64,000 bases of DNA from Thermococcus sp. M39 (lineage in GTDB: Archaea > Methanobacteriota_B > Thermococci > Thermococcales > Thermococcaceae), in the NCBI RefSeq assembly GCF_012027325.1, contig NZ_SNUG01000005.1, positions 1-64,000 of the forward strand. Direction: 5' to 3'. Of this stretch, positions 1-64,000 are shown in pieces (position 1 is the stretch's first letter; each line of letters opens with the position of its first letter). The translations under genes and the position numbers were made by a program. The notes under the pieces were generated by a model. The model ran no database searches and was not told the origin of the DNA. It worked only from the letters and a program-made list of their open reading frames with translations.

Positions 1-90
1 TTTGCTGACTATCGGATAGATTTCGGATTTTATGATCAGGATTTCCCTATGAAAGCTCAATACAACCACCAATCAGTCAAAAAACTTTAA
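1..90 (+). CDS. C-terminal tail of an unidentified gene (cut by window edge)
   Basis: A frame open from base 1 runs 29 codons to a TAA at 88-90. The residues are aromatic and charged (FADYRIDFGFYDQDF at the start, QSVKKL at the end) and do not look like random AT-rich translation. No domain can be recognised from so short a piece. It may be the end of a real upstream gene or part of the decayed region that also holds the truncated flavoprotein just downstream. Confidence 0.3.
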   Translation, partial: FADYRIDFGFYDQDFPMKAQYNHQSVKKL

Positions 91-142
91 GAACTTATAA
101 CTCTAACGATCTGATGGGAACTAGGGTGTAAGAGGTTACGAA

Positions 143-1006
143 ATGAGGAAATCTCTAGGAACAAAACCATGTGCTTGGGCAGTTCCAAAAAGTTTAGGAA
201 AATACATTGAAATTCCAGAAGAGTCTATTTTAAATGAAATACGTGGGCAAAGGACGTATCTCAACAATGAGTTGTTGAGTGAAAATTATCAAAGTGTATC
301 TAGAGGGTATATACTCGACAAACCTGCATTCATTAAATGGCTTGTGAATGACATAGAAGTTAAACTAGGTAAGCACATCAAATTCGAAGGGCAGGAACCC
401 ATGATAAAAACAAAAGACAAAGATGTTATTGTGATTGCTACAGGAAGCATGTTCTACAATGAAAGCAAGTGGAGGTTTTTGACATATCAATATATACTGG
501 AAGATGCTAAAATCGAAGATGATGTTTTAGAAATTTGGTTTTACACTGATTTCGTCGGCTATATTTGGGTATTCCCACGAGGAAATAAGGCAAATGTTGG
601 TATTGGAGGATTTTTAAGTTATGGCGAATTAAAAGCGAGACTTAATTCCTTCATTAAAAATGACGAGCGTTTTAGAGATGCAAAAATTGAAAGAAAAGAA
701 GGTGCATATATCTACGCTGGAGGTATAAAAGAGAAGATGTACAACCTTAAGCATCCCGCTATAGGAGAGGCGCTGGGAGCAGTATACCCACTAACTGGCG
801 AGGGGATAAGACCTTCAGTAATTTCCGCTTATGCACTGTCAAAGTCCATAAAAGATGGAAAGTCTTTCAAAGAAGAGTTTGAAAAAACTGGAATTCCCCA
901 GCAAATCAACTTTCAAAAACAATTAGTTGAAGCCCTGCTAAAAGCTCCACCACAGCTGAGAGGGATATTCCTAAGAAAAGCTTTTGGGAGCCCATCTAAC
1001 TATTGA
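143..1006 (+). pseudogene. 5'-truncated geranylgeranyl-reductase-family flavoprotein
   Basis: The 287 residues match the FAD-dependent geranylgeranyl reductase family, which saturates isoprenoid chains of archaeal membrane lipids. Visible family blocks are KPCAWAVP near the N-terminus, VIVIATGS near residue 95, the aromatic WVFPRGNKANVGIGG block near 143-157, and an AVYPLTGEGIRPS block near 213-225, which corresponds to the flavin-contacting C-terminal motif. The N-terminal Rossmann segment (GxGxxG plus the acidic ribose-binding residue, roughly the first 40 residues) is absent. The frame is closed upstream by a TAG at 122-124, with only seven codons between it and the ATG. Without the dinucleotide-binding loop it should not bind FAD normally, so it is called a truncated fossil. 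A shortened gene with a new role is possible but less likely. Confidence 0.6.
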
Positions 1007-1224
1007 GTACAGGATTCTAGACGTTACTGAGGCACCTCTCGAGGGAGTTAAGACATCCGAAAGACTATATTTTCTCACCTTATATTTGCCAAGCTTTTTC
1101 TTTTCATTTCTCAATTTCTTTCTCCAATGCTCAAAAATTTCTTCGATAATATTGAAAAAAATCGAAAAATTTTAATAAAAATTCGAATAGTCTAAAAATC
1201 TCTTCGAGAATTATCAAAGTTTTC
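1007..1224. promoter_or_regulatory. AT-rich upstream region of the lys operon with a phased TCGA array
   Basis: No convincing gene lies here. A 63-codon frame at 984-1175 is not supported. Bases 1142-1207 contain four TCGA cores, at 1143-1146, 1162-1165, 1183-1186 and 1204-1207. The first two are flanked as TTCGAT and ATCGAA, an inverted pair, and the third is the palindrome ATTCGAAT. Spacing is 19, 21 and 21 bases, close to two helical turns, and the array ends about 20 bases before the BRE. This is the geometry expected for cooperative binding of a dimeric regulator on one DNA face. The regulator is unknown; an Lrp/LysM-type protein is an inference. Confidence 0.45.
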
Positions 1225-1239
1225 CGAAATATTTATATA
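1225..1239 (+). promoter_or_regulatory. BRE/TATA promoter of the lysine operon
   Basis: A purine-rich BRE-like stretch (CGAAAT, 1225-1230) abuts an ATTTATATA TATA box at 1231-1239. Initiation is expected about 26 bases after the box centre, near 1261. That leaves a short leader carrying the AGGGGGTGG Shine-Dalgarno region at 1274-1282. Confidence 0.7.
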
Positions 1240-1278
1240 CCCATTCATGAATGTTGGGAGTGTCAAATCAGATAGGGG

Positions 1279-2391
1279 GTGGTACTATTAAGAGTCATAC
1301 AACTGCTGGATTCGACATTGAGAGAAGGAGAACAATCACCAGGGGTTAATTTTACTCCTGAGCAGAGATTGAGGATAGCAATAGAGCTAGATGAATTTGG
1401 AGTTGAGTTCATAGAAGTAGGACACCCAGCAGTGAGCCAAGACGTAATGGAAGGCATAAAACTAATAGCCAACCAAGGATTGAAAGCGAACCTCTTAGCA
1501 CACTCAAGGGCTTTGAGAAGGGACATAGACTTAGTTTTGGACACAAATGTAAACTGGATAGGAATATTCTTCTGTCTCTCAAATGCCTGCCTTCAAAAGC
1601 GCTTCAACATAACCCTTGAGCAAGCTTTAGACAGAATTGAAAATGCTATCCTTTATGCCAAAGATCATGGCTTAAAAGTGCGCTTTACACCAGAAGACGC
1701 AACAAGAACGGAGTGGGAAAACCTCGAGAGGGCCTTAAGCTTAGCAAAAGAACTTAAAGTCGACAGAGTAAGCATAGCAGATACAACAGGAAGTGCTCAT
1801 CCGCTCTACTTCTACGAGCTCGTTAGAAGAGTAGTTGGCTTCGGCATTCCAACCAACGTTCACTGCCACAACGATTTGGGCTTAGCTTTGGCAAATGCAA
1901 TAATGGGCATTGAAGCTGGAGCAACGTTAGTGGATGCAACGATAAATGGCATAGGAGAGAGAGTGGGAATAGTGGACTTGGCTCAAATTTCAACGATTCT
2001 CTACTACCACTACGGAATCAAGCACTACAAGCTTGAAAAGCTCTACGAGTTAAGCCAGATAATCCAAGAAATAACTGGAATTAGAGTGCAGAGGAATTAT
2101 CCAATAGTTGGGGAAAACGCCTTTATACACAAAGCTGGCTTGCATGTTTCCGCCGTGGTAAAAGACCCCAGGTTTTACGAGTTTTTACCAGCAGAGATCT
2201 TTGGAAGAGAGAGGGCGATTTATTTGGACAAATATGCAGGAAGGGACTCGATAAGATTCTACTTGGAAAAAATAGGAATCAGAGATGAAGAAATTACCGA
2301 AAAACTGCTCAGCATTGTGAAGAACTCTCAGGAAGTCTTCACCCCAGAAAGGCTTCTTGAAGAGGCAAGAAAAATGGGGGGAGTAGAATGA
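1279..2391 (+). CDS. Homocitrate synthase (LeuA/HCS family)
   Basis: This enzyme would condense 2-oxoglutarate with acetyl-CoA to homocitrate, the first step of the alpha-aminoadipate lysine route. The DRE-TIM signature is visible as [15 protein letters not shown] near residues 10-24, and the metal-binding HxH as HCHNDLGLA near 194-202. Length (370) fits archaeal homocitrate and isopropylmalate synthases without the long leucine-regulatory domain. Homocitrate rather than isopropylmalate synthase is inferred from the complete lysine operon that follows. The only standard start in frame is GTG at 1279, which overlaps the Shine-Dalgarno. The best-spaced codon after the ribosome site is TTA at 1288, so the true start is uncertain. 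The gene overlaps the next by four bases. Confidence 0.88.
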
Positions 2392-3542
2392 CAATTGTTG
2401 AAGAGCTGTTGAATGCAAAAGCCGGAGAGGCCGTGATAAGGGAAGTTGATTTAATTTACACCCATGACGGAACGATGCCCCTAATCATTGAATCTTTTAG
2501 AAAGACATTCACAAGAGTAAGAAAACCCGATAGAGCTTTCATTTTCTTTGACCACGTTTATCCAGCACCAACGGTGAAAATAGCAAATCTGCAGAGAGAA
2601 ATCAGGGAATTCGCAAGGGAACAGGGAATTAGAATATTCGAAGGCTACGGTATCTCCCACCAAGTCGTTCCAGAGGAAGGCCTATTAGAGGGGGCAAAAA
2701 TAATCATTGGGGCGGATTCACACACGCCAACATTAGGTGCCTTTGGAGTGTTTGCCGTTGGAATGGGAGCAACTGACACCGCCATAGCTTTAGGATTAGG
2801 CAAAACTTGGTTCAGAGTTCCGGAAAGCGTTAGAGTAAACCTCGAAGGAAGATTAGGCAAAAATGTTATGGCAATGGACTTAATGCTTCACTTGATCGGA
2901 TTACTGAAAGATTTTGATATGAACTACAAGACCCTAGAGTTCTTTGGGGGCCTTGACCTTTCAATTGACGAAAAAATGACAATAGCAAACTTCAGCGTTG
3001 AGACAAATGCAAAGACAGCTGTTTTAGACAACGGAACATTCAGCGGAGATGGAGATTACTTGAGGGAGATTACAATAGAGCTTGGCCAAATTGAGCCTCT
3101 AGTAGCTTTACCACACCACCCAAGCAATGTTGAGAGAGTTGAGAAGGTTAAAAGAAAGATTGACCAAGTTTTCATAGGCTCATGTACAAACGGAAGGCTT
3201 GAGCAACTTAGGAAAGTAGCAGAAATCCTCGAAGGCGAACAGGTTAGTGTGAGAACTTTTATAGGGCCAGCATCAAGAAAGATTTACCTCCAAATGATAA
3301 AAGAAGGAATTATGCAAAGGCTAATTGACGCAGGAGTCACTGTTCTTCCTCCCGGATGTGGGCCTTGCTTAGGAAGGCACATGGGAGTAGCTGGAGATGG
3401 AGAGGTAATTCTGAGCACAACCAACAGGAACTTTAAAGGAAGGATGGGCTCTCCAAACGCTGAAATCTATCTTGCTAGCCCTGTTACTGCAGCGGTGAGT
3501 GCAATTTATGGAGAGATAACGAATCCGGAGGATGTGCTATGA
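2388..3542 (+). CDS. lysT: Homoaconitase large subunit (3-isopropylmalate dehydratase LeuC family)
   Basis: The large, iron-sulfur subunit of the enzyme that converts homocitrate to homoisocitrate via homoaconitate. The three 4Fe-4S ligands are visible: the cysteine in GSCTNGR near residue 264 and two in PPGCGPCLG near 324-327. Substrate-site elements include GADSHTPT near 106 and the GMGATD block. At 384 residues it is of the compact archaeal type, shorter than bacterial LeuC. It starts inside the end of the homocitrate synthase gene (ATGA overlap) and its own stop overlaps the small-subunit start, consistent with coupled translation of the two subunits. Leucine-pathway isopropylmalate isomerase activity cannot be excluded from sequence alone. 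Confidence 0.88.
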
Positions 3543-4018
3543 GGGTGTGGAAATTTTGGGATAATGTTTCAACTGATGAAATAACTCCCGGAAGATACAA
3601 CTTAACTAAAGACCCACAAGAATTAGCCAAAATAGCGTTCATAGAAGTTAGACCAGAGTTCTCTCAAAATGTAAAACCAGGGGATGTAATAGTCGGTGGA
3701 AGGAACTTTGGAATTGGTTCATCGAGGGAGTCAGCCGCTTTGGCATTGAAAGCCTCTGGAATAAGCGGAATTATCGCAAAGTCATTTGGAAGGATATTTT
3801 ACAGGAATTGCATTAACTTGGGCATTCCTCTCTTAATTGGCGACACGGACTGGCTGAACGATGGAGATGAGATTGAAGTCGATTGGAAACGGGGAATTGT
3901 GAGAAAAGGTGATGAAGTAAGGAAGTTTAAGCCATTGGATGGCTTCCTCTTCGAGATAGTTGAGAGCGGTGGGATAATTGAATACGTGAGAAGGAGGGGA
4001 GACTTATGTATAGAGTAG
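3539..4018 (+). CDS. lysU: Homoaconitase small subunit (swivel domain, LeuD family)
   Basis: The 159-residue swivelling domain that completes the active site of the LysT partner. Family blocks are [15 protein letters not shown] near 53-67 and [18 protein letters not shown] near 80-97. The substrate-selecting loop near residue 20 reads Y-N-L-T ([11 protein letters not shown]). In characterised archaeal enzymes this loop is YLRT for homoaconitase and YLVY/YLVM-like for isopropylmalate isomerase, so this variant is neither. Pairing with homocitrate synthase and homoisocitrate dehydrogenase supports the lysine role, with a possible second role in leucine synthesis. The following gene begins inside its last codons. 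Confidence 0.87.
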
Positions 4019-5049
4019 CGGTCATTAAGGGAGATGGCATTGGTATTGAAGTTACGGAAGCCGCGATGGAGGTCATAAGAGCTGTAACCGATAAAATAGA
4101 GTTCGTTGAGTTTGAGGGCGGCTTTGAAGTATTCAAAAGATATGGGGTCCCAATAAGAGAGGAGGACTTGGAAGAGATAAAGAAAATGGATGCAGTTTTA
4201 TTTGGGGCAACATCAACACCTTTTGACGTTCCAAATTACAAAAGCTTAATTATAACACTTAGAAAGGAACTCGACCTTTATGCTAACCTAAGGATAATTC
4301 CAGACTTATGGAATGATAGAGAAATCTACATCGTTAGGGAGAATAGTGAAGGCCTTTACTCTGGTGTTTATAGATCTACAGATGAAAGGACAATAGATTT
4401 CAGAGTAATAACAAGGGAAGGAGCTGAAAGAATAGCAAGATTTGCCATAAATTTGGCAAAAGAGAAAGGGGAGAAGATTACTTTTGTCCATAAAGCAAAC
4501 GTTCTAATGGGTGACAAGTTCTTTAGGAAAATTGTCTTGAGTTTAGCTGAAAAGGAAGGAGTCGAGGTTAGAGAGAAAATTATAGATTCCTTCACAATAG
4601 AACTCGTTAGGAATCCATGGAGTCAGGGGATTATTTTAACGGAAAATCTCTTTGGTGACATTCTCTCGGACTTAGCAGCTATTCACGCAAAGAGTATTGG
4701 AATTGTTCCCTCTGGGAACTATGGTGATGATATCGCTCTATTTGAGCCTATTCACGGAACTGCACCTGACATAGCTGGAAAAGGAATAGCTAATCCAATT
4801 GGGGCCATTTTGAGCGGTGCTATGCTTTTGGATTATCTCAACTTAAACGGTCAAATTATCTGGGAAGCAGTCAAATCTTACGTCAGGAAAGGCAATCTAA
4901 CTCCCGATTTGGGAGGGACTGCAATGACGAAGGATGTCGTTGAAGGAATTATTAGGGAGATAGAATATCGAATTGACCCCTTGGAGTGGGATGAAGTTTG
5001 GGTTGATGAGATTAGGATCAACTTTATCCCAACGCTTTTCATAAAGTAA
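4006..5049 (+). CDS. Homoisocitrate dehydrogenase (beta-decarboxylating dehydrogenase family)
   Basis: Oxidatively decarboxylates homoisocitrate to 2-oxoadipate using NAD(P), Mg/Mn dependent. Family features are the N-terminal GDGIGIEV, the substrate-binding [10 protein letters not shown] near residue 106, the catalytic lysine in FVHKANVL near 165, the metal-binding [12 protein letters not shown] near 213-224, and the cofactor region [18 protein letters not shown] near 250-267. Length 347 is normal. The ATG at 4006 lies 13 bases inside lysU, so the two are translationally linked. It is the last gene of the first block of the operon; a 94-base gap with its own TATA-like element precedes lysW. 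2-Oxoadipate would next be aminated by an aminotransferase that is not in this window. Confidence 0.88.
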
Positions 5050-5100
5050 TGTTTCATTTGTAACAAAAGCTAAAAACTTAGAAATAAATGCTACAAAAAA

Positions 5101-5109
5101 GATTTAAAG
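5101..5109 (+). promoter_or_regulatory. Possible internal promoter before lysW
   Basis: An A-rich run followed by GATTTAAAG sits in the 94-base gap after homoisocitrate dehydrogenase. Initiation near 5130 would give a leader carrying the strong GGAGGTGA at 5131-5138. This would let the LysW carrier module be expressed apart from the homocitrate branch, which would make sense if it also serves arginine synthesis. Confidence 0.45.
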
Positions 5110-5143
5110 CTTTCCAAATGTTAAGCGGAAGGAGGTGAACGAA

Positions 5144-5305
5144 ATGGTGGAGTGTCCAGTTTGCGGAGCGGATATTGAGGTCGGAGAGTTAGAGTTACAC
5201 CAAATAATTGAGTGCCCAGTCTGTGGAGCTGAGCTTGAGGTGGTTGGCTTAGACCCAATAGTCTTGGAAGAGATCCCAGAGGTAGAAGAAGACTGGGGCG
5301 AGTAG
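5144..5305 (+). CDS. lysW: LysW, amino-group carrier protein
   Basis: A 53-residue acidic protein with two CPVC zinc-ribbon pairs (residues 4-7 and 24-27) and the diagnostic EDWGE C-terminus. In Thermus, Sulfolobus and Thermococcus the terminal glutamate of LysW is joined to the alpha-amino group of aminoadipate or glutamate. This protects the amine and gives the following enzymes an acidic handle. The ATG at 5144 follows GGAGGTGA with five bases between. The gene is short enough to be missed by simple length cut-offs. Its neighbours LysX, Y, Z, J and K are exactly the enzymes that act on LysW conjugates. Confidence 0.95.
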   Translation: MVECPVCGADIEVGELELHQIIECPVCGAELEVVGLDPIVLEEIPEVEEDWGE

Positions 5306-5336
5306 CCCTTTAACCTTCTTTTTTGGAGGCCAGGCA

Positions 5337-6158
5337 ATGAAAATCGGCATAACTTACACAATAATGCGCAAGGAAGAGATGATGCTCAAGGAGAGAGCGA
5401 AAGATTACGGAGAAGTGGTTATGCTTCACGATAGCGACGTTGTTTTCCCCCAAAGCTACGACGTAGATGTTGTGATAATAAGGAATGTCAGTCACTTTAA
5501 GGCCCTATATTTAGCAAAGCTCTTCGAGAATGAAGGCATTCCAACTGTGAATCCCTTCCATATAATACTTGAAGCGGGAGATAAACTCCTAGCAACCTTA
5601 AAGCTTAGTAAAAAGGTCAATATTCCGAGATGGAGTGTTGCCTTTGATGAGAAAAGCGTCAAAAAAGTCGCTGAAACTCTTGGCTATCCTATAGTTTCAA
5701 AACCAGTCTTTGGAAGTTGGGGAAGGCTGATAACGAAAATAAACGATGATGATGCATTGGAAGGAATAATAGAGCACAAAAAGTGGCTGAGCAATCCACT
5801 TTACAAAATCTACTACTTCCAAGAATTTGTCAAAAAGCCAGGAAGGGACATTAGGAGCTATGTTATTGGAGGAGAATTTGTTACTGCTATTTACAGATAT
5901 TCTGAGCATTGGATAACAAATACCGCTAGGGGCGGAAAGGCCGTCCCTTGTACTGATGAAGAAGTGAGGGAGATTTCCATTAAGGCTTGGGAAGCATTTG
6001 GGGAAGGTGCTTTGGCTATAGATATCTTCGAGAGTGAGGAAGGACTGCTGGTTAATGAGGTTAACCCAACTATGGAGTTCAAAAACACAGCTAAAGCTAC
6101 TGGAGTTGATATAGCTAGGAAAATCGTTGAGTATGCAGTTGAGGTGGCTAAAAGATGA
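5337..6158 (+). CDS. lysX: LysX, LysW-aminoadipate (glutamate) ligase
   Basis: A RimK-type ATP-grasp ligase of 273 residues that attaches alpha-aminoadipate, and in Thermococcus reportedly also glutamate, to the C-terminal glutamate of LysW. ATP-grasp features are SKPVFGSWGRLI near residues 121-132 (ATP lysine and flexible loop), FVKKPGRDIRSYVIG near 163-177, and the metal-binding LAIDIFESEEGLLVNEVNPT near 224-243. It lies 31 bases after lysW behind a GGAGG site, and its stop overlaps the start of lysY. There is no separate ArgX gene in the window, which supports dual substrate use. Confidence 0.92.
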   Translation: MKIGITYTIMRKEEMMLKERAKDYGEVVMLHDSDVVFPQSYDVDVVIIRNVSHFKALYLAKLFENEGIPTVNPFHIILEAGDKLLATLKLSKKVNIPRWSVAFDEKSVKKVAETLGYPIVSKPVFGSWGRLITKINDDDALEGIIEHKKWLSNPLYKIYYFQEFVKKPGRDIRSYVIGGEFVTAIYRYSEHWITNTARGGKAVPCTDEEVREISIKAWEAFGEGALAIDIFESEEGLLVNEVNPTMEFKNTAKATGVDIARKIVEYAVEVAKR

Positions 6159-7147
6159 TTAAAGCAGCTGTTGTTGGTGCAAGCGGTTATATTGGGGGAG
6201 AGTTGGTTAGACTCTTAGCGATGCATCCCGAGGTTGAGATAACGGCAATAACATCAAGAAGATACGCTGGAAAAAAAGTTCACAAGGTTCATCCAAACTT
6301 GAGAGGGCTAAATTTGCGCTTTACAAATGATTATGACTTTGACGCTGATGTTATATTTTTAGCAGTCCCTCATGGAGAGTCAATGAAAATTATCGACGAA
6401 TTCCTTGGCAGTGCAAAAATAATCGACCTCAGCGCTGATTTCAGGGTAAGCTTAGACCTCTACGAGAGATATTATGGAGAGCATGTAAAGCCAGAGCTCA
6501 TTGATGAGTTCGTCTATGGATTGCCAGAAATTCACAGAGAGGAGATTAAAAAAGCCGAGCTAATAGCGAATCCCGGTTGTAATGCCACAGCAGTCATTTT
6601 AGCTTTGTATCCCTTCAAAGGAGATGTTAGCGAAGCAATAGTGGATTTAAAGGTTAGCTCAAGTGCTGGTGGAAGAAGAGAAAACGTGGCAAGTATTCAT
6701 CCCGAGAGGTCCCATGTGGTTAGGGTCTATAAAGCATTCCACCACAGGCACGAAGCTGAGGTAATTCAAGAGACCAATGTAAAGGCTCAGTTCACAGTTC
6801 ATTCTGTTGACTTGGTGAGAGGGCTTTTGGCTACAATTTACTTCAAGATGGAAACGAGTGAGAAAGAGCTCTATAAGAGATTTTTCCGCTACCTAAAAGA
6901 GCCATTCATAAGAATCGTCAAAGAGAAAGGTGGAATCCAAAAACTTCCCGATCCAAAGTACGTAATAGGAAGCAACTTCGTTGATATAGGCTTTGCCTAC
7001 GATGAGGAGAATCAAAGGGTTATACTCTTTTCCGCATTGGACAATTTAATTAAAGGCGGCGCTGGACAAGCGGTGCAAAACATGAACATAGCTTTTGGTT
7101 TAGATGAGACTCTAGGACTGAACTACTTGCCAGTGTATCCAATTTGA
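6155..7147 (+). CDS. lysY: LysY, LysW-aminoadipyl/glutamyl-phosphate reductase
   Basis: An ArgC-family NADPH-dependent reductase that converts the LysW-bound acyl phosphate to the semialdehyde. The N-terminal Rossmann motif is GASGYIGGEL near residues 8-17. The catalytic cysteine is in ANPGCNATA near residue 144, and a histidine-containing block follows in the ERSHVVRVYKAFHHRHEAE region. Length 330 is typical. It overlaps lysX by four bases, and the next kinase starts about 12 bases after its stop. Confidence 0.92.
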   Translation: MIKAAVVGASGYIGGELVRLLAMHPEVEITAITSRRYAGKKVHKVHPNLRGLNLRFTNDYDFDADVIFLAVPHGESMKIIDEFLGSAKIIDLSADFRVSLDLYERYYGEHVKPELIDEFVYGLPEIHREEIKKAELIANPGCNATAVILALYPFKGDVSEAIVDLKVSSSAGGRRENVASIHPERSHVVRVYKAFHHRHEAEVIQETNVKAQFTVHSVDLVRGLLATIYFKMETSEKELYKRFFRYLKEPFIRIVKEKGGIQKLPDPKYVIGSNFVDIGFAYDEENQRVILFSALDNLIKGGAGQAVQNMNIAFGLDETLGLNYLPVYPI

Positions 7148-7158
7148 AGGTGAGGGAG

Positions 7159-7887
7159 ATGAGGGTCGTTAAAATTGGAGGAGCAGTTTTAGATAGGCTG
7201 GAAGAGTTTGATGGAATTTTAGAGGGGGATATAATAACTCACGGTGGCTCAGATTACGTTGATGAGCTTTCCAAAAGGTTAGGAATAGAGGTTAAAAGAC
7301 TTAAAAGCCCCTCCGGTGTGGAGTTTAGGTACACTCCAAAAGAAGTGCTTGAGATTTATTTAATGGCTATAATGAAGGCCAACAAGAGGATAGTTTCCCT
7401 CCTCCAGAGCAGAGGAATTAACACCATAGGATTGAGCGGGCTTGATTTAGGCCTCATAAAAGCTGAGAGGAAAAAGCTCATCAAAGCCATAATCAATGGA
7501 AAAAAAGTTGCAATAAGGGATGACTACTCTGGTATTATAAGGGAAATCAACGTTAAAGCCTTAAGGGAACTCAGCAAGGTAGGAGTTCCTGTTATAGCGC
7601 CAATAGCAATGAGCGAAGCCTATGAACCTTTGAATATTGATGGGGATAAGCTAGCCCATGCAATAGCTCTAAGTTTGAAAGCAGATGAGCTTGTCTTTTT
7701 AACGGACACAGCTTTTTTGGTTGATGGTGAAATAGTTGAAAAAATTAAGGTTAATGAAATGGAAGAGTTCTTGCCCTTTGCAAAAGGAGGAATGAAGAGG
7801 AAGCTGCTTATGGCTAAAAAATCCGTTGAAAGCGGTGTTAAAAAGGTGATCATCCAAGGATTTAACGGCAGGACGGTGATTGAATGA
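7159..7887 (+). CDS. lysZ: LysZ, LysW-aminoadipate/glutamate kinase
   Basis: An amino-acid kinase family protein (ArgB-like) that phosphorylates the side-chain carboxylate of the LysW conjugate. The N-terminal KIGGAVL holds the phosphate-binding lysine. [15 protein letters not shown] near 93-107 and the later [13 protein letters not shown] and [10 protein letters not shown] blocks form the nucleotide and substrate sites. The ATG at 7159 was chosen over an upstream TTG at 7144 because GAAGGTGAGGG lies directly before it and family members begin at this residue, giving 242 residues. In the operon the reductase gene precedes the kinase gene. Confidence 0.92.
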
Positions 7888-8981
7888 GAGAGGTAAGCGT
7901 TTACAAAAAGAGGCTCACGCTCGTCAAAGGAAAGGGCGTTTACGTCTGGGATGATAAAGGGAACAAATACCTCGATGCAATAGCTGGGATAGGCGTTGCA
8001 ATCTTAGGACATGCAAACGAAGAGCTTGCGGAGGCAATAAATGAACAGATGAGAAAGCTGGTAGTCGCTGGACCAATGTTCGAGCATGAGGAAAAGGAAG
8101 AATTTTTCGAGGAGCTATCTCACTTTGTCAATTTTGAATACGCCTTCATGGGAAACTCTGGAACTGAAGCTGTTGAAGCGGCTTTAAAGTTTGCCCGCCT
8201 TTATACTGGAAGGAAAGAGATAATAGCTATGACAAATGCTTTCCACGGAAGAACATTTGGCTCTCTAAGTGCAACTTGGAAGCCAAAGTATAGGCAGGGG
8301 TTTGAGCCTTTAGTTCCTGGGTTTAAGCATATCCCATTCAACAATGTTGAAGCGGCAAAAGAGGCTATAACAAAAGAAACTGCCGCTGTAATACTTGAGC
8401 CAATTCAAGGAGAAGGTGGCATTGTTCCAGCTAAAGAAGAGTTCGTGAAAACATTGAGGGATTTAACTGAGGATGTTGGGGCTTTGCTCATAGTGGATGA
8501 GGTCCAAAGCGCCTTTAGAACTGGAAAGTTCTTGGCTATAGAGCACTATGGTGTTGAGCCGGATATAGTTACGATGGGAAAAGGGTTGGCCAATGGAGTC
8601 CCAATCGGATTAACATTAACGAACTTTGATGTTCCGAGGGGCAAGCACGGCTCAACCTTTGGAGGAAATCCCCTCGCTTGTAAAGCTGCAGCTACAACGC
8701 TTAGAATTTTGAGAAGGGAAAGGCTAATAGAAAAAGCCCCCGAGAAGTCCATAACCGTCGAGGGAGAAAAGGTCGTGATGACAAGAGGCAAGGGATTGAT
8801 GATTGGAATCGTCTTGAAAGAAAGCGCTGGAAAGTACGTCCAAGCACTGCAAGATAAGGGTCTCTTAGTTGGAACCGCAGGAAATAGAGTGATTAGACTA
8901 CTACCGCCGCTCATAATAACAAAGGAACAAATGCTTTGGGTCAAAGAGACCATTGAAGGTGTCCTAAATGAAAATCAGTGA
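7884..8981 (+). CDS. lysJ: LysJ, LysW-lysine/ornithine aminotransferase
   Basis: A class III PLP aminotransferase (ArgD-like) that converts the LysW-bound semialdehyde to LysW-lysine or LysW-ornithine with glutamate as donor. PLP-site features are [16 protein letters not shown] near residues 91-106, FHGRTFG near 120, the aspartate in [13 protein letters not shown] near 194-206, and the Schiff-base lysine in [12 protein letters not shown] near 220. At 365 residues it is slightly shorter than bacterial ArgD. The gene overlaps lysZ by four bases and lysK by 14. Confidence 0.92.
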
Positions 8982-9951
8982 AGAAGAGAAAATTGAATTT
9001 CTGAAGGAGCTTGTGAGCATTTACAGCCCAAGCGGAGAAGAAGAGAAGGTTGCAAAATTTTTGGTTGAGAGCTTTGAGAGCTTTGGTGTCGAGGCTTACA
9101 TTGATGGAGTAGGGAATGTGATAGCTGAGAAAAGAGGAGATGGGAAGAGAGTACTCTTAGCTGGGCATATAGATACCGTTAAAGGCTACATCCCAGTTAG
9201 AATCGAGGACAAGTACTTATGGGGAAGGGGAAGCGTTGATGCCAAAGGGCCTTTGGCGACTTTCTTTTTCGCTTTCCTTGAAAGTAAAGCAAATTTAATT
9301 TTCGCTGGCTTAGTTGATGAAGAAAGATATTCCATTGGAGCTAAAAACTTAGATGTTCCAAGACCAGACTTTATAATCGTTGGAGAGCCAAGCGGCTTTG
9401 ATAGCGTTACAATTGGCTATAAGGGAAGCTTAACGATGAAGTTTGTGGAAAAAGTTGAGAAGTTCCATGGAAGTTTAAGCTCAAAGGGCGCTGCAGAGCT
9501 TTTAATTGAAAAATGGCTCGAGTTAAGCAGGGATTTTGGTGAAGGCTTTGATAAGCCAAGCGGGAGAATTTTGAGGTTTGAAGCCTATGAGAGGGAGTTT
9601 GATTTTTATGGGGAGATGATTGTGAATATTAGAACACCTCTCAATTATGAACCAGCAATTAAAGGAGAAATTTTAGATTTTGTTCCTGCTTACGAAGTTT
9701 CGCCAAGGAGTCCGTTGGTTAGGGCTTTTGTTAGGGCTATAAGGAAGAACGGAATAAAGCCAAGGTTGAAGAAAAAATCGGGCACAGCAGATATGAACAT
9801 CCTAGCTCCTAAGTTTGGAGTCGATGCCGTTGCTTATGGCCCTGGCGATTCAAGGCTTGACCATACTCCTTACGAACGCTTAAACTTAGAGGAATATTTG
9901 AAAGCGATAGAAGTGTTAAAAACGGCTTTAGAGGAGCTAAAAAGCATCTAA
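8968..9951 (+). CDS. lysK: LysK, LysW-lysine/ornithine hydrolase
   Basis: An M20-family zinc peptidase that releases free lysine (or ornithine) and regenerates LysW. Metal and catalytic residues are visible in LAGHIDTV near residue 68 (first zinc histidine and aspartate), [10 protein letters not shown] near 90 (bridging aspartate), and [10 protein letters not shown] near 116 (catalytic and ligand glutamates). The C-terminal KSGTADMNI and [14 protein letters not shown] blocks are family signatures. It ends the operon and overlaps the tail of the convergent HAD gene by 15 bases, so the lysine and histidine operons share a convergent 3' end. Confidence 0.92.
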
Positions 9952-10674
9952 AAGCTTTTCTATAGCTTCATTCACATCTTTGACATCTCCTCCCACCATG
10001 AGGAAGCCAAAGTCTTTCCCATAGGCTTTTTTGTAATTCTCTACCAAAAGACCATCGTTTATTGTATCCCCAATGTAAATTCCTTCCTCACCTTTTGTGA
10101 GATGCCAAAGAGCTTTTGGATCTGGCTTAACGTAAAGCTCTCTTGTTACAGCGTTTTCGAAGTGAAAACCAAGTATTTTCTCTGCTAACTCAAGCTCCAA
10201 GGCACTCCTCCCTGTTACAACCCCAAGCTTGAATCTTTCATTGGCCTTTTCTAAAAGCTCTCTTTTCACTATTGGCTTTTCCTTCTTCCAAAGACCCTCA
10301 AAGTCGAAAGCTCTCTCTTTATAGTACTCACCTAGGTAGAATGTGTTGAAAATCCTCTCAATGCTCTTAGGATCTATTACTATTCCAAACTGCTTCCTAA
10401 CCCAACCTATTCCTTCTCCAGCTGGGAAGTCTTGCACAAAGTTCCTTAAGTCTCCAGTCAAGGCTCCAATTATCAAAGCTTCGCTAACTTTGAAGTCATC
10501 TCCAAATGCTCCTTTCCTTCGTAAATCCCTTATTAGATCTAATTCGACTTCAATGCTTTTGCCGAGCTTTTTTAGGAAGTACTCAACGGTTAGCTTTGTT
10601 GCCAAGTCATAGCTCTCGCTCACGTCAATTAAAACACCGTCAATATCAAAGATTAGCCATTTCAGCTCCTTCAT
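9937..10674 (-). CDS. HAD-family phosphatase, probable histidinol-phosphatase
   Basis: A HAD subfamily IA hydrolase of 245 residues: nucleophile motif FDIDGVLID (residues 9-17), second motif VVTGRS, lysine in KPDPKA, and acidic GDTINDG. It is the last gene of the histidine operon, which otherwise lacks the histidinol-phosphate phosphatase step. A HAD-type histidinol-phosphatase from the same genomic position has been described in Thermococcus onnurineus, so this assignment is good although the fold is generic. The ATG lies 35 bases after hisC. Its 3' end overlaps lysK on the other strand by 15 bases. Confidence 0.82.
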   Translation of the reverse strand: MKELKWLIFDIDGVLIDVSESYDLATKLTVEYFLKKLGKSIEVELDLIRDLRRKGAFGDDFKVSEALIIGALTGDLRNFVQDFPAGEGIGWVRKQFGIVIDPKSIERIFNTFYLGEYYKERAFDFEGLWKKEKPIVKRELLEKANERFKLGVVTGRSALELELAEKILGFHFENAVTRELYVKPDPKALWHLTKGEEGIYIGDTINDGLLVENYKKAYGKDFGFLMVGGDVKDVNEAIEKLLDAF

Positions 10675-10709
10675 TAGTTAACCCCCTAAATTATAGCTCA
10701 TGCAGGCAA

Positions 10710-11717
10710 TCAGTATTCTTCTTCCAAAAACTCCTTTAATGCTTTAATAAACTCGTCGTTTTCCTCTTTCTTGCCGATGGTAACTCTTATGTGTCCTTCC
10801 AACCTTCCGCCGAGCTTTCTCACCACGATGCCCCTCTCAAGAAGGAACTCATAGGCATTTAAGCGCATAAGCAGAAAGTTTGCCTCGCTTGGATACGCGT
10901 AATCTTTGAATTCTTTATAGATGCGCTCGCGTTCTTTAATTATGTAATTGATGTTTTGTTTAACTAAATCATAGTGGTCAAGCATAAGCTCTGCTATCCT
11001 CATTGAAATGACATTTAAGCTGAAAGGCGCTTTAATTCTTAAAAGATAGTCGATGATCTTTTCATTGGCAACAGCATAACCCACTCTAACCCCAGCTAAT
11101 CCAAAGGCCTTTGAAAAGGTTCTTAAAACGATTAAGTTCTCGTATTCGTTTACCAAATCAAGGTTGCTCTTTTTTGCAAATTCAACGTAAGCCTCGTCCA
11201 GTATTACAGGTGCCCCAGTCTCGAGAACGCTTATTATCCTCTCCCTCTCTTGCATATTTCCCGTAGGATTGTTTGGTGAGCAGATAAATATAGCCCTAGC
11301 ATTCTCTGCGTAGTCCTCAATGTTTCTCAGCTTAAAGTTCTCATCCAAGGGAACATCAACAACTTTGACCCCTTCAAGTTTAGCGTAGAAGGAGTACATA
11401 GCAAAAGTTGGGGAACTTATGACAATGTGTTCTCCTTCAAAGAGCTTTAAAATTAGGCTTATTAGCTCATCGCTTCCGTTTCCAACGATTATGTTTTCCT
11501 TCTCAAAGCCCAAAAACTCTGCTAACCTCTCCCTTAATGAGTCTGCTGTTATGTGTGGGTACCTGTTCAGGGGAATTCTCTTAAGCTCCTCGAAGATTTC
11601 CTTCTTAATCTCATCCGGCAAGTCGAAGGGACTCTCATTCTTGTCGAGCCAAATTTTGTAATCCCCCTCCAAAACCCTGTAAGGCTCAAAGCTTTTGACT
11701 AATTCTTGAATTTTCAC
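10710..11717 (-). CDS. hisC: Histidinol-phosphate aminotransferase
   Basis: A class I/II PLP aminotransferase (335 residues) making histidinol phosphate from imidazole-acetol phosphate and glutamate. Visible are [12 protein letters not shown] near the N-terminus, VGNGSDELI near 78, CSPNNPTGN near 146, the PLP aspartate in [10 protein letters not shown] near 170-179, and the Schiff-base lysine in [16 protein letters not shown] near 198-213. The start is GTG at 11717 with GGAGG immediately upstream, overlapping the hisIE stop by four bases. It is slightly shorter than bacterial HisC, as is usual in archaea. Confidence 0.93.
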
Positions 11718-12340
11718 TTCCTCCGCCTCCTCAACTCTTCCATAACTTCCCCTAAGCTTATTTCATTGTAGGCAAGCAAAACCAGCAAATGATAAAGCAA
11801 ATCAGCAGTCTCGTAAATTATTCTCTCCCTTCCTTCAGCGACTAAAACCTCAATTGCCTCCTCTCCAAACTTCTTGTAGATTTTCTCCTTCCCCTCTTTG
11901 AACAGCTTCGACGTATAGGAACCTTCCTTTGGATTCTCCTTTCGCTGCTTTATCAACTCTTCAAGCTCTCTCAGGATTGTGAGCGAGTAGTCTATTCCGC
12001 CAACGGCTTTCTCGGGTTCTCCTAGCTTTCTGTAAAAGCATGAGTAGTTCCCCGTGTGGCACGCAACACCAACTTGCTCAACAATTAAAAGCAAAGCGTC
12101 GTTGTCGCAGTCTATCCTAATCTCCTTTACTCTTTGAACGTTCCCACTAACCTCACCCTTCATCCTAATTCTCTTTTGACTCCTTGAATAGTAGTGGGCG
12201 TAACCCGTTTCAAGCGTCTTCACTAAAGCTTCTTTGTTCATGTAAGCTAAGGTCAGCACCTCTCCTTTTGTATCTTGGACAATTACTGGGACAATTCCAT
12301 TGTTCTTCTCCCAGTTGACTTTTTCAATAAGCTCCTTCAT
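11714..12340 (-). CDS. hisIE: Bifunctional phosphoribosyl-AMP cyclohydrolase / phosphoribosyl-ATP pyrophosphohydrolase
   Basis: A fusion of HisI (N-terminal, about residues 1-105) and HisE (C-terminal, about 110-208), which perform the third and second steps of histidine synthesis. HisI shows the [10 protein letters not shown] and [14 protein letters not shown] blocks whose cysteines and aspartates bind zinc and magnesium. HisE shows the [12 protein letters not shown] and [10 protein letters not shown] helices with acidic metal ligands. The ATG at 12340 is preferred because GGAGTGA lies five bases upstream; GTG at 12349 and ATG at 12346 are also in frame. Confidence 0.93.
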
Positions 12341-12345
12341 TTTCA

Positions 12346-13101
12346 TCACTCCAGTCTTATAGGAACACCTTTCTTAGCTAGGTATTCTTTCAGCTCTCTA
12401 ACCGTGTACTTTCCATAGTGGAATATCGAAGCTGCCAAAGCTGCTTCAGCACCTATTTTAAACGCTTCATAAAAGTGCTCTGGACTTCCAGCACCTCCAG
12501 AGGCTATAACTGGAATATCCACAGCTTCAACAATCGCTTTAGTCAGCGGAATATCAAAGCCTTGCTGAGTTCCATCTGTGTCCATTGACGTCAAGAGTAT
12601 TTCTCCAGCACCTAAGCGCTCAACTTCCTTTGCCCACTCTATAGCATCAATTCCCCTTGCTTTTCTTCCCCCGTGAGTATAAACCTCCCAGTATTCGCCG
12701 TTCCACTTTGCATCAATTGCTATGACTAAATTCGCACTCCCAACAACTTTTGCCGCTTCGCTTACGAGCTTGGGATTGTCAACGGCCGCTGTATTTAGGA
12801 AAACCTTATCGGCACCGCTTTTGATTATCTCTCTTATCTCTTCGACGCTCCTAATTCCTCCACCAACTGTAAATGGGACGTAGATTTCTTCAGCTATTCT
12901 CTTAACCAAATCGAGGAGGATTTTTCTTTTTTCGTAAGATGCGGTAATATCTAAGAAAACTATCTCGTCTATTCCTTCTTCCTCATAGCGCTTCGCTAAT
13001 TCTATTGGGTCTCCAGCGTCGCGAATGTTTTGAAACTTTATCCCTTTGACCACTCTGCCTTCCTTTATATCTAAAGCCGCGATAATTCTCTTAGCTAACA
13101 T
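12346..13101 (-). CDS. hisF: Imidazole glycerol phosphate synthase, cyclase subunit
   Basis: A (beta-alpha)8 barrel of 251 residues that uses ammonia from HisH to close the imidazole ring. Catalytic aspartates are in AALDIKEG (residue about 10) and [10 protein letters not shown] (about 130). Phosphate loops are VGGGIRS and [10 protein letters not shown]. The start at 13101 follows AGGTGA with five bases between and matches the usual MLAKRIIA N-terminus. The in-frame GTG at 13110 would overlap the hisA stop. HisF lies two genes downstream of its HisH partner, with hisA between. Confidence 0.95.
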
Positions 13102-13102
13102 C

Positions 13103-13792
13103 TCAATCACCTAAGACATTTAACAGCTCTTCTAAAGTAACCTTACCTTCATAGAGGGCTTTTCCCACAATAGCGCCGGAAAATCCAATCTCTCTAAGCT
13201 TTAGTACATCGCTTACGCTTGAGACGCCGCCAGCATAGATGAACTCTTCTCTATCCCAAAAGCGGTTAATCTTTTCAATTCCCATCAAAGTGCCATCTCT
13301 TTCGATTGCCGTGTAAATAAACCTTTTAACGTATTTTCTAAGCATTTCGTAGGCTTCCTCAACACTTATTGAGCTCTCCTCAAGCCAGCCTTTCACTGCT
13401 ATCTTTCCGCCCTTGGCATCTAAGCTAACAGTAATTCCTTCAAAATCTTGTGTTACTTTTTCTAAAAACTCCAAGTCAAAGGCTTTCGTGCTAATTATGA
13501 CGTTTTCGACGCCGATTTCATAAGCCTTTGCTATGCTCTCGTAATCTCTGAAGCCACCTCCAAGCTGAATCCTCAGTCCTGTCTCCTCTATTATTTGCTT
13601 AACAACATCAAAATTTTGAGGCTTTCCGCTAAAAGCTCCATCTAAGTCCACTATGTGGATTTTGTCAACGTATTCGGCGAAACCCTTAGCTATCTCCACC
13701 GGCTCACCATAAACTTTCACTTTATCCTTTCTTCCTTTGTAGAGGCGAACGGCTTTTCCGTTCATTAAATCGATAGCGGGATAAATTTTCAT
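13103..13792 (-). CDS. hisA: ProFAR isomerase (phosphoribosylformimino-AICAR ribotide isomerase)
   Basis: A (beta-alpha)8 barrel of 229 residues catalysing the Amadori rearrangement before HisF. The N-terminal [18 protein letters not shown] holds the first catalytic aspartate; the second is in [11 protein letters not shown] near residue 129. Phosphate loops are LGGGFRD and AGGVSS. The ATG at 13792 is chosen because AGGAGG ends eight bases before it. Longer frames starting inside hisH (up to 13885) are not supported. The HisA and HisF barrels are homologous, as expected from ancient duplication. Confidence 0.94.
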
Positions 13793-13794
13793 CT

Positions 13795-14385
13795 TCATAA
13801 CCTCCTGAAGTTCGCTAAGAGCTTTAACCCGTTTCTGCTCGACTTTTCTGGATGGAACTGAACCGCGTAAACGTTGTCCCTGCATACTGCGGATGTAAAA
13901 ATCACTTCGTTGCCCTTCGACTGATAGTCAGTAACCCCTACGACTATGCTCTCGTCTTGGGGATCTGCGTAGTAGGAGTGGACAAAGTAGAAGTAAGCTC
14001 CATCCTTTATGCCCTCGAAGAGTGGACAGTCCTTTTTCTGCCGCACCTGGTTCCAGCCAATGTGCGGCGTTCTAACGCCTCTAAAGCGCACAACTTTGCC
14101 TTCAAATACGCCAAGACCTCTGCTTCCTGGGCTCTCTTCACTCTCTTCAAAGAGCAGCTGAAGCCCAAGGCATATGCCAAGGAAGGGTTTTCCATCGTTT
14201 ATGGCATCTAAGATAACTCCCCTCAAAGGCTCAAGCTTCTCCATCACAGCTCCAAAGTTTCCAACGCCGGGCAAAACTATTTTCTCAGCTTTCTCTATTT
14301 CATAGGGATCGCTCGTAATGACTCCATCTAAAGCTTTTCTTACGTTGGCTAAGTTACCAATTCCTAAATCAACTATCGCAATCAC
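13795..14385 (-). CDS. hisH: Imidazole glycerol phosphate synthase, glutaminase subunit
   Basis: A class I glutamine amidotransferase of 196 residues supplying ammonia to HisF. The triad is visible: nucleophile cysteine in FLGICLGLQLLFEES near residue 75, and histidine and glutamate in VQFHPEKSS near 178-184. The oxyanion loop LPGVGNFG is near 37. It starts at GTG 14385, five bases after a GGGGGTG site. Unlike the rest of the operon it does not overlap the preceding his gene; 135 bases separate it from hisB. Confidence 0.94.
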   Translation of the reverse strand: MIAIVDLGIGNLANVRKALDGVITSDPYEIEKAEKIVLPGVGNFGAVMEKLEPLRGVILDAINDGKPFLGICLGLQLLFEESEESPGSRGLGVFEGKVVRFRGVRTPHIGWNQVRQKKDCPLFEGIKDGAYFYFVHSYYADPQDESIVVGVTDYQSKGNEVIFTSAVCRDNVYAVQFHPEKSSRNGLKLLANFRRL

Positions 14386-14397
14386 TACAACACCCCC

Positions 14398-14520
14398 TCA
14401 GCCCTTTGCTTCGCAAAGCGCTGGCGGAAATTTTCCATCTGCCAAAGGCTTGTCCCCACAGTTGGTGTTCCAATATGCCTTTTGAGTGCATTTTAGGTTG
14501 CTCTCTACGGAATTTCTCAT
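14398..14520 (-). CDS. Small 40-residue open frame between hisB and hisH
   Basis: Immediately after the hisB stop an ATG (14520) opens a 40-codon frame ending 13 bases before hisH. AAAGGGGTG lies about eight bases upstream of the ATG. The product (MRNSVESNLK at the start, PPALCEAKG at the end) has three cysteines and no recognisable domain. The DNA contains a perfect hairpin near its 3' end (14404-14418). All other junctions of this operon overlap or are a few bases apart except hisC to the HAD gene, so the segment looks inserted. It could be a micro-protein, a regulatory RNA element or a neutral insertion. Confidence 0.3.
   Translation of the reverse strand: MRNSVESNLKCTQKAYWNTNCGDKPLADGKFPPALCEAKG
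14404..14418 (-). repeat. Short perfect hairpin inside the his operon
   Basis: CTTTGC and GCAAAG form a six-base-pair stem around a TTC loop in the hisB-hisH spacer, just before the hisH ribosome site. It could slow RNA decay or tune hisH translation. It is not followed by a U run, so it is not a standard terminator. Confidence 0.5.
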
Positions 14521-15051
14521 TCACAACACCCCTTTGGTGCTCTCTAAACGCTCACTTTCGCTTAAAGCCTGCCTTAGAGCAACACCAAGTCCCTTAAATG
14601 TAGCCTCGACTATGTGGTGTGCATTAACTCCAGCCAGCTGCTTCACGTGAATTGTGGCATTGAGAGTTCTTGCCAGCGCCCAGAGGAACTCCCTAACCAG
14701 AGTAACCTCGAAGCCTTCCTCGCTCTCCTTTATATCGAACTCAAGGTTGAGGTATGGCCTCGAGATGTCAACGGCGACAAGGACTAATGCATCATCCATT
14801 GGCATTATTGCGTTCCCAAAGCGCGCTATTTTCTTGCCTTTAATTTTCTCTTTGAGCTCTTCTCCAAGGACTATACCTAAGTCCTCCCAGAGATGATGTC
14901 TTAAGTCATAGCTCGCTTTAATGTTGGCTTTCTCACGCATGTAAAAGAATAAAGCGGTAAGGAGGTGGTCAAATACTCTATCTCCTGTTTCTATGCTCCC
15001 CTCAATGCCAACCTCAACAATTATGTCAGTCTCTTTCGTTTTGCGTCTCAT
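14521..15051 (-). CDS. hisB: Imidazoleglycerol-phosphate dehydratase
   Basis: A manganese-dependent dehydratase, monofunctional HisB type, 176 residues. The two metal-binding repeats are visible as [12 protein letters not shown] near residues 50-61 and [13 protein letters not shown] near 144-156. The [13 protein letters not shown] block is near 23-35. It is somewhat shorter than bacterial HisB and keeps both histidine clusters. The ATG overlaps the hisD stop by four bases. The next conserved his gene is hisH, after the 135-base spacer. Confidence 0.93.
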
Positions 15052-16181
15052 TTTCTAACCTCCATTGACTTCTTGTGCATCTCCATTCCCTCTATCTCAG
15101 CCAACCTAATTCCGAGATAGCGCTCGCTTAGGAATTCTTCTCTGCTGACGTACGCTAAGCTTATCCTTTTCATGAAGTCCATAACTGTTAAAACCCCGCT
15201 GAACTTCGCAGCTCCCCCGGTTGGCAGAACGTGGTTAACTCCAAGGAAATAATCAGCCGCTGGCACCGGTGTGTATTCGCCGAGATAAATCGCTCCAGCG
15301 TTTTCAATTAAATCCACGAGCTTCAGTGGTTCCTTTGTGATTATCTCCAAGTGTTCTGGAGCTATCTCGTTAGCTTTTTCGGCACATTCCTCCAAGCTTT
15401 CACACAGGACAACTTCAATTCCGTCCCTTCTGCAGTACTCCGCTAATTCCTTTGAAGTCGTTAAAAGCCAAGCCTTGCTATCTTTTCCGTGCTCCAGCTG
15501 GGAAAGCAAATCGTATAAAACATACTCCTTATCTGCTGTCTCATCGGCTATAACAGCTATTTCTGATGGTCCAGCTAAGCTGTCAATTCCTACAACACCA
15601 AAGACCTGCCTCTTTGCTTCGTTCACGAACTTATTGCCTGGACCGAAGATTTTGTCTACTTTCTTCATTCCAATGCCGTAAGCCATTGCTCCAATCGCTT
15701 GGATTCCACCGAGCTTGTAGACCTCTTTGATACCGAGAAGCTTTGCAACATAGAGGATGTACGGATTGACTTTGCCGTTTTTAGGTGGTGTTGTAACTGC
15801 TATCTCCTTAACACCAGCTATCTTCGCTGGAACTCCAACCATCATGAGTGTCGAAGGCAGAGGCTTCCCTCCAGGGACGTAGATACCGATCCTCCTTATC
15901 GGCTTGTAGATTATACCATAAAGCGAAGCGTTCTTTATGTAGAGCTTATCGCTCTCAAGCTGTTTCTCGTGATACTCCCAGATTCTTTCTATTGTGCGCT
16001 TGATTATTTTCTTATCCTTCTCTGGAATTTGCCTCTCCGCTTCTTCAAACTCTTCTTCACTAACAAGGAATTCCCCATCATAGCCGTCAAACTTCCTTGA
16101 GTATTCCTTTACAGCTTCAATACCTCTTTCCCTTATGTCTTTCAAAATTTGAGCCACATAGCTTTCTAACTCAAAATTCAT
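15048..16181 (-). CDS. hisD: Histidinol dehydrogenase
   Basis: Catalyses the last two NAD-dependent oxidations from histidinol to histidine. Visible are [14 protein letters not shown] near residues 103-116, [18 protein letters not shown] near 178-195, [12 protein letters not shown] near 201-212, LSQLEHGKD near 226 (zinc ligands), APEHLE near 276, and the [16 protein letters not shown] block near 320-335. At 377 residues it is compact relative to about 430 in bacteria. The ATG at 16181 lies eight bases after GGAGGT. An in-frame TTG at 16190 overlaps that site and is rejected. Confidence 0.93.
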
Positions 16182-16788
16182 CTTTGACAACCTCCTTAAT
16201 TTTTAAAACAAGCTCGTTAATCTCCCTAAACTTCGTCTTTTGGGAGATTCTGTTCACCAAAAGCAAAGCCGAAACATCCATAATCTTCTCCACCTCAACT
16301 AACCCATTGGCTCTCAATGTGTTTCCCGTCTCGACGATGTCAACGATGGCATCTGCAATCCCAATTTTTGGGGCAAGCTCGATGCTTCCGTGAAGCTTTA
16401 TCACTTCAACCTCGACTCCTCTCCTCTCAAAGAACTTCCTTGCAAGGTTTGGGTATTTGGTGGCTATCCTAAAACCGTCCATCTCTTCAACGCTGACTGC
16501 ATTTTCTTTGGGCATCGCCAAGCTTAAGCGGCACTTTCCAAAAGGCAGCTCAAGAGGAACGAGGACGTCACTTTCCCTTTCCTCAACAACATCGCTTCCA
16601 GCTATGCCAACGTCAACGCCATACTCGACGTAAACCGGGACATCAAAAGCCCTTGCAAGGAGGAGCTCATATCTGCCGTTTTTTACCATCAATTCTCTGT
16701 TCTCTGGTGGCCTAAGCTCAATCCCAGCTTTTCGTAGGATTTCAAGCGAATCCTTGAATAGTCGTCCTTTTGGAAGAACAAATCTCAT
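16171..16788 (-). CDS. hisG: ATP phosphoribosyltransferase, short catalytic subunit
   Basis: The first committed enzyme of histidine synthesis (PRPP plus ATP). At 205 residues it is the short form that lacks the C-terminal regulatory domain and needs HisZ. Conserved blocks are LPKGRLF at the N-terminus, VGIAGSDVV near 61-69, and the PRPP loop [17 protein letters not shown] near 146-162. It overlaps hisZ by four bases upstream and hisD by 11 downstream. Confidence 0.93.
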
Positions 16789-17675
16789 TCTTCCACCTCC
16801 ACTGGAATGCCGAGCTTTACGAGCTCTTTTGCAAGCTTGTATGCTTCTTTCAGCTCCCCTCCGATTCTCTTTCTGCTCTTCTCTATCTTCCCGTCAAAGA
16901 GCTTTGAGAGTGCATTTAAGTCAAAGGCGAATCCAAAAGCGCTGACTCCTTTAAATGTATACTCTCCGCCGCCTCCGAGCGGTTTTCCAATCTTTGGAGA
17001 ATAGACCTCAAAGATTATGTCGCTGTAGTAAGGAAGAGGTCTTATTGTGCCGAAATCTATGAAGACTCTCTCATCGTCAACTGCCTCGATAATTTTATTG
17101 AGCTTTTCGTATTCACAGCTCTTTCCCCTAAAGTTGAACAGCTGCCAGAGCTCTTCTTTCTTCTCCTCGTTTATAGGCAGTCTTTCAATGATTTCGAAGT
17201 TTCTTCTCGTCAAGGCTCTGAAAATTTCTGCTTTGAATTCTTCAATTCCTTCAATTGCTCTCTCCCAGACCTTCAAGCTGCCGACGTCGATGTAGAAATC
17301 CTTGATGCCAAGTGCTTCGAGGGAAGTTATAACAGTTAAAAGAACCTCGACCTGCATTTTGACGTCTTCTCCGCCGATAAACTCAACTCCAGCCTGCCAG
17401 TTCCCTTTAATCCCCCCATTCAGCACTTCACTGATGTAGTAGAGCTTAAGCTTCCTCGGCTCCTTGAGGTTTGCAAGTATCTGAGATGTTAGGTCTGGCT
17501 TTATTATGTAAAATCCATTATTGTAGGCAAATTTTGTTCCTTTTCTAAGCTGCTCGCTGAACTCTTCTATCGTTGGCAAAAATATCTCTCTATAACCCCA
17601 AAGCTCAAATGTTCGCCTTAAATACTTTGTAATATCCGCTAACCTCTCTGATTCGGAAAATAAATCCTTCTTCAA
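16785..17675 (-). CDS. hisZ: ATP phosphoribosyltransferase regulatory subunit HisZ
   Basis: A histidyl-tRNA-synthetase-like protein without anticodon domain (296 residues) that activates short HisG and senses histidine. Class II synthetase motif-like segments are [17 protein letters not shown] near residues 18-34, KPDLTSQIL near 60, and [10 protein letters not shown] near 241. The start is TTG at 17675, about seven bases after GGAGGG, and overlaps the stop of a preceding short frame as TTGA. That places another translated element ahead of hisZ. HisZ with short HisG is common in bacteria and occurs in some archaea. Confidence 0.88.
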
Positions 17676-17772
17676 AATAATCCCTCCGAGAACTTTTCGA
17701 TGAGAATATCTCCCGCTAAATAATGTCCAACTAAGCTAAGTGCTCCAGAACAGTCAATGATGATGGTAGTAA
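17672..17772 (-). pseudogene. Coding-like frame in the his leader, second half of a possible frameshifted gene
   Basis: A frame lacking its own start runs into a TGA that overlaps the hisZ TTG start. It reads like protein (DCSGALSLVGHYLAGDILIE in its middle), and its end carries the hisZ Shine-Dalgarno. It lies in the +1 frame relative to the short ORF at 17754-17852, and a single +1 shift at CAT-TGA-C would join them into a 59-residue protein. No family was recognised. It may be a decayed small gene, a sequencing indel, or a programmed shift. Confidence 0.4.
17714..17725 (-). promoter_or_regulatory. Possible proximal promoter of hisZ
   Basis: On the minus strand CATTATTTAG lies about 45 bases before the hisZ TTG. 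Initiation near 17693 would give a leader of about 18 bases containing GGAGGG. It is weaker than the distal TATA box and has no clear BRE. Confidence 0.3.
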
Positions 17773-17852
17773 CTCACCAGAAAAGCCATGGAAAAGTTAA
17801 CTTCTTCTCTAAAGTTTGTACCTCTTTTGTTGTCTATTCCTCCCCCTCTCAT
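17754..17852 (-). CDS. Short ORF ending in Tyr-Tyr-His-His-His at the head of the his operon
   Basis: A 32-codon frame (MRGGGIDNKRG at the start, VSYYHHH at the end) starts seven bases after GAGGTG. It sits where a transcript from the TATA box at 17886-17894 would begin. The last five codons are TAC TAC CAT CAT CAT, followed by TGA. It lies about 80 bases before hisZ with no other gene between. Bacterial his operons use histidine-rich leader peptides for attenuation; such control is not established in archaea, so a regulatory role is inference. Alternatively it is the front half of a frameshifted gene. Confidence 0.4.
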   Translation of the reverse strand: MRGGGIDNKRGTNFREEVNFSMAFLVSYYHHH

Positions 17853-17885
17853 TTTTAAACACCTCAACTCCCAATGTCTTGCACC

Positions 17886-17927
17886 CTATATAAGTTTAAC
17901 CTATTGAAAGTTTGTCAATATGACAAA
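17886..17927 (-). promoter_or_regulatory. Distal his promoter with an adjacent perfect palindrome
   Basis: On the minus strand a BRE-like GGTTAAA (17901-17895) precedes the TATA box CTTATATAG (17894-17886). Just upstream is the perfect inverted repeat TTTGTCA-ATA-TGACAAA at 17911-17927. A palindrome abutting the BRE can block TBP/TFB or recruit an activator. Expected initiation is near 17863, immediately before the short leader ORF. Confidence 0.6.
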
Positions 17928-17948
17928 AGTTTGCGAAAAATATTAGGT

Positions 17949-18737
17949 CTAAAGGGAAGCCAGCTCAAAAATAAGCTCAGCTTTGGAACAGTATTTTTTC
18001 AATCTATTCTTAACTTCTGCATGCCTCCCAAGAACGGGCCAGAGAATTGAGTCTATGTGAAGAGGAGGGATATCAACCTCTTCTGCAATCCTCGACCAAA
18101 AGCTTGTGGGTAGCTCGTTCGTGAATCTCTTTGTATAGGCATTTATTCTCACATCATCTGGAATTTCAATTTCCATTGGATAGGGAATGAACTCTTTAAA
18201 TGCTATCCTGCCTGCATAGCCAAACATCTTCACAGCAAAGACTATTGTTTTGGCATTTCTTTTGGAATTCAGCACTTCTGCAAGGTCGTTTCTTAGAGAC
18301 GTCATTGAATAGTAGTAATTCTTGAGATCTTCAAGTTTAAGCTTAATTAAAAAGGACTCGAGCTTTTCAAGCCTTTTAATTTTTGCAACTGTTAGCCTTC
18401 TGTTAGTTTGAGAGGCGGGTAAAAACCTTGAATAAGCATCAACAATCCCCTTTTCTGGAGGATTCGAAGAGAAATACTCGGCAAATTCCCACCACCACTC
18501 CTCCCCAGTGGCAGTCAGCTGATAGCTGACTATTGCGTTGGCAATTACGAGCTTTATGAATAGCTCATCGTTTTTGAGATTTTTGTGAAGATGTTCCAGA
18601 GCTGAAAACTGCAGATCAACTTTCTCTTCGATAGTTCTGGCACATTCTATGCCCAACTCTTTAAGGATTTCCTTTAATCTCTCGATTTTTGGCTTGTTCT
18701 CCTTGTGTTTGACTGTGATAAAGCGGTCGAGGGTCAT
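17949..18737 (-). CDS. AGOG, archaeal 8-oxoguanine DNA glycosylase/AP lyase
   Basis: A 262-residue helix-hairpin-helix glycosylase of the archaeal GO glycosylase family, which removes 8-oxoguanine and cleaves the abasic site. Family features are the tryptophan-rich TGEEWWWEFAEYF near residue 77, the lysine-containing NAKTIVFAVKMFGYAGR near 160-176 (catalytic lysine region), and IPDDVRINAYTKRF near 193-206 with the catalytic aspartate. The C-terminal PPLHIDSILWPVLGR is also typical. It starts two bases after the RFAP-like gene stop. No HhH-GPD MutY or iron-sulfur feature is present. Confidence 0.85.
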   Translation of the reverse strand: MTLDRFITVKHKENKPKIERLKEILKELGIECARTIEEKVDLQFSALEHLHKNLKNDELFIKLVIANAIVSYQLTATGEEWWWEFAEYFSSNPPEKGIVDAYSRFLPASQTNRRLTVAKIKRLEKLESFLIKLKLEDLKNYYYSMTSLRNDLAEVLNSKRNAKTIVFAVKMFGYAGRIAFKEFIPYPMEIEIPDDVRINAYTKRFTNELPTSFWSRIAEEVDIPPLHIDSILWPVLGRHAEVKNRLKKYCSKAELIFELASL

Positions 18738-18739
18738 CT

Positions 18740-19711
18740 TTATCCCTTCGCTATGCTGTTTATCAGCCTCAGCAGATAGGCATTTTCCATTACAATTTCT
18801 GCTCCTTTGTTCCTTGGAGTTCCAAGCTCTATCTTGGCTTTGATGCCGTGATCCTTCAGAAAGTCATGTAGCTTTGCCTTCAGCATAGAGTATTCGCTCT
18901 TCCGTATCAACCCGTAAACAGTTGGACCCCATGAACTCTGTCCATAGCCGTAGGTGTTCTCCCTCAAAAACTCTAGGATTAGCTTCACATCTTCTCTGAA
19001 TTCGCCTCCTTGGTAATCCTCAAAATGCTTTCCAACTAACCTTTGAATTTCACTCAAATGCTTTCCAAAGGTCTTAATGTCCCTTTCTTTTAGAGCTGGT
19101 AGAAGTCCAAGTAGAATTCTGTGGCTTATCTCCTTTGCAATTTCGGGTTTACCTCTAATGCTTGCCATTATGGGCTTTTCCTCCTCTTCGTCAAATCCTC
19201 TCTTAACTTGAGGAATCACTAAAAGAAAAGCCCAATTCTCAGGAAACTCTTCCCTAAGAATTAAAGGCGGTATTCCTTCCTTAACTCCACCATCAATAAC
19301 AAAGCCGCCGTATTTGAAGGTATAAATCCCAGCACCGCTGTTTTTTCCTCTTCCAAAAATTTCAGCCAGCTCTTCAATTCTAGCATTTATGTTGTTTAGC
19401 TTTGCTATTCCTACACCAACAGCTAAAGAGAGCTGAGTTGTTGATCCAAAACCTACATGTCTTGGAATTGTCCTTCTGACTTCAACAAGATAGTTAAAGC
19501 CTGTGCTAAAATGTTTGTTCATCCTTCCAATGACGAATTTAATCGTTTCTTTATCTTCTCCTTCAGCCCTAATTTCGAGCTTTTCATGGGGCATGAGCTT
19601 TATCTCGTAGCCTTCTTCAAGGGCAACACCTAAGCTTCCAAATCTTCTTCCCAAAGAACCAGAGGGGTCAATTAAACCCAAGTGCAATCTTTTCGGTGTT
19701 TTGATTATCAT
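18740..19711 (-). CDS. Beta-ribofuranosylaminobenzene 5'-phosphate synthase family protein (GHMP fold)
   Basis: A GHMP-superfamily protein of 323 residues related to beta-RFAP synthase, which joins p-hydroxybenzoate or p-aminobenzoate to PRPP in methanopterin synthesis. Visible are TPKRLHLGLIDPSG at the N-terminus, the GHMP loop VGFGSTTQLSLAVG near 86-99, FGRGKNSGAGIYTF near 135-148, and the C-terminal GYGQSSWGPTVYGL. The ATG at 19711 follows GAAGGTGA by five bases. Thermococcales use a modified pterin, so the role is plausible. A decayed dihydropteroate-synthase gene lies about 1 kb away, which fits a shared pathway. Confidence 0.8.
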   Translation of the reverse strand: MIIKTPKRLHLGLIDPSGSLGRRFGSLGVALEEGYEIKLMPHEKLEIRAEGEDKETIKFVIGRMNKHFSTGFNYLVEVRRTIPRHVGFGSTTQLSLAVGVGIAKLNNINARIEELAEIFGRGKNSGAGIYTFKYGGFVIDGGVKEGIPPLILREEFPENWAFLLVIPQVKRGFDEEEEKPIMASIRGKPEIAKEISHRILLGLLPALKERDIKTFGKHLSEIQRLVGKHFEDYQGGEFREDVKLILEFLRENTYGYGQSSWGPTVYGLIRKSEYSMLKAKLHDFLKDHGIKAKIELGTPRNKGAEIVMENAYLLRLINSIAKG

Positions 19712-19733
19712 GTTTTTCACCTTCTCTTAGTTA

Positions 19734-20645
19734 TTATCCTCTTATGCTTAAATGTCTAATTTTCCTTTCCCTAAGGGCGGGATATACTTGCACCAATAAA
19801 ACATCACAAAAGACCATAGACATCCCTAAGATCTTGTATAGAGTGAGTGTTTCTTTTAAGAAGACATAGGCTAACAGCGTTATCTGTATTAGCATCGTGT
19901 TCTGGAGTATTGATTGCTCATAGGCTTTGAGGGTCTTTAAAGCGTGGTTCCAGAGGACAAAAGCCAATGCGGTATTTACAACGCTTAAAAATAGTATTAT
20001 AGCCCATCCCCTGGGAGAGGGCATAGTGAGATTTCCACTCAAAACAGTTGCTCCAAAGAGCATTAGAGACCCTAATGTCATGGACCACGCAGTTAATGCG
20101 ATTACACTTTCCTGATTCTTTCTAAGATAGTGCCTCATAAGAACCATGTACATAGCCCATCCAATCCCCGAAATAAGGGTTACAACAATGCCCAATGCCT
20201 CATTAAAAATTAGTGTACTGCCAGTAAAGAACACCCTGACTCCGAGCAGCACAAAAATTATCCCCAACAGCTGAATAAATGAGGGAGCTTCCCTGAGAAA
20301 GATGGTGCTTAGAATAACGACAAAGATTGGTGTTAAGTTGAGGATAAACGTTACAGTAATAGCGGGTAGATAATATAATCCTACAAACTGCAATCCTTGA
20401 GCTATAAAGTAACCTGTAAATCCAAGAAAAATAAACCACAAAACCTGTTTTGAAGTAACTCTAACTTCCTGAATCCCATATAACTGAAATGCAAAGAGCA
20501 TTAAAACAGCAGAACCTAAGAGGTATCTATAAGCAGCAAAGGTTATTGGATTAAGCTCTTTGAGACCAAGCTTAATGAGGACGTAAGAGGTTGACCACAA
20601 AAATGTAACTAATAAAGCTTCAGATAATGCAAGTGCTCTTTTCAT
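19734..20645 (-). CDS. EamA/DMT-family membrane transporter
   Basis: A drug/metabolite transporter superfamily permease, 303 residues, with about ten predicted membrane helices in two five-helix EamA repeats. The first repeat contains LLWSTSYVLIKLGLKELNP-like sequence near residues 14-32; the second begins near 150 (IGWAMYMVLMRHYLRK). The substrate cannot be told from sequence; family members export amino acids, nucleosides or other metabolites. The short gap to the RFAP-like gene (23 bases) suggests co-transcription. A TTTTTTAAAATT element near 20668-20680 may be its promoter. Confidence 0.8.
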   Translation of the reverse strand: MKRALALSEALLVTFLWSTSYVLIKLGLKELNPITFAAYRYLLGSAVLMLFAFQLYGIQEVRVTSKQVLWFIFLGFTGYFIAQGLQFVGLYYLPAITVTFILNLTPIFVVILSTIFLREAPSFIQLLGIIFVLLGVRVFFTGSTLIFNEALGIVVTLISGIGWAMYMVLMRHYLRKNQESVIALTAWSMTLGSLMLFGATVLSGNLTMPSPRGWAIILFLSVVNTALAFVLWNHALKTLKAYEQSILQNTMLIQITLLAYVFLKETLTLYKILGMSMVFCDVLLVQVYPALRERKIRHLSIRG

Positions 20646-20733
20646 AGTACTTCATTAATATAGACAATTTTAAAAAACTTCTCTTTTAGAGTAACGATAC
20701 TTTCCAAAAAACTTATCAATCTCAAGAAAATTC

Positions 20734-20912
20734 ATTGACATCAGGGCCAAATCCACAGCACCCTATCTGGAAACCCAAATTCCGGTTGAGGAAGTAGAAG
20801 GGTAGTCTGGGCAATCTCAACGCTGAGAGATCATGTTGATGTTCCAATCAACATAGACACGACAAATGCAAAGGTTGCTGAAGAGGCAATATTAAAGCTT
20901 GAAGAAAAGAAA
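20734..20912 (+). pseudogene. Fossil of a dihydropteroate-synthase-family gene
   Basis: Two overlapping frames together recreate pterin-binding-domain motifs. Frame one (20734-20804) reads IDIRAKSTAPYLETQIP and corresponds to the family DxGxxSTxP block. After a +1 shift, frame two (20802-20912) reads VVWAISTLRDHVDVPINIDT and then TNAKVAEEAIL, matching the PxSIDTT block. Everything before and after these segments is missing. The glycine of the DxG motif is arginine here. Remnant and frameshift make a functional product impossible. Folate/methanopterin-type context fits the nearby RFAP-synthase-like gene. Confidence 0.65.
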
Positions 20913-20921
20913 TGTCATAAA

Positions 20922-21719
20922 TTAAAACCCAATTTCTTCAACTTCGAATTTTTTCTCACTTGGATAAATTCTGACATAAAATGCTGTTCTGTTCTCGACT
21001 TCTTCAAAGGGAATGTACGAGTACTGCTCAAAAGTTGAAGATACAACTGCAAAGATATCTGCACCCTCAAAATAGAGTAGACGGCCGTAGTAATAGTTCA
21101 AAGTGTTTGATGCATAAAGGTCACTCATGTATGCAGTTATAAATGCCCTAACTTCCTTTTCGCTGTTCATAAGAAGGGTTGCAGTGTTCAGGAGAGATTT
21201 TGCAGCTGTCTTGATTTCTCTAAACCTTTTCAGAAGGTGTTCTTTTTCAAGGCCTTCCAAAAAGCGACAGAGATAAACGCCCATTGTATAACTGTCTGAT
21301 GCACCTTTTAACTCCATTGGGTTAAGTTCTCCCATTTCAATTAGCTTATCCTTATCCAAATCTCCATTATGCATAGTCCAAAATATGAAGCCTCTTTTTG
21401 TTGAAAACGCAAATGGCTGAACGTTGAAGAGATTTTTCTCCCCTTGACTCGCTGCCCTTGTATGAGCTAAGAACACAACAAAACCATCGAGCTTTTCTAT
21501 AACCTCATTAACTTTTCTTCTATCTTCAAAAATTGCACTTTCGCTCCTATAGTGTTCTACATAGTCATCCTTCAACAGAACATAACCCCAGCCATCCCTG
21601 TGCTGACTTCCTTTATTTCGGGCAAGCTTATAGGGATCATGCTCTGAAGATTTAAGCAATGCCTCAAGAAGGGGCCTGACTCTCTTTCCCTCACCTACAG
21701 CAAACAGTATTCTGCACAT
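20922..21719 (-). CDS. Class II glutamine amidotransferase-like protein (YafJ type)
   Basis: An Ntn-hydrolase glutaminase-like domain of 265 residues. The start at 21719 is chosen because it places cysteine at position 2 (MCRILFAVGEG), the nucleophile exposed after methionine removal; a longer frame from 21731 would bury it. Other class II features are QHRDGWGYV near residue 38, LAHTRAAS near 88, NVQPF near 99, and MHNGDL near 117. The partner or acceptor substrate is unknown; stand-alone family members are poorly characterised. It is divergently transcribed from the DUF364 gene. Confidence 0.8.
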   Translation of the reverse strand: MCRILFAVGEGKRVRPLLEALLKSSEHDPYKLARNKGSQHRDGWGYVLLKDDYVEHYRSESAIFEDRRKVNEVIEKLDGFVVFLAHTRAASQGEKNLFNVQPFAFSTKRGFIFWTMHNGDLDKDKLIEMGELNPMELKGASDSYTMGVYLCRFLEGLEKEHLLKRFREIKTAAKSLLNTATLLMNSEKEVRAFITAYMSDLYASNTLNYYYGRLLYFEGADIFAVVSSTFEQYSYIPFEEVENRTAFYVRIYPSEKKFEVEEIGF

Positions 21720-21748
21720 TAAGATCACCAAAGGTTTTTAGGTTCTCA

Positions 21749-21760
21749 TTGTATAAAAAT
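21749..21760. promoter_or_regulatory. Divergent promoter region
   Basis: ATTTTTATAC on the minus strand (21760-21751) is well placed for initiation near 21728, before the amidotransferase start. Read on the plus strand, GTATAAAAAT lies only about 20 bases before the DUF364 ATG. That gene would then be leaderless or use a different element. Confidence 0.5.
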
Positions 21761-21773
21761 TTGGGGATTGGGA

Positions 21774-22526
21774 ATGATACTTAGAAAGCTGAAAAAAGAG
21801 GCACTTCAAATCATTGATGAGGATTTTGAAATCACTGACTTCTCATTTGCTCTGCCTTACACATATGTTGCTATTGAGGGGCGGAAGGGAAAAGCTCTGG
21901 GTGTTGCAATGACACTCCCAGAAGAGATCCAAGTGTATTCAAGTGAAATTGAAGATATAAGTGTTGAGAACTTCATTGAGAAAGCTGATAGCTTAAACGT
22001 CATTGAACGCACCTTAGCTTTAGCAGCAATAAATGCCATCTCCCAATATTACATAGACCTAAGTGAATCTGAAAATAAAGATGCGACAGAGCTTTTAGAT
22101 GAGAGTATTAAAAAAGTTGCAGTAATTGGAAACATACCTCCGATAGTGAGAGCATTGAAAGAGAAAGGGTTTAACCTTTATGTATTTGAGAGGAATCCCA
22201 AACTCTGGGATAGAGAGACCCTAAGCGATTCTTTAGAATACTGGCTTCTTTCAGAAATGGATGCTGTCATCGTGAGCGGAACTGCATTGTTAAATGCTAC
22301 CTTAGACATGATTCTTGAAAGGTCTAAGAAAGCCAAACTAATTGTTTTGACCGGCCCAACAGCCCAAGTTTTGCCCGAATTTCTTAAAGGTTCCGGAGTC
22401 ACCCACTTAGCTTCAATGAAAGTCCTCAACATTGAAAATGCACTCCTCAAGCTTAAATTGGGCTCATTTAGAGGCTTTGAGAAAGAAACTAAAAAGTACA
22501 TCATTGAGGTGCCAGGGGATGGATAA
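21774..22526 (+). CDS. DUF364 domain protein (Rossmann-like)
   Basis: A 250-residue protein whose C-terminal half matches the DUF364 family: VAVIGNIPPIVRALKEKGFN near residues 111-130, a following aspartate/glutamate strand, and VIVSGTALLNATLDMILERS plus LTGPTAQVLPEFL. DUF364 proteins are suspected to handle metals or cofactors but no reaction is proven. The N-terminal half, rich in acidic residues, resembles the DUF4213 segment often paired with it. The ATG at 21774 is used because the upstream TTG lacks a ribosome site. Its end overlaps the start of the HSDR_N gene by eight bases. Confidence 0.7.
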   Translation: MILRKLKKEALQIIDEDFEITDFSFALPYTYVAIEGRKGKALGVAMTLPEEIQVYSSEIEDISVENFIEKADSLNVIERTLALAAINAISQYYIDLSESENKDATELLDESIKKVAVIGNIPPIVRALKEKGFNLYVFERNPKLWDRETLSDSLEYWLLSEMDAVIVSGTALLNATLDMILERSKKAKLIVLTGPTAQVLPEFLKGSGVTHLASMKVLNIENALLKLKLGSFRGFEKETKKYIIEVPGDG

Positions 22527-23388
22527 AATAGAGAACGCTGTGCTCGATGTTCTCAAAAAAGTGAATGAGCACAGAGGGTTATATGAGAGGAATGAAGAGG
22601 CTGTAAAACAGCATTTAATTGGAGAGATATTTCAAGCCCTTGGCTGGGAGTGGGACAATCCAAGAGAAGTGCGTCCAGAGGAGAGGACTGAAGAGGGAAG
22701 AGCGGATTATGCATTAATCCTTGATGATAGGGTTGTTGCATTTGTTGAGGCTAAGAACTTAAGTGTCAATGTTCTTAAAAAGGACAAGCCATTGAGGCAG
22801 CTCGGGAGATATTGCTTCAATCATGGAGTCAAATATGGAATTCTGACGAATGGAGTAGCGTGGGTTGTCATTAAAGCTTTTGAGGAAGGTTCTCGCTTGG
22901 AGGATAGGATAATTTTAAGTGTTGACATAGAGAACGAGCCTCTTGAGAGAGTAACTCTTAAGCTGAGCCTTCTGTCCAAAGGCAAAATAGACAAACTCGA
23001 AAGATTTGCAACCCTTTTAAGAGCTTTAGAACTCAGCTTTGATGAGCTTAAAAAAGAGGGAATCAGTGAGAGAAAGCTGATAGAGTTTTTAACAGCCTCA
23101 AAGAAGAGGTTGCTTACGTTGGATAAAATAAGAGGAGACGAGTTTCCAAGGGCTCTCTATGTCTACGATGATGGTTGGAAAATGGTTCCGCTCATAGAGC
23201 GGAGCATTAAAGGCGTTTTGTTGTCCCTTCTTCTTTACCTCAGTGAGAAGAGTGAAGGAGAAGAAAAGGCTCAAATTAAAAAGGCTTATGCATATCTCAA
23301 AGAGATCCCAATTGATACGGAAAAGATTCTAAGGCTTCTGCGTGAGATAGAAAAGGAGAAAGGAATACGGATTGGAATTGAGCTTTAA
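22519..23388 (+). CDS. HSDR_N-type (type I restriction R subunit N-terminal-like) nuclease-fold protein
   Basis: A 289-residue protein with a PD-(D/E)XK-like core: RADYALILDDRVVAFVEAKN near residues 58-77 supplies the D...ExK residues, followed by QLGRYCFNHGVKYGILTNG near 91-109. There is no helicase domain, and no HsdM or HsdS gene is nearby, so it is not a complete restriction system. Family members of this stand-alone type are widespread in archaea without known function. The ATG at 22519 overlaps the DUF364 gene. Its 3' end overlaps the convergent phosphoesterase gene by four bases. Confidence 0.7.
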   Translation: MDKIENAVLDVLKKVNEHRGLYERNEEAVKQHLIGEIFQALGWEWDNPREVRPEERTEEGRADYALILDDRVVAFVEAKNLSVNVLKKDKPLRQLGRYCFNHGVKYGILTNGVAWVVIKAFEEGSRLEDRIILSVDIENEPLERVTLKLSLLSKGKIDKLERFATLLRALELSFDELKKEGISERKLIEFLTASKKRLLTLDKIRGDEFPRALYVYDDGWKMVPLIERSIKGVLLSLLLYLSEKSEGEEKAQIKKAYAYLKEIPIDTEKILRLLREIEKEKGIRIGIEL

Positions 23389-24902
23389 TTCTTCCAAGGA
23401 ACCTCAGTCTTGATTTTCCAAATTCCCAGCAACTTTCTTGAGCCCCATGTTGCTTGGATTTCAAAGGCAACAATCATGTCCTCATAGATGTCAATTAAAT
23501 TGAATGAATTTCCAAAGGGATTTCTATGCAGTTCCCAACTTATTGAACCAGCGTTAATTACTGGTGTTCTTTCAATCCTAACTCCAAATGCATTGCCCCC
23601 ATGTCCAGTCATTACAAGCTCTGTTCTTTCTTCAGTGAGTATCTTTAAGACATTGCCAGCATCCTCTAAAAACCCCAATTCTTTGCTCCTTGGAATTGGC
23701 ACTAGGTTATGGTGCATTACAACAGCTGTGAATTTCTCTTTGTATTCTTCAAGCATTGACCTCAGAATTTTCTGGCCAATTCTACCAACAGCACCTATGG
23801 GAGTCTCGTATTGGGCAGTTAGTATGGGAATAAAGACGAAGTCTCCAAGTTCCTTAACCTCAGGCTCCCCAAAGTACTCTTTAAACAAATCATATCCGAG
23901 ATACGTTATGTCATTATGGCCCGGAACTATGATTTTTTCTGCCTTAAGCTTTGCATAGTACTCTGCTGCCATCTCGTAGTACCTCTCAATTCCCACATCC
24001 ACAATGTCGCCGCAGTGTATTACTAAATCAGGCTTATACTTCTCGTTTATTGCCCTTATTGCATTTTCAAGGACTCGCTTTCTAAAGTAGATCCTGTCGG
24101 AAACATTGCTCTCACTCATCTGGATTATCCTCAAGAGATGCTTTCCTTTTGGAATGAAAATCTTAGGCTTCACGGATTTATAGCTCTTTTTCAGCTCATC
24201 TCCGGTTATTCTCCTTATAATCACATCAATCCTACCATCACCATTGAGCTTGATTATGTTATAGCTGTTCACGTCGCCTTTCCTCGTCTTTCTGCATGAT
24301 GTACAGCCAGCATTCACAACAACCAAATCCTCAATGCTGTAAACGTTTGGAACATGCTTGTGCCCACAGAGATACAGATTAACTTCATGCCTTAACAGCA
24401 AATCTAAAACATCCCCAGCATTGAATAAGACGTTCCTTTCTCTTCCTGTATCTGGAAGAGGGACAAGATGATGATGAGCGGCTACGATTTTGAACTTCTT
24501 ATGTGAATACTCCTCCAACTTTTCCTTCAGCCAGCGAAACTTGTAGCCACCGATTCTTCCATCGCTTAAATCTGGTATTGTGGAATCAACCCAGATTATT
24601 ACAAGGTCATCTCGTTCATAAACTCCGTACAAAGGACCAATGTATTTCTCAAACAGCTCATATCCGACATTTCGAGCATCATGATTCCCGGGAATGACTA
24701 TGAGAGGTTTTTCTATCTTCCTAATTAGATAGCTGGCATGTTCGTACTCTTCTTTAAGGCCTTGATTTGTTACATCACCCGTATGGACTACTAAGTCGAA
24801 ATCTCCTCGGTTTATCTCATTCACTATTAAGTCGTAGGCATATGATTTAAATGCCGACTCTTGGGTTATGTGAGTATCGCTTATGTGAGCTATCTTAATC
24901 AT
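23385..24902 (-). CDS. Tandem-domain calcineurin-like metallophosphoesterase
   Basis: A 505-residue protein made of two phosphoesterase folds. Domain one (about 1-225) has the full metal site: SDTHIT, HTGDVTNQG, PGNHDARN, AAHHHL and CGHKH. Domain two (about 255-490) keeps CGDIVD and MHHNLV but has SESN for SDTH, PGHNDI for PGNHD and GHGGN for GHxH, so several metal ligands are changed. The first domain is probably catalytic and the second structural or regulatory. The substrate is unknown (phosphodiester, nucleotide or lipid head group). No signal peptide or membrane segment is seen. A CBS-domain gene lies six bases upstream in the same direction. Confidence 0.8.
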   Translation of the reverse strand: MIKIAHISDTHITQESAFKSYAYDLIVNEINRGDFDLVVHTGDVTNQGLKEEYEHASYLIRKIEKPLIVIPGNHDARNVGYELFEKYIGPLYGVYERDDLVIIWVDSTIPDLSDGRIGGYKFRWLKEKLEEYSHKKFKIVAAHHHLVPLPDTGRERNVLFNAGDVLDLLLRHEVNLYLCGHKHVPNVYSIEDLVVVNAGCTSCRKTRKGDVNSYNIIKLNGDGRIDVIIRRITGDELKKSYKSVKPKIFIPKGKHLLRIIQMSESNVSDRIYFRKRVLENAIRAINEKYKPDLVIHCGDIVDVGIERYYEMAAEYYAKLKAEKIIVPGHNDITYLGYDLFKEYFGEPEVKELGDFVFIPILTAQYETPIGAVGRIGQKILRSMLEEYKEKFTAVVMHHNLVPIPRSKELGFLEDAGNVLKILTEERTELVMTGHGGNAFGVRIERTPVINAGSISWELHRNPFGNSFNLIDIYEDMIVAFEIQATWGSRKLLGIWKIKTEVPWKN

Positions 24903-24908
24903 TAAACA

Positions 24909-25316
24909 TCACTCCATTGATATCGATGTTTCAAGTTTTCTTCTTGTAGCTTCAAGTAAATCGCTTAATGTGAAAATCCCAACTATTTTTCCGTCCTCTT
25001 CAATCAAGATTTTCTTGATTCTGTGATGTGCCATTATCTTGAGCACTTCCCTCACAGGAGTGTTAGCATCTGTAGTTATTAAATCTCGGCTCATTATCTC
25101 CTTTACAGGGGTGGTGTAGGGTAAACCCGGCACAATAACTCTTCTTATTATGTCGGATTTTGTAAAGAAGCCAATAACCCTGTCATTCTCAACAACAACT
25201 AGAGAGCCAATGTCAAACTTTACCATGATCCTGCAAGCTTCTTGAACAGTGTCTTCTGGACTAACTCCTACCAGTTTCTTGGTCATGTAAACCTTTACTG
25301 GGGCAGTCTCCTCCAT
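24909..25316 (-). CDS. Protein of two CBS domains
   Basis: A 135-residue stand-alone CBS pair. Each repeat shows the helix-strand pattern ending in a short acidic turn: GSLVVVENDRVIGFFTKSDI near residues 37-56 and IKKILIEEDGKIVGIFTLSD near 103-122. CBS pairs bind adenosyl nucleotides and act as energy or ligand sensors, usually on a partner. The following phosphoesterase gene starts six bases later, so a regulatory link with it is possible. Nothing shows the ligand. Confidence 0.85.
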   Translation of the reverse strand: MEETAPVKVYMTKKLVGVSPEDTVQEACRIMVKFDIGSLVVVENDRVIGFFTKSDIIRRVIVPGLPYTTPVKEIMSRDLITTDANTPVREVLKIMAHHRIKKILIEEDGKIVGIFTLSDLLEATRRKLETSISME

Positions 25317-25402
25317 GGGTATCTCACCTTAAAAACGAGCTATCCAGGGAACGCTATAAAACTTTTTCCATGATAATGGAGAAAAGGTAAAAAGATATAG
25401 GA

Positions 25403-26689
25403 TTACTCGCCAAACTTTAGCCTTCTGTTCATTAAATCTAGCACTATGGGGATGAGATTGACTCCTCTGATTCTTCCCAGCATACCCTCTGCACAGCTAA
25501 ACTCATCATAACGCTTTACCTTATCAACTCTGCATCCAGGTCCTTTTACTGCAATGGGCACGGGATCTCCGCTGTGGTCTCTAACGCTGCACGGTGTTGA
25601 ATGATCTGCTGTTATTGCATACACGGTTTTTTCTTCTGGTGTGTTCTTCAATATATAGCCTATCATCTCATCAGCCTTTTCTATTATCTTCACCTTTCCA
25701 AGATAGTTTGCGTCGTGACCCGCTATATCTGGCCCTTTTATGTGAACAAAGATTATGTCAGCATCTGTGCTCTCATAAACTTCAAGTGCCCTCTTTCCAA
25801 TGGCCATTACGTCACTTTCCAAATCTCCTGTTGCCCCTTCCGGAACCTCTGCTTTCATTCCCAAGAGCTTCGCAAGACCAATTATAGTGTCCTCCTCTGC
25901 TATCACATAGCCTTTGACACCGAAGTGCTCTTCAAATGATTTCAAATCGAGAGGAACCATTCCAGCACCTCTTGTAAGAATTATGTTAGCTGGCAACTTG
26001 CCTTCCTTTATTCTCCTCTTATTAATCGGATGATCTTTTAGAACTTCATAGGAGAGCTTTATAATCTTGTTTAAAATGCTAGCTGTTCTTTCTGCTTCTT
26101 CTGAATCTTCAAGGGGGAGAACTTCTTTTATTGGATTCCCTTCCTTTGCCGTTCCAGGATCAGAATTGCTGACCTTTGGAGATAATCCCTTACCTCTTAA
26201 AACTAATGCAACTCTATGTGCAGTTGCTGGGTGGAACTCAACTTTAATACCTTCAACTTCTTTTATCGCTTCATTTAATGCCTTTACGAGCTCTTCAGCG
26301 TCTTTTCCTTTAATCCTGCCTGCTCTTCTGTCCACAACTATCAGCTTTCCATCCTTCTCTTCAACAGTAGCTAAGTTGCATCTCAAAGCCACGTCTCCGG
26401 GCTTAAGCTCAACTCCCGCTCCGACAGCTTCGAGAGGTCCTCTTCCAGGATAATACCTGTAAGGCTCATAACCAAAAATCGCAAGGTGTCCGGTGTCAGT
26501 TCCTGGTCTAACTCCGGGCTCAATCATATCAGCTAGACCTGTCATTCCTCTCATTGCTATGTAATCCATATTGGGCTTTTTTGCCACTTCCAAGGGAGTC
26601 CTGAAACCCAATTCAGGTATTGGTCTATCTCCAACTCCGTCAAGGATGAAGACAAAAGCCCTATAAGTCTCCATAGGTTTCCATTTCAT
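25403..26689 (-). CDS. apgM: 2,3-bisphosphoglycerate-independent phosphoglycerate mutase, archaeal type
   Basis: An alkaline-phosphatase-superfamily mutase interconverting 3- and 2-phosphoglycerate, 428 residues. Metal and nucleophile sites are visible: FILDGVGDRP near residue 14, the GTDTGHLAIFGY block near 64-75, SNSDPGT near 174, and the C-terminal metal motifs HIKGPDIAGHD and TADHSTPCSVRDHSGD. The ATG at 26689 lies seven bases after GAGGTG; a GTG at 26704 is in frame but overlaps that site. It is the last gene of an apparent operon after cyclic 2,3-diphosphoglycerate synthetase, which places two phosphoglycerate enzymes together. Confidence 0.9.
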   Translation of the reverse strand: MKWKPMETYRAFVFILDGVGDRPIPELGFRTPLEVAKKPNMDYIAMRGMTGLADMIEPGVRPGTDTGHLAIFGYEPYRYYPGRGPLEAVGAGVELKPGDVALRCNLATVEEKDGKLIVVDRRAGRIKGKDAEELVKALNEAIKEVEGIKVEFHPATAHRVALVLRGKGLSPKVSNSDPGTAKEGNPIKEVLPLEDSEEAERTASILNKIIKLSYEVLKDHPINKRRIKEGKLPANIILTRGAGMVPLDLKSFEEHFGVKGYVIAEEDTIIGLAKLLGMKAEVPEGATGDLESDVMAIGKRALEVYESTDADIIFVHIKGPDIAGHDANYLGKVKIIEKADEMIGYILKNTPEEKTVYAITADHSTPCSVRDHSGDPVPIAVKGPGCRVDKVKRYDEFSCAEGMLGRIRGVNLIPIVLDLMNRRLKFGE

Positions 26690-26734
26690 TTTATTGCACC
26701 TCACGATTATGAAAGAGAAAAATAGAGAAGAGAA

Positions 26735-28108
26735 TCAGGCTTTCTTACCCTTTCTTTCATTAAATCTCTCAACTGCCTTGTTTGCAAGCTCTTTAATGCC
26801 TTCTTCAAGATCAATGTCACCGCCTACAGTTACTGGAACGTTGTTCACGTAAACTACTGGAAGACCTCTCTGGACGGCCATTCTAGTTGCAACATCCACA
26901 GCTGCAGCTTTAAGCTCTGTAACGAGCATTTCAGCCTTTGGTAAGTATTTCTCTAGGTCCTCTCTGAGCTTTGGCCTGTTGCTGAGCCATGGTGAGTAGC
27001 CAACAACCTCACAGCCATACTTCTCTTCCAAGTATGGAACTATTGTCTTCTCCAAAGCGTCTTTCTTTGCTGTTGATGTAAACACTATCTTCTTGCCCCT
27101 TATGTCTCCCATTGGCTCTGGTCTTAGGACAACTTCCGAGATTTTAGCCTCTGGGTTAAGCTCTCTCACAGCTTTTTCAATTTGCTCGACTTTGTCTCTG
27201 TTGTACTCTTCAGCCATCGTTATCACAATGAGGTCAGATATCATAACTCTGTAAGGCCCGAAGAAGTTCGTTATGTGGCTTAATGGTGTTGTTGCGCTTA
27301 TGACAAGTTCAACTGCATCGTTGAGTACTGCTGGAACTGTTGTTCCACTTCCCTCAACTATTATGAAATTAATTGGTAGTGTATTTGCAAGCTTAACAGC
27401 CTCGACTTCTGTTGAGTAGAACGGCTTGCCCACCATTCCTCCTCCGCATCTCCTTGCTCCGACTGTTATAATGCCAGCAAGCAGAGCCTCTTGGTAGTAA
27501 TCTGATGCTGCATGCTTTCCGCTGTCAGCGACCTTCAAGAGGAACTCTGGGGAAAGTTCAAGTTCTTCTCCAAAGAGCGGTGTTGGTTCTTCTGGACCTC
27601 CTCTTGCCGCTTTTATAACACAAGGCTTAAAGCCCATCTTTTTGAGTGTTATGGCTGTAAAAGTTGATATAGCAGTCTTACCTACTCTCTTGCCAAGCCC
27701 AATGCACTTTATTGATGGGTATTCTGCAACGTCCTGAAAGTCTATTGGGTTGAATACAAAATCTGCGCCTTCATATCTAACTCCTATGGCCATTAGGGCT
27801 GAACCTATGAGCATTCTTCTCTCATAGTCAACTACTGGCTCATCTGACATATCCAAGGCAACGTCAACGTTGTATTTCTTTGCAGTCTCTACTATCGTCC
27901 TGATTGGTGGGTTTCCTTCTCCCAAAACTACTGGGATTGGAAGGGCTTTTTTAACATCTTCTGGTGTCCCTATCTTCTCAGTTCCTCCCAAAAAGACCGC
28001 TGCAACAACTTCATATTCTGGGTATGCCCTCTTTACATACTCCAAGGCTCCTTTAAGCACAGGTATGTAGTGCTCCCCATCTATCAAGGCCAAAGCCCTT
28101 TGTTTCAT
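26735..28108 (-). CDS. Cyclic 2,3-diphosphoglycerate synthetase
   Basis: A 457-residue protein matching the synthetase known from Methanothermus, which makes the osmolyte and thermoprotectant cyclic 2,3-diphosphoglycerate from 2,3-bisphosphoglycerate and ATP. The N-terminal ALALIDGEHYIPV and the P-loop GLGKRVGKTAIST near residues 138-150 are characteristic, followed by GARRCGGGMVGKPF near 220 and VEGSGTTVPAVL near 252. The ATG at 28108 is seven bases after GGAGGT. It lies 13 bases after an ABC-transporter ATPase gene and 45 bases before apgM. A GTPase-like role is unlikely given the whole-length match. Confidence 0.85.
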   Translation of the reverse strand: MKQRALALIDGEHYIPVLKGALEYVKRAYPEYEVVAAVFLGGTEKIGTPEDVKKALPIPVVLGEGNPPIRTIVETAKKYNVDVALDMSDEPVVDYERRMLIGSALMAIGVRYEGADFVFNPIDFQDVAEYPSIKCIGLGKRVGKTAISTFTAITLKKMGFKPCVIKAARGGPEEPTPLFGEELELSPEFLLKVADSGKHAASDYYQEALLAGIITVGARRCGGGMVGKPFYSTEVEAVKLANTLPINFIIVEGSGTTVPAVLNDAVELVISATTPLSHITNFFGPYRVMISDLIVITMAEEYNRDKVEQIEKAVRELNPEAKISEVVLRPEPMGDIRGKKIVFTSTAKKDALEKTIVPYLEEKYGCEVVGYSPWLSNRPKLREDLEKYLPKAEMLVTELKAAAVDVATRMAVQRGLPVVYVNNVPVTVGGDIDLEEGIKELANKAVERFNERKGKKA

Positions 28109-28121
28109 TTTATACACCTCC

Positions 28122-29195
28122 TCATGTTAATCTAACTAAAACCCCGTGGTTAATTTTGAGATAAACCACAGCCCCCTCCTTGTAAACCGTCGTAGCTTTA
28201 GTTTGAACCCTAATTTCTTCCCCTTCAACATCCACAAGATAATCAACTATATCTCCAAGGAACGTAGCTCTTTTCACAGTTCCAGCCACTGTGTTTTCTG
28301 CTGGACTTCCTAGAATGTCTATCTCCGAAGGCCGGACGACAAAAACGAGCTCTCCTTCTTTCTTCAATGGCGGTGCGCATCTGACTTTTACCTTTCCGCC
28401 GAAGAGGGTAACTTCTGCGTAGCTTTCTTCAATCCTTGCGTCATCGAATTTCAAGAAGTTAGCTAATCCTATGAATCCAGCAACAAAGGCATCGGCTGGT
28501 CTCTTGTAGATTTCCCAAGGACTGCCAATTTGGTGTATTTTTCCCTTATCCATTACTGCTATCCTGTCGCTCATTGCCATTGCTTCAGCTTGGTCGTGGG
28601 TTACATAAACTATCGTAACTCCAAGCTTTCTCTGCAACTCCTTTATCTCAAAACGCATCTCTTCTCTGAGCTTTGCATCTAAATTGCTCAACGGCTCATC
28701 AAGGAGCATGACCTCTGGCTCCATTACAAGTGCTCTCGCTAGTGCAACTCTCTGTTGCTGCCCTCCACTGAGCTGGTGAGGATAACGATTTTCAAAGCCC
28801 TTTAAACGAACCATTTCTAAGGCTTTCATGACTTTCTTTTCAATTTCATCCTTGGGGAGTTTTCTAATCTTGAGAGGATAAGCCACATTGTCAAACACTG
28901 TCATATGAGGCCAAACTGCATAGTTCTGGAACACCATTCCAATGTTCCTCTGCTCTGGTGGAATGAAAATGCCTTTGGATGGAGAGGACACTATTTTATC
29001 TCCAATGTAAATCTCTCCATCAGTGGGCACTTCAAGACCGGCAATCATTCTAAGCGTTGTGGTCTTTCCACAGCCACTTGGACCGAGTAAAGTCATGAAT
29101 TCGCCGTCTTTTATGTCAAGGTTTATGTGGTCAACTGCAGTGACTTCACCAAACTTCTTAACAAGATTGATAATCCTTATACCAGCCAATTTCAC
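28122..29195 (-). CDS. ABC importer ATPase, Fbp/Pot type
   Basis: The ATP-hydrolysing subunit of a solute importer, 357 residues. Walker A is GPSGCGKTTT near residues 38-47, signature LSGGQQQRVALARAL near 141-155, Walker B VMLLDEPLSNLD near 163-174, and switch histidine in YVTHDQAEAM near 196. A TOBE-type C-terminal domain follows from about 240, as in ferric-iron, phosphonate and sugar-phosphate importers. It overlaps the permease gene by four bases and is followed after 13 bases by the cyclic diphosphoglycerate synthetase gene. Confidence 0.9.
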   Translation of the reverse strand: MKLAGIRIINLVKKFGEVTAVDHINLDIKDGEFMTLLGPSGCGKTTTLRMIAGLEVPTDGEIYIGDKIVSSPSKGIFIPPEQRNIGMVFQNYAVWPHMTVFDNVAYPLKIRKLPKDEIEKKVMKALEMVRLKGFENRYPHQLSGGQQQRVALARALVMEPEVMLLDEPLSNLDAKLREEMRFEIKELQRKLGVTIVYVTHDQAEAMAMSDRIAVMDKGKIHQIGSPWEIYKRPADAFVAGFIGLANFLKFDDARIEESYAEVTLFGGKVKVRCAPPLKKEGELVFVVRPSEIDILGSPAENTVAGTVKRATFLGDIVDYLVDVEGEEIRVQTKATTVYKEGAVVYLKINHGVLVRLT

Positions 29196-30850
29196 AACCC
29201 CCTAGCTCCCATTTTTCCGGTTATTCTACTAACAACGAGCTGAGCAAGGATAACAACAACGGCAACAACAGCCGAAAGGGCATAAGCAGCTGTGTACTGC
29301 CCTTCCTCCATCAAATTATATGTTGCAACACCAATTGTTGGATGGTTTGGAGGATATATGATAATTGAGACAGTTAGCTCACTTAAAGTGGGCATGAAAA
29401 CCAAAATCCATGCCGCAATAAGTCCTGGTTTTATGAGGGGCAGAACTATGTTTCTCATTGTGGTGAGCCAGTTTGCCCCACACATGAGCGAAGCTTCTTC
29501 TAGCGTTTTGTCTATCTGAAGGAGTGAACCAACAGTTGTTCTGACACCATAAGAGAGATACCTTACAAAGTATGCAAATGGGATTATCCAAAGAGTGTTG
29601 AAGATGGGGGTTTTGATGAAAGCCAAGATTATTGCAACACCGACGACTGTTCCTGGCAGAGCATAGGGAACTGAGGATAGCCAATCCATAAAGAGTCTGC
29701 CTTTAACGTTTGTCTTCACTATCATGTAAGCTAATAAAGCACCAAACAACGTTACCACTGTAGATGCCAGCAAGGCTGAAAAGATACTTGTCCTTAATGC
29801 GGTGGTTGTTGTCTCATCTTGGACAAGGACGAACTTGAAGTTGTTGAGTGTGAATGAAGATAAGCTCGTTAGAGGTGAGTAGAGGTTCTTTAGAAATGCG
29901 CTGAAAAAGAGCGAGAATAATGGTATCACTGAAGTTAAGGCTAGGAAGATGAAGACAAATAGGGCTATCAAACCTTTGTGCTTGCCAAGGGCAATTACTG
30001 AAGGTCTCACTGTTTTTCCTGTTAAGGTCGTGTATCTTTTCTCTCCAAACGACTTCTTCTGAATTAAGAGAGCAACACCCGTTATTATTACCAAAAGGAT
30101 TGAATATGCAGTTGCCTTGTCCAAGTCTGGAATTGAGAGAGTACTATAGATTCTTGTTGTGAGCACATAGTAATGGGCCCTGTCACCTATTAACGCAGGA
30201 ATTCCGAAGTTTGCACAAGTTGCCACGAACGCTAATAAAGCACCAGATGCTATGCTCGGCATTACGAGGGGTATCGTTACGTCTCTTGCAACTTTGAAGG
30301 GATGAGCACCGCTCATTCTTGCTGCTTCTTCAAGGGATGGATCCATTTGCTCAAGGGCCGCCGCAACTGTGAGGAACACATAAACGTAAAACTTTAGCGT
30401 CATTACCAAAACTAAGCCCGTAAAGGAGTATATGTTAACCAAATTTCCGCTGTTTCCTAAAGCCCTCCATATTCTGTTTATATATCCCACATAAGGAGCA
30501 CCAAGCTGAATCCAAGCTATGGCGCTAACATAGGGTGGTAAGATGAAGGGTAAAACTGCCAAAAACCTTACAATTTTTCTTCCGGGTAAGTCTGTTCTGA
30601 CAACAAAAAATGCCAGTGGGACACCTATTAAGATTGCGAAAAATGTCACAATAACAGCAAGTTTTATCGTGTTAAGAGCATAAACCCAGGTATTAGGATC
30701 AGAAACTATGACTTTATATGCATATCCAAATCCTTTCTCACCAAAAAGACTCTTATAAATGAGCATGAAGAGAGGATATGCTATTGTTATGAGAAGGACA
30801 ACAAGAGAGAACACCCACATGATTTGGGTGAATGTCATTTTTCTCTCCAT
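29192..30850 (-). CDS. ABC importer permease with two fused transmembrane domains, FbpB type
   Basis: A 552-residue membrane protein with about twelve helices. The two halves each carry a cytoplasmic EAA-type coupling loop: LEEAARMSGAHPFKVARDVTIP near residues 173-194 and the second EASLMCGANWLTTMRNIVLP near 448-467. This fused-permease design is typical of ferric-iron (FbpB) and related phosphonate and sugar-phosphate importers. It sits between the binding-protein and ATPase genes, so the three form a complete transporter. The substrate is not known from sequence. Confidence 0.9.
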   Translation of the reverse strand: MERKMTFTQIMWVFSLVVLLITIAYPLFMLIYKSLFGEKGFGYAYKVIVSDPNTWVYALNTIKLAVIVTFFAILIGVPLAFFVVRTDLPGRKIVRFLAVLPFILPPYVSAIAWIQLGAPYVGYINRIWRALGNSGNLVNIYSFTGLVLVMTLKFYVYVFLTVAAALEQMDPSLEEAARMSGAHPFKVARDVTIPLVMPSIASGALLAFVATCANFGIPALIGDRAHYYVLTTRIYSTLSIPDLDKATAYSILLVIITGVALLIQKKSFGEKRYTTLTGKTVRPSVIALGKHKGLIALFVFIFLALTSVIPLFSLFFSAFLKNLYSPLTSLSSFTLNNFKFVLVQDETTTTALRTSIFSALLASTVVTLFGALLAYMIVKTNVKGRLFMDWLSSVPYALPGTVVGVAIILAFIKTPIFNTLWIIPFAYFVRYLSYGVRTTVGSLLQIDKTLEEASLMCGANWLTTMRNIVLPLIKPGLIAAWILVFMPTLSELTVSIIIYPPNHPTIGVATYNLMEEGQYTAAYALSAVVAVVVILAQLVVSRITGKMGARGL

Positions 30851-30887
30851 TTGAGCTCCCTCCTGGATAAAATTAAATAAAGAGAAA

Positions 30888-31994
30888 TCAGCCCAACATT
30901 ATCTCAGAGAACTTGTTTCTGACATCTTCAAGCTGAGCTGAAAGCTTTTCCCAATCAATTTGAATTTGTGGTATTTCACTTATGCCTGGAGTTCCCTGTG
31001 GTGGGGCAACATCTGTCCTTGCAGGGATAAGTCCATATTGAACAAGTAGCTCTTGGACTTCCTTTGAGAGCAAGAAGTCCACGAAGGCTTTAGCAGCATC
31101 TGGGTTTTCTGTTGTCTTTAGAATTGCAATTGGGCTTGGAATTAGTACTGTTCCATCTTCAGGATAAACGTAGTTTATAGGTGCCCCATCGGCAATTGCT
31201 TGCCTTACCATATAGTCAAGTGTAACCCCAATTGGGTCCTGTCCTTCAATTACTGCACTTTTAACAGCTCCATTGCTCTTGAGAACAACAATGCCCATCT
31301 CCTTTGCCTTCTTGAAGTAATCCCAGCCATATTTCTCTGAGAGACCATAGACCCATGCTGTAGCTGCACCTGAGTAGAGTGGATTTGGAATTGCGACCCA
31401 TCCCTCAGCTGTGTTCCATGGACTTGGAAGTGATGCCCTGTAGTTGGGATCGGTTAAGTCGCTCCACTTCTTTGGTGGGTTCTTTACAATCTCTGTGTTG
31501 TAAGCAATGACCGGTGCAATGAACCTTCCGGCTATCCAGTATCCTTCGGGATCCTTGGCGAATGCAGGGACTTTATCAGCGTCTTTAGGTGTGTATTTCA
31601 TAAGGACTCCTTTTTTCTTGAGGTATATTGTATTTCCTGGGTCTGCAAGCCAAACTACATCGGCTATTATCTTTCCAGCTTCGATTTCAGCATCGAGCTT
31701 TGCCATAACTTTTGATGCACCGCTTCTGTAGACTTCAACCTTAACATTGGGATACTTTTTCTGGAACTCTTCTGCGATTTTAACGGCAATATCTTTTGGA
31801 ATTGAGGTGTAGAAGTGAATTGTTCCGCTGATTTCTTTAGCAGTGGCAGTTTGAGTTGATGCTGGAGAAGATGTTGTCTCTGAGGGAGTTGAGGTTGCTG
31901 TGGTTGTTGATGTTTCTTTCTTCTCTACACAGCCACTTCCCACTACACTAAAGGCAAGGACAAAAATTAACAAGGCCACGAATAACTTTTTCAT
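30888..31994 (-). CDS. ABC importer solute-binding lipoprotein, Fbp/AfuA family
   Basis: A 368-residue lipoprotein: signal sequence with lipobox VVGSGC (cysteine near residue 22), then a serine/threonine-rich linker to about residue 52, then the binding fold starting at TIHFYTSIPKDIAVKIAEEF. Internal blocks such as VYRSGASKVMAKLDAE and ADVVWLADPGNT are typical of the family that includes ferric-iron, aminoethylphosphonate and hexose-phosphate binders. It is the first gene of the operon that ends with cyclic diphosphoglycerate synthetase and phosphoglycerate mutase. A phosphorylated three-carbon acid or inorganic anion is therefore a reasonable guess for the ligand, as is iron. Confidence 0.88.
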   Translation of the reverse strand: MKKLFVALLIFVLAFSVVGSGCVEKKETSTTTATSTPSETTSSPASTQTATAKEISGTIHFYTSIPKDIAVKIAEEFQKKYPNVKVEVYRSGASKVMAKLDAEIEAGKIIADVVWLADPGNTIYLKKKGVLMKYTPKDADKVPAFAKDPEGYWIAGRFIAPVIAYNTEIVKNPPKKWSDLTDPNYRASLPSPWNTAEGWVAIPNPLYSGAATAWVYGLSEKYGWDYFKKAKEMGIVVLKSNGAVKSAVIEGQDPIGVTLDYMVRQAIADGAPINYVYPEDGTVLIPSPIAILKTTENPDAAKAFVDFLLSKEVQELLVQYGLIPARTDVAPPQGTPGISEIPQIQIDWEKLSAQLEDVRNKFSEIMLG

Positions 31995-32020
31995 GAAGCT
32001 CCACCCGTTAATTCTTTTGT

Positions 32021-32049
32021 TGTATATAAAATAAAAATTTTGTCGAAAT
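32021..32049 (-). promoter_or_regulatory. Promoter and operator of the Fbp-type importer operon
   Basis: On the minus strand TTTTATATAC (32031-32022 region) is a strong TATA box before the lipoprotein gene. Directly upstream lies ATTTTGTCGAAAT (32037-32049, plus-strand reading), a near-palindrome differing by one base from the perfect ATTTTGTCAAAAT at 41451-41463. Both sit just upstream of the TATA/BRE region. Confidence 0.5.
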
Positions 32050-32118
32050 ATGGTCTATATAATCTATTTAGAGAAATATAGTGATATATAGCAATATATG
32101 GAATATGTTGAATTATCC

Positions 32119-33039
32119 CTATCGTTCTTGCATTGTTTTTAAAGCAATAATTGCCGCCGCTTCTGCTTCGCTTATAAAAGGTTCTTTGAGAGTGATTTCA
32201 TATCCAAATGTTTCTTTCAGTTCATTTTCTATTAGCGGTTTAAGGAGCTCTTTAGCTCCAAAATAAAACCCCCCAGTTATAGCAAGCTTGTTTCTTACAT
32301 CTTCTAATCCCAGTCTTTTTGTTGCAGCACTATATGCTAGGGCTATCTCCTTGCTTGCATTTCTTAAAATAGAATATGCTGCACTATCTCCCTCTTTTGC
32401 AGCTTTAACGACATAAGGAGCAAAGCCTCCAATCAATGCTTTGGGATTTTTAGAGGAATATATGGCACGTATGATATCATCGGTAGTGTTAGCACTAAAA
32501 TACTCCAGAACATAGGCAGTGAGTAGTGTATTTTCTCCCCTTCCATCATAAGCTCTTAATGCTTTTACTATGCCTTCTCTCCCAACCCAATAACCGCTTC
32601 CCTCATCCCCAACTAAATGACCCCATCCTCCAACTCTTACGCTTTCTCCTTTTTCATTTATCCCATAAGCTATTGACCCAGTGCCCGCTATGAAAACTAT
32701 TCCTGGTTTAAAATTAAAACATGCAACATGGGCAACTTCATAATCTCCTTTTACAATAACTTTTGCACTTGGAAAGATTTCTGAAATAATCTCTTCAAAG
32801 AGCTTAGAGTTTCCGCCAAGCGTGCCTGCTGCCGAGATGCATACGGCTTTGACTTCTTCTCTATAGTGTCGTGATAGAGCTTGGAGAACTGCATTTTTAA
32901 TTGATTGTTTGACTACAGCGAGTGGAGAAGAATTTGGATTTCCAGGTCCGCTTTTTCCTTCTCCCAGCACAAGCCCATTTTCATCTATGAGCACTGCTTT
33001 AGTTTTTGTACCTCCACAGTCAATTCCGAGGAAAAGCAT
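32119..33039 (-). CDS. BadF/NagK-type sugar kinase, probable N-acetylglucosamine or amino-sugar kinase
   Basis: An ASKHA-fold ATPase of the BadF/BadG/BcrA family, 306 residues. The phosphate-1 loop is GIDCGGTKTKAVLID near residues 5-19, phosphate-2 IVFIAGTGSIAYG near 114-126 with the following GGWGHLVGDEGSGYWVGREG block, and the adenosine loop AITGGFYFGAKEL near 257-269. The glycine/histidine-rich block is typical of eukaryotic-like GlcNAc kinases. It is the last gene of the importer operon (binding protein, two permeases, membrane protein, kinase). It lies in a region with NagA and two SIS proteins, which supports amino-sugar phosphorylation after uptake. Confidence 0.82.
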   Translation of the reverse strand: MLFLGIDCGGTKTKAVLIDENGLVLGEGKSGPGNPNSSPLAVVKQSIKNAVLQALSRHYREEVKAVCISAAGTLGGNSKLFEEIISEIFPSAKVIVKGDYEVAHVACFNFKPGIVFIAGTGSIAYGINEKGESVRVGGWGHLVGDEGSGYWVGREGIVKALRAYDGRGENTLLTAYVLEYFSANTTDDIIRAIYSSKNPKALIGGFAPYVVKAAKEGDSAAYSILRNASKEIALAYSAATKRLGLEDVRNKLAITGGFYFGAKELLKPLIENELKETFGYEITLKEPFISEAEAAAIIALKTMQER

Positions 33040-33048
33040 TTTCTCACC

Positions 33049-33762
33049 TCAGAGCTTTTTCAGTCCCATATACCATGAAGTAATTAACCCAGCAGTATAA
33101 ATCTGCACGAGGAAGAGTATTTGGGAGAAAATTCCAAAAGTTACAGCTTTTATTGTCAGTGGGACTGTAATAAGAGGAGCTACTATGAAGCTCATTAAAA
33201 GGATATATGCAATATAGCGGCCTTTTATTATGGAGTGCACTATACCAAGATTTAGCACTCCAAGCAAAATTCCCATAGCTCTCCATGTTTTTTCCTTTGT
33301 GACTGCGGAAATTCCTCTTGTAGCATCAGGAGGGACTTGAAAAGTTATGCTGCCGTATATTATCACCGCTCCGATCATTAAAATTGCTCCTAGGAGAGGG
33401 TATATTATGTACTTGATTTTTTTGATTTCTTCTTCCTTGCTGCAGTAAATTGCTGTGATGAAAATTAAGAAATATACCAGAGCTATCGCCCGCCAAGAGA
33501 GTGTTACACCAGCGAATTCTACCCCGTGGAACTCTCTTAGCAATATTGATGTGAGTGCAGAAGCCCCACTAACTGAAGCTGTAATCAGACTATAACCAAG
33601 TCTAAGACTTATGAACAGAAAAATGTTGATTAGAGCAACTCCTAAAATACAGAAGCCTGCCAATATGCTCTTTCCTAAGTAAACTGGTACCATGTTGAGG
33701 AATACGAGTGAAAGCAAAATTGTTAATGCACCACTAATTTTTAAGATACTTCCTTCTCTCAT
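33049..33762 (-). CDS. Uncharacterised membrane protein with about seven helices
   Basis: A 237-residue protein made almost wholly of hydrophobic segments (for example ALTILLSLVFLNMVPVYLG, IALVYFLIFITAIY, AILMIGAVIIYGSI), separated by short charged loops, with KEEEIKKIK near residue 128 facing a membrane side. No family was recognised. It starts four bases after the DppC-type permease stop and ends nine bases before the kinase, so it is part of the importer operon. It occupies the place where the two ATPase genes of an Opp/Dpp system would normally lie, but it has no Walker motifs. Confidence 0.7.
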   Translation of the reverse strand: MREGSILKISGALTILLSLVFLNMVPVYLGKSILAGFCILGVALINIFLFISLRLGYSLITASVSGASALTSILLREFHGVEFAGVTLSWRAIALVYFLIFITAIYCSKEEEIKKIKYIIYPLLGAILMIGAVIIYGSITFQVPPDATRGISAVTKEKTWRAMGILLGVLNLGIVHSIIKGRYIAYILLMSFIVAPLITVPLTIKAVTFGIFSQILFLVQIYTAGLITSWYMGLKKL

Positions 33763-33766
33763 GATA

Positions 33767-34660
33767 TCACCTCTCTCTGAGCTTTGGATTTAGATAATCC
33801 TCAAGGGCTTCTCCTAGGCAGACGAATGCTATGACTGCCAAGGCTATCATAACTCCGGGAACGACTATCCATTGCCACATTCCTTTCATTACAATTATCA
33901 TCATGTTCTTGTTTGCTGTGTACATCACGTATCCCCAATCTGGATTGTTTGGGTCTCCCAAACCTAAGAACGTCAGAGATGCCACAGTTACGATGAATCC
34001 AGCTATCAAAACAGCGGCTCTTGCAAAGAGGAGGGGGATTATGCTTGGCAGTATATGTTTGAAGATTATTCTTTTATTGCTTGCTCCTAATGCAATTGCA
34101 GCCTCAACATATAGGCGGTGTTTAAGTTGGAGTGTTTGGGCTCTCACCATTCTGGCAGTTGAAGGCCATGAAATTAATGCAATGACTATTATTGTGTACC
34201 AAATGTTCCATACAGTTGAAAAGAGCGACGCAATTACTAGAAGCAACAAGAGGCTAGGCAGCATCATTATTGAGTCAGAGATGAACATTAAAAACTCGTC
34301 GAAAATTCCTCCGTAATACCCAGCCACTGTGCCTACCAGTGCTCCCATTAATATTGTGAGCAAAGCTGCCATGAATCCAACGCTTAATGATATCCTCGCT
34401 CCATAAACTACCTGCGTCCATATGTCTTTTCCCTGATGGTCAAGACCACAAGGATGCTCCCAAGAGGCAGGCACAAAGATTTGATCAGAGGCCCAGTCTG
34501 GTGTATATTTTGTGAAAAGTTGAGGAAATAGTGCCATGACAAGCAAGAATGTGAAGATTATAATTCCAACTTTTCCCATTTTATGATTCCATATAAAATC
34601 GAAGACTTCTTTTGTATTTTTAATTGTCTCAGCAAGTGCTTCCTTGTACGTCTTTGCCAT
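33767..34660 (-). CDS. ABC importer permease, DppC/OppC type
   Basis: An inner-membrane permease of 297 residues with about six helices. The N-terminal OppC helix and linker (KVGIIIFTFLLVMALFPQLF) precede the GLDHQGKDIWTQVVYGARISL block near 70-90 that defines the family. The EAA-type coupling loop is EAAIALGASNKRIIFKHILPS near 184-204. The ATG at 34660 follows GGAGGGG and leaves one base after the dppB stop; a longer frame from 34696 would overlap dppB. In Thermococcales such transporters often carry oligosaccharides rather than peptides. Confidence 0.9.
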   Translation of the reverse strand: MAKTYKEALAETIKNTKEVFDFIWNHKMGKVGIIIFTFLLVMALFPQLFTKYTPDWASDQIFVPASWEHPCGLDHQGKDIWTQVVYGARISLSVGFMAALLTILMGALVGTVAGYYGGIFDEFLMFISDSIMMLPSLLLLLVIASLFSTVWNIWYTIIVIALISWPSTARMVRAQTLQLKHRLYVEAAIALGASNKRIIFKHILPSIIPLLFARAAVLIAGFIVTVASLTFLGLGDPNNPDWGYVMYTANKNMMIIVMKGMWQWIVVPGVMIALAVIAFVCLGEALEDYLNPKLRER

Positions 34661-34661
34661 T

Positions 34662-35648
34662 TTAACCCCTCCTAATTCTTGGGTCGAGATAGGCATAAGT
34701 TATCTCAGCAATAGTAATTGCCACAATTACAGCAACTGCTATTATATAGAACGACGCTACAACAACAGGATAGTCCTTGTTCCACATTGCGTCATAGATT
34801 AAAGTTCCCATTCCGGGATAGTTGAACACTGTTTCCGTAACAACAGCACCTCCAAAGAGGAATCCCAAATCTATAGCCATCATGGTTATTACTGGAGGCA
34901 TTATGTTCCTGAGGACATGTCTCTCAACAATATATTCCTCTCTCAGACCAATGGCCCTAAGGGCTGTTACATAGTCACTTGTGTATTCCTCTGTAACCAT
35001 GTTTCTAATAGTTAAGAGATAGGAGACCGCGTAAATCTTTGAAAGGGCAACTATTGGAAGGAAGCTGTGCCAGAGCCAGTCAATCATGTGATGGAAAACA
35101 TTCTGAGGTTCAAGCTCTGATGTAGTTAGATATGGGAAAAGTCCAAGCTTAAAAGCTAAGAAATACAAGAGAACCATTCCGAGCCAGAAAACAGGTAGAG
35201 CTCTTATCCCTAAAACCACCCACAGGATTGTGGACTCCTTTAAACTTCCTCTATTTCTTGCACAGTATAATCCTAAAAGAATACCAAGCATAGAACCAAA
35301 AAAATATGCAGCTGTAACGAGACTTAGGGTGTAAGGCAATCTAACTGAGATTAAATCTATAATTGGCTTGTTATACACGGGAGACTTCATTTTAAAAAGG
35401 GAGAAGGTGAACATTCCATAAAGTATTTTAGCAGCACCGGTAATGAAATTATCCTTATACCCCCACTCTTCCAAGAGCCTCTCATATTGCTCCTGAGTTA
35501 TTTTACCTTGATACAAATATTGGTCAAAGGGGGTTCCAGGAGCTAATCTGAGCAGAGCATAAATCAAGAGAATTACAAAAATGAGCGTTATGAGCTTGTG
35601 AATCAGCTTGATTATAACATATGAAGCAAAGCTCCTCTTCATATGCAT
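34662..35648 (-). CDS. ABC importer permease, DppB/OppB type
   Basis: The partner permease, 328 residues, about six helices. The family hallmarks are LLRLAPGTPFD near residue 34, GMVLLYFLAFKLGLFP near 156, and the coupling loop TALRAIGLREEYIVERHVLRN near 224-244, followed by ETVFNYPGMGTLIYDA near 276. The start region offers GTG 35651, ATG 35648 and ATG 35642; 35648 is used because GGAG lies five bases upstream. It follows the binding-protein gene by about 40 bases. Confidence 0.9.
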   Translation of the reverse strand: MHMKRSFASYVIIKLIHKLITLIFVILLIYALLRLAPGTPFDQYLYQGKITQEQYERLLEEWGYKDNFITGAAKILYGMFTFSLFKMKSPVYNKPIIDLISVRLPYTLSLVTAAYFFGSMLGILLGLYCARNRGSLKESTILWVVLGIRALPVFWLGMVLLYFLAFKLGLFPYLTTSELEPQNVFHHMIDWLWHSFLPIVALSKIYAVSYLLTIRNMVTEEYTSDYVTALRAIGLREEYIVERHVLRNIMPPVITMMAIDLGFLFGGAVVTETVFNYPGMGTLIYDAMWNKDYPVVVASFYIIAVAVIVAITIAEITYAYLDPRIRRG

Positions 35649-35689
35649 CACCGCTCCATTTTATCGAAAAATAAGGGGAGAAAAGAAAA

Positions 35690-37483
35690 TTATCTTCTCC
35701 TTCTCAAGGCCAAAAGCGGCAGCAAGGCTAAGCCGACAATGGCTGCTGGTCCACAGACACCCTTTTCAACTGTTTGTGTTGCTGTTACGGTTTCTTTCTT
35801 CTCAACTGTTGTTGTTATGACTTCCTTCTCTTTTGTTGTTGTGGTAATGACTTCTGTCTCTTTTATCACCTTAGTTGGGCTTCCAATTAATGACCAGTAG
35901 CCAACTGTGTAATCTCTTGGATTTGGTTTCCACCCTCTATAGTGGTCAATTCTGTAGGGCGTTGCAACAACTGGGTGGTAGAGAGCTATGAACACAACGT
36001 CGTTGGCCAAGGTTTCTTCAAGCTTGTAGGCTAACTTTGGATCTCCAGTCTTCTGGAACTCATCAAAGAGCTTGTCAAACTCTGAGTTTGAGTAACCAAC
36101 TCTGTTTCCTGGATTTCCTGTTGTAAACCATGCTAAGTCAGTTGGCTTGTGAGGAACGAATCCCACAATTGCCATGTCCCATGAGCCAGCTCCCCACTTG
36201 TCCCAATAATCACCAGCCTTGTCAACTGTAACCTTCAGACCGACTTCTTCGAGATAGTGAGCGATTTCGTCACCAATGGCGTCTCTGAAGAATGAATCAC
36301 CTGGGGCTCTTGTGAGCAGATAAATCTCGAAGGGCTTTCCATCTGGTGTCTCTCTATAGCCGTCTCCGTTGATGTCCTTGAATCCAAGCTGATCAAGAAT
36401 TTGCTTGGCTTTCTCTGGATCATATGGATACAGCTTCTCCTTTGGAAGGTACTCTGCAAAGCTTCCGAAGAATGGTCCTAAGAATCCCATGCTTCCCAGC
36501 ACTGCTCCATCCGCACCATAATATTTCTGGACTATTTTATCAACTGGTAGAGCATATGCTATAGCTTTCCTGAACTCTAAGTTGTTGTATGGGAACCCTT
36601 TGTTGAAGTTAAATGCAAGCAGGTGGATTGACTTTGAGGCAGTTCTGTAAATCTGAACATTTGGATCATTTGCGACCATCTTCTTGAACTCTTCAAGGTA
36701 TTTTCCGAAGAAGTAGTGATAACCAGCGTCAAGTTCTCCAGCAGCTACCATCATGGCGAATTGGTTTCTATCTTTGATCATCTTGAAAATGACCTTATTA
36801 ACTTCCGGCTTTCCAAGATAGTGGTCTGGGAATGCTTCAAGTTTTACATATTCGTCTGGTTTTATCTCTACGACCTTGAATGGTCCGCATCCAATTAGTT
36901 GCTCTGGCTTGTCGAGTGAAGCTGTTGGATCTGGGATTATGCTCTTGTTTGTCCAGATGTGCTTTGGAACTATGAAGAGTGTTGTAAATGCCATTTCTAG
37001 GAACGTATCAGCTGGAGCTTCATTTGCATCATAGATAAGTTGTATTGTGTACTTATCAACAACTTTTATCTCCTTTAATCCCTTGAGAATCAGCGGGTCT
37101 GGATTTACAAACTTTGCAGGATCGCTTTGGAATAATTCAAGTGTGTATTTAACGTCGTCTGCAGTTACACCTTTGCCATCGTGCCATTTTGCATCTTTTC
37201 TTAGGTAGAAGGTGAGTATCTTTTTGTCTCCTTCAGTCTTGAATTCCCACTTCTCTGCTAATGCTCCAACTAGCTTGAATCCACTATCGTCCCACCTGAT
37301 TAATGGCTCGTAAATCTTGTCCAGTACAACGTTTGCATAAACAGTGCTTGAGGTCAGTGGATTAAAGGTCTTCCACTGCCTTGTTGCAAGAACAAGTTCA
37401 ATGTCCGGGCTGGCAAGGGCAGCGGGGGTTGCTACTAGTCCAGCTAAAAATAACGCCAGCAGCACATTCTTCAAAGCTTTCAT
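35690..37483 (-). CDS. ABC importer solute-binding protein with CGP-CTERM anchor
   Basis: A 597-residue SBP_bac_5 (DppA/OppA) protein. Residues 1-24 form a cleavable signal (APAALAS-like end). The family core begins near LTSSTVYANVVLDKIYEPL and includes WHDGKGVTADDVKYTLE and FRKAIAYALPVDKIV. The C-terminus has a threonine-rich linker, then VCGPAAIVGLALLPLLALRR and a terminal RR, the CGP-CTERM sorting signal specific to Thermococcales surface proteins. So it is tethered at the outer face. Such proteins in this group bind oligosaccharides as often as peptides. It heads the importer operon, with a strong TATA box at 37541-37550. Confidence 0.9.
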   Translation of the reverse strand: MKALKNVLLALFLAGLVATPAALASPDIELVLATRQWKTFNPLTSSTVYANVVLDKIYEPLIRWDDSGFKLVGALAEKWEFKTEGDKKILTFYLRKDAKWHDGKGVTADDVKYTLELFQSDPAKFVNPDPLILKGLKEIKVVDKYTIQLIYDANEAPADTFLEMAFTTLFIVPKHIWTNKSIIPDPTASLDKPEQLIGCGPFKVVEIKPDEYVKLEAFPDHYLGKPEVNKVIFKMIKDRNQFAMMVAAGELDAGYHYFFGKYLEEFKKMVANDPNVQIYRTASKSIHLLAFNFNKGFPYNNLEFRKAIAYALPVDKIVQKYYGADGAVLGSMGFLGPFFGSFAEYLPKEKLYPYDPEKAKQILDQLGFKDINGDGYRETPDGKPFEIYLLTRAPGDSFFRDAIGDEIAHYLEEVGLKVTVDKAGDYWDKWGAGSWDMAIVGFVPHKPTDLAWFTTGNPGNRVGYSNSEFDKLFDEFQKTGDPKLAYKLEETLANDVVFIALYHPVVATPYRIDHYRGWKPNPRDYTVGYWSLIGSPTKVIKETEVITTTTKEKEVITTTVEKKETVTATQTVEKGVCGPAAIVGLALLPLLALRRRR

Positions 37484-37540
37484 GTTTATTCACCCCTTCT
37501 TAGTAGCAGAGCATTTCTCATTAATACACATGTTATTATT

Positions 37541-37556
37541 GTATATAAAATTTTTC
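37541..37556 (-). promoter_or_regulatory. Promoter of the Opp/Dpp-type importer operon
   Basis: Minus-strand TTTTATATAC (37550-37541) preceded by GAAAAA forms a clear BRE/TATA. Initiation is expected near 37519, about 36 bases before the ATG. AATTTGTTG just upstream (37569-37577, plus reading) loosely resembles the AATTTTGTC motif seen at two neighbouring promoters. Confidence 0.6.
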
Positions 37557-37626
37557 ATAAAAATGAACTAATTTGTTGAGATTTTTGAGATAATTAAAAA
37601 ATATTAAAGAACAAAAAACAATTTAG

Positions 37627-38640
37627 TCAAAATCTATCTACGAACTTTACAAGTTTCTTCGGAGAGTCCGGGTCATATCCCTTAAAGATGCTGAGATAGT
37701 ATGCAATGATTTGAAACGGCAAAACGGCAGGTATAACCGCTAAGCTTTCATCCCCTTGCCATGGTGTCCTTATGATGTTTGGATAATCAAGATTAGAGTT
37801 TGTTATTAAAATTGGCTTTAGGTGTTCTATTTCTTTGAAAATTCTCAAAACAGCATCAAATCTGTTCGTTTTAGGGGCAGTTACAAAATATCCAAATTTG
37901 TCTCCGTGATTTGTAAGTGCTATTGGGCCATGTCTGAATTCCAATGCTGGAAAGACTTCGTTTAATGTGTATGTAGTTTCTCTTATCTTCAGGGCTCCTT
38001 CAAGGGCTGCAACGTAGCCAGAACCTGAACCCAAGTGAATAAAAGCCTCTTTCTCTGCAAGCTCTTCGGCAAGTTTCTTATATTTTGCTTCGTTTTTAAG
38101 AATGCTTTTTACAACATTTGGCATTTTTTCTAACTCTTTTTCCAGCTCTTCTGCACGGGTTAATTTGATTGCAATTTTTTGAAGGATGTATGTAATTGCA
38201 GAGAATGATTTTGTAGCTGGGATATTTGGCTCTTCTGCATTCTCTGCTATTACCAAGAAATCAGATACCTCTGTTATTTTTGAGCCTTCATTACAAGTTA
38301 CCCCTATCACTATAGTCCCTTCTTGTTTTGCTAATTTTATCGCCTCTATCACTTCTGCAGTGTTTCCAGAACGGGAAGAAGCAATTACAAGAGAATTTTT
38401 AGCCTTTTTTACAAAATGAAACATAAACTCAGATGCTGGGAGGGCAAATGTTTGAATATTATTGGATACCTTATTTAAAACGTAAGCTCCAGCAAGAGAT
38501 GAAAAATAAGAGCTACCACATCCAATGAAAATTACTCTGTTGAAATCATTTTCAAGAATTCTCTCAACTTCTTCTCCGATTTTTAGATTTTTTAAAATCC
38601 CAGGAGTTTCTCGGATGGACTTTATCATGTTGTATTCCAT
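37627..38640 (-). CDS. glmD: SIS-domain amino-sugar phosphate deaminase/isomerase, GlmD-like
   Basis: Two SIS domains (about 25-165 and 195-330) in 337 residues, like the isomerase half of GlmS without the glutaminase. Conserved pieces are FIGCGSSYFSSLAG near residue 39, IASSRSGNTAEVIEAI near 85-100, LGSGSGYVAALEGALKIRE near 197-215, and EFRHGPIALTN near 232. In Thermococcus kodakarensis such a protein (GlmD) deaminates glucosamine-6-phosphate to fructose-6-phosphate in chitin catabolism. Here the context (NagA, kinase, glycosidases) fits the same reaction. The ATG follows GGAGGTGA by four bases. It lies 35 bases after the secreted GHL10 gene, so the two are probably co-transcribed. Confidence 0.8.
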   Translation of the reverse strand: MEYNMIKSIRETPGILKNLKIGEEVERILENDFNRVIFIGCGSSYFSSLAGAYVLNKVSNNIQTFALPASEFMFHFVKKAKNSLVIASSRSGNTAEVIEAIKLAKQEGTIVIGVTCNEGSKITEVSDFLVIAENAEEPNIPATKSFSAITYILQKIAIKLTRAEELEKELEKMPNVVKSILKNEAKYKKLAEELAEKEAFIHLGSGSGYVAALEGALKIRETTYTLNEVFPALEFRHGPIALTNHGDKFGYFVTAPKTNRFDAVLRIFKEIEHLKPILITNSNLDYPNIIRTPWQGDESLAVIPAVLPFQIIAYYLSIFKGYDPDSPKKLVKFVDRF

Positions 38641-38675
38641 TGTGTCACCTCCAAAATAAGTTAAAAATAGAAAAA

Positions 38676-41396
38676 TCAGCTAGAAATGAAATATGTCATA
38701 TTGTCCATAACCATAACCTCGAAAGTTCCCGTAAATTCATTGTTTCCTGCATTAAGTTTGTTTTCATTCTCTGCTGTTACTGTAACTTCAATTGTTATGA
38801 CATTCTTCCCAACACTGACAGTATCTGGAAGTATAGCTTTGTTTAAAACAAACCGGACAATTTTAGTTTCATGTGCCTTTAGGATCGGTATCTCAACTTT
38901 TAAGCTTGTCTTCATGTTCTCTTTTCCTATTGTGAGTGTCAGTGTTATGTTTTCTGCATCAACGTTTCCATAGTTTGTTAGGGTTACTAAAAGAACAGCA
39001 CCTCTTTCTTTGATGCTTATTCCAACATCTGGACTCTCAAGTCTTGGCTTGATTGTTCCCCATCTGAAGTACACTATTCCCTCAGCAGGTTTAAGTGGTA
39101 TTTCTTTGCTCTTCCTTGAAACAAAGTATATTGCATTGAACCAAAGTCTGTAGTTGTAATTTGAATCCAGAACACTGTTTGGCGCATAGTTCAAGTCTCC
39201 ACTTGTTAGCTCTGGGTGGAAGCTAAACAGAACTATCTTTCCGTGGCCATATTTGGAGTATATTACTGCAGCAGAGTTCTTGATCACGCTATCTACATAG
39301 CTCTGGTTGAAGTCTCCCCAGCCATAGCTGAATGTTCCTTCTTTGTGGTCGGTCGAGACATATTTAATGAGCTCAACATACGGGGCAACGTCAATTCCTA
39401 GAGGAGTGTCTTTTCCTAAGTCATATGGCTTGAACACTGGTCCGTTCCAGTAAATTGCGTCAAATCCATCTTTGAATCCAAATACAAGTGGGTTGCTTTC
39501 GTTTGTAACTTGGACGTGCACAATTCCAACTCCAAGCCACCAGTTTGGCCAATTCTTTAGCTCTGCATCAACAAGCTGAACTTTGGATGTTGGCTCGTTG
39601 TAGCCTTTTATCACTGCATAGCCTCCTGCACAAACACCAATTAATCCTCCACCGCCAGCTAAGAACTCTGCAAGCTTTTCTGCACCTTCCTCACCCAACA
39701 GTTTCGCTTCCCAAGTCCCGCTCCCTGGTGGGAGAATTAGCAGATCGTATCTGCTAAGTGCACCTGCTTTAATGCTACCGTTGGAAATTATATCATACTT
39801 GAATCCAAGCTCTTTCAGCACATCATTTATGGTGTAGTTGTACCCAACATCAAGCAGTGCGATTTTTGGAGGTAATAGTGGAATGACTTTAGCATCTGGA
39901 AGCTTCTTAATGGAAATTTCATTAACTGCTAGTTTCTGAATTTCTGCTTTTATTGAATCGATTTCATCTTTATCTCCAACGAGGATAATAGAGCCTCTTG
40001 GAACCTCAATACCATTGACTTTTATGTCTTCTGTGAGCATATATCCGTCAAATTCTCCAGCATAGAGTCCCTTATTAATTAGTGAGAGAGCTTTTATAGT
40101 ATCTTTAGCTTCCATTGTGTATTTTGGTTCTTCTGCTGGCAGGATTACTAAGAGTGCCTCTTTGTTTCCAAGCTCCGAGAGAGCATACCCTTCCTCAGCA
40201 ATTACGTCTTCAAGAGGAACGCTGTATGTTTGAAGCCCAACAAGTGGAACGCTCTTTTCTTCTGCAACCTCTACTACATGCCCTCTGACAGTTCCAACCC
40301 AGCTCACTGGCTCTCCATAATCTTTAAAGTATGCCATGGGGATTAACCAGTCTACACCTAGCTTAACGAAGTCGCTCCATACCTGCCCATAGTGCAGTAA
40401 TTGGAACTCTTCTGGATAGAGAATGTTGTCCCTTGTCCAATCCGGCATAAGAGCTGCTGATACAATTGGAGTTTCTCCATTCCATGCTCTTAGTGAGTGT
40501 ACGAAGGCTGTTATGTTTCCTACATAAGAATCAACATCTTTTCTTCTGAGCTCAAACCACTTAACTATATCTGGGTCTCCTTTGATGTATAGCTTGAAGA
40601 TGTAGTATGGATCTTTTGGCCCTGCAGTGCTTCCATCTGGTAGTGGGACGTCATTGTAGAAAGTGTGTCTTACTGCGAATATGATCTTATCTACATTGAT
40701 TCCCATTTGCCTTGCTCTTTCAATGTCCTTTGGTGAGAAGCTGTAAACCATATGGGGGTATCTGATGTAGTCTAAGTGTATTCCATCAAAGCCCATTGAA
40801 ATTAGCTCTTTTATTATGTTCTCAAGAACCTCGAGATACTTTGTATTTGCCAGCCTAACCCTACCCTCAACTGGATAAGCTGTCCAGTTGCTCTTTGCTT
40901 TTCCAACATGCCATATTGGGTCTGTTTTTCCGAAGAACTCTTTGTCATAATGCACAATTATCCAGGCGTGCATCCTTATCCCGTTTTTGTGAGCCTCTTC
41001 AAGAAGTGGTTTTAGGATGTTTGTTGTATTGTATGGATATGCTGGGTATGTTCTTCCTGGATAAACACTGCTGGGATAGACTAAGTAACCGCTTGTTAGC
41101 TTCACTTCTAAGAAGACATCAGTAATCCCAGCTTCTTTGAGTTCTTTCACAAGCTCCTCCGCTGCCATTTTTAGAGCCTTTTCTTTTATATCCTCGGGAA
41201 TTGCTGGATAGACACTTTTGTCGAAGGGATTTTGATATCCAAGTTGCTCAAGTGCTTCCTGATAATAGACCTTATAAGTGCTTGGCCACATCCAAACTCC
41301 TACAATTTGCTGTTCTTCAGCAGAAACCTGTGGAACTAAAGCTAGAGACATTACTAGAAGCAGAGCCAGTGTAAAGGTTGCAACCCTTTTCATCAT
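38676..41396 (-). CDS. Secreted GHL10 glycoside-hydrolase-like / amidotransferase-like / CARDB fusion
   Basis: A 906-residue exported protein. Residues 1 to about 26 are a signal ending near VSA. From about 30 to 420 is a TIM barrel of the GHL10 (DUF187, COG1649) family, with WMWPST at the start, HAWIIVHY near 148 and the catalytic-acid-type GFDGIHLDYIRYP near 209-221. From about 505 to 760 is a class I amidotransferase-like (BPL_N type) domain with LILPPGSGTW and a nucleophile-elbow GLIGVCAGGYAVIKG near 591-605. From about 795 to 885 is a CARDB-type beta domain (TLTNYGNVDAENITL). GHL10 includes E. coli DigH, which cuts peptide-free peptidoglycan strands. The target here is unknown. The ATG at 41396 follows GAGGTG by seven bases. 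Confidence 0.8.
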   Translation of the reverse strand: MMKRVATFTLALLLVMSLALVPQVSAEEQQIVGVWMWPSTYKVYYQEALEQLGYQNPFDKSVYPAIPEDIKEKALKMAAEELVKELKEAGITDVFLEVKLTSGYLVYPSSVYPGRTYPAYPYNTTNILKPLLEEAHKNGIRMHAWIIVHYDKEFFGKTDPIWHVGKAKSNWTAYPVEGRVRLANTKYLEVLENIIKELISMGFDGIHLDYIRYPHMVYSFSPKDIERARQMGINVDKIIFAVRHTFYNDVPLPDGSTAGPKDPYYIFKLYIKGDPDIVKWFELRRKDVDSYVGNITAFVHSLRAWNGETPIVSAALMPDWTRDNILYPEEFQLLHYGQVWSDFVKLGVDWLIPMAYFKDYGEPVSWVGTVRGHVVEVAEEKSVPLVGLQTYSVPLEDVIAEEGYALSELGNKEALLVILPAEEPKYTMEAKDTIKALSLINKGLYAGEFDGYMLTEDIKVNGIEVPRGSIILVGDKDEIDSIKAEIQKLAVNEISIKKLPDAKVIPLLPPKIALLDVGYNYTINDVLKELGFKYDIISNGSIKAGALSRYDLLILPPGSGTWEAKLLGEEGAEKLAEFLAGGGGLIGVCAGGYAVIKGYNEPTSKVQLVDAELKNWPNWWLGVGIVHVQVTNESNPLVFGFKDGFDAIYWNGPVFKPYDLGKDTPLGIDVAPYVELIKYVSTDHKEGTFSYGWGDFNQSYVDSVIKNSAAVIYSKYGHGKIVLFSFHPELTSGDLNYAPNSVLDSNYNYRLWFNAIYFVSRKSKEIPLKPAEGIVYFRWGTIKPRLESPDVGISIKERGAVLLVTLTNYGNVDAENITLTLTIGKENMKTSLKVEIPILKAHETKIVRFVLNKAILPDTVSVGKNVITIEVTVTAENENKLNAGNNEFTGTFEVMVMDNMTYFISS

Positions 41397-41430
41397 TGCA
41401 CAACACCTCATTCATATTGATGCTGTAAAA

Positions 41431-41463
41431 ATAATTAAAGTTTTCGATTAATTTTGTCAAAAT
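41431..41463 (-). promoter_or_regulatory. Promoter and perfect palindromic operator of the GHL10 gene
   Basis: On the minus strand CGAAAACTTTAATTATT (near 41445-41431) serves as BRE/TATA. Just upstream is ATTTTG-T-CAAAAT (41451-41463), a perfect inverted repeat with a one-base centre. A one-mismatch copy (12 of 13 bases) sits at the equivalent place before the Fbp-type importer operon. Confidence 0.55.
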
Positions 41464-41510
41464 AAACAGAGTTATCAAAATAATTTTAAGATATAATGAA
41501 TAAATTAGAA

Positions 41511-42758
41511 CTAGCCAGTAAGGAGCTTAAGAAACTCCTTTCTTAAACGCTCATATTCAGAAGATGCGATAATTGAAGCGTATGATTCATACATGCTTTC
41601 TTTCATAGGTGAAAAGGGGATGTATCCTGCATATCCATTTGCATAGCATACTAGCATTGTGTACTTGTATGGAGAGCTTTTCTTTAGTTCAAGCTGATAT
41701 TCAACAAACAGCTCAGCTGGTACAAAAATTGCCGCAAAATTATCTCCGATTTCAAGCTTTGCGATCCTTAACGTTATTTTATTAAGATTTTTCAACAGTT
41801 CTGCTCTCCTTTTCAAAATTTTTACTCCTAAATAATTGCTCTCTAAAATTCTCAGTTCTGCTGGGGAGACATTCTTAATTTTGCCCTCCACAAGCTTTTT
41901 GTATAATTCTTTCTCCAACTTTTCGAGTTCTTCTATAGGTGGAAGCTCCTTGACTTTAAGGTCTATATTTTTCCATTTGAGTTTTATCTGACCTTCAATT
42001 TTTTCAATTTCAGAATAATTATCTTTAACATGGGAATAAAACAGCTTAGCAAGTCTTTTAACTTCTTCATATGTCTGAGCTCTTCTTGTAAATCTTGTGC
42101 TGACGTTTCCTGCAGCACCATTGAGGAATAATGCTACATTAAACGACCTCTCGAAGAGTCTGCAAATTGCACCTGCTAAGTCTCCAGAAAACTTTCTATT
42201 TGAAGCTGGCAAAACAGTGGGATGACAAGGAAAATTTAAAGCTATAAACTCCTTTTCAGAGAACAAAAACACACACTCATTATCCATCGGCCCATCACGA
42301 CTTAATCTGTTAGATGCTACTCCATTCACCTCTGCTTTTCCTCCGAACAGTGGAGTTTCCTCTATTTTAAGCTTGTTTACAGCACTGAGAATTAAGTCAA
42401 TTAGATGCTGTTTGTATTCTTCAACTAATTTAACATCCCCCTCACTTAACTCTATACTGCTCCAAAAACCAGTAGAGATTTCTGGGCCGGAATGAGTATG
42501 TGTAGCTGCAATCAATACGTTTTTCTCGGAAATTCCGATTTCATTGCTTATTTCTCTTGAAATCCCCTCATAAAGTTCATCATCAACTCGGATGAGGTCT
42601 AAGGAAACTATCATTACGGGATTTTCTTCTTCCATATAGAGCATTCTCGCATATAGAGGGTCAAGAACACCCTCGCTCTTTCCCTTTCTTAAAGCATATC
42701 CAGCCATTGGCATTGAGTTTTTTGGCGTAATATCAACTTTAACGGAAGCTGTTTTCAT
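41511..42758 (-). CDS. Neutral/alkaline ceramidase-family amidase
   Basis: A 415-residue protein matching the N-terminal catalytic region of the neutral ceramidase family (PF04734), zinc-dependent amidases that cut N-acyl bonds. Visible are VDITPKNSMPMAGY at the N-terminus, the zinc-binding ATHTHSGPE near residues 84-92, NFPCHPTVLP near 174-183, and FLNGAAGNVSTRF near 207-219 carrying the likely nucleophile serine. It lacks a signal peptide and the C-terminal lipid-binding domain, so it should act in the cytoplasm. Archaea do not make ceramides, so the substrate is probably another N-acylated compound, such as an amino-sugar conjugate. It is divergently oriented from the M14 peptidase operon. 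Confidence 0.78.
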   Translation of the reverse strand: MKTASVKVDITPKNSMPMAGYALRKGKSEGVLDPLYARMLYMEEENPVMIVSLDLIRVDDELYEGISREISNEIGISEKNVLIAATHTHSGPEISTGFWSSIELSEGDVKLVEEYKQHLIDLILSAVNKLKIEETPLFGGKAEVNGVASNRLSRDGPMDNECVFLFSEKEFIALNFPCHPTVLPASNRKFSGDLAGAICRLFERSFNVALFLNGAAGNVSTRFTRRAQTYEEVKRLAKLFYSHVKDNYSEIEKIEGQIKLKWKNIDLKVKELPPIEELEKLEKELYKKLVEGKIKNVSPAELRILESNYLGVKILKRRAELLKNLNKITLRIAKLEIGDNFAAIFVPAELFVEYQLELKKSSPYKYTMLVCYANGYAGYIPFSPMKESMYESYASIIASSEYERLRKEFLKLLTG

Positions 42759-42811
42759 GCTCTTTCACCTGTTTTCATGTTATATTTAAAATTTGGCAGC
42801 ATAACAAATAT

Positions 42812-42830
42812 AAACTTTAAATTTTTAAAG
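42812..42830 (+). promoter_or_regulatory. Promoter of the M14-GNAT-SIS-nagA operon
   Basis: AACTTTAAATTTTTAAAG includes a good TATA element (ACTTTAAAT, 42814-42822). Initiation near 42844 would give a leader of about 17 bases holding GGTGA before the ATG at 42861. On the opposite strand TTTAAATATAAC near 42790-42779 may serve the ceramidase-like gene. Confidence 0.5.
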
Positions 42831-42860
42831 ATTGGCGCAAAAAACATTTTGGTGAAGCTT

Positions 42861-44024
42861 ATGAAAGAGGCACTGTTTCATTTAATTACTTATGAAAAAG
42901 TGAAAGTTGCTGTTGAATCCTCTGGATGGGAATACGAAATTGTTGGAAAGAGTGTTTTAGATAAGAACATCTACCATGTCAAAATTGGAAATGGAAAAGT
43001 AAAGATACTCATTGTGGCAGGCATTCATGGAACTGAACCAGCTCCAGTAAATGCATGCGTTGTTCTAATGGAGGCCTTGAAAGAGAGATATCCAATGAAC
43101 TATAACTTTGAGAAACTAGAAAACGTGGAGCTTCACATAATTCCCCTAGCAAATCCTGATGGATTTCAGAGAAACTATGAGCTATTTAAAGCAAAAAATT
43201 TTGAGCCTCACTGGAGCCATGTATGGGAGGAGGCAAGAAGAAATGCTAATGGGGAGGATTTGAACAGGGACTTCATGTATTTAAGCCAGCCAGAGACGAG
43301 AGCAATTCACGAAGTCTTCAACAAAGTTAAACCCCATTTGGTTCTTGATTTACATGAGTTCTACGCTAAAGGTGGCTGTCCGCCCAAGTGGGCAGATGAA
43401 ACTGAAGGATTCCTCTCAACGATAACAGATACCCCATACAACTGGGTTAATGAGGGCATTAGATTGATTTCAGAAAAAGTTGCCAATGAAATAGCAAAGG
43501 CACTTCCATGGAGACCAAAAATGAGGCACTTTATGGCTGAAGCTCAAGAATTCCCAATAGTTCCCAACAATGTCTTAGGATCGCATGTTCCATTTGAGGG
43601 ATCTGCAAAAGTGCTCGTTGAGAGCTGGGGTGTTGGACTAGCTGGCTACCTTATGAGTGACAGGGTTAGTGTTCACTTAAACGCTATTCTTACAGCAATA
43701 GAGTACGCAGAAGAAAATCCAGAAAAGTTTCTGAAAGTTAGGGAAGAGTGGGAAAAGGAGGAAATGAAAGTTGGAAGGGAATATAAGGGGTTTAGGATAA
43801 CAGGAAGAGAAGTTGAAAAAGCAGCGCAGCTCTTAAGGTGTCATGGCATTGAGTTCGAAAGAGATAAAGATGCATTAGTTGTGAAGATGCCTCAGAAGAT
43901 GGGAAGAATGGCAATTCTGCTTCTGGACAGAGAGCACTGGTACAATCAGGAGCTCAAGAAGAGAAAGAAGGGTCCGTTTACAGTTGACAAATTCTTTGAT
44001 GTGAAAGTTGAAACAATAAGGTGA
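42861..44024 (+). CDS. M14-family zinc carboxypeptidase/amidase
   Basis: A 387-residue metallopeptidase. The zinc ligands are the histidine and glutamate of AGIHGTEPAP near residues 53-62 and the histidine in LVLDLHEFYAKGG near 173-185. The C-terminal-carboxylate-binding pair is NGEDLNRDF near 134-142, and the general-base glutamate is in VLVESWGVGLAGY near 254-266. No signal peptide is seen, so it acts inside the cell. The M14 family includes MpaA, which trims murein tripeptide, as well as acylase-like members. The ATG at 42861 follows GGTGA; a longer frame from 42777 would start within the promoter. It heads an operon with GNAT, SIS and NagA genes. Confidence 0.8.
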   Translation: MKEALFHLITYEKVKVAVESSGWEYEIVGKSVLDKNIYHVKIGNGKVKILIVAGIHGTEPAPVNACVVLMEALKERYPMNYNFEKLENVELHIIPLANPDGFQRNYELFKAKNFEPHWSHVWEEARRNANGEDLNRDFMYLSQPETRAIHEVFNKVKPHLVLDLHEFYAKGGCPPKWADETEGFLSTITDTPYNWVNEGIRLISEKVANEIAKALPWRPKMRHFMAEAQEFPIVPNNVLGSHVPFEGSAKVLVESWGVGLAGYLMSDRVSVHLNAILTAIEYAEENPEKFLKVREEWEKEEMKVGREYKGFRITGREVEKAAQLLRCHGIEFERDKDALVVKMPQKMGRMAILLLDREHWYNQELKKRKKGPFTVDKFFDVKVETIR

Positions 44025-44028
44025 GCCT

Positions 44029-44949
44029 ATGATAAGGAGAGCAGAAACAGAAGACATAGAGGACATAGTGAATTTCATGATAAAATGCTTTAGAACGTAT
44101 AGAGAGTGGGGTCTAAACAGGGAGAAATTTTTGACATGGCTGAAGTGTGACGATGGCGTTAAGCTTGAGAACATTTTCCTCTATGAAGAAAATGGCAAAA
44201 TTGCTTCAATGATTCAAATAGTGGAGAGAGAAGTCAAAATTGGTGAGGATTTCTTAAAGTGTGCTGGAATAGCAAATGTATGTACTGCTCCAGAATTCCG
44301 AGGTAGAGGGATAGCGAAGAATTTGATGAGTGCGGTTATACAAGAAATAGACAAAAATTATGAAATTTCAGCACTCTTTGCAGGTTATGGAGAAATAGCT
44401 CATTCGATATATCAGAAATACGGCTTTAAAGACTCTTATTTCACGGAATACGGGATTGCTGTAGAACAGCAACTTAAGGAAATTGAGAAAAGCTCCTATG
44501 TTAGGGAGGCAGCTATAGGGGATGCAAAGGATATCCTTAGGCTTTATGAAAGCAGAATATCGAATCTGGGAGGAGTAATCAAAAGGGATGCAGAGTATAT
44601 AGCGGAGAAATTCATAAAGAGGACTTTTTGGCACACATTTTTTTATTCCAAGGAAAAGGGGAATGCACTTGTCTTTGATGATGGAAAAATTAGAGGTTAC
44701 ACCTTTATTATGAAAGGCACTTTGCCAGGGTTTTGCATTGTAAGGGAAGTTGTAGGAGAAGATTTAGAAATAACATGGGCACTTCTTAAAGCTGCCACTG
44801 AAAAAATGAAGGCTAAAAGTTTGGTGATTTATGCCCCGAGGGAGGAGTTAGAGTCTCTAAATGTGGAGATTTTTAGAAAGCCTGAAAGCTACATGTTCAG
44901 GAATTTTGAAGTCGAAAACGCTTACATCTTCTATTCGGACAGGTGGTAG
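44029..44949 (+). CDS. GNAT-family N-acetyltransferase with a C-terminal extension
   Basis: A 306-residue protein whose N-terminal 150 residues form a GNAT fold. The acetyl-CoA pyrophosphate-binding segment is NVCTAPEFRGRGIAKNLM near residues 83-100, followed by LFAGYGEIAHSIYQKYGF near 118-135. The second half (about 155-300) also begins like a GNAT sensor strand (VREAAIGDAKDILRLYE) and may be a degenerate second copy, as in Eis-type or mycothiol-synthase-like proteins. It lies four bases after the M14 gene and two before the SIS gene. Acetylation of an amino sugar or freed amine is a reasonable guess. Confidence 0.75.
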   Translation: MIRRAETEDIEDIVNFMIKCFRTYREWGLNREKFLTWLKCDDGVKLENIFLYEENGKIASMIQIVEREVKIGEDFLKCAGIANVCTAPEFRGRGIAKNLMSAVIQEIDKNYEISALFAGYGEIAHSIYQKYGFKDSYFTEYGIAVEQQLKEIEKSSYVREAAIGDAKDILRLYESRISNLGGVIKRDAEYIAEKFIKRTFWHTFFYSKEKGNALVFDDGKIRGYTFIMKGTLPGFCIVREVVGEDLEITWALLKAATEKMKAKSLVIYAPREELESLNVEIFRKPESYMFRNFEVENAYIFYSDRW

Positions 44950-44951
44950 CT

Positions 44952-45683
44952 ATGATTGAGGAATATTATAACATAATTAATGAACTACTTAAAAGAATCA
45001 TGGAGGAGGAAAAAGAGAACATTGAAAAAGCTGCAGAAATCCTCGCAGAGAGCATTAAAGAAGGTGGAATACTGCATGTAATTGGAGCTGGACACTCAGC
45101 AATGCTAGGGGAGGAGCTTTTTTACAGGGCTGGTGGGTTAGCGCTGGTTAATCCAATCCTTGATACTGATATAAACATCTCTCACGGTGCTGAAAAGTCA
45201 ACAGCAATGGAGAAAATAGAGGGATATGCAAGAATTTTGCTCAAAACAGCGAAAGTCCAAAAATGCGATGTAGTGATGGTAGTCTCAACTTCAGGTGTCA
45301 ATCAGTTTCCCGTAGAGGCAGCTTTAACTGCAAAAGAGCTGGGGGCCAAGACAATAGGAATAACCGCTGTGGAATACTCGAAGAGCTTAACTCCAAAGAA
45401 CAAGTTTGGAAAGAGGCTTTTTGAAGTTGTAGACTTAGTAATTGATAACAAAGTTCCTCCCGGAGATGCAGTGCTGAGCATAGAGGGCTTTGAGATGAAG
45501 GTTGCCCCAGTTTCAACGATAACTAACTGCTTCATAGCCAACACGATAGTAGCTTTAACGGTTAAAAAGCTCGTTAAGGAAGGCATTAGACCGCCAGTAT
45601 GGATAAGCGCTCATTTGCCTAGAGCTGAGGAACACAACTCAAAGCTCTTCGAGAGATATGGGAACAGAATAAAGCTGTTCTGA
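44952..45683 (+). CDS. SIS-domain sugar-phosphate isomerase-like protein (UPF0309 type)
   Basis: A single SIS domain of 243 residues. Sugar-phosphate-binding features are HVIGAGHSAMLGEELFYRAG near residues 37-56, VVSTSGVNQFPVEAALTAKE near 113-132 and the serine-rich turn after it. The C-terminus ends with WISAHLPRAEEHN. Members are predicted sugar isomerases, and the fold is shared with MurQ etherase and phosphoheptose isomerase. The sequence is too short for MurQ. The ATG at 44952 follows AGGTGG by five bases. Placement between GNAT and NagA implies an amino-sugar phosphate substrate, which is inference. Confidence 0.75.
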   Translation: MIEEYYNIINELLKRIMEEEKENIEKAAEILAESIKEGGILHVIGAGHSAMLGEELFYRAGGLALVNPILDTDINISHGAEKSTAMEKIEGYARILLKTAKVQKCDVVMVVSTSGVNQFPVEAALTAKELGAKTIGITAVEYSKSLTPKNKFGKRLFEVVDLVIDNKVPPGDAVLSIEGFEMKVAPVSTITNCFIANTIVALTVKKLVKEGIRPPVWISAHLPRAEEHNSKLFERYGNRIKLF

Positions 45684-45692
45684 GGTGGTTGT

Positions 45693-46832
45693 ATGATTTT
45701 AACGAATGCAAAGCTCTACACTCCTCTTGAAGTCATTGAGCCTGCAACCGTTGTAATTGAAAATGGCATAATTAAGAAAGTCTTTAAAGGCCTTGTCAAG
45801 GACGGAATTGATTTAGAGGGCAAAATTCTAGCTCCGGGATTCATAGATACCCACATTCACGGCTGCTATGGATTTGACACCAATGATGCAAAAGTTGACA
45901 GCTTTTTAGGAATGAGCAAAGCCCTAGTTAAGCACGGTGTCACGGCTTTCATACCCACAACTGTCACTGCTTCCCATGAAGTTCTTTTGAAAGCCTCAAA
46001 AGCTGTTGTGGAAGCTATAAGAACTCAAGAGAAAAAGCTAGAGGGAGCAAGAATCTTGGGATTGCATTTAGAAGGCCCGTATATAAACCCCGAGAAAAGA
46101 GGTGCTCAGAATCCAGCTTATATCAGAAAGCCAAGTTTTGAAGAATTTCTTGAGTATTGGGAGGCTTCAAATGGAAACATAAGAGAGATAACAATAGCAC
46201 CTGAAGTCGAAGGTGCATTGGAGTTCATAGAAAAAGCCGTTGAACTTGGTGTCATTGTTCAGCTTGGACATACTAATGCAACTTATGAAGAAGCTAAAAA
46301 AGCCATCTTAGCTGGAGCAAGTAAAGCGACTCACCTCTTCAACGCTATGCGCGGAATTCACCACAGAGATGTCGGTGTAGTGGGAGCTTGTTTAGAGAGC
46401 GAAAGCGTATTCGTTGAGCTAATCTGCGATTTAATTCACCTCTCCCCAGCGGCAATAAAGTTGGCTTATAAAATAGCAGGGAAGCATAGGATAACACTCA
46501 TCACAGATGCAATAAGTGCGACTGGGCTACCGGATGGAGAATATGAACTTGGAGGATTAAAAGTTGTTGTTAAAGATGGAATCTGCCGCCTAGAGAACGG
46601 TGCTTTAGCTGGAAGCACCTTAACAATGGACAAAGCAATTAGAAACCTAGTTAAAATTGGAATTCCTATCCAAGATGCTCTCATAATGGCATCATACACC
46701 CCAGCAAGGGCTATAAGCGAAGAAAAGCTTGGCTTAATAAAACCAGGAAACAAAGCTGATCTCGTAGTTTTGGATGAGAAACTCAGAGTTGAACAGACAT
46801 ACGTGAATGGTGAGTTAGTCTTTGAGCTTTAA
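45693..46832 (+). CDS. nagA: N-acetylglucosamine-6-phosphate deacetylase
   Basis: An amidohydrolase-fold enzyme of 379 residues that removes acetate from GlcNAc-6-phosphate. Metal and substrate motifs are APGFIDTHIHGCYGFDTND near residues 48-66, HLEGPYINPEKRGAQ near 125-139, QLGHTNATYEEA near 190, the THLFNAMRGIHHRD block near 212-225 and the catalytic aspartate in TLITDAISATGLPDGEY near 268-284. It lacks the first-metal HxH of two-metal amidohydrolases, as is common for NagA. In T. kodakarensis chitin catabolism deacetylation occurs at the disaccharide stage, so a bacterial-style NagA implies a different route here. Its end overlaps the convergent DUF917 gene by 50 bases. Confidence 0.9.
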   Translation: MILTNAKLYTPLEVIEPATVVIENGIIKKVFKGLVKDGIDLEGKILAPGFIDTHIHGCYGFDTNDAKVDSFLGMSKALVKHGVTAFIPTTVTASHEVLLKASKAVVEAIRTQEKKLEGARILGLHLEGPYINPEKRGAQNPAYIRKPSFEEFLEYWEASNGNIREITIAPEVEGALEFIEKAVELGVIVQLGHTNATYEEAKKAILAGASKATHLFNAMRGIHHRDVGVVGACLESESVFVELICDLIHLSPAAIKLAYKIAGKHRITLITDAISATGLPDGEYELGGLKVVVKDGICRLENGALAGSTLTMDKAIRNLVKIGIPIQDALIMASYTPARAISEEKLGLIKPGNKADLVVLDEKLRVEQTYVNGELVFEL

Positions 46833-47901
46833 TTTTTCTTTTCTCTATCGGTATGTACTTGACATTAAATCCAAAATGTCGCGGCCCTAAGATTTTTAGT
46901 CCTTTTGGGCTTCTCCAAACCTTTGGTGCTTTGAATCCGAATACCACATACTCTCTTCCAGCTTTTAGTTCAGAATTTATAACTGGTTCTCCTTCTATTG
47001 TTAGTATGGTTATCAAATCTGGAACTGTAACATCAATCTGATTGTTCCTCCATGAGATTATGTTCTCATTTTTGAACCATATCCTGTAAGATTCTCCCTT
47101 AAATTCATCAATTCCTTGGAGTTCAACTTCCCCAACTGTAAAACCATTTTCATTTTTCCACTTTAGAAAAATGCACTCTCCTTTAAAAAGAAGAAATCCT
47201 CCCTCTTTTAAAAATTTCAGAATCCAATCGTCTTTTTCTCTCAGTATTTTTCCAAGCTTCAGTGCATAGCTTAAGCTGTCCCTAATCAAAATTTCTTTAG
47301 AAATCTTCCCTTTTATTGGATGGGAAGCAACTCCAACTTTGGACTTGATTGATGAAACAATACTTCTAACAAGTTTCTCAGCGTTTATGTCATCTTTAAT
47401 TTTCGGAACTATCATAACGTCTCCATGGAGGGTAACTACAGAAAAAGGGGTCATTTTATGTCCATGAAGATAATAAACAGAGTGGTGAAGCTCTGGGACG
47501 GCTCTTCCTGCCATGTCCCCATCAACTGTTGGGATTCCAAGTCTTGCTGCAGTTGAAAGGGCAACAGCTGTACTATTTCCTCCCATTTCAGTTGGGATAA
47601 TGGCAAAGAATTCTTCATTTAAAAAGCTTTCAAGCTCTATAAGTGCTTCTGCTGCCAAATTTCTATATTTCCTGTCTCCATTAATTGGCCCTACAAAATA
47701 TACGCTCACAGTTCTCTTGTGGTTAGGGATTTTATTGATACTAATAAGCTTGAACTCTTTTCCTTTTTTGAGTTCTTTTTTAATAAGCCTCCATCCATTC
47801 TTTGGACTACCACCGCCCCCGCATCCTAGCACAGTACTTCCTCTTATTATATCTGCTAAATCCTCCTCATCTAGCGTTATTTCGTTGTCAATTGTTTGCA
47901 T
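46783..47901 (-). CDS. DUF917 (S-methyl-thiohydantoin desulfurase-like) protein
   Basis: A 372-residue member of the DUF917 family: N-terminal STVLGCGGGGSPKNG near residues 27-41, FAIIPTEMGGNSTAVALSTA near 98-117 and IPTVDGDMAGRAVPELHH near 122-139. These proteins are usually encoded with hydantoinases and one branch degrades sulfur hydantoins, but most have no proven reaction. The ATG (47901) has no Shine-Dalgarno and lies about 26 bases from the TATA-box centre, so its transcript is probably leaderless. The last 50 bases overlap nagA on the other strand. Confidence 0.75.
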   Translation of the reverse strand: MQTIDNEITLDEEDLADIIRGSTVLGCGGGGSPKNGWRLIKKELKKGKEFKLISINKIPNHKRTVSVYFVGPINGDRKYRNLAAEALIELESFLNEEFFAIIPTEMGGNSTAVALSTAARLGIPTVDGDMAGRAVPELHHSVYYLHGHKMTPFSVVTLHGDVMIVPKIKDDINAEKLVRSIVSSIKSKVGVASHPIKGKISKEILIRDSLSYALKLGKILREKDDWILKFLKEGGFLLFKGECIFLKWKNENGFTVGEVELQGIDEFKGESYRIWFKNENIISWRNNQIDVTVPDLITILTIEGEPVINSELKAGREYVVFGFKAPKVWRSPKGLKILGPRHFGFNVKYIPIEKRKIKAQRLTHHSRMSVQL

Positions 47902-47922
47902 GATTATGACTAATTTTGTTAT

Positions 47923-47932
47923 GTATAAAAGT
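47923..47932 (-). promoter_or_regulatory. TATA box of the leaderless DUF917 gene
   Basis: Minus-strand CTTTTATAC preceded by the BRE-like GCAAAAGA. The ATG at 47901 lies where initiation is expected, and no ribosome site is present. AATTTTGTTA immediately downstream resembles the AATTTTGTC motif of two other promoters in this region. Confidence 0.55.
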
Positions 47933-47993
47933 CTTTTGCTAATATTTTTATGGTACTATAACAATAATTTGCAAAAAATTGAAAAGAATGAAC

Positions 47994-48539
47994 TCACTTT
48001 GATGAAGAGTTTATCAGCTCAGAGAACAGTTTAGGAGTATAAACGTTTGCAAGAATTGTGTAGTGGCTGACGACATTGCTTTCGAGCATGAACTCCTCGA
48101 TTTTCTCCTTTAATGTTCTAAAGTCCTTCTCAAAGAACCTGAAGAGGAAATCGTACTCACCAATATATTCGCTGACTTCGTATATCCTGGGCTCTTCCAA
48201 GGCTTTTGTAATGAAATCCTTTACCGCCTCGGCAGAACAGCCAGGTTTAAGCTTAATTAGAACATCTGCTGATGCTAGCTTTAATTTGTCAAACACTAAG
48301 AACCCTCTGACTTTGATTATCCCTTTCTCCTCTAATGCCAGTCTCCTCCTTCTTGCAGTTGGTACTGAGACATTGGCTATCTTTGCCAAATCTGTATCAG
48401 AGATTCTTCCGTCATCTCTTAAAGCCAGCCAAATTAGAATATCGATTTCGTCGAGGTAGTCCTTGAGAATCTCTTTAAAAAATTCAAGCTCTTTCTTATA
48501 CCTTGCCTCATTTTTGTTTACCAAATTTTTCACCTCCAT
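47994..48539 (-). CDS. Lrp/AsnC-family transcriptional regulator
   Basis: A 181-residue regulator: winged-helix DNA-binding part near 30-80 (LDEIDILIWLALRDDGRISD, then VSVPTARRRRLALEEKGIIK), then an RAM/AsnC ligand domain from about 85 (DVLIKLKPGC, YIGEYDFLFRFFEKD). An N-terminal extension of about 28 residues precedes the usual start. ATG 48539 has its GGAGGTG inside the first codons, so TTG at 48524 is a credible alternative start. Located between DUF917 and the oxidoreductase operon in the carbohydrate island, it is the obvious candidate for local control. Confidence 0.85.
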   Translation of the reverse strand: MEVKNLVNKNEARYKKELEFFKEILKDYLDEIDILIWLALRDDGRISDTDLAKIANVSVPTARRRRLALEEKGIIKVRGFLVFDKLKLASADVLIKLKPGCSAEAVKDFITKALEEPRIYEVSEYIGEYDFLFRFFEKDFRTLKEKIEEFMLESNVVSHYTILANVYTPKLFSELINSSSK

Positions 48540-48663
48540 GAGAACTACTGGGGTATTCTTAGCAATCTGGTTATCAAATTTTAACTTATTTAAAACCCCG
48601 TGGTTTAAAAACCTATTGGCGGTTTGTTAATAGAAAATGGAGCAAAGTAAGAAAATTAAAAAA

Positions 48664-49623
48664 TTAAATTGTTATCTGCTTGTCACTCTTTGAGGCCCTA
48701 TACAATGCGCTCACTGCTTTATGAACTTTCAAGCCATCAACTTCATTAACCACTGGCTTTGTACCATTTTCAATGCATTCAAGGAAGTGCTTTAACTGTC
48801 TCAGATACATTTCTTCAACGGGTTCGCTAAAGTTGCCCTCTTCAAGGATTTGCATCTCTCTTTTTGAAATTCTGTAGTCCCCTCCAAGATATCCATCAAC
48901 CGTAACAGTTCCATTGGTAGCTTGCAGTCCCCATTTTCTCCATCTGTGCTGAGCGGTCCATGTCTGCATTAATGTTGAAATGGCTCCACTCTTATGGACA
49001 AAAGTTGCTACAGCATTATCCTCTATCGTGGCATCTTCTTCAAGAGTCCAGCATCTTCCGTAGACTTTCTTTATGTCTCCAGCGTACCAGAGGAAATAAT
49101 AAATTACATGCACTGCGTTTTCATTTATCATTCCGCCACTTTTTCCTTTGTCTTTTATCCACTCATTCCTAGGAGTCCTTCCTAAAGCTATATGCCACTG
49201 GAAGAGAACATCTCCAAGCTCGTTGTCCAGATAATCCTTTACCTTCATGAAAAGTCCATGGAATCTAAGGCTAAACGCCACCATGAGTTTATTCGTTCCT
49301 TTGGCTTTCCTGTAGATTGCTCTTGCGTCATAAATATCAGCGCCCATGGGCTTTTCAAGGAGAACGTGGAATCCATTTCTCAAGGCATATAAAGCTTGTT
49401 CTCTGTGCAGATGGGGAGGTGTTGCAATTATTACTCCATCTGGGCTCTCATTCTCAAGCATCTCTTTATAATTTGTATAAACTGGAACTTTGTACTCTGC
49501 TTTCACTTTTTCAAGGATCTCTTGCTTGATGTCGCAAACTCCTGCTATTTCCACGTTTGCCATTTTCATGACTTTCAAATGCAACTGCCCCATGCTTCCG
49601 GCACCGATGAGAGCAATTCTCAT
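48664..49623 (-). CDS. Gfo/Idh/MocA-family NAD(P)-dependent sugar oxidoreductase
   Basis: A 319-residue dehydrogenase. The N-terminal Rossmann motif is IALIGAGSMGQLHLKVM, followed by VCDIKQE at the ribose-binding site and ATPPHLHREQALYAL near 70-84. The catalytic EKPMGAD lysine is near 92 and the AVHVIYYFLW histidine segment near 175. Substrates of this family are sugars, inositols and glycosides. It starts five bases after a TIM-barrel epimerase gene and is the third gene of a glycosidase-isomerase-oxidoreductase operon, an arrangement that recalls routes through 3-keto sugars. Confidence 0.87.
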   Translation of the reverse strand: MRIALIGAGSMGQLHLKVMKMANVEIAGVCDIKQEILEKVKAEYKVPVYTNYKEMLENESPDGVIIATPPHLHREQALYALRNGFHVLLEKPMGADIYDARAIYRKAKGTNKLMVAFSLRFHGLFMKVKDYLDNELGDVLFQWHIALGRTPRNEWIKDKGKSGGMINENAVHVIYYFLWYAGDIKKVYGRCWTLEEDATIEDNAVATFVHKSGAISTLMQTWTAQHRWRKWGLQATNGTVTVDGYLGGDYRISKREMQILEEGNFSEPVEEMYLRQLKHFLECIENGTKPVVNEVDGLKVHKAVSALYRASKSDKQITI

Positions 49624-49628
49624 TTATA

Positions 49629-50426
49629 TCACCCGAATATCTTTTTTAGAGAGGTGAATGAGTCTTCAGCGGCTTTAACGGGATCTGCTAAGTATGGCGG
49701 CACTTCTGGAAGGATGTACCCGTCATATTTCACTTCTTCAAGAGCTTTTCTAACCTCACTCCAGTTGACGCTCCCGCTGAGAGGAATTCCAAACTTAAGT
49801 TCGACTAAGTTAAAGTCCTTAACGTGAACTTGGAGTATCTTGTCTCTAAGAACTCTTATCCAGTGCTCTGGCAGTGAGTGAGGTATTGTGTTGCCTACAT
49901 CAAAATAGGCCCCAACATTCTCACAGTTTATTTCGTCTAAGAATTGCTTGAACTCTAATGGCCCCGCAAAAACTCTGTTCCACACATTCTCCAGTCCTAT
50001 CTTAACCCCGTATTCCTCTGCAATTTTTGAAGCTTCTTTTACGAATTCTGATGCCTTTTCAAAGTGCTTTTCATAGGCCAAGCTTGGAACTCCAACTCCG
50101 GGAACAATTAGTATAAGCTCTGCCCCTAAAAGTGATGCTGCCTCACATTCTGCTTTGACGACTTTCAAGGCGTTTTCTTTGTCTGTGATAGGATTGAAGC
50201 GCCAGAACAAGCCAGTTGCAACACTGGGTATCTCTATGTCCACGCTTTCGGAAGTTTCTTTGATTGTTTTAAACTTGGTCTTGAATTCGTCTTTTCCAAA
50301 ATGCTCAAGGTCCTCTAATGCTAATCCGACCTCATAACCAACATAGCCAATTTCTTTTGCAGCTTTGAGGGCTTCTTCTATTGAAAATGTTTTCGGAAAG
50401 CTCCAACAGTTAATTCCAAATTTCAT
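49629..50426 (-). CDS. Xylose-isomerase-like TIM-barrel epimerase/isomerase
   Basis: A 265-residue AP-endonuclease-2-like barrel. Metal ligands of the family are seen as IGLENVWNR near residues 142-150 (glutamate), GAYFDVGN near 174-181 (aspartate), VHVKDF near 205-210 (histidine, aspartate), and the closing GYILPEVPPY near 240. The start is ATG 50426, five bases after AGGTGG, overlapping the upstream glycosidase stop by four bases. It likely isomerises or cleaves the product of the neighbouring GHL enzyme together with the Gfo/Idh dehydrogenase. Confidence 0.83.
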   Translation of the reverse strand: MKFGINCWSFPKTFSIEEALKAAKEIGYVGYEVGLALEDLEHFGKDEFKTKFKTIKETSESVDIEIPSVATGLFWRFNPITDKENALKVVKAECEAASLLGAELILIVPGVGVPSLAYEKHFEKASEFVKEASKIAEEYGVKIGLENVWNRVFAGPLEFKQFLDEINCENVGAYFDVGNTIPHSLPEHWIRVLRDKILQVHVKDFNLVELKFGIPLSGSVNWSEVRKALEEVKYDGYILPEVPPYLADPVKAAEDSFTSLKKIFG

Positions 50427-51634
50427 ATCTTCCACCTCTCAAAGAGCTCCTTTATCTTGAGGAAATTTTTCTCGGGAGTCCAGCCATATGAGTAAAAACT
50501 CACACCATCAATTGGAGAGTCCAAAGCCAATTTAAGCTGTTCTTCAATGTCCTCTGGAGTTGTTGGCGGCCATGATGCCAAACCAAGAATTAGGAGCTTA
50601 TCCTTCAAGTATTTTCTTGCTATTCTAGTTTCATATGGTATCCTGCAAATGGATTTTCCAAAAGGCTTGACATAAATCATTATCTTCACTGCATCCACAA
50701 TTTCCACAAGCTTTTTGTAGTCTTGACCCAAAAGCCAAGCCCCAGAAGGAGGATATAAATCAGCGCTTATCTGCGCTTTAGGATTGTTCTTTTTAACTAT
50801 CTTTGAAAGCTCTTTTAAGAGAATACTTATTTGTCCTGCTCTAAACTTTAGCCACTTCTTAATTAGCTCGTTTTCGATTATTTCCCGTGTAAACTCAAGA
50901 TATGTTGCTTCCAAGTAGTCATCATCTTTACAGTAATATGAGTTTGGAAGGTATTTAACGTGCCATTCAACAATCTCTTTTAGAGTTTCTCTAACCTCTT
51001 CTAGGTCGAGATTATGTTTTAAGGCTTCAGCTTTGCAGTGCTCACAGAAACAAGGGGAAAGAGCAAGATTCAGCAGAGGAGTTCCATACGTTAGGGGAAT
51101 CTCTGGATATCGTATGAAATCAAACTCAAACTCATCGAACTCATACTTTTCTGAGAGCTCCTCTATCATAAGTGAAAGGGTTTCTCTTACAAATGGGTTT
51201 GAGGGGCATAGAAACATTCTTTTATAGCCTGGATGGGAACCATAGATATCTTTAACTCCAAAATCTAAGCTGTCTCTAACAGCTTTCTCCCATCTAAGTG
51301 TGGGGAACCAGAGAACACTTTTAATTGAGTTCTCTTCACAGGCTTTGATGAACTTTCCCACAACATCTCCTTTAACCTCTTTTGAAGGCTTAGGTCTTAG
51401 CTGAGGAGGTAAGTGCGAGTACCTTTCCCTATCGGGAATCCAATAGACTGCATTTTCTTCGGAAGTGTATGCTCTCTTTTTAGGATTCTGGAAAATTATA
51501 TTAGGTCCAGGCCAGTCTTGTCGCTCTTCAATATAGCGAACAGCTAGGCTTGCGTGGGTGAATCCATAATGAGAGATTTTTGATATTGCTTCTTCGTTAA
51601 AGTCCCAAGGATGAATCCATACGCCTTTGTACAT
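50423..51634 (-). CDS. Cytoplasmic glycoside-hydrolase-like (GHL) TIM-barrel protein
   Basis: A 403-residue protein without signal peptide, resembling the hypothetical glycosyl hydrolase (GHL) barrels. It starts GVWIHPWDFNEEAISKI. Central acidic segments are YEFDEFEFDFIRYPEIPLTYG near residues 163-183 in the position where the secreted GHL10 has its LDYIRYP motif. ISADLYPPSGAWLLGQDY and SFYSYGWTP follow near 296 and 380. A CEHC pair near 197 may bind metal. It heads the operon with the isomerase and oxidoreductase genes. The shared DFIRYP-type motif suggests that the secreted and cytoplasmic enzymes act on related glycans. Confidence 0.7.
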   Translation of the reverse strand: MYKGVWIHPWDFNEEAISKISHYGFTHASLAVRYIEERQDWPGPNIIFQNPKKRAYTSEENAVYWIPDRERYSHLPPQLRPKPSKEVKGDVVGKFIKACEENSIKSVLWFPTLRWEKAVRDSLDFGVKDIYGSHPGYKRMFLCPSNPFVRETLSLMIEELSEKYEFDEFEFDFIRYPEIPLTYGTPLLNLALSPCFCEHCKAEALKHNLDLEEVRETLKEIVEWHVKYLPNSYYCKDDDYLEATYLEFTREIIENELIKKWLKFRAGQISILLKELSKIVKKNNPKAQISADLYPPSGAWLLGQDYKKLVEIVDAVKIMIYVKPFGKSICRIPYETRIARKYLKDKLLILGLASWPPTTPEDIEEQLKLALDSPIDGVSFYSYGWTPEKNFLKIKELFERWKI

Positions 51635-53092
<1,458 letters not shown>

Positions 53093-53124
53093 CCTTTTTA
53101 TTTTTCCTTTTCAGAGGTGAAGAT

Positions 53125-53871
53125 ATGAAGCGCGACTATGTAACAGCATTCTTTGCTCTGATTGGAACGTTCCTCGTGCTGTATATTCTTCTACCATTAG
53201 TTGTTATCATAAGTAAGCAACTCTTCGATTGGGAGATGCTTGTAAAAGCACTCCATGATGAGCTTGTTTTGGATTCTCTTAAAAACTCCCTCCTAACATC
53301 AACAGCTACAATGATAATTTCCCTTTTCTTCGGTGTTCCTCTCGGCTATATCCTTGCGAGAAAAGATTTCAGGGGCAAAAGCTTTGTTCAAGCTGTTGTT
53401 GATGTTCCGATTGTAATCCCTCACTCTGTTGTTGGTATCATGCTCCTCGTGACCTTTTCAAACAGGATTCTCGACAGCTATCTGGGGATAATAATGGTGA
53501 TGCTTTTTGTCTCTGCACCGTTTACGATAAATGCTGCCCGTGATGGATTTTTGGCTGTTGATGAAAAGCTCGAGCATGTAGCAAGAACTTTAGGAGCCTC
53601 AAAGCTTAAAGCATTCTTTACAATCAGCTTGCCTTTAGCGTTGCCTTCAATCTTTAGCGGTGCCATAATGACATGGGCAAGGGCAATAAGTGAGGTTGGA
53701 GCCATCTTAATTGTTGCTTACTATCCAAAAACAGCTCAAGTTTTAGTTATGGAGTACTTCAACAACTATGGACTGAGAGCTTCGAGGCCGATCTCTGTGA
53801 TTTTAATAATATTAAGCTTGGGCATATTCGTTGTTTTGAGATGGCTCGTGGGGAGGTCGAGAAATGCTTAG
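53125..53871 (+). CDS. wtpB: Tungstate/molybdate ABC permease WtpB
   Basis: A 248-residue permease with about five or six helices. The EAA-type coupling loop is [22 protein letters not shown] near residues 152-173, and [18 protein letters not shown] near 92-109 is typical of the ModB group. It starts 32 bases after wtpA behind AGAGGTGA and overlaps the ATPase gene by eight bases. Confidence 0.92.
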
Positions 53872-54898
53872 GGTCGAAAACGTGAGCAAAGATTGGAAAG
53901 AGTTTAAGCTCAGAAACATAAGCTTCGAAGTCAACAGGGGTGAATACTTCATAATTCTAGGCCCAAGCGGTGCTGGGAAAACTCTTCTTCTTGAAGTTAT
54001 CGCTGGAATTTTCATCCCAGACTCTGGGAGGATTTTTATGAACGATGAAGACATAACTTTCTTACCTCCAGAAAAGAGAGATTTAGCTTACATACCTCAA
54101 AATTATGCGCTCTTCCCCCATATGAGAGTTTACGACAATATCGCTTACGGATTAAAGCTGAGAAAAATTCCCAAGGTAGAGATCGAGAGAAAGGTTAAAG
54201 AGATTGCAGAAATCCTTGGGATTTCTCATCTTTTACATAGGAATCCAAAAACGCTGAGTGGAGGTGAGGCGCAGAGGGTTGCAATAGCTAGAGCTTTGGT
54301 TTTAGAGCCTGAACTTCTCCTTCTTGATGAGCCTTTTGCAAATCTTGATGTCCAAACAAGGGCTAAGCTGATTCAAGAGATGAAGCGCTGGAGGAAAGAG
54401 CTCAGCTTTACAGCTCTGCACGTTACCCATTCCTTCGAAGAGGCTGTCAGCTTGGGAGACAGAGTTGGAATAATGCTAAACGGAAAACTCATTCAAACAG
54501 GAGAAGTCAGAGAAGTGTTTGGAAAACCAAAGAATGAAGAAGTTGCAAGATTCCTTGGCTTTGAGAACATAATTGAGGGGATTGCAGAGGGCAGAATTCT
54601 GAAAGCAAATGGGATTCTAGTTGAACTGCCAATAGAAGCCAGAGGAAAGGTTAGAATCGGCATAAGGCCTGAGGACATAATCATATCAAATGAACCTATA
54701 AAAACCTCTGCAAGGAATGAGTTTAAAGCCAAGGTTTTGGCAATTGAGGATTTGGGCTCGCTAATTAGATTAACTCTTGATATCGGTGGAATTGAGCTTA
54801 AAGCTTTCATAACCCGCTCCTCTCTGATTGAGATGGGAATTAAGGAAGGAAAAGAGGTTTATGTCAGCTTTAAAGCAACGGCAATTCATGTGTTCTAA
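53864..54898 (+). CDS. wtpC: Tungstate/molybdate ABC ATPase WtpC
   Basis: A 344-residue ATPase: Walker [12 protein letters not shown] near residues 33-43, signature [17 protein letters not shown] near 131-147, Walker [13 protein letters not shown] near 150-161 and switch histidine in [10 protein letters not shown] near 183. After residue 230 comes a TOBE-like oxyanion-sensing domain, with the [12 protein letters not shown] block near 262. In related archaeal ModC proteins this domain inhibits transport when molybdate or tungstate binds. Gene order and overlap show it belongs with WtpA and WtpB. Confidence 0.92.
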
Positions 54899-54964
54899 TG
54901 CATTTATGTGTCTGTTGGTGCATTTCTTTGCCATTTGATGTCCCCAGCTTTACAAATAGCAAGG

Positions 54965-54972
54965 TTTTAAAG
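54965..54972 (+). promoter_or_regulatory. TATA box of the amino-acid permease gene
   Basis: TTTTAAAG at 54965-54972 would start transcription near 54994, giving a leader of about 14 bases with GGTGAT before the ATG at 55008. Confidence 0.5.
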
Positions 54973-55007
54973 GTGAATTTTCGTTCATGAATCATGGTGA
55001 TTCTAAA

Positions 55008-56111
55008 ATGAGGAAGCTGAGTTTGGCAGAAGCGAGTGCAATCTTAATCGGAACTCAAATTGGAGCGGGAGTTTTGGGTTTGCCTTATGCTCTAAAGGAT
55101 ACCGGACTTTTGGGGATTATCATTGTTATTGCAACGGGATTGTTAACATTGCTCACAGCGCTGTTTGTTCTTGATTTAGCCGCTCACAGCGATGGAACTC
55201 TCTCTAAGATTGCCGAGGTCTATTTAGGAAAGGTTGGAGGATATTTGATGTTTTTAAGCATTTCTGTTCTGAGCTATGGAGCTTTGATCGCTTACATAGC
55301 TGGTAGCGGGGACATTCTTTCCTCTCTCTTTGGTATTAATGAGAAAGCTGGCGCTCTAATATTCTGGTTTGTAATGAGCTTGATAGTCTTTCTTGGCTTA
55401 AAAGCATCTGGAGAGGCTGAGCTTCTGCTGAACTTCCTTTTACTAGGTGCTCTAACCCTTGCAATAGCACTTGTTATTCCCAAAGCTGATGTCTCAAACT
55501 TAACGAAGATTGATTATTCAGCTATAACAAAGGGCATTGGTGTTGCTGTATTTGCCTATGTGAGCCATATGGTTGTTCCAGAGATGCTAAAAGGTTTGGG
55601 AGATGTGAAGAGGACCACAAGGGCTGTTCTGATTGGATACCTTGTTCCAATGGTGTTTTATGCTTTCTTCGTGCTTGCATTTGTTGGTGCTTTTGGGCCA
55701 AAGACTCCAGAGTTAGCCACCTCAGCCCTTGAGCAGCTCTACGGTAGTTTAGGTAAAATTTTGGGCTTAGTTCTTCCATTGGCTGCAATAAGCACGAGCT
55801 ACATTGGAATTGGTTTGGCTCAGATGGACAACATGAAAGAGATATTCAGCATTAAAAGGTCTCATGCATGGCTTTTAACTGTGATTCCACCGTTGCTCAT
55901 ATACTTTGCTGGGCTGAACAGCTTTGTAAATGCCCTCTGGATGGCTGGAACCTTCGGCGGCTTGCTTTATGCAGGGATTCTACCAACAGTGATGTATATA
56001 AAAGCGAAAAAGATCCACAAAAAGCAGTATCTCCCAATACCTTACGGGTTTGCTTATCTCTCTGGACTTGTGTTCTTTTTGGTGTTTATCTACTCGATTT
56101 TATCTGTGTAA
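55008..56111 (+). CDS. Amino-acid permease of the HAAAP / aromatic transporter type
   Basis: A 367-residue transporter with about eleven helices. The N-terminal ASAILIGTQIGAGVLGLPYA near residues 9-28 is the glycine-rich first helix of APC-fold symporters, and VFAYVSHMVVPEMLKGLGDV near 179-198 matches the TyrP/Mtr/SdaC group. Aromatic amino acids or serine/threonine are likely substrates. The ATG at 55008 follows GGTGAT by six bases. It stands alone between wtpC and GAPDH. Confidence 0.82.
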   Translation: MRKLSLAEASAILIGTQIGAGVLGLPYALKDTGLLGIIIVIATGLLTLLTALFVLDLAAHSDGTLSKIAEVYLGKVGGYLMFLSISVLSYGALIAYIAGSGDILSSLFGINEKAGALIFWFVMSLIVFLGLKASGEAELLLNFLLLGALTLAIALVIPKADVSNLTKIDYSAITKGIGVAVFAYVSHMVVPEMLKGLGDVKRTTRAVLIGYLVPMVFYAFFVLAFVGAFGPKTPELATSALEQLYGSLGKILGLVLPLAAISTSYIGIGLAQMDNMKEIFSIKRSHAWLLTVIPPLLIYFAGLNSFVNALWMAGTFGGLLYAGILPTVMYIKAKKIHKKQYLPIPYGFAYLSGLVFFLVFIYSILSV

Positions 56112-56165
56112 TGCTTTTTCACCTTTTAACGTCCCACACTTACCAGGATTTGCTTCCAATTAGTC

Positions 56166-56182
56166 AGCGTCCAGCGGACGCT
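56166..56182. repeat. Perfect GC-rich hairpin after the permease gene
   Basis: AGCGTCC and GGACGCT pair around an AGC loop, followed by AAAAAG. It lies 54 bases after the permease stop, where transcription should end. Archaeal termination normally uses T runs without hairpins, so a role as RNA 3'-end protector or decayed mobile-element end are alternatives. Confidence 0.5.
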
Positions 56183-56269
56183 AAAAAGAGTAAGTAATAG
56201 AAAATCAGAAAATTGGAGAGGGACTCACTAGATTCCTTGCTTTGTGTAGCAGGGCACCCAAACTTCGAT

Positions 56270-56292
56270 CAAACTTTGCACAGCAAAGTTTG
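56270..56292. repeat. Ten-base-pair perfect hairpin at the GAPDH 3' end
   Basis: CAAACTTTGC and GCAAAGTTTG form a perfect stem around ACA. It ends two bases from the GAPDH stop codon on the minus strand. The inner arm CTTTGC/GCAAAG is the same as in the his-operon hairpin at 14404-14418. It could stabilise the abundant glycolytic mRNA. Confidence 0.6.
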
Positions 56293-56294
56293 CT

Positions 56295-57299
56295 TCACTT
56301 CAAAATTCCTAAGCTCTTGTTGGTCTTCTCTATGCTCTCCCACTTGTCTGCAAGCTCAAACATTGCTCTGATTGCGTCAATGTTCTCTGGCACAACGTCG
56401 CTCTCCTGATGAACTGCCTGAATGTAGAACAGCCTGTTGCCCTTAACGTTTATGCTCTCCTTCCAGACAGCTATTTCGTAGAGGTTGTTCCACTCTCTGT
56501 GCAGATCACGAGCGAACTCTATCAGCTGGGCAGTGCTCTCAAAGCCTTTCGCTTTCTCAAACAGCAGAACCCTCGTGGTGTTTTCAAAGATATCAATTAC
56601 ATCCTCCCTCGTAATTGGTTTCTTCAGCTCGACCATTATTGAGTGGACGTGCATTATTGTAGTCGGCACAACAAAAGCTGTCGTCTCAATGTTTATTGGA
56701 ATAACTGTTTGAACATCGGGACCGTGATGAGATGGAACTTCAACGGTTGGCTTTATTGCATTGATCGGACCTCTCTTAATGTCATTTGGATCAGCGGCTC
56801 TTCTAATCATCACAGCGTAAACGTAGTCAATGTACTCTTGAATCGCACTTAGCGTCCTTGTTAATCCGGTTGTGTTGCATGAAACAACCCTAACGTAGCT
56901 CTTCCCGAGAGCTTTTTCATAGTTTGCCTGAGCAACAAAGGAAACCTCTGCAACATCAGCCTTTTCTCCACCTTGAAACACTGCTTTAACTCCGTACTTT
57001 TCATAAATTGGCTTATTCTTTGCTCCCATTCCTCCTGGAGTCGCATCAACGATAACGTCAACCTTCTGAAGCAAGTCTTCTAAAGTTCCGGCAACTTCAA
57101 AACCTACTTTTTCAAATCTTGGCAAGAATTCCTCTGATGCTGCATATACTGGAATGCCGAGCTCCTTTGCCCTGTAAGCTTCGAAGTCTGGCTTTGTCTT
57201 TGTTACACCTATAAGTGTCATATCATCTTGCTTTGTGATAGCATAAGCTACTCTTTTCCCTATTGTCCCGTAACCGTTAATTCCCACCTTAACTTTCAC
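56295..57299 (-). CDS. gap: Glyceraldehyde-3-phosphate dehydrogenase, archaeal phosphorylating type
   Basis: A 334-residue archaeal GAPDH that works mainly in gluconeogenesis, because glycolysis in Thermococcales uses ferredoxin-dependent GAPOR. N-terminal [16 protein letters not shown] is the NAD(P) fold, and the catalytic cysteine is in [13 protein letters not shown] near residue 140. [19 protein letters not shown] near 164-182 and PSHHGPDV near 189 are substrate-site blocks. The start is GTG 57299, five bases after GGAGGTGG; the TTG at 57314 overlaps that site. A perfect hairpin follows the stop. Confidence 0.94.
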
Positions 57300-57332
57300 A
57301 GAAACCACCTCCAAAGATTATTTTAACAAGTT

Positions 57333-57343
57333 GATACTTAAAC
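57333..57343 (-). promoter_or_regulatory. Probable TATA element of the GAPDH gene
   Basis: Minus-strand GTTTAAGTATC (57343-57333) is about 40 bases upstream of the GTG start, compatible with a transcript beginning at the GGAGGTGG site. Confidence 0.45.
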
Positions 57344-57389
57344 GTTGCTTTCACTGGAGGTGTTATGAAAAACCGTTTGATATGTGGAG

Positions 57390-57409
57390 CGAACGTTCGA
57401 TTTATCGAA
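57390..57409. promoter_or_regulatory. Overlapping palindromes between gap and the CinA-like gene
   Basis: CGAACGTTCG (57390-57399) and TTCGAT-TT-ATCGAA (57396-57409) are perfect, overlapping inverted repeats in the 163-base divergent spacer. The arms TTCGAT and ATCGAA also occur in the phased array before the lysine operon. They may be operator sites for one or both neighbours. Confidence 0.4.
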
Positions 57410-57462
57410 TGATGGAAAACTCCAAAAAGACCGAGTGCTAAAGAGTTCTATGGGTGGTGCAA

Positions 57463-58221
57463 GTGTTCGCTGAAATCCTTACGATTGGTGATGAGCTCTT
57501 AACTGGACACACCGTTGACAGCAACTCCGCTTACATTGCTCAAAAATTAACAGAGAAGGGTTACTGGGTGAGGAGAAAAACGACTGTGGGAGATGATGTT
57601 GAGGAGATAAAAGCTGTAATCAGGGAGATACTCTCAAGAAGACCTTCTGTGCTGATTATTTCTGGAGGATTGGGACCGACACATGATGATGTTACTATGC
57701 TTGCCGTGGCAGAGGCTTTAGGCAAAAAGCTCGTTTTGAGAAGGGATTGTTTAAAGAGAATTGAGGAATTTTACCATGAGCTTTATGAGAAAGGTCTCAT
57801 AGATGATCCAAACTTAAACGAGGCTAGAAAAAAGATGGCTCACCTTCCTGAAGGTGCCGAAGCATTGAGGAATACGGAAGGTGCTGCCCCAGGAGCTTAC
57901 ATCGAGCATGACGGCGTTAAAATCTTTGTGCTGCCCGGGATGCCGAGGGAAATGAAGGCTATGCTTGAGAACGAAGTTCTCCCAAAGCTTGGCGAGAGGA
58001 AATTCGTTCAGAGAAAGCTGGTGGCAGAAATTACAGATGAATCAAAGCTTGCTCCAATTTTGAATGAGACCCTCGAGAAGTTTCCCGTGAGGATTCACTC
58101 CTCACCGAAGGGCTTTGGAAAATATATTGGCATAATTCTCTTTGGTGAAGATGAAGAGATCATAGAAAAGGCTAAAAAGTTCATGGAGGAAAAAGGGATA
58201 AGATTTGAGGAAGGCTGGTGA
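57463..58221 (+). CDS. CinA-like molybdopterin-binding-domain protein (COG1058)
   Basis: A 252-residue protein of the MoaB/MogA-like fold: FAEILTIGDELLTGHTVDSN at the start, IISGGLGPTHDDVTMLAVAE near 65-84, and VLPGMPREMKAML near 160-172. Stand-alone archaeal CinA N-domain proteins are annotated as nicotinamide-nucleotide-related, since bacterial CinA has ADP-ribose pyrophosphatase and NMN deamidase activities, but the C-terminal deamidase domain is absent here. GTG 57463 is chosen over 57454 because GGGTGG then lies five bases upstream and family members begin MFAEIL. Confidence 0.82.
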   Translation: MFAEILTIGDELLTGHTVDSNSAYIAQKLTEKGYWVRRKTTVGDDVEEIKAVIREILSRRPSVLIISGGLGPTHDDVTMLAVAEALGKKLVLRRDCLKRIEEFYHELYEKGLIDDPNLNEARKKMAHLPEGAEALRNTEGAAPGAYIEHDGVKIFVLPGMPREMKAMLENEVLPKLGERKFVQRKLVAEITDESKLAPILNETLEKFPVRIHSSPKGFGKYIGIILFGEDEEIIEKAKKFMEEKGIRFEEGW

Positions 58222-58225
58222 TTTC

Positions 58226-59053
58226 ATGCTCCCCCAAGAAGTCCAAGCCATCATCGACGAGATGAAAGCCGAACGAATTCGAGGGGCAAGCTACTTAGCC
58301 AAAAGAGGTGCCGAAGCTTACCTAAAGCTTGCTGAGCTTTTGACTGGAGAAGAGCTTTTTGAGGCTTTGAAGGAGATGTGCAATGAAATTATTAGTGTAA
58401 ATCCCACGATGGCTTCTCTCTACAACTTGATTCGTTTTATTCCTTTGACAAACAATCCAGAGTTCGTTAGAGCAAAAGCCGAGGAGTTTATAAAGCTTAG
58501 TGAAGAAGCAAAAAGGGAGATTGGTAATATAGGAAGCGAGCTAATTGATGAAAACGAGGTAATAATCACACACTCTTTCTCTTCAACAGTTTTTGAGATT
58601 TTAAAGGCAGCAAAGATGAAGGGTAAGCACTTTAAGGTAATTCTCACGGAGAGTGCTCCGGATTATGAGGGTCTCGCTTTGGCAAAAGAGCTTGAGAAGC
58701 TCGATATTTCATTTGAGGTTATTACCGATGCCCAGCTTGGGCTCTTTGCAAAGAAAGCGACTTTAGCGTTAGTTGGGGCTGATAATATAACCAGAGATGG
58801 TTGCGTGGTAAACAAAGCCGGCACGTATCTTCTAGCGTTAGCTTGTCATGATAATGGTGTTCCTTTTTACGTTGCGGCTGAGAGTTTCAAGGTTCATCCA
58901 GAACTTAAGGCTGAGGAAGTTGAGATCGTGGAAAGAAAATTCAAGAGAAACCACTTTCTGATAAGGAACTACCTCTTTGATATAACACCTTGGAAGTATG
59001 TGAGAGGGATTATTACGGAACTTGGGATTTTGGTGCCGCCAAAAGAGGTTTAG
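58226..59053 (+). CDS. eIF2B alpha/beta/delta-family protein, possible sugar-phosphate isomerase
   Basis: A 275-residue protein of the aIF2B/MTNA/RBP-isomerase superfamily. Characteristic parts are the N-terminal helical bundle (ERIRGASYLAKRGAEAYLK), HSFSSTVFEIL near residues 112-122, VILTESAPDYEGLALAKEL near 134-152, and ALVGADNITRDGCVVNKAGT near 180-199 holding the catalytic-type aspartate. Archaea lack a true eIF2B exchange complex, and relatives act as ribose-1,5-bisphosphate or methylthioribose-1-phosphate isomerases. This one is shorter than the Thermococcus R15P isomerase (about 320), so its substrate is open. It starts five bases after the CinA-like gene. Confidence 0.78.
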   Translation: MLPQEVQAIIDEMKAERIRGASYLAKRGAEAYLKLAELLTGEELFEALKEMCNEIISVNPTMASLYNLIRFIPLTNNPEFVRAKAEEFIKLSEEAKREIGNIGSELIDENEVIITHSFSSTVFEILKAAKMKGKHFKVILTESAPDYEGLALAKELEKLDISFEVITDAQLGLFAKKATLALVGADNITRDGCVVNKAGTYLLALACHDNGVPFYVAAESFKVHPELKAEEVEIVERKFKRNHFLIRNYLFDITPWKYVRGIITELGILVPPKEV

Positions 59054-59055
59054 GG

Positions 59056-59403
59056 TCAGACTTCAATAACTTTGAATCCCTCTTTTGTTGCAATAATCAG
59101 TTTTCCTTTAAATTCTTCTTTGAGATTTTCAAGGACAAATTCTAAGCTTTCAATCATGTCTTTGGGGACTGGAGGATGTGTTTTGAGAAGAATGATCCCG
59201 GGGAACTCGTGTGGGGGATACATTAGAGTGTTGGCAAAATCAGAATCACGAGTCAGAAGGATTGAATTTGTATTCTTGGCTATTTTTGCAACTTCTGAAT
59301 CTTTGGCTCCTTTAGGGACATACACTGCATGATAACCCTTGGATTCTAGGAATTTCTTGACTGATAGTGGGACATTCTCATCAAGTAGAAACCTTAACGA
59401 CAT
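59056..59403 (-). CDS. DUF5615 PIN-like toxin
   Basis: A 115-residue PIN-fold-like protein of the DUF5615 (Mut7-C-like) family. Acidic residues of the presumed nuclease site are in RFLLDENVP at the N-terminus and LLTRDSDFAN near residue 50-59, with GAKDSEVAKIAK between. The ATG at 59403 lies six bases after GGGGAG and overlaps the antitoxin gene by 23 bases; longer frames would extend into it. Predicted RNase toxin of a two-gene stress module. Confidence 0.82.
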   Translation of the reverse strand: MSLRFLLDENVPLSVKKFLESKGYHAVYVPKGAKDSEVAKIAKNTNSILLTRDSDFANTLMYPPHEFPGIILLKTHPPVPKDMIESLEFVLENLKEEFKGKLIIATKEGFKVIEV

Positions 59404-59605
59404 TATATTCTCCCCGTATGAGCCTTGCTGCATATTCAATAGCCTCTCTTATCATTTCCTCGCTTAGCTGCGGATACTCTTTAAGTATTTCTTCAATGCT
59501 CATACCAGCAGCTAGCATCTCAAGTACATCACTAACCAGTATTCTTGTTCCTTTAAAAACAGGTTTTCCATGACAGATTTCGGGATCAACAACTATCCAC
59601 TTCAT
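59381..59605 (-). CDS. DUF433 antitoxin
   Basis: A 74-residue helix-turn-helix protein of the DUF433 family, beginning VDPEICHGKPVFKGTRILVS and continuing with the VLEMLAAGMSIEEILKEYP helix pair. DUF433 proteins are the usual partners of DUF5615 toxins and autoregulate. The ATG has no Shine-Dalgarno, and a TATA element lies about 30 bases upstream, so translation is probably leaderless. Confidence 0.85.
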   Translation of the reverse strand: MKWIVVDPEICHGKPVFKGTRILVSDVLEMLAAGMSIEEILKEYPQLSEEMIREAIEYAARLIRGEYNVVKVST

Positions 59606-59628
59606 GCTTTAGTTTTAGTCTGAAAAGT

Positions 59629-59641
59629 GTTATAAGTATAT
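59629..59641 (-). promoter_or_regulatory. TATA element of the toxin-antitoxin pair
   Basis: Minus-strand ATACTTATAACA region (59641-59629) is positioned for initiation within a few bases of the antitoxin ATG at 59605. A perfect 12-base tandem duplication (TGAGTAATTAAA at 59666-59677 and 59678-59689) lies just upstream and could be an autoregulatory site. Confidence 0.5.
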
Positions 59642-59709
59642 TGGTCTAGAAATTAGAAACTAAAGTGAGTAATTAAATGAGTAATTAAATAAGAATCCAA
59701 AACGGCAAT

Positions 59710-60390
59710 TCATCCCAAAGCCTTTTCAATCAATGCTCTAACGTGAATTTCCGCGGTATCGAGAACTTCAGCACTAACATCTTCTGGTTTTATAGCTAAT
59801 GGAAGCTCTGTGCATCCTAATATAACACCTTCAATATCTTGTTCACTCATATATTTCTCTATGACATCTAGGAGGTAGGGTTTGCTTTTAAAGTTTCCAA
59901 ATACGAACTCTTCGAAGAGTATTCTGTTTATTTCCTCAATCTCATCTTCATTTGGCACTATTACATCGAAGCCCTTCTCTTTGAGCGCTTCCTTGTAGAA
60001 CGGCATTGTCATTGTAGTTTTGGTTCCTAAAAGAAGAAGCTTTCTCAGCCCTCTTCTTTTAGCTTCCTCAGCAACCGCGTCAATTATGCTGACCATTTCA
60101 ACGTTTATAGCTCTTTGAACATCAGAAAACACCATGTGGGGAGTGTTTGCTGCAATCCCAATCACTTCAGCTCCAGCTCTTTCTAAGGCTTTTGCTGCGT
60201 TTATTAGGATTCTTTTCCTACCTTCCCAGCCATCGGGATTGTCTTTGAACTCCTTGAAGTTGATGCTGTAAATAATCAGCTCTGGATAAAAATATAGCCC
60301 AAACTTTTCTCTTGAGATTTCAATGAACTTTTTATAATAGTAGAGTGTTGATTCTGGACTCATTCCACCGATTATTCCTATCTTTTTCAT
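59710..60390 (-). CDS. Asp/Glu racemase-family protein lacking the first catalytic cysteine
   Basis: A 226-residue aspartate/glutamate racemase-superfamily protein: GIIGGMSPESTLYYYKKF at the start, GIAANTPHMVF near residues 77-87, and GVILGCTELPLAIK near 192-205. In true racemases two cysteines act as acid/base pair; the second is here (GCTE) but the first, normally in a CNT motif, is alanine (AANT). One-cysteine relatives include L-specific racemases and isomerases of dicarboxylic acids, so the exact reaction is uncertain. It stands alone between the toxin-antitoxin pair and coaBC. Confidence 0.82.
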   Translation of the reverse strand: MKKIGIIGGMSPESTLYYYKKFIEISREKFGLYFYPELIIYSINFKEFKDNPDGWEGRKRILINAAKALERAGAEVIGIAANTPHMVFSDVQRAINVEMVSIIDAVAEEAKRRGLRKLLLLGTKTTMTMPFYKEALKEKGFDVIVPNEDEIEEINRILFEEFVFGNFKSKPYLLDVIEKYMSEQDIEGVILGCTELPLAIKPEDVSAEVLDTAEIHVRALIEKALG

Positions 60391-60465
60391 ACTTCCACCT
60401 CCAAGAAAATTAAGAAAAGAAGTTTATGAGACTTTTTAATGAAAAAGTCTTCACAAAAACAAAAA

Positions 60466-61680
60466 CTAAAGCATCTCAACAATCTTGTCCCAAATCTTTT
60501 CAGCCAGTTCTCTCTTGTTCATTCTTGGGAATTTTTCGGCTTTGTCTTTTGTAACCCAGTAAACCTCATTTTCTTCACTGCCAAAAGCGATCTCACCCTT
60601 GTTGGCAATCACAACATCGCTTTTGGCTTTCTCAATCTGGTTTCTTGCCTGAGCAATAAGCTCTTCCTCACTAACACCATATTCAGCCTTAAATCCAACC
60701 AAGAACACATCCGGTTGTATCTCCTTTACCCTCTGGATTATCTTTGGGGTTGGAACCAATTCCAAAATGAGTGTTTGTCCGCTCTTTATCTTCTTTTCAG
60801 CCTTTTCTTTTGGTTTGAAATCGCTGACAGCGGCAGCTAAGATTACAACATCATACTTTTTACTCATCAGCTCATTTTCTATTGCGCGCAACATTTCTTC
60901 AACAGTCTCAACTTCAATTTGATTTTCTACAAAGCTTGGCACACTTCCCTTGGTTTTGATTAAAGTCACCTCAGCTCCTCTAAAGTCAGCCTCTTCCGCC
61001 AGAGCAACGCCCATTTTTCCAGAACTTTTGTTTGTAATGAACCTTATTGGGTCAATGTATTCTCTTGTAGCTCCTGCTGTTACTAAAACTCGCTTACCTT
61101 TCAAATCCTTCTTGTGGAGCTTTTTAATGACGCGGTAAACGATTTCGTCAATGCTGGCAACTTTTGCTTTGCCTTCTTCGAATTTTGGCCCTATAAACTC
61201 GACACCAAGCTTTTTGAGCTTCTCTATATTCTCCTTTACTATTGGATGTTCATACATGCTTGAATGCATAGCAGGGGCTATCATTATCGGTGTGTGGGCA
61301 AAAGCTGTTGTCACAACGGTTGTGACTGGGGTATCATCAATCCCACATGCTATCTTTGAAATTGTGTTTGCAGTTGCTGGACACACTAAGACCAAATCTG
61401 CTTTATTCTCATGCTCTCCCACCAATTCAACATGCTCTATAAACCCGGTAATCTCAGTAACTACGGGATTTCCAGTTGCAAACTCCATTGCATAGGGATG
61501 AATTATTTTCTGGGCACTTTCGCTCATAACAGCATGAACCTCTGCCCCGTGTCTTATCAGCTCTCTCGCCAGCTTTACACACTCAACTGCCGCTATGCTT
61601 CCAGGAATGGCAAGAACAATTTTCTTACCAACAAGTTTTCTGCTTTTGGTTGCATAAATCAGCTTAACATGATGAAGCAT
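60466..61680 (-). CDS. coaBC: Bifunctional phosphopantothenoylcysteine decarboxylase/phosphopantothenate-cysteine ligase
   Basis: A 404-residue coenzyme A biosynthesis enzyme. The N-terminal CoaC part (to about 185) is a flavoprotein: IPGSIAAVECVKLARELIRH near residues 26-45, APAMHSSMYEHP near 136-147 and the active-site histidine in KIIHPYAMEF near 61-70. The CoaB part (from about 190) shows VLVTAGATREYIDPIRFITN near 196-215, SSGKMG and AAAVSDFKPKEKAEKKIKSG with the nucleotide-binding lysine. Decarboxylation of the cysteine adduct and its synthesis are thus in one chain, as in bacteria. The ATG follows AGGTGA. Confidence 0.92.
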   Translation of the reverse strand: MLHHVKLIYATKSRKLVGKKIVLAIPGSIAAVECVKLARELIRHGAEVHAVMSESAQKIIHPYAMEFATGNPVVTEITGFIEHVELVGEHENKADLVLVCPATANTISKIACGIDDTPVTTVVTTAFAHTPIMIAPAMHSSMYEHPIVKENIEKLKKLGVEFIGPKFEEGKAKVASIDEIVYRVIKKLHKKDLKGKRVLVTAGATREYIDPIRFITNKSSGKMGVALAEEADFRGAEVTLIKTKGSVPSFVENQIEVETVEEMLRAIENELMSKKYDVVILAAAVSDFKPKEKAEKKIKSGQTLILELVPTPKIIQRVKEIQPDVFLVGFKAEYGVSEEELIAQARNQIEKAKSDVVIANKGEIAFGSEENEVYWVTKDKAEKFPRMNKRELAEKIWDKIVEML

Positions 61681-61791
61681 TTTTATTCACCTAATAGTAT
61701 TTCTCTCTTTCACACTTAAAGCTTTTAGGAGTGTTCCAAAGAGTTCAAAGCCTCGCTAAATGAAAAGATGCAGACTTTATAGAGCTCAGTT

Positions 61792-62531
<740 letters not shown>

Positions 62532-62542
<11 letters not shown>

Positions 62543-62804
62543 TTTTTCGACCCGCCTTTAGGTAGTATTCCACAATTTCCTCCACTTCCTTGCTTAGACC
62601 CTTTCCTCCCAGCATTTTGTTCTCCGACGCATAGCCAAGTATTTTTATTGCAAGCAGTCTATTAGTTGTGTAAACTTCATAGAGCTTATAGTTAAGGGAT
62701 GCCCTAATGCTGTTGAGGTGTAATATCTCTCTTTGGATGTCATCTATGACATCTACACCCTTTTCAGATATCAACCTTTTTGCTCTTTCCATGTAGTCTT
62801 TCAT
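62532..62804 (-). CDS. Small helical protein of unknown function
   Basis: A 90-residue, mostly helical protein (MKDYMERAKRLISEKGVDV, then DIQREILHLNSIRASLNYK, ending LSKEVEEIVEYYLKAG). No domain was recognised. The ATG follows GGGAGG closely and overlaps the preceding gene by 41 bases, a large overlap that suggests coupled translation. It is the last of the coiled-coil series and overlaps crcB by 11 bases. Confidence 0.6.
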
Positions 62805-62952
62805 TTTCCTCCCTCAGCTTCTCTAGTTCTCTCATGAGGAGTTTTTGATCTCTCATAGCCTTCTCATACTTCTCTCTCATTAATGCAATTTCTCTTTCGA
62901 GCTCTTTTTTGGTTTTTAAGAGTTCAGCAAGATGTTCTATTCTCTCATTCAC
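62764..62952 (-). CDS. Short coiled-coil protein
   Basis: A 62-residue protein that is one continuous charged helix with heptad leucines (IEHLAELLKTKKELEREI, LLMRELEKLREENERLHG). It starts at GTG 62952 with GGAGGG six bases upstream and overlaps both neighbours. Likely an assembly partner of the other coiled-coil products. No function is known. Confidence 0.6.
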   Translation of the reverse strand: MNERIEHLAELLKTKKELEREIALMREKYEKAMRDQKLLMRELEKLREENERLHGKSKKVDI

Positions 62953-63370
62953 TCCTTTCCCTCCTCTCGAATTGGAGATAACAGTGGATCAGCTCCTCAA
63001 TTTCTCTGTAGTCTTTCTCTTTTTTCCCAAGCATCTTTCTAAGCCTTTTATTCTCTGCAATAAGCCCAGATAACTGGATTGCTAAGTTTTGATTATCCAT
63101 TGCTATTCCATAGGAAGTAAACTTCAACGGAGACCATTTGCCTTCAACTTCATAGAGCTTTTCTTCAAGCTTTCTCACTTCCTTTCTCAACTCCTCAACA
63201 TTCACGTTGGTACTTTCATCTAAAAACTCTCCGAGAAGGATTATTTTGAGAGCTTCATCTAACCTAAACCCGTGCTTTTCAGCAATCTCCTTAATCTTCT
63301 CAAAAACTTCATCATCAATTTGAAATACGACTTTTCTCCAACCTACTTCAGGCTTTACTACAATTTTCAT
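62945..63370 (-). CDS. Ribbon-helix-helix-like protein with C-terminal coiled coil
   Basis: A 141-residue protein. Residues about 10-50 have the strand-helix-helix pattern of ribbon-helix-helix DNA-binding proteins (KVVFQIDDEVFEKIKEIAEK, then GFRLDEALKIILLGEF). Residues about 55-140 are coiled coil with an internal break (VEELRKEVRKLEEKLYEVE, later LIAENKRLRKMLGKKEKDY). It may be the DNA-linked or dimerising member of the cluster. It overlaps its upstream neighbour by 23 bases and its downstream one by eight. Confidence 0.6.
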   Translation of the reverse strand: MKIVVKPEVGWRKVVFQIDDEVFEKIKEIAEKHGFRLDEALKIILLGEFLDESTNVNVEELRKEVRKLEEKLYEVEGKWSPLKFTSYGIAMDNQNLAIQLSGLIAENKRLRKMLGKKEKDYREIEELIHCYLQFERRERSE

Positions 63371-63677
63371 ATTCTTTCATCTCTTCTCTCAGTTTTCTGT
63401 TTTCCAGGCTGAGTTGCAATCTAAGCTTTTTCATTTTTTCTTTATCTCGCTTGGCTTTTTCACTGAACTCTAACAGCATTTTATAGTGAGACTCAACATC
63501 CCTGAGTCTCTTTTTCAATCTTTCACGTTTTTCAATCAGATATTTGATTTCGAGAAGTTTCAAAGTCCTCTCAAGCTCTTCAAGGGAAGTAAACTTCTTC
63601 TGGATTTCCCGCTTTTCCTTCCTAATTTTGTGGAATTCCTCACAGCTGACCCTAATCTCTATTTCCAAGGAGGACAC
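63348..63677 (-). CDS. Coiled-coil protein of unknown function
   Basis: About 106-109 residues of nearly uninterrupted charged helix (FTSLEELERTLKLLEIKYLI, RKLREEMKEYENCSKA). A GTG at 63677 lies within the likely ribosome site, while TTG at 63668 is six bases after AGGTG and may be the true start. No catalytic or binding motif is visible. It overlaps genes on both sides. Confidence 0.55.
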   Translation of the reverse strand: MSSLEIEIRVSCEEFHKIRKEKREIQKKFTSLEELERTLKLLEIKYLIEKRERLKKRLRDVESHYKMLLEFSEKAKRDKEKMKKLRLQLSLENRKLREEMKEYENCSKA

Positions 63678-64000
63678 CTCTAAAGATTGAGTGCGGTTTC
63701 TGTTTCTTTATAAAATTAACCTCCAATGGGAGACCCTTAAGGCTCTCAATAGCTTTAAGCACTGATGTGGCTTCTCTTTCTGTTGGGGCTTCTTTTGAGC
63801 GGTAGTCAAATTTTTCAATAAAAGCCCTCATTAGATCTTTAGTTCTCTCGAGCTTTTTTATTTGAATCTCTCTTAGCTTGCCAGCCAGCTTTGGACTTCT
63901 TTTCCGAAGGAGGAGCATCAGCTCTTCGTAGTGCTTTTTGCATAGAATTGCTTCTGAGTTCTTATAGTCTTCAATAAGTTCGCTGAGTCTGTCAGCTAGA
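63652..64000 (-). CDS. Helical protein of unknown function (5' end beyond the window)
   Basis: The frame is open to the right edge, with codons upstream of the internal ATG at 63918 reading LADRLSELIEDYKNSEAILC, so the gene begins outside. The product is rich in lysine, glutamate and leucine, with helices such as AGKLREIQIKKLERTKDLMR and an end PHSIFRGVLLGNRD. No family was recognised. It overlaps the next coiled-coil gene and is the most upstream visible member of the cluster. Confidence 0.55.
   Translation of the reverse strand, partial: LADRLSELIEDYKNSEAILCKKHYEELMLLLRKRSPKLAGKLREIQIKKLERTKDLMRAFIEKFDYRSKEAPTEREATSVLKAIESLKGLPLEVNFIKKQKPHSIFRGVLLGNRD

Follow-up and report, generated by a model that had tools for sequence, protein, structure and literature searches.

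We analysed a window of 64,000 nucleotides from Thermococcus sp. M39 and found that the genes between positions 32,119 and 51,634 (Table 1) probably make up a horizontally mobile catabolic island for oligosaccharides or glycoconjugates containing an N-acetyl-hexosamine, most likely GlcNAc. An earlier note on this DNA had proposed an undescribed island for scavenging amino-sugar polymers or glycopeptides, perhaps debris of bacterial walls. The genes it named were found where it had placed them, and its co-occurrence, amino-sugar core, own uptake genes with a secreted hydrolase, and difference from the known chitin route all held, but a specific link to bacterial wall was not supported. Within an incomplete coverage of the literature, we found no paper describing the unit, in agreement with the word "undescribed", and none describing peptidoglycan use by Thermococcales or a PTS in Thermococcales.

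Table 1. Genes of the island and one loosely linked gene, with positions in the window
Feature	Position	Strand	Matches and remarks
BadF/NagK-type N-acetyl-amino-sugar kinase	32119..33039	-	PF01869 134 bits
Integral membrane protein, 237 aa, ~8 TM	33049..33762	-	no Pfam family; hydropathy
DppC/OppC-type permease	33767..34696	-	PF00528; Opp4C 240 bits
DppB/OppB-type permease	34662..35651	-	PF00528
Family-5 solute-binding protein, signal peptide and CGP-CTERM anchor	35690..37483	-	PF00496, TIGR04288
SIS-type sugar-phosphate deaminase/isomerase, GlmS isomerase-like, EFRHGP motif	37627..38640	-	TIGR01135 186.6 bits
Secreted 911-aa protein	38676..41411	-	signal peptide, DUF4015/GHL barrel, class-I amidotransferase-like domain, C-terminal beta domain
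Cytoplasmic neutral-ceramidase-like amidase (Cer), N-terminal domain only	41511..42758	-	PF04734 52.4 bits; 4wgk/2zws matches
Cytoplasmic M14 zinc carboxypeptidase/AstE-like amidohydrolase	42849..44024	+	PF00246 71.5 bits
GNAT acetyltransferase	44029..44949	+	PF13527 77.8 bits; in 6/6 islands
SIS2, NagS/UPF0309-family sugar-phosphate lyase/isomerase	44943..45683	+	PRK02947 312 bits; NagS 9eol E 2.6e-43
NagA, N-acetylglucosamine-6-phosphate deacetylase	45693..46832	+	TIGR00221 374 bits
S-Me-THD/DUF917 protein (loosely linked)	46783..47901	-	PF06032/PF20906
Lrp/AsnC-type regulator	47994..48539	-	PF13412/PF01037; in 6/6 islands and the G088 remnant
Gfo/Idh/MocA sugar dehydrogenase	48664..49623	-	PF01408 96 bits
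TIM-barrel sugar epimerase/isomerase	49629..50435	-	PF01261 108.9 bits
Cytoplasmic GHL-type barrel (GHLcyt)	50423..51634	-	GHL10 24.7 bits

The 16 genes form a real unit. Genome comparison covered 94 Thermococcales and showed the block clustered in six of them, which belong to three genera. This count carries less statistical weight than it suggests, since a linked block in some three lineages accounts for all six. All 16 genes are kept, though shuffled, in the other carriers, and nearly all remaining Thermococcales have no block; co-occurrence in related genomes, on which the earlier note had staked its proposal, was thus observed. The gene order is rearranged in one genus (G019 and G021), the flanks differ between carriers, and the islands of G005 and G007 are higher in AT than their own flanks. 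At the corresponding site of G088, which belongs to the window's own genus, only a GHLcyt-TIM-Gfo-Lrp remnant was found, with GHLcyt broken and Gfo/Idh truncated. The M14 gene and the GHL10-like secreted gene were confined to the six island genomes among the 94, and GHLcyt occurred in these six and as the broken copy in G088. The S-Me-THD/DUF917 gene was present in G090, lay at another block position in G019 and was missing at G021, G005 and G007. One scan of genome contigs gave a sole match, a near-identical locus of Thermococcus sp. GB_MAG1_027.

The core fits amino-sugar catabolism. NagA, named in the earlier note, exceeded the TIGR00221 equivalog cut-off (225.65 bits), and it was always the neighbour of SIS2 (11 of 11 genomes). 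The BadF kinase was found in all six islands and was missing from PTS-type loci: in G074, G088, G080 and G093 the SIS/SIS2/NagA core adjoins PTS genes, without the ABC transporter and the kinase. The first three of these loci have EI, HPr and a PTS permease, and the contig of G093 stops just beyond HPr. Such a natural exchange of ABC transporter and kinase for PTS genes points to a 6-phosphorylated sugar as the substrate of the core, and it makes Shewanella-type amino-sugar catabolism (NagK, NagA, SIS deaminase) a well supported prediction.

The Shewanella-type GlcNAc pathway comprises a BadF-type NagK, NagA and the SIS-type NagB-II. Since the island holds three matching enzyme types, the same reaction order is expected: the BadF kinase would phosphorylate an N-acetylhexosamine, NagA would deacetylate it, and the GlmS-like SIS protein would deaminate and isomerise the product to fructose-6-phosphate and ammonia, these being the steps best supported by sequence. 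The kinase and the SIS protein, however, fell below the Shewanella equivalog cut-offs. The kinase shares the motif GGWGH...GDEGSG with human NAGK and with the MurNAc/GlcNAc kinase 8zo3, its closest solved relative (E 1.1e-42), but failed the NagK model (NF046058, NagK_SO3507; 145.7 vs 370), so that "NagK-like" held for the PF01869 family and not for the equivalog. The TIGR01135 match of the SIS protein covers the isomerase half only; with scores far below the GlmD (118.7 vs 580) and NagB-II (101.7 vs 430) cut-offs, the "GlmD-like deaminase" of the earlier note corresponds to the isomerase portion of GlmS-like enzymes. With the kinase and the SIS protein below the NagK, GlmD and NagB-II cut-offs, GlcNAc itself is no more than the presumed sugar. 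The Dpp-type transporter, secreted barrel, SIS2, ceramidase-like amidase, M14 and others are extras relative to the Shewanella pathway.

SIS2 scored above the PRK02947 cut-off (135), bearing out the second SIS protein of the earlier note. We take Glu83 and Glu114 to be the catalytic residues of MurQ. The Glu83 column holds Arg in every SIS2 row, and the Glu114 column, where the alignment is uncertain by about two columns, holds Ala in island SIS2 and Glu in PTS-type SIS2. A MurNAc-6-P etherase assignment was dropped after this check, given the Arg in place of Glu83. The alignment showed that SIS2 conserves the equivalents of His53, Arg64, Glu94 and Asp179, which are essential in NagS (PMC12680351), and also of Ser54, Ser119 and Ser121. 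Streptomyces NagS, a GlcNAc-6-P dehydratase (PMC12680351), thus shares most catalytic residues with SIS2, whereas Ser91 is replaced by Thr and Asn228 by His in 10 of 10 Thermococcales SIS2 sequences; distant NagS homologues had negligible or zero action on GlcNAc-6-P when assayed (PMC12680351). SIS2 may perform NagS-like C2-C3 chemistry on the same 6-phospho-amino-sugar pool. Bacterial parallels include GntR-SIS-NagA-SIS2 in Rhizobium and nagE-nagA-nagB-GntR-SIS2 in Planococcus and Priestia. Nitratireductor and Martelella plasmid clusters (NagB-SIS2-NagA-ceramidase-like) have the SIS2-NagA-Cer core in common with the island, but carry a CUT1 sugar ABC transporter, NagB for SIS, and neither M14 nor a secreted barrel.

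Ahead of these steps, the external substrate may be cut by the secreted 911-aa protein. It exceeded the Pfam cut-offs for DUF4015 (PF13200; 44.1 vs 27) and BPL_N (39.3 vs 24.2), and Cys594, His732 and Glu734 of its amidotransferase-like domain are invariant. The earlier note had called it a GHL10 fusion, GHL10 being the family that includes DigH, and GHLcyt a GHL barrel; a secreted barrel fusion and a cytoplasmic barrel are indeed present, but both missed the GHL10 cut-off (26.2 and 24.7, respectively, vs 27.9). The binding protein passed the CGP-CTERM threshold (25.2 vs 21, TIGR04288), consistent with the surface anchoring previously described, and is just 28-36% identical to homologues outside the islands. 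Between genera, identity is 80-87% for the DppC/OppC-type permease, 83-89% for the DppB/OppB-type permease and 39-49% for the 237-aa membrane protein, which is present in six of six islands. No Dpp ATPase gene was found within the island, which holds the binding protein and two permeases. Three Dpp ATPase pairs lie elsewhere in the window genome, and an orphan pair was not among them, as every pair examined sits in its own complete operon. Fragments might enter through the anchored binding protein and DppBC, powered by a Dpp ATPase pair that another operon supplies. The earlier note had not mentioned the missing ATPase, the 237-aa protein or the S-Me-THD/DUF917 gene.

We infer the roles of Cer, M14, GNAT, SIS2, Gfo/Idh and TIM. 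Cer exceeded the PF04734 cut-off (32.1) but failed the full-length neutral ceramidase equivalog NF041649 (17.6 vs 1200). Its His87, His179, Glu349 and Tyr379, which we take to be zinc ligands, are invariant in an alignment of 10 sequences, and Ser220 is kept in Thermococcales. The HGTE, NRD and HEF motifs of M14 are invariant in the alignment; its start at 42849 is more likely than one at 42777, as the G090 homologue begins there. The M14 peptidase of the earlier note was confirmed, and its score for the equivalog model of the murein amidase MpaA was below the cut-off (25.1 vs 157). AlphaFold2 runs on two-row alignments gave unusable models (mean pLDDT 34.7 for Cer and 36.9 for the secreted protein). 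M14, Cer and GHLcyt could trim amide-linked and glycosidic substituents. The PDB relatives of Gfo/Idh include inositol and 3-keto-glycoside dehydrogenases, and those nearest to the TIM barrel are MJ1311 (3wqo) and then D-tagatose 3-epimerase; these two enzymes may handle a companion sugar. The Lrp/AsnC-type protein is a probable local regulator.

Plain GlcNAc oligomers or glycoconjugates fit the island as well as bacterial wall does. Scavenging of peptidoglycan would have the secreted enzyme cut glycan strands, the peptide-type transporter import muropeptides, M14 and Cer strip the peptide, the kinase phosphorylate MurNAc and GlcNAc, and SIS2 remove lactate. The relationship of the kinase to 8zo3, the kinship of SIS2 with MurQ and of its family with NagS, the presence of a Dpp-type transporter and M14 in one island, and the union of a barrel with a Cys-His-Glu amidotransferase-like domain in a single secreted protein, like glycosidase/amidase fusions, all speak for this combined scheme. 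It is nevertheless quite unlikely, since SIS2 has Arg at MurQ Glu83, the MpaA and GHL10 models were missed, no muropeptide-specific enzyme was found, and the kinase, which lacks the SPL loop seen in Tannerella MurK (PMC10465942), has GGW, as do GlcNAc kinases and 8zo3 with its dual specificity. Equally doubtful is the broader proposal that debris of bacterial cell walls, or similar amino-sugar-peptide material, serves hyperthermophilic archaea as food through a novel glycosidase/amidase fusion that is secreted, a ceramidase-like amidase for N-acyl amino sugars and an SIS2 with a new elimination on 6-phospho-N-acyl-hexosamines. It is likewise improbable that two unrelated systems are neighbours here, one for amino sugars and a GHLcyt-TIM-Gfo/Idh operon serving a different sugar: sugar ABC clusters that lack NagA do contain GHLcyt homologues, and the G088 site retains that operon without the rest, but every one of the six islands carries the operon, rearranged ones included, and the G088 copy is itself broken where the other genes have gone.

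A glycopeptide-type substrate would also explain the peptide-type transporter and amidases if archaeal material (Thermococcales S-layer N-glycans, GlcNAc lipids or exopolysaccharide) were recycled, and the habitat of Thermococcales is presumably rich in archaeal debris; the patchy presence in 6 of 94 genomes argues against housekeeping recycling, and we consider this unlikely. Somewhat less unlikely is an alternative chitin/chitobiose route, in which GlcNAc oligomers are imported and NagK-NagA-deaminase replaces Dac-GlmA. The chitin route of T. kodakarensis also has GlmD, an SIS-type deaminase, and a Dpp-type transporter, two features found in the island. Its ChiA, Dac and GlmA (PMC6566704) differ from the island, where the kinase and NagA replace Dac and GlmA. 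In appearance the core is exactly that of a GlcNAc route, and G005 encodes, ~1.1 kb away from its island, a GH18 chitinase carrying CBM5/12 and CBM2 modules. GH18 was not found, however, in the window genome or in the other four islands, and such a route would leave Cer, M14, SIS2, Gfo/Idh and TIM unexplained. A PIG-L gene of G000 was rejected as Dac: by eye its neighbours are GH4-like, MFS and galactose-type, with none recognised as GlmA.

A catabolic island for N-acetyl-hexosamine compounds would give Thermococcales a second, kinase-based amino-sugar route alongside the chitin route. ABC transporter plus kinase and PTS, feeding one enzyme core, would form a clean natural experiment. The island would also point to testable enzymes that appear uncharacterised, some common to archaea and bacteria, among them the ceramidase-like amidase, the NagS-like SIS2 and the predicted secreted fusion of a glycosidase with an amidotransferase-like domain. 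If bacterial wall were the substrate, archaeal scavenging of bacteria would become directly testable.

ORF calls and Pfam and NCBIfam scans of the window bore out the gene list of the earlier note, with corrections. The window contains no tRNA. The source genome (G000) is a Thermococcales genome of 2.28 Mb in 54 contigs, and Thermococcus sp. GB_MAG1_027 was the nearest named relative found for the window. The island comprises two divergent gene sets, then DUF917, Lrp and a further operon (Table). The DUF917 gene comes and goes with the island. In every island checked the Dpp permeases lacked ATPases, which implies that an ATPase is shared from another operon.

Table. Positions and composition of the features discussed (window positions unless a genome is named)
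Feature	Position	Strand	Content or neighbours
Island	32119-51634		
First set		minus	ceramidase-like amidase (Cer), secreted barrel, GlmS-isomerase-like protein (SIS), binding protein, DppB, DppC, membrane protein, kinase
Second set		plus	M14, GNAT, NagS/UPF0309-family protein (SIS2), NagA
Gfo/Idh-TIM-GHL operon		minus	beyond plus-strand set, DUF917 and Lrp
Dpp permeases	33767-35651		
S-Me-THD/DUF917 gene	46783-47901		
GH18 chitinase (L017)	G005:C1:916461-918776		CBM5/12 and CBM2 modules
PIG-L region (L109)	G000:C2:324201-327677		PIG-L deacetylase, GH4-like protein, MFS transporter
PTS loci	G074:C1:1336955-1348406; G088:C1:645000-664999 (L045); G080:C1:264000-283999 (L047); G093:C28 (L048)		EI, HPr, EIIA, EIIB, EIIC/EIID
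Cdc6/Orc1-like AAA+ gene	G074:C1:1339146-1340438; G088:C1:648935-650233; G080:C1:269661-270959		
PTS-type SIS	G074:C1:1343667-1345349		homologues in G088, G080, G093

The members of the island, which the earlier note had grouped as one candidate scavenging unit, did co-occur in related genomes. A gene search gave a strong match to Cer in seven of 94 Thermococcales genomes, and comparison of the surroundings showed that six of these (G000, G090, G019, G021, G005 and G007, from three genera) hold the identical 16-gene set as one block. Island modules differ in order and orientation in G019 and G021, and the flanking genes differ from genus to genus, indicating that the block has held together despite rearrangement. 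Exactly the six island genomes contain the secreted barrel and M14 genes; the cytoplasmic barrel (GHLcyt) is found in the same six, and G088 has a broken copy. With 94 independent genomes, two genes would share an identical six-genome set with a chance of about 1 in 8 x 10^8 (94 choose 6). Because the genes are linked and the island genomes fall into about three lineages, independence does not hold and the actual weight of the match is far smaller. The G+C content of the G005 and G007 islands was 6-8 points below that of their flanks, which fits a recent arrival there; the G019 and G021 islands matched their flanks, and the window island was about 1-2 points below its surroundings.

Beside wtpA and an amino-acid permease, G088 retains Lrp and the TIM-barrel gene together with a Gfo/Idh that is truncated and a GHLcyt that is split; these share 90-97% identity with the window. 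No other island gene was found at this site except a DUF917 relative, and a CUT1 ABC transporter occupies their place. That the GHLcyt-TIM-Gfo/Idh operon decayed after the other island genes were lost suggests, without proving, that the operon depends on the rest of the island.

NagA and SIS2 were neighbours in all 11 genomes carrying them, namely the six island genomes, G074, G088, G080, G093 and a small bacterial-looking G086 contig. In G074, G088, G080 and G093 the pair lies downstream of a longer SIS protein and HPr, and both the BadF kinase and the Dpp transporter are absent from these loci. EI was found in the first three (the G093 contig stops shortly after HPr). It is accompanied in G074 by mannose-type EIIA, EIIB and EIICD, and in G088 and G080 by galactitol/ascorbate-type EIIC together with EIIB. 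Since a PTS delivers phosphorylated sugar, the shared SIS-SIS2-NagA core most simply acts on a 6-phospho-N-acetylhexosamine. In the SIS2 tree the island clade was poorly supported; the four PTS-type sequences clustered with full support and included that of G088, a member of the window's own genus, so transfer of this locus type between genera is probable. At the N-terminus the PTS-type SIS proteins are extended by about 200 residues that match no Pfam family and may represent a degenerate GlmS glutaminase domain. In three of the loci the gene for a Cdc6/Orc1-like AAA+ protein (about 69% identity from genome to genome) adjoins EIIA and EI. HPr occurred in 11 of the 94 genomes, and the literature searched contained no description of PTS genes in Thermococcales.

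The island kinase is NagK/MurK-like, NagA scored above its curated cut-off, and SIS resembles the isomerase half of GlmS. Together they would provide the route GlcNAc -> GlcNAc-6-P -> GlcN-6-P -> Fru-6-P, which is established in Shewanella. SIS2 shares a family with NagS, which dehydrates GlcNAc-6-P, and keeps the NagS-essential residues, whereas two other residues are changed. Distant homologues tested by the NagS authors had no or almost no activity on GlcNAc-6-P (PMC12680351), so family membership alone does not assign this dehydration to SIS2. Cer keeps the putative zinc ligands and has no signal peptide, which points to a cytoplasmic location. Because the 2-acylamino-1,3-diol unit is common to ceramide and N-acyl-glucosamine, Cer is plausibly an N-acyl-amino-sugar amidase. 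In the secreted protein, a Cys-His-Glu set is invariant in the amidotransferase-like domain.

Similar neighbourhoods occur in bacteria. On Nitratireductor and Martelella plasmids a NagB-type gene is followed by SIS2, an amidohydrolase, a ceramidase-like gene and a sugar ABC transporter; the order is GntR-SIS-NagA-SIS2 in Rhizobium and nagE-nagA-nagB-GntR-SIS2 in Planococcus and Priestia, and in Carnobacterium SIS2 adjoins an ascorbate-type PTS. GHLcyt homologues (about 24% identical) are located in sugar ABC clusters. Those in rhizobia and Aminobacter adjoin AstE-like amidohydrolases and D-serine-dehydratase-like genes, and two such plasmid clusters (L113, L117) also hold RidA and a further amidohydrolase, hinting at a sugar-amino-acid conjugate pathway. 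These parallels show that parts of the island recur in sugar catabolism but do not identify the archaeal substrate.

The window genome and four of the five other islands yielded no GH18 chitinase; in G005 one lies 1.1 kb from the island. The PIG-L region of G000 is possibly a separate acetylated-sugar locus. No description of the island as a unit was found in the limited literature searched. The kinase, M14 and the type of transporter would be compatible with muropeptides as substrate, but tests specific to muropeptides failed or gave no decision. We consequently name no particular polymer and, reading from gene content, assign the island a predicted role in the catabolism of an N-acetylhexosamine oligosaccharide or glycoconjugate.
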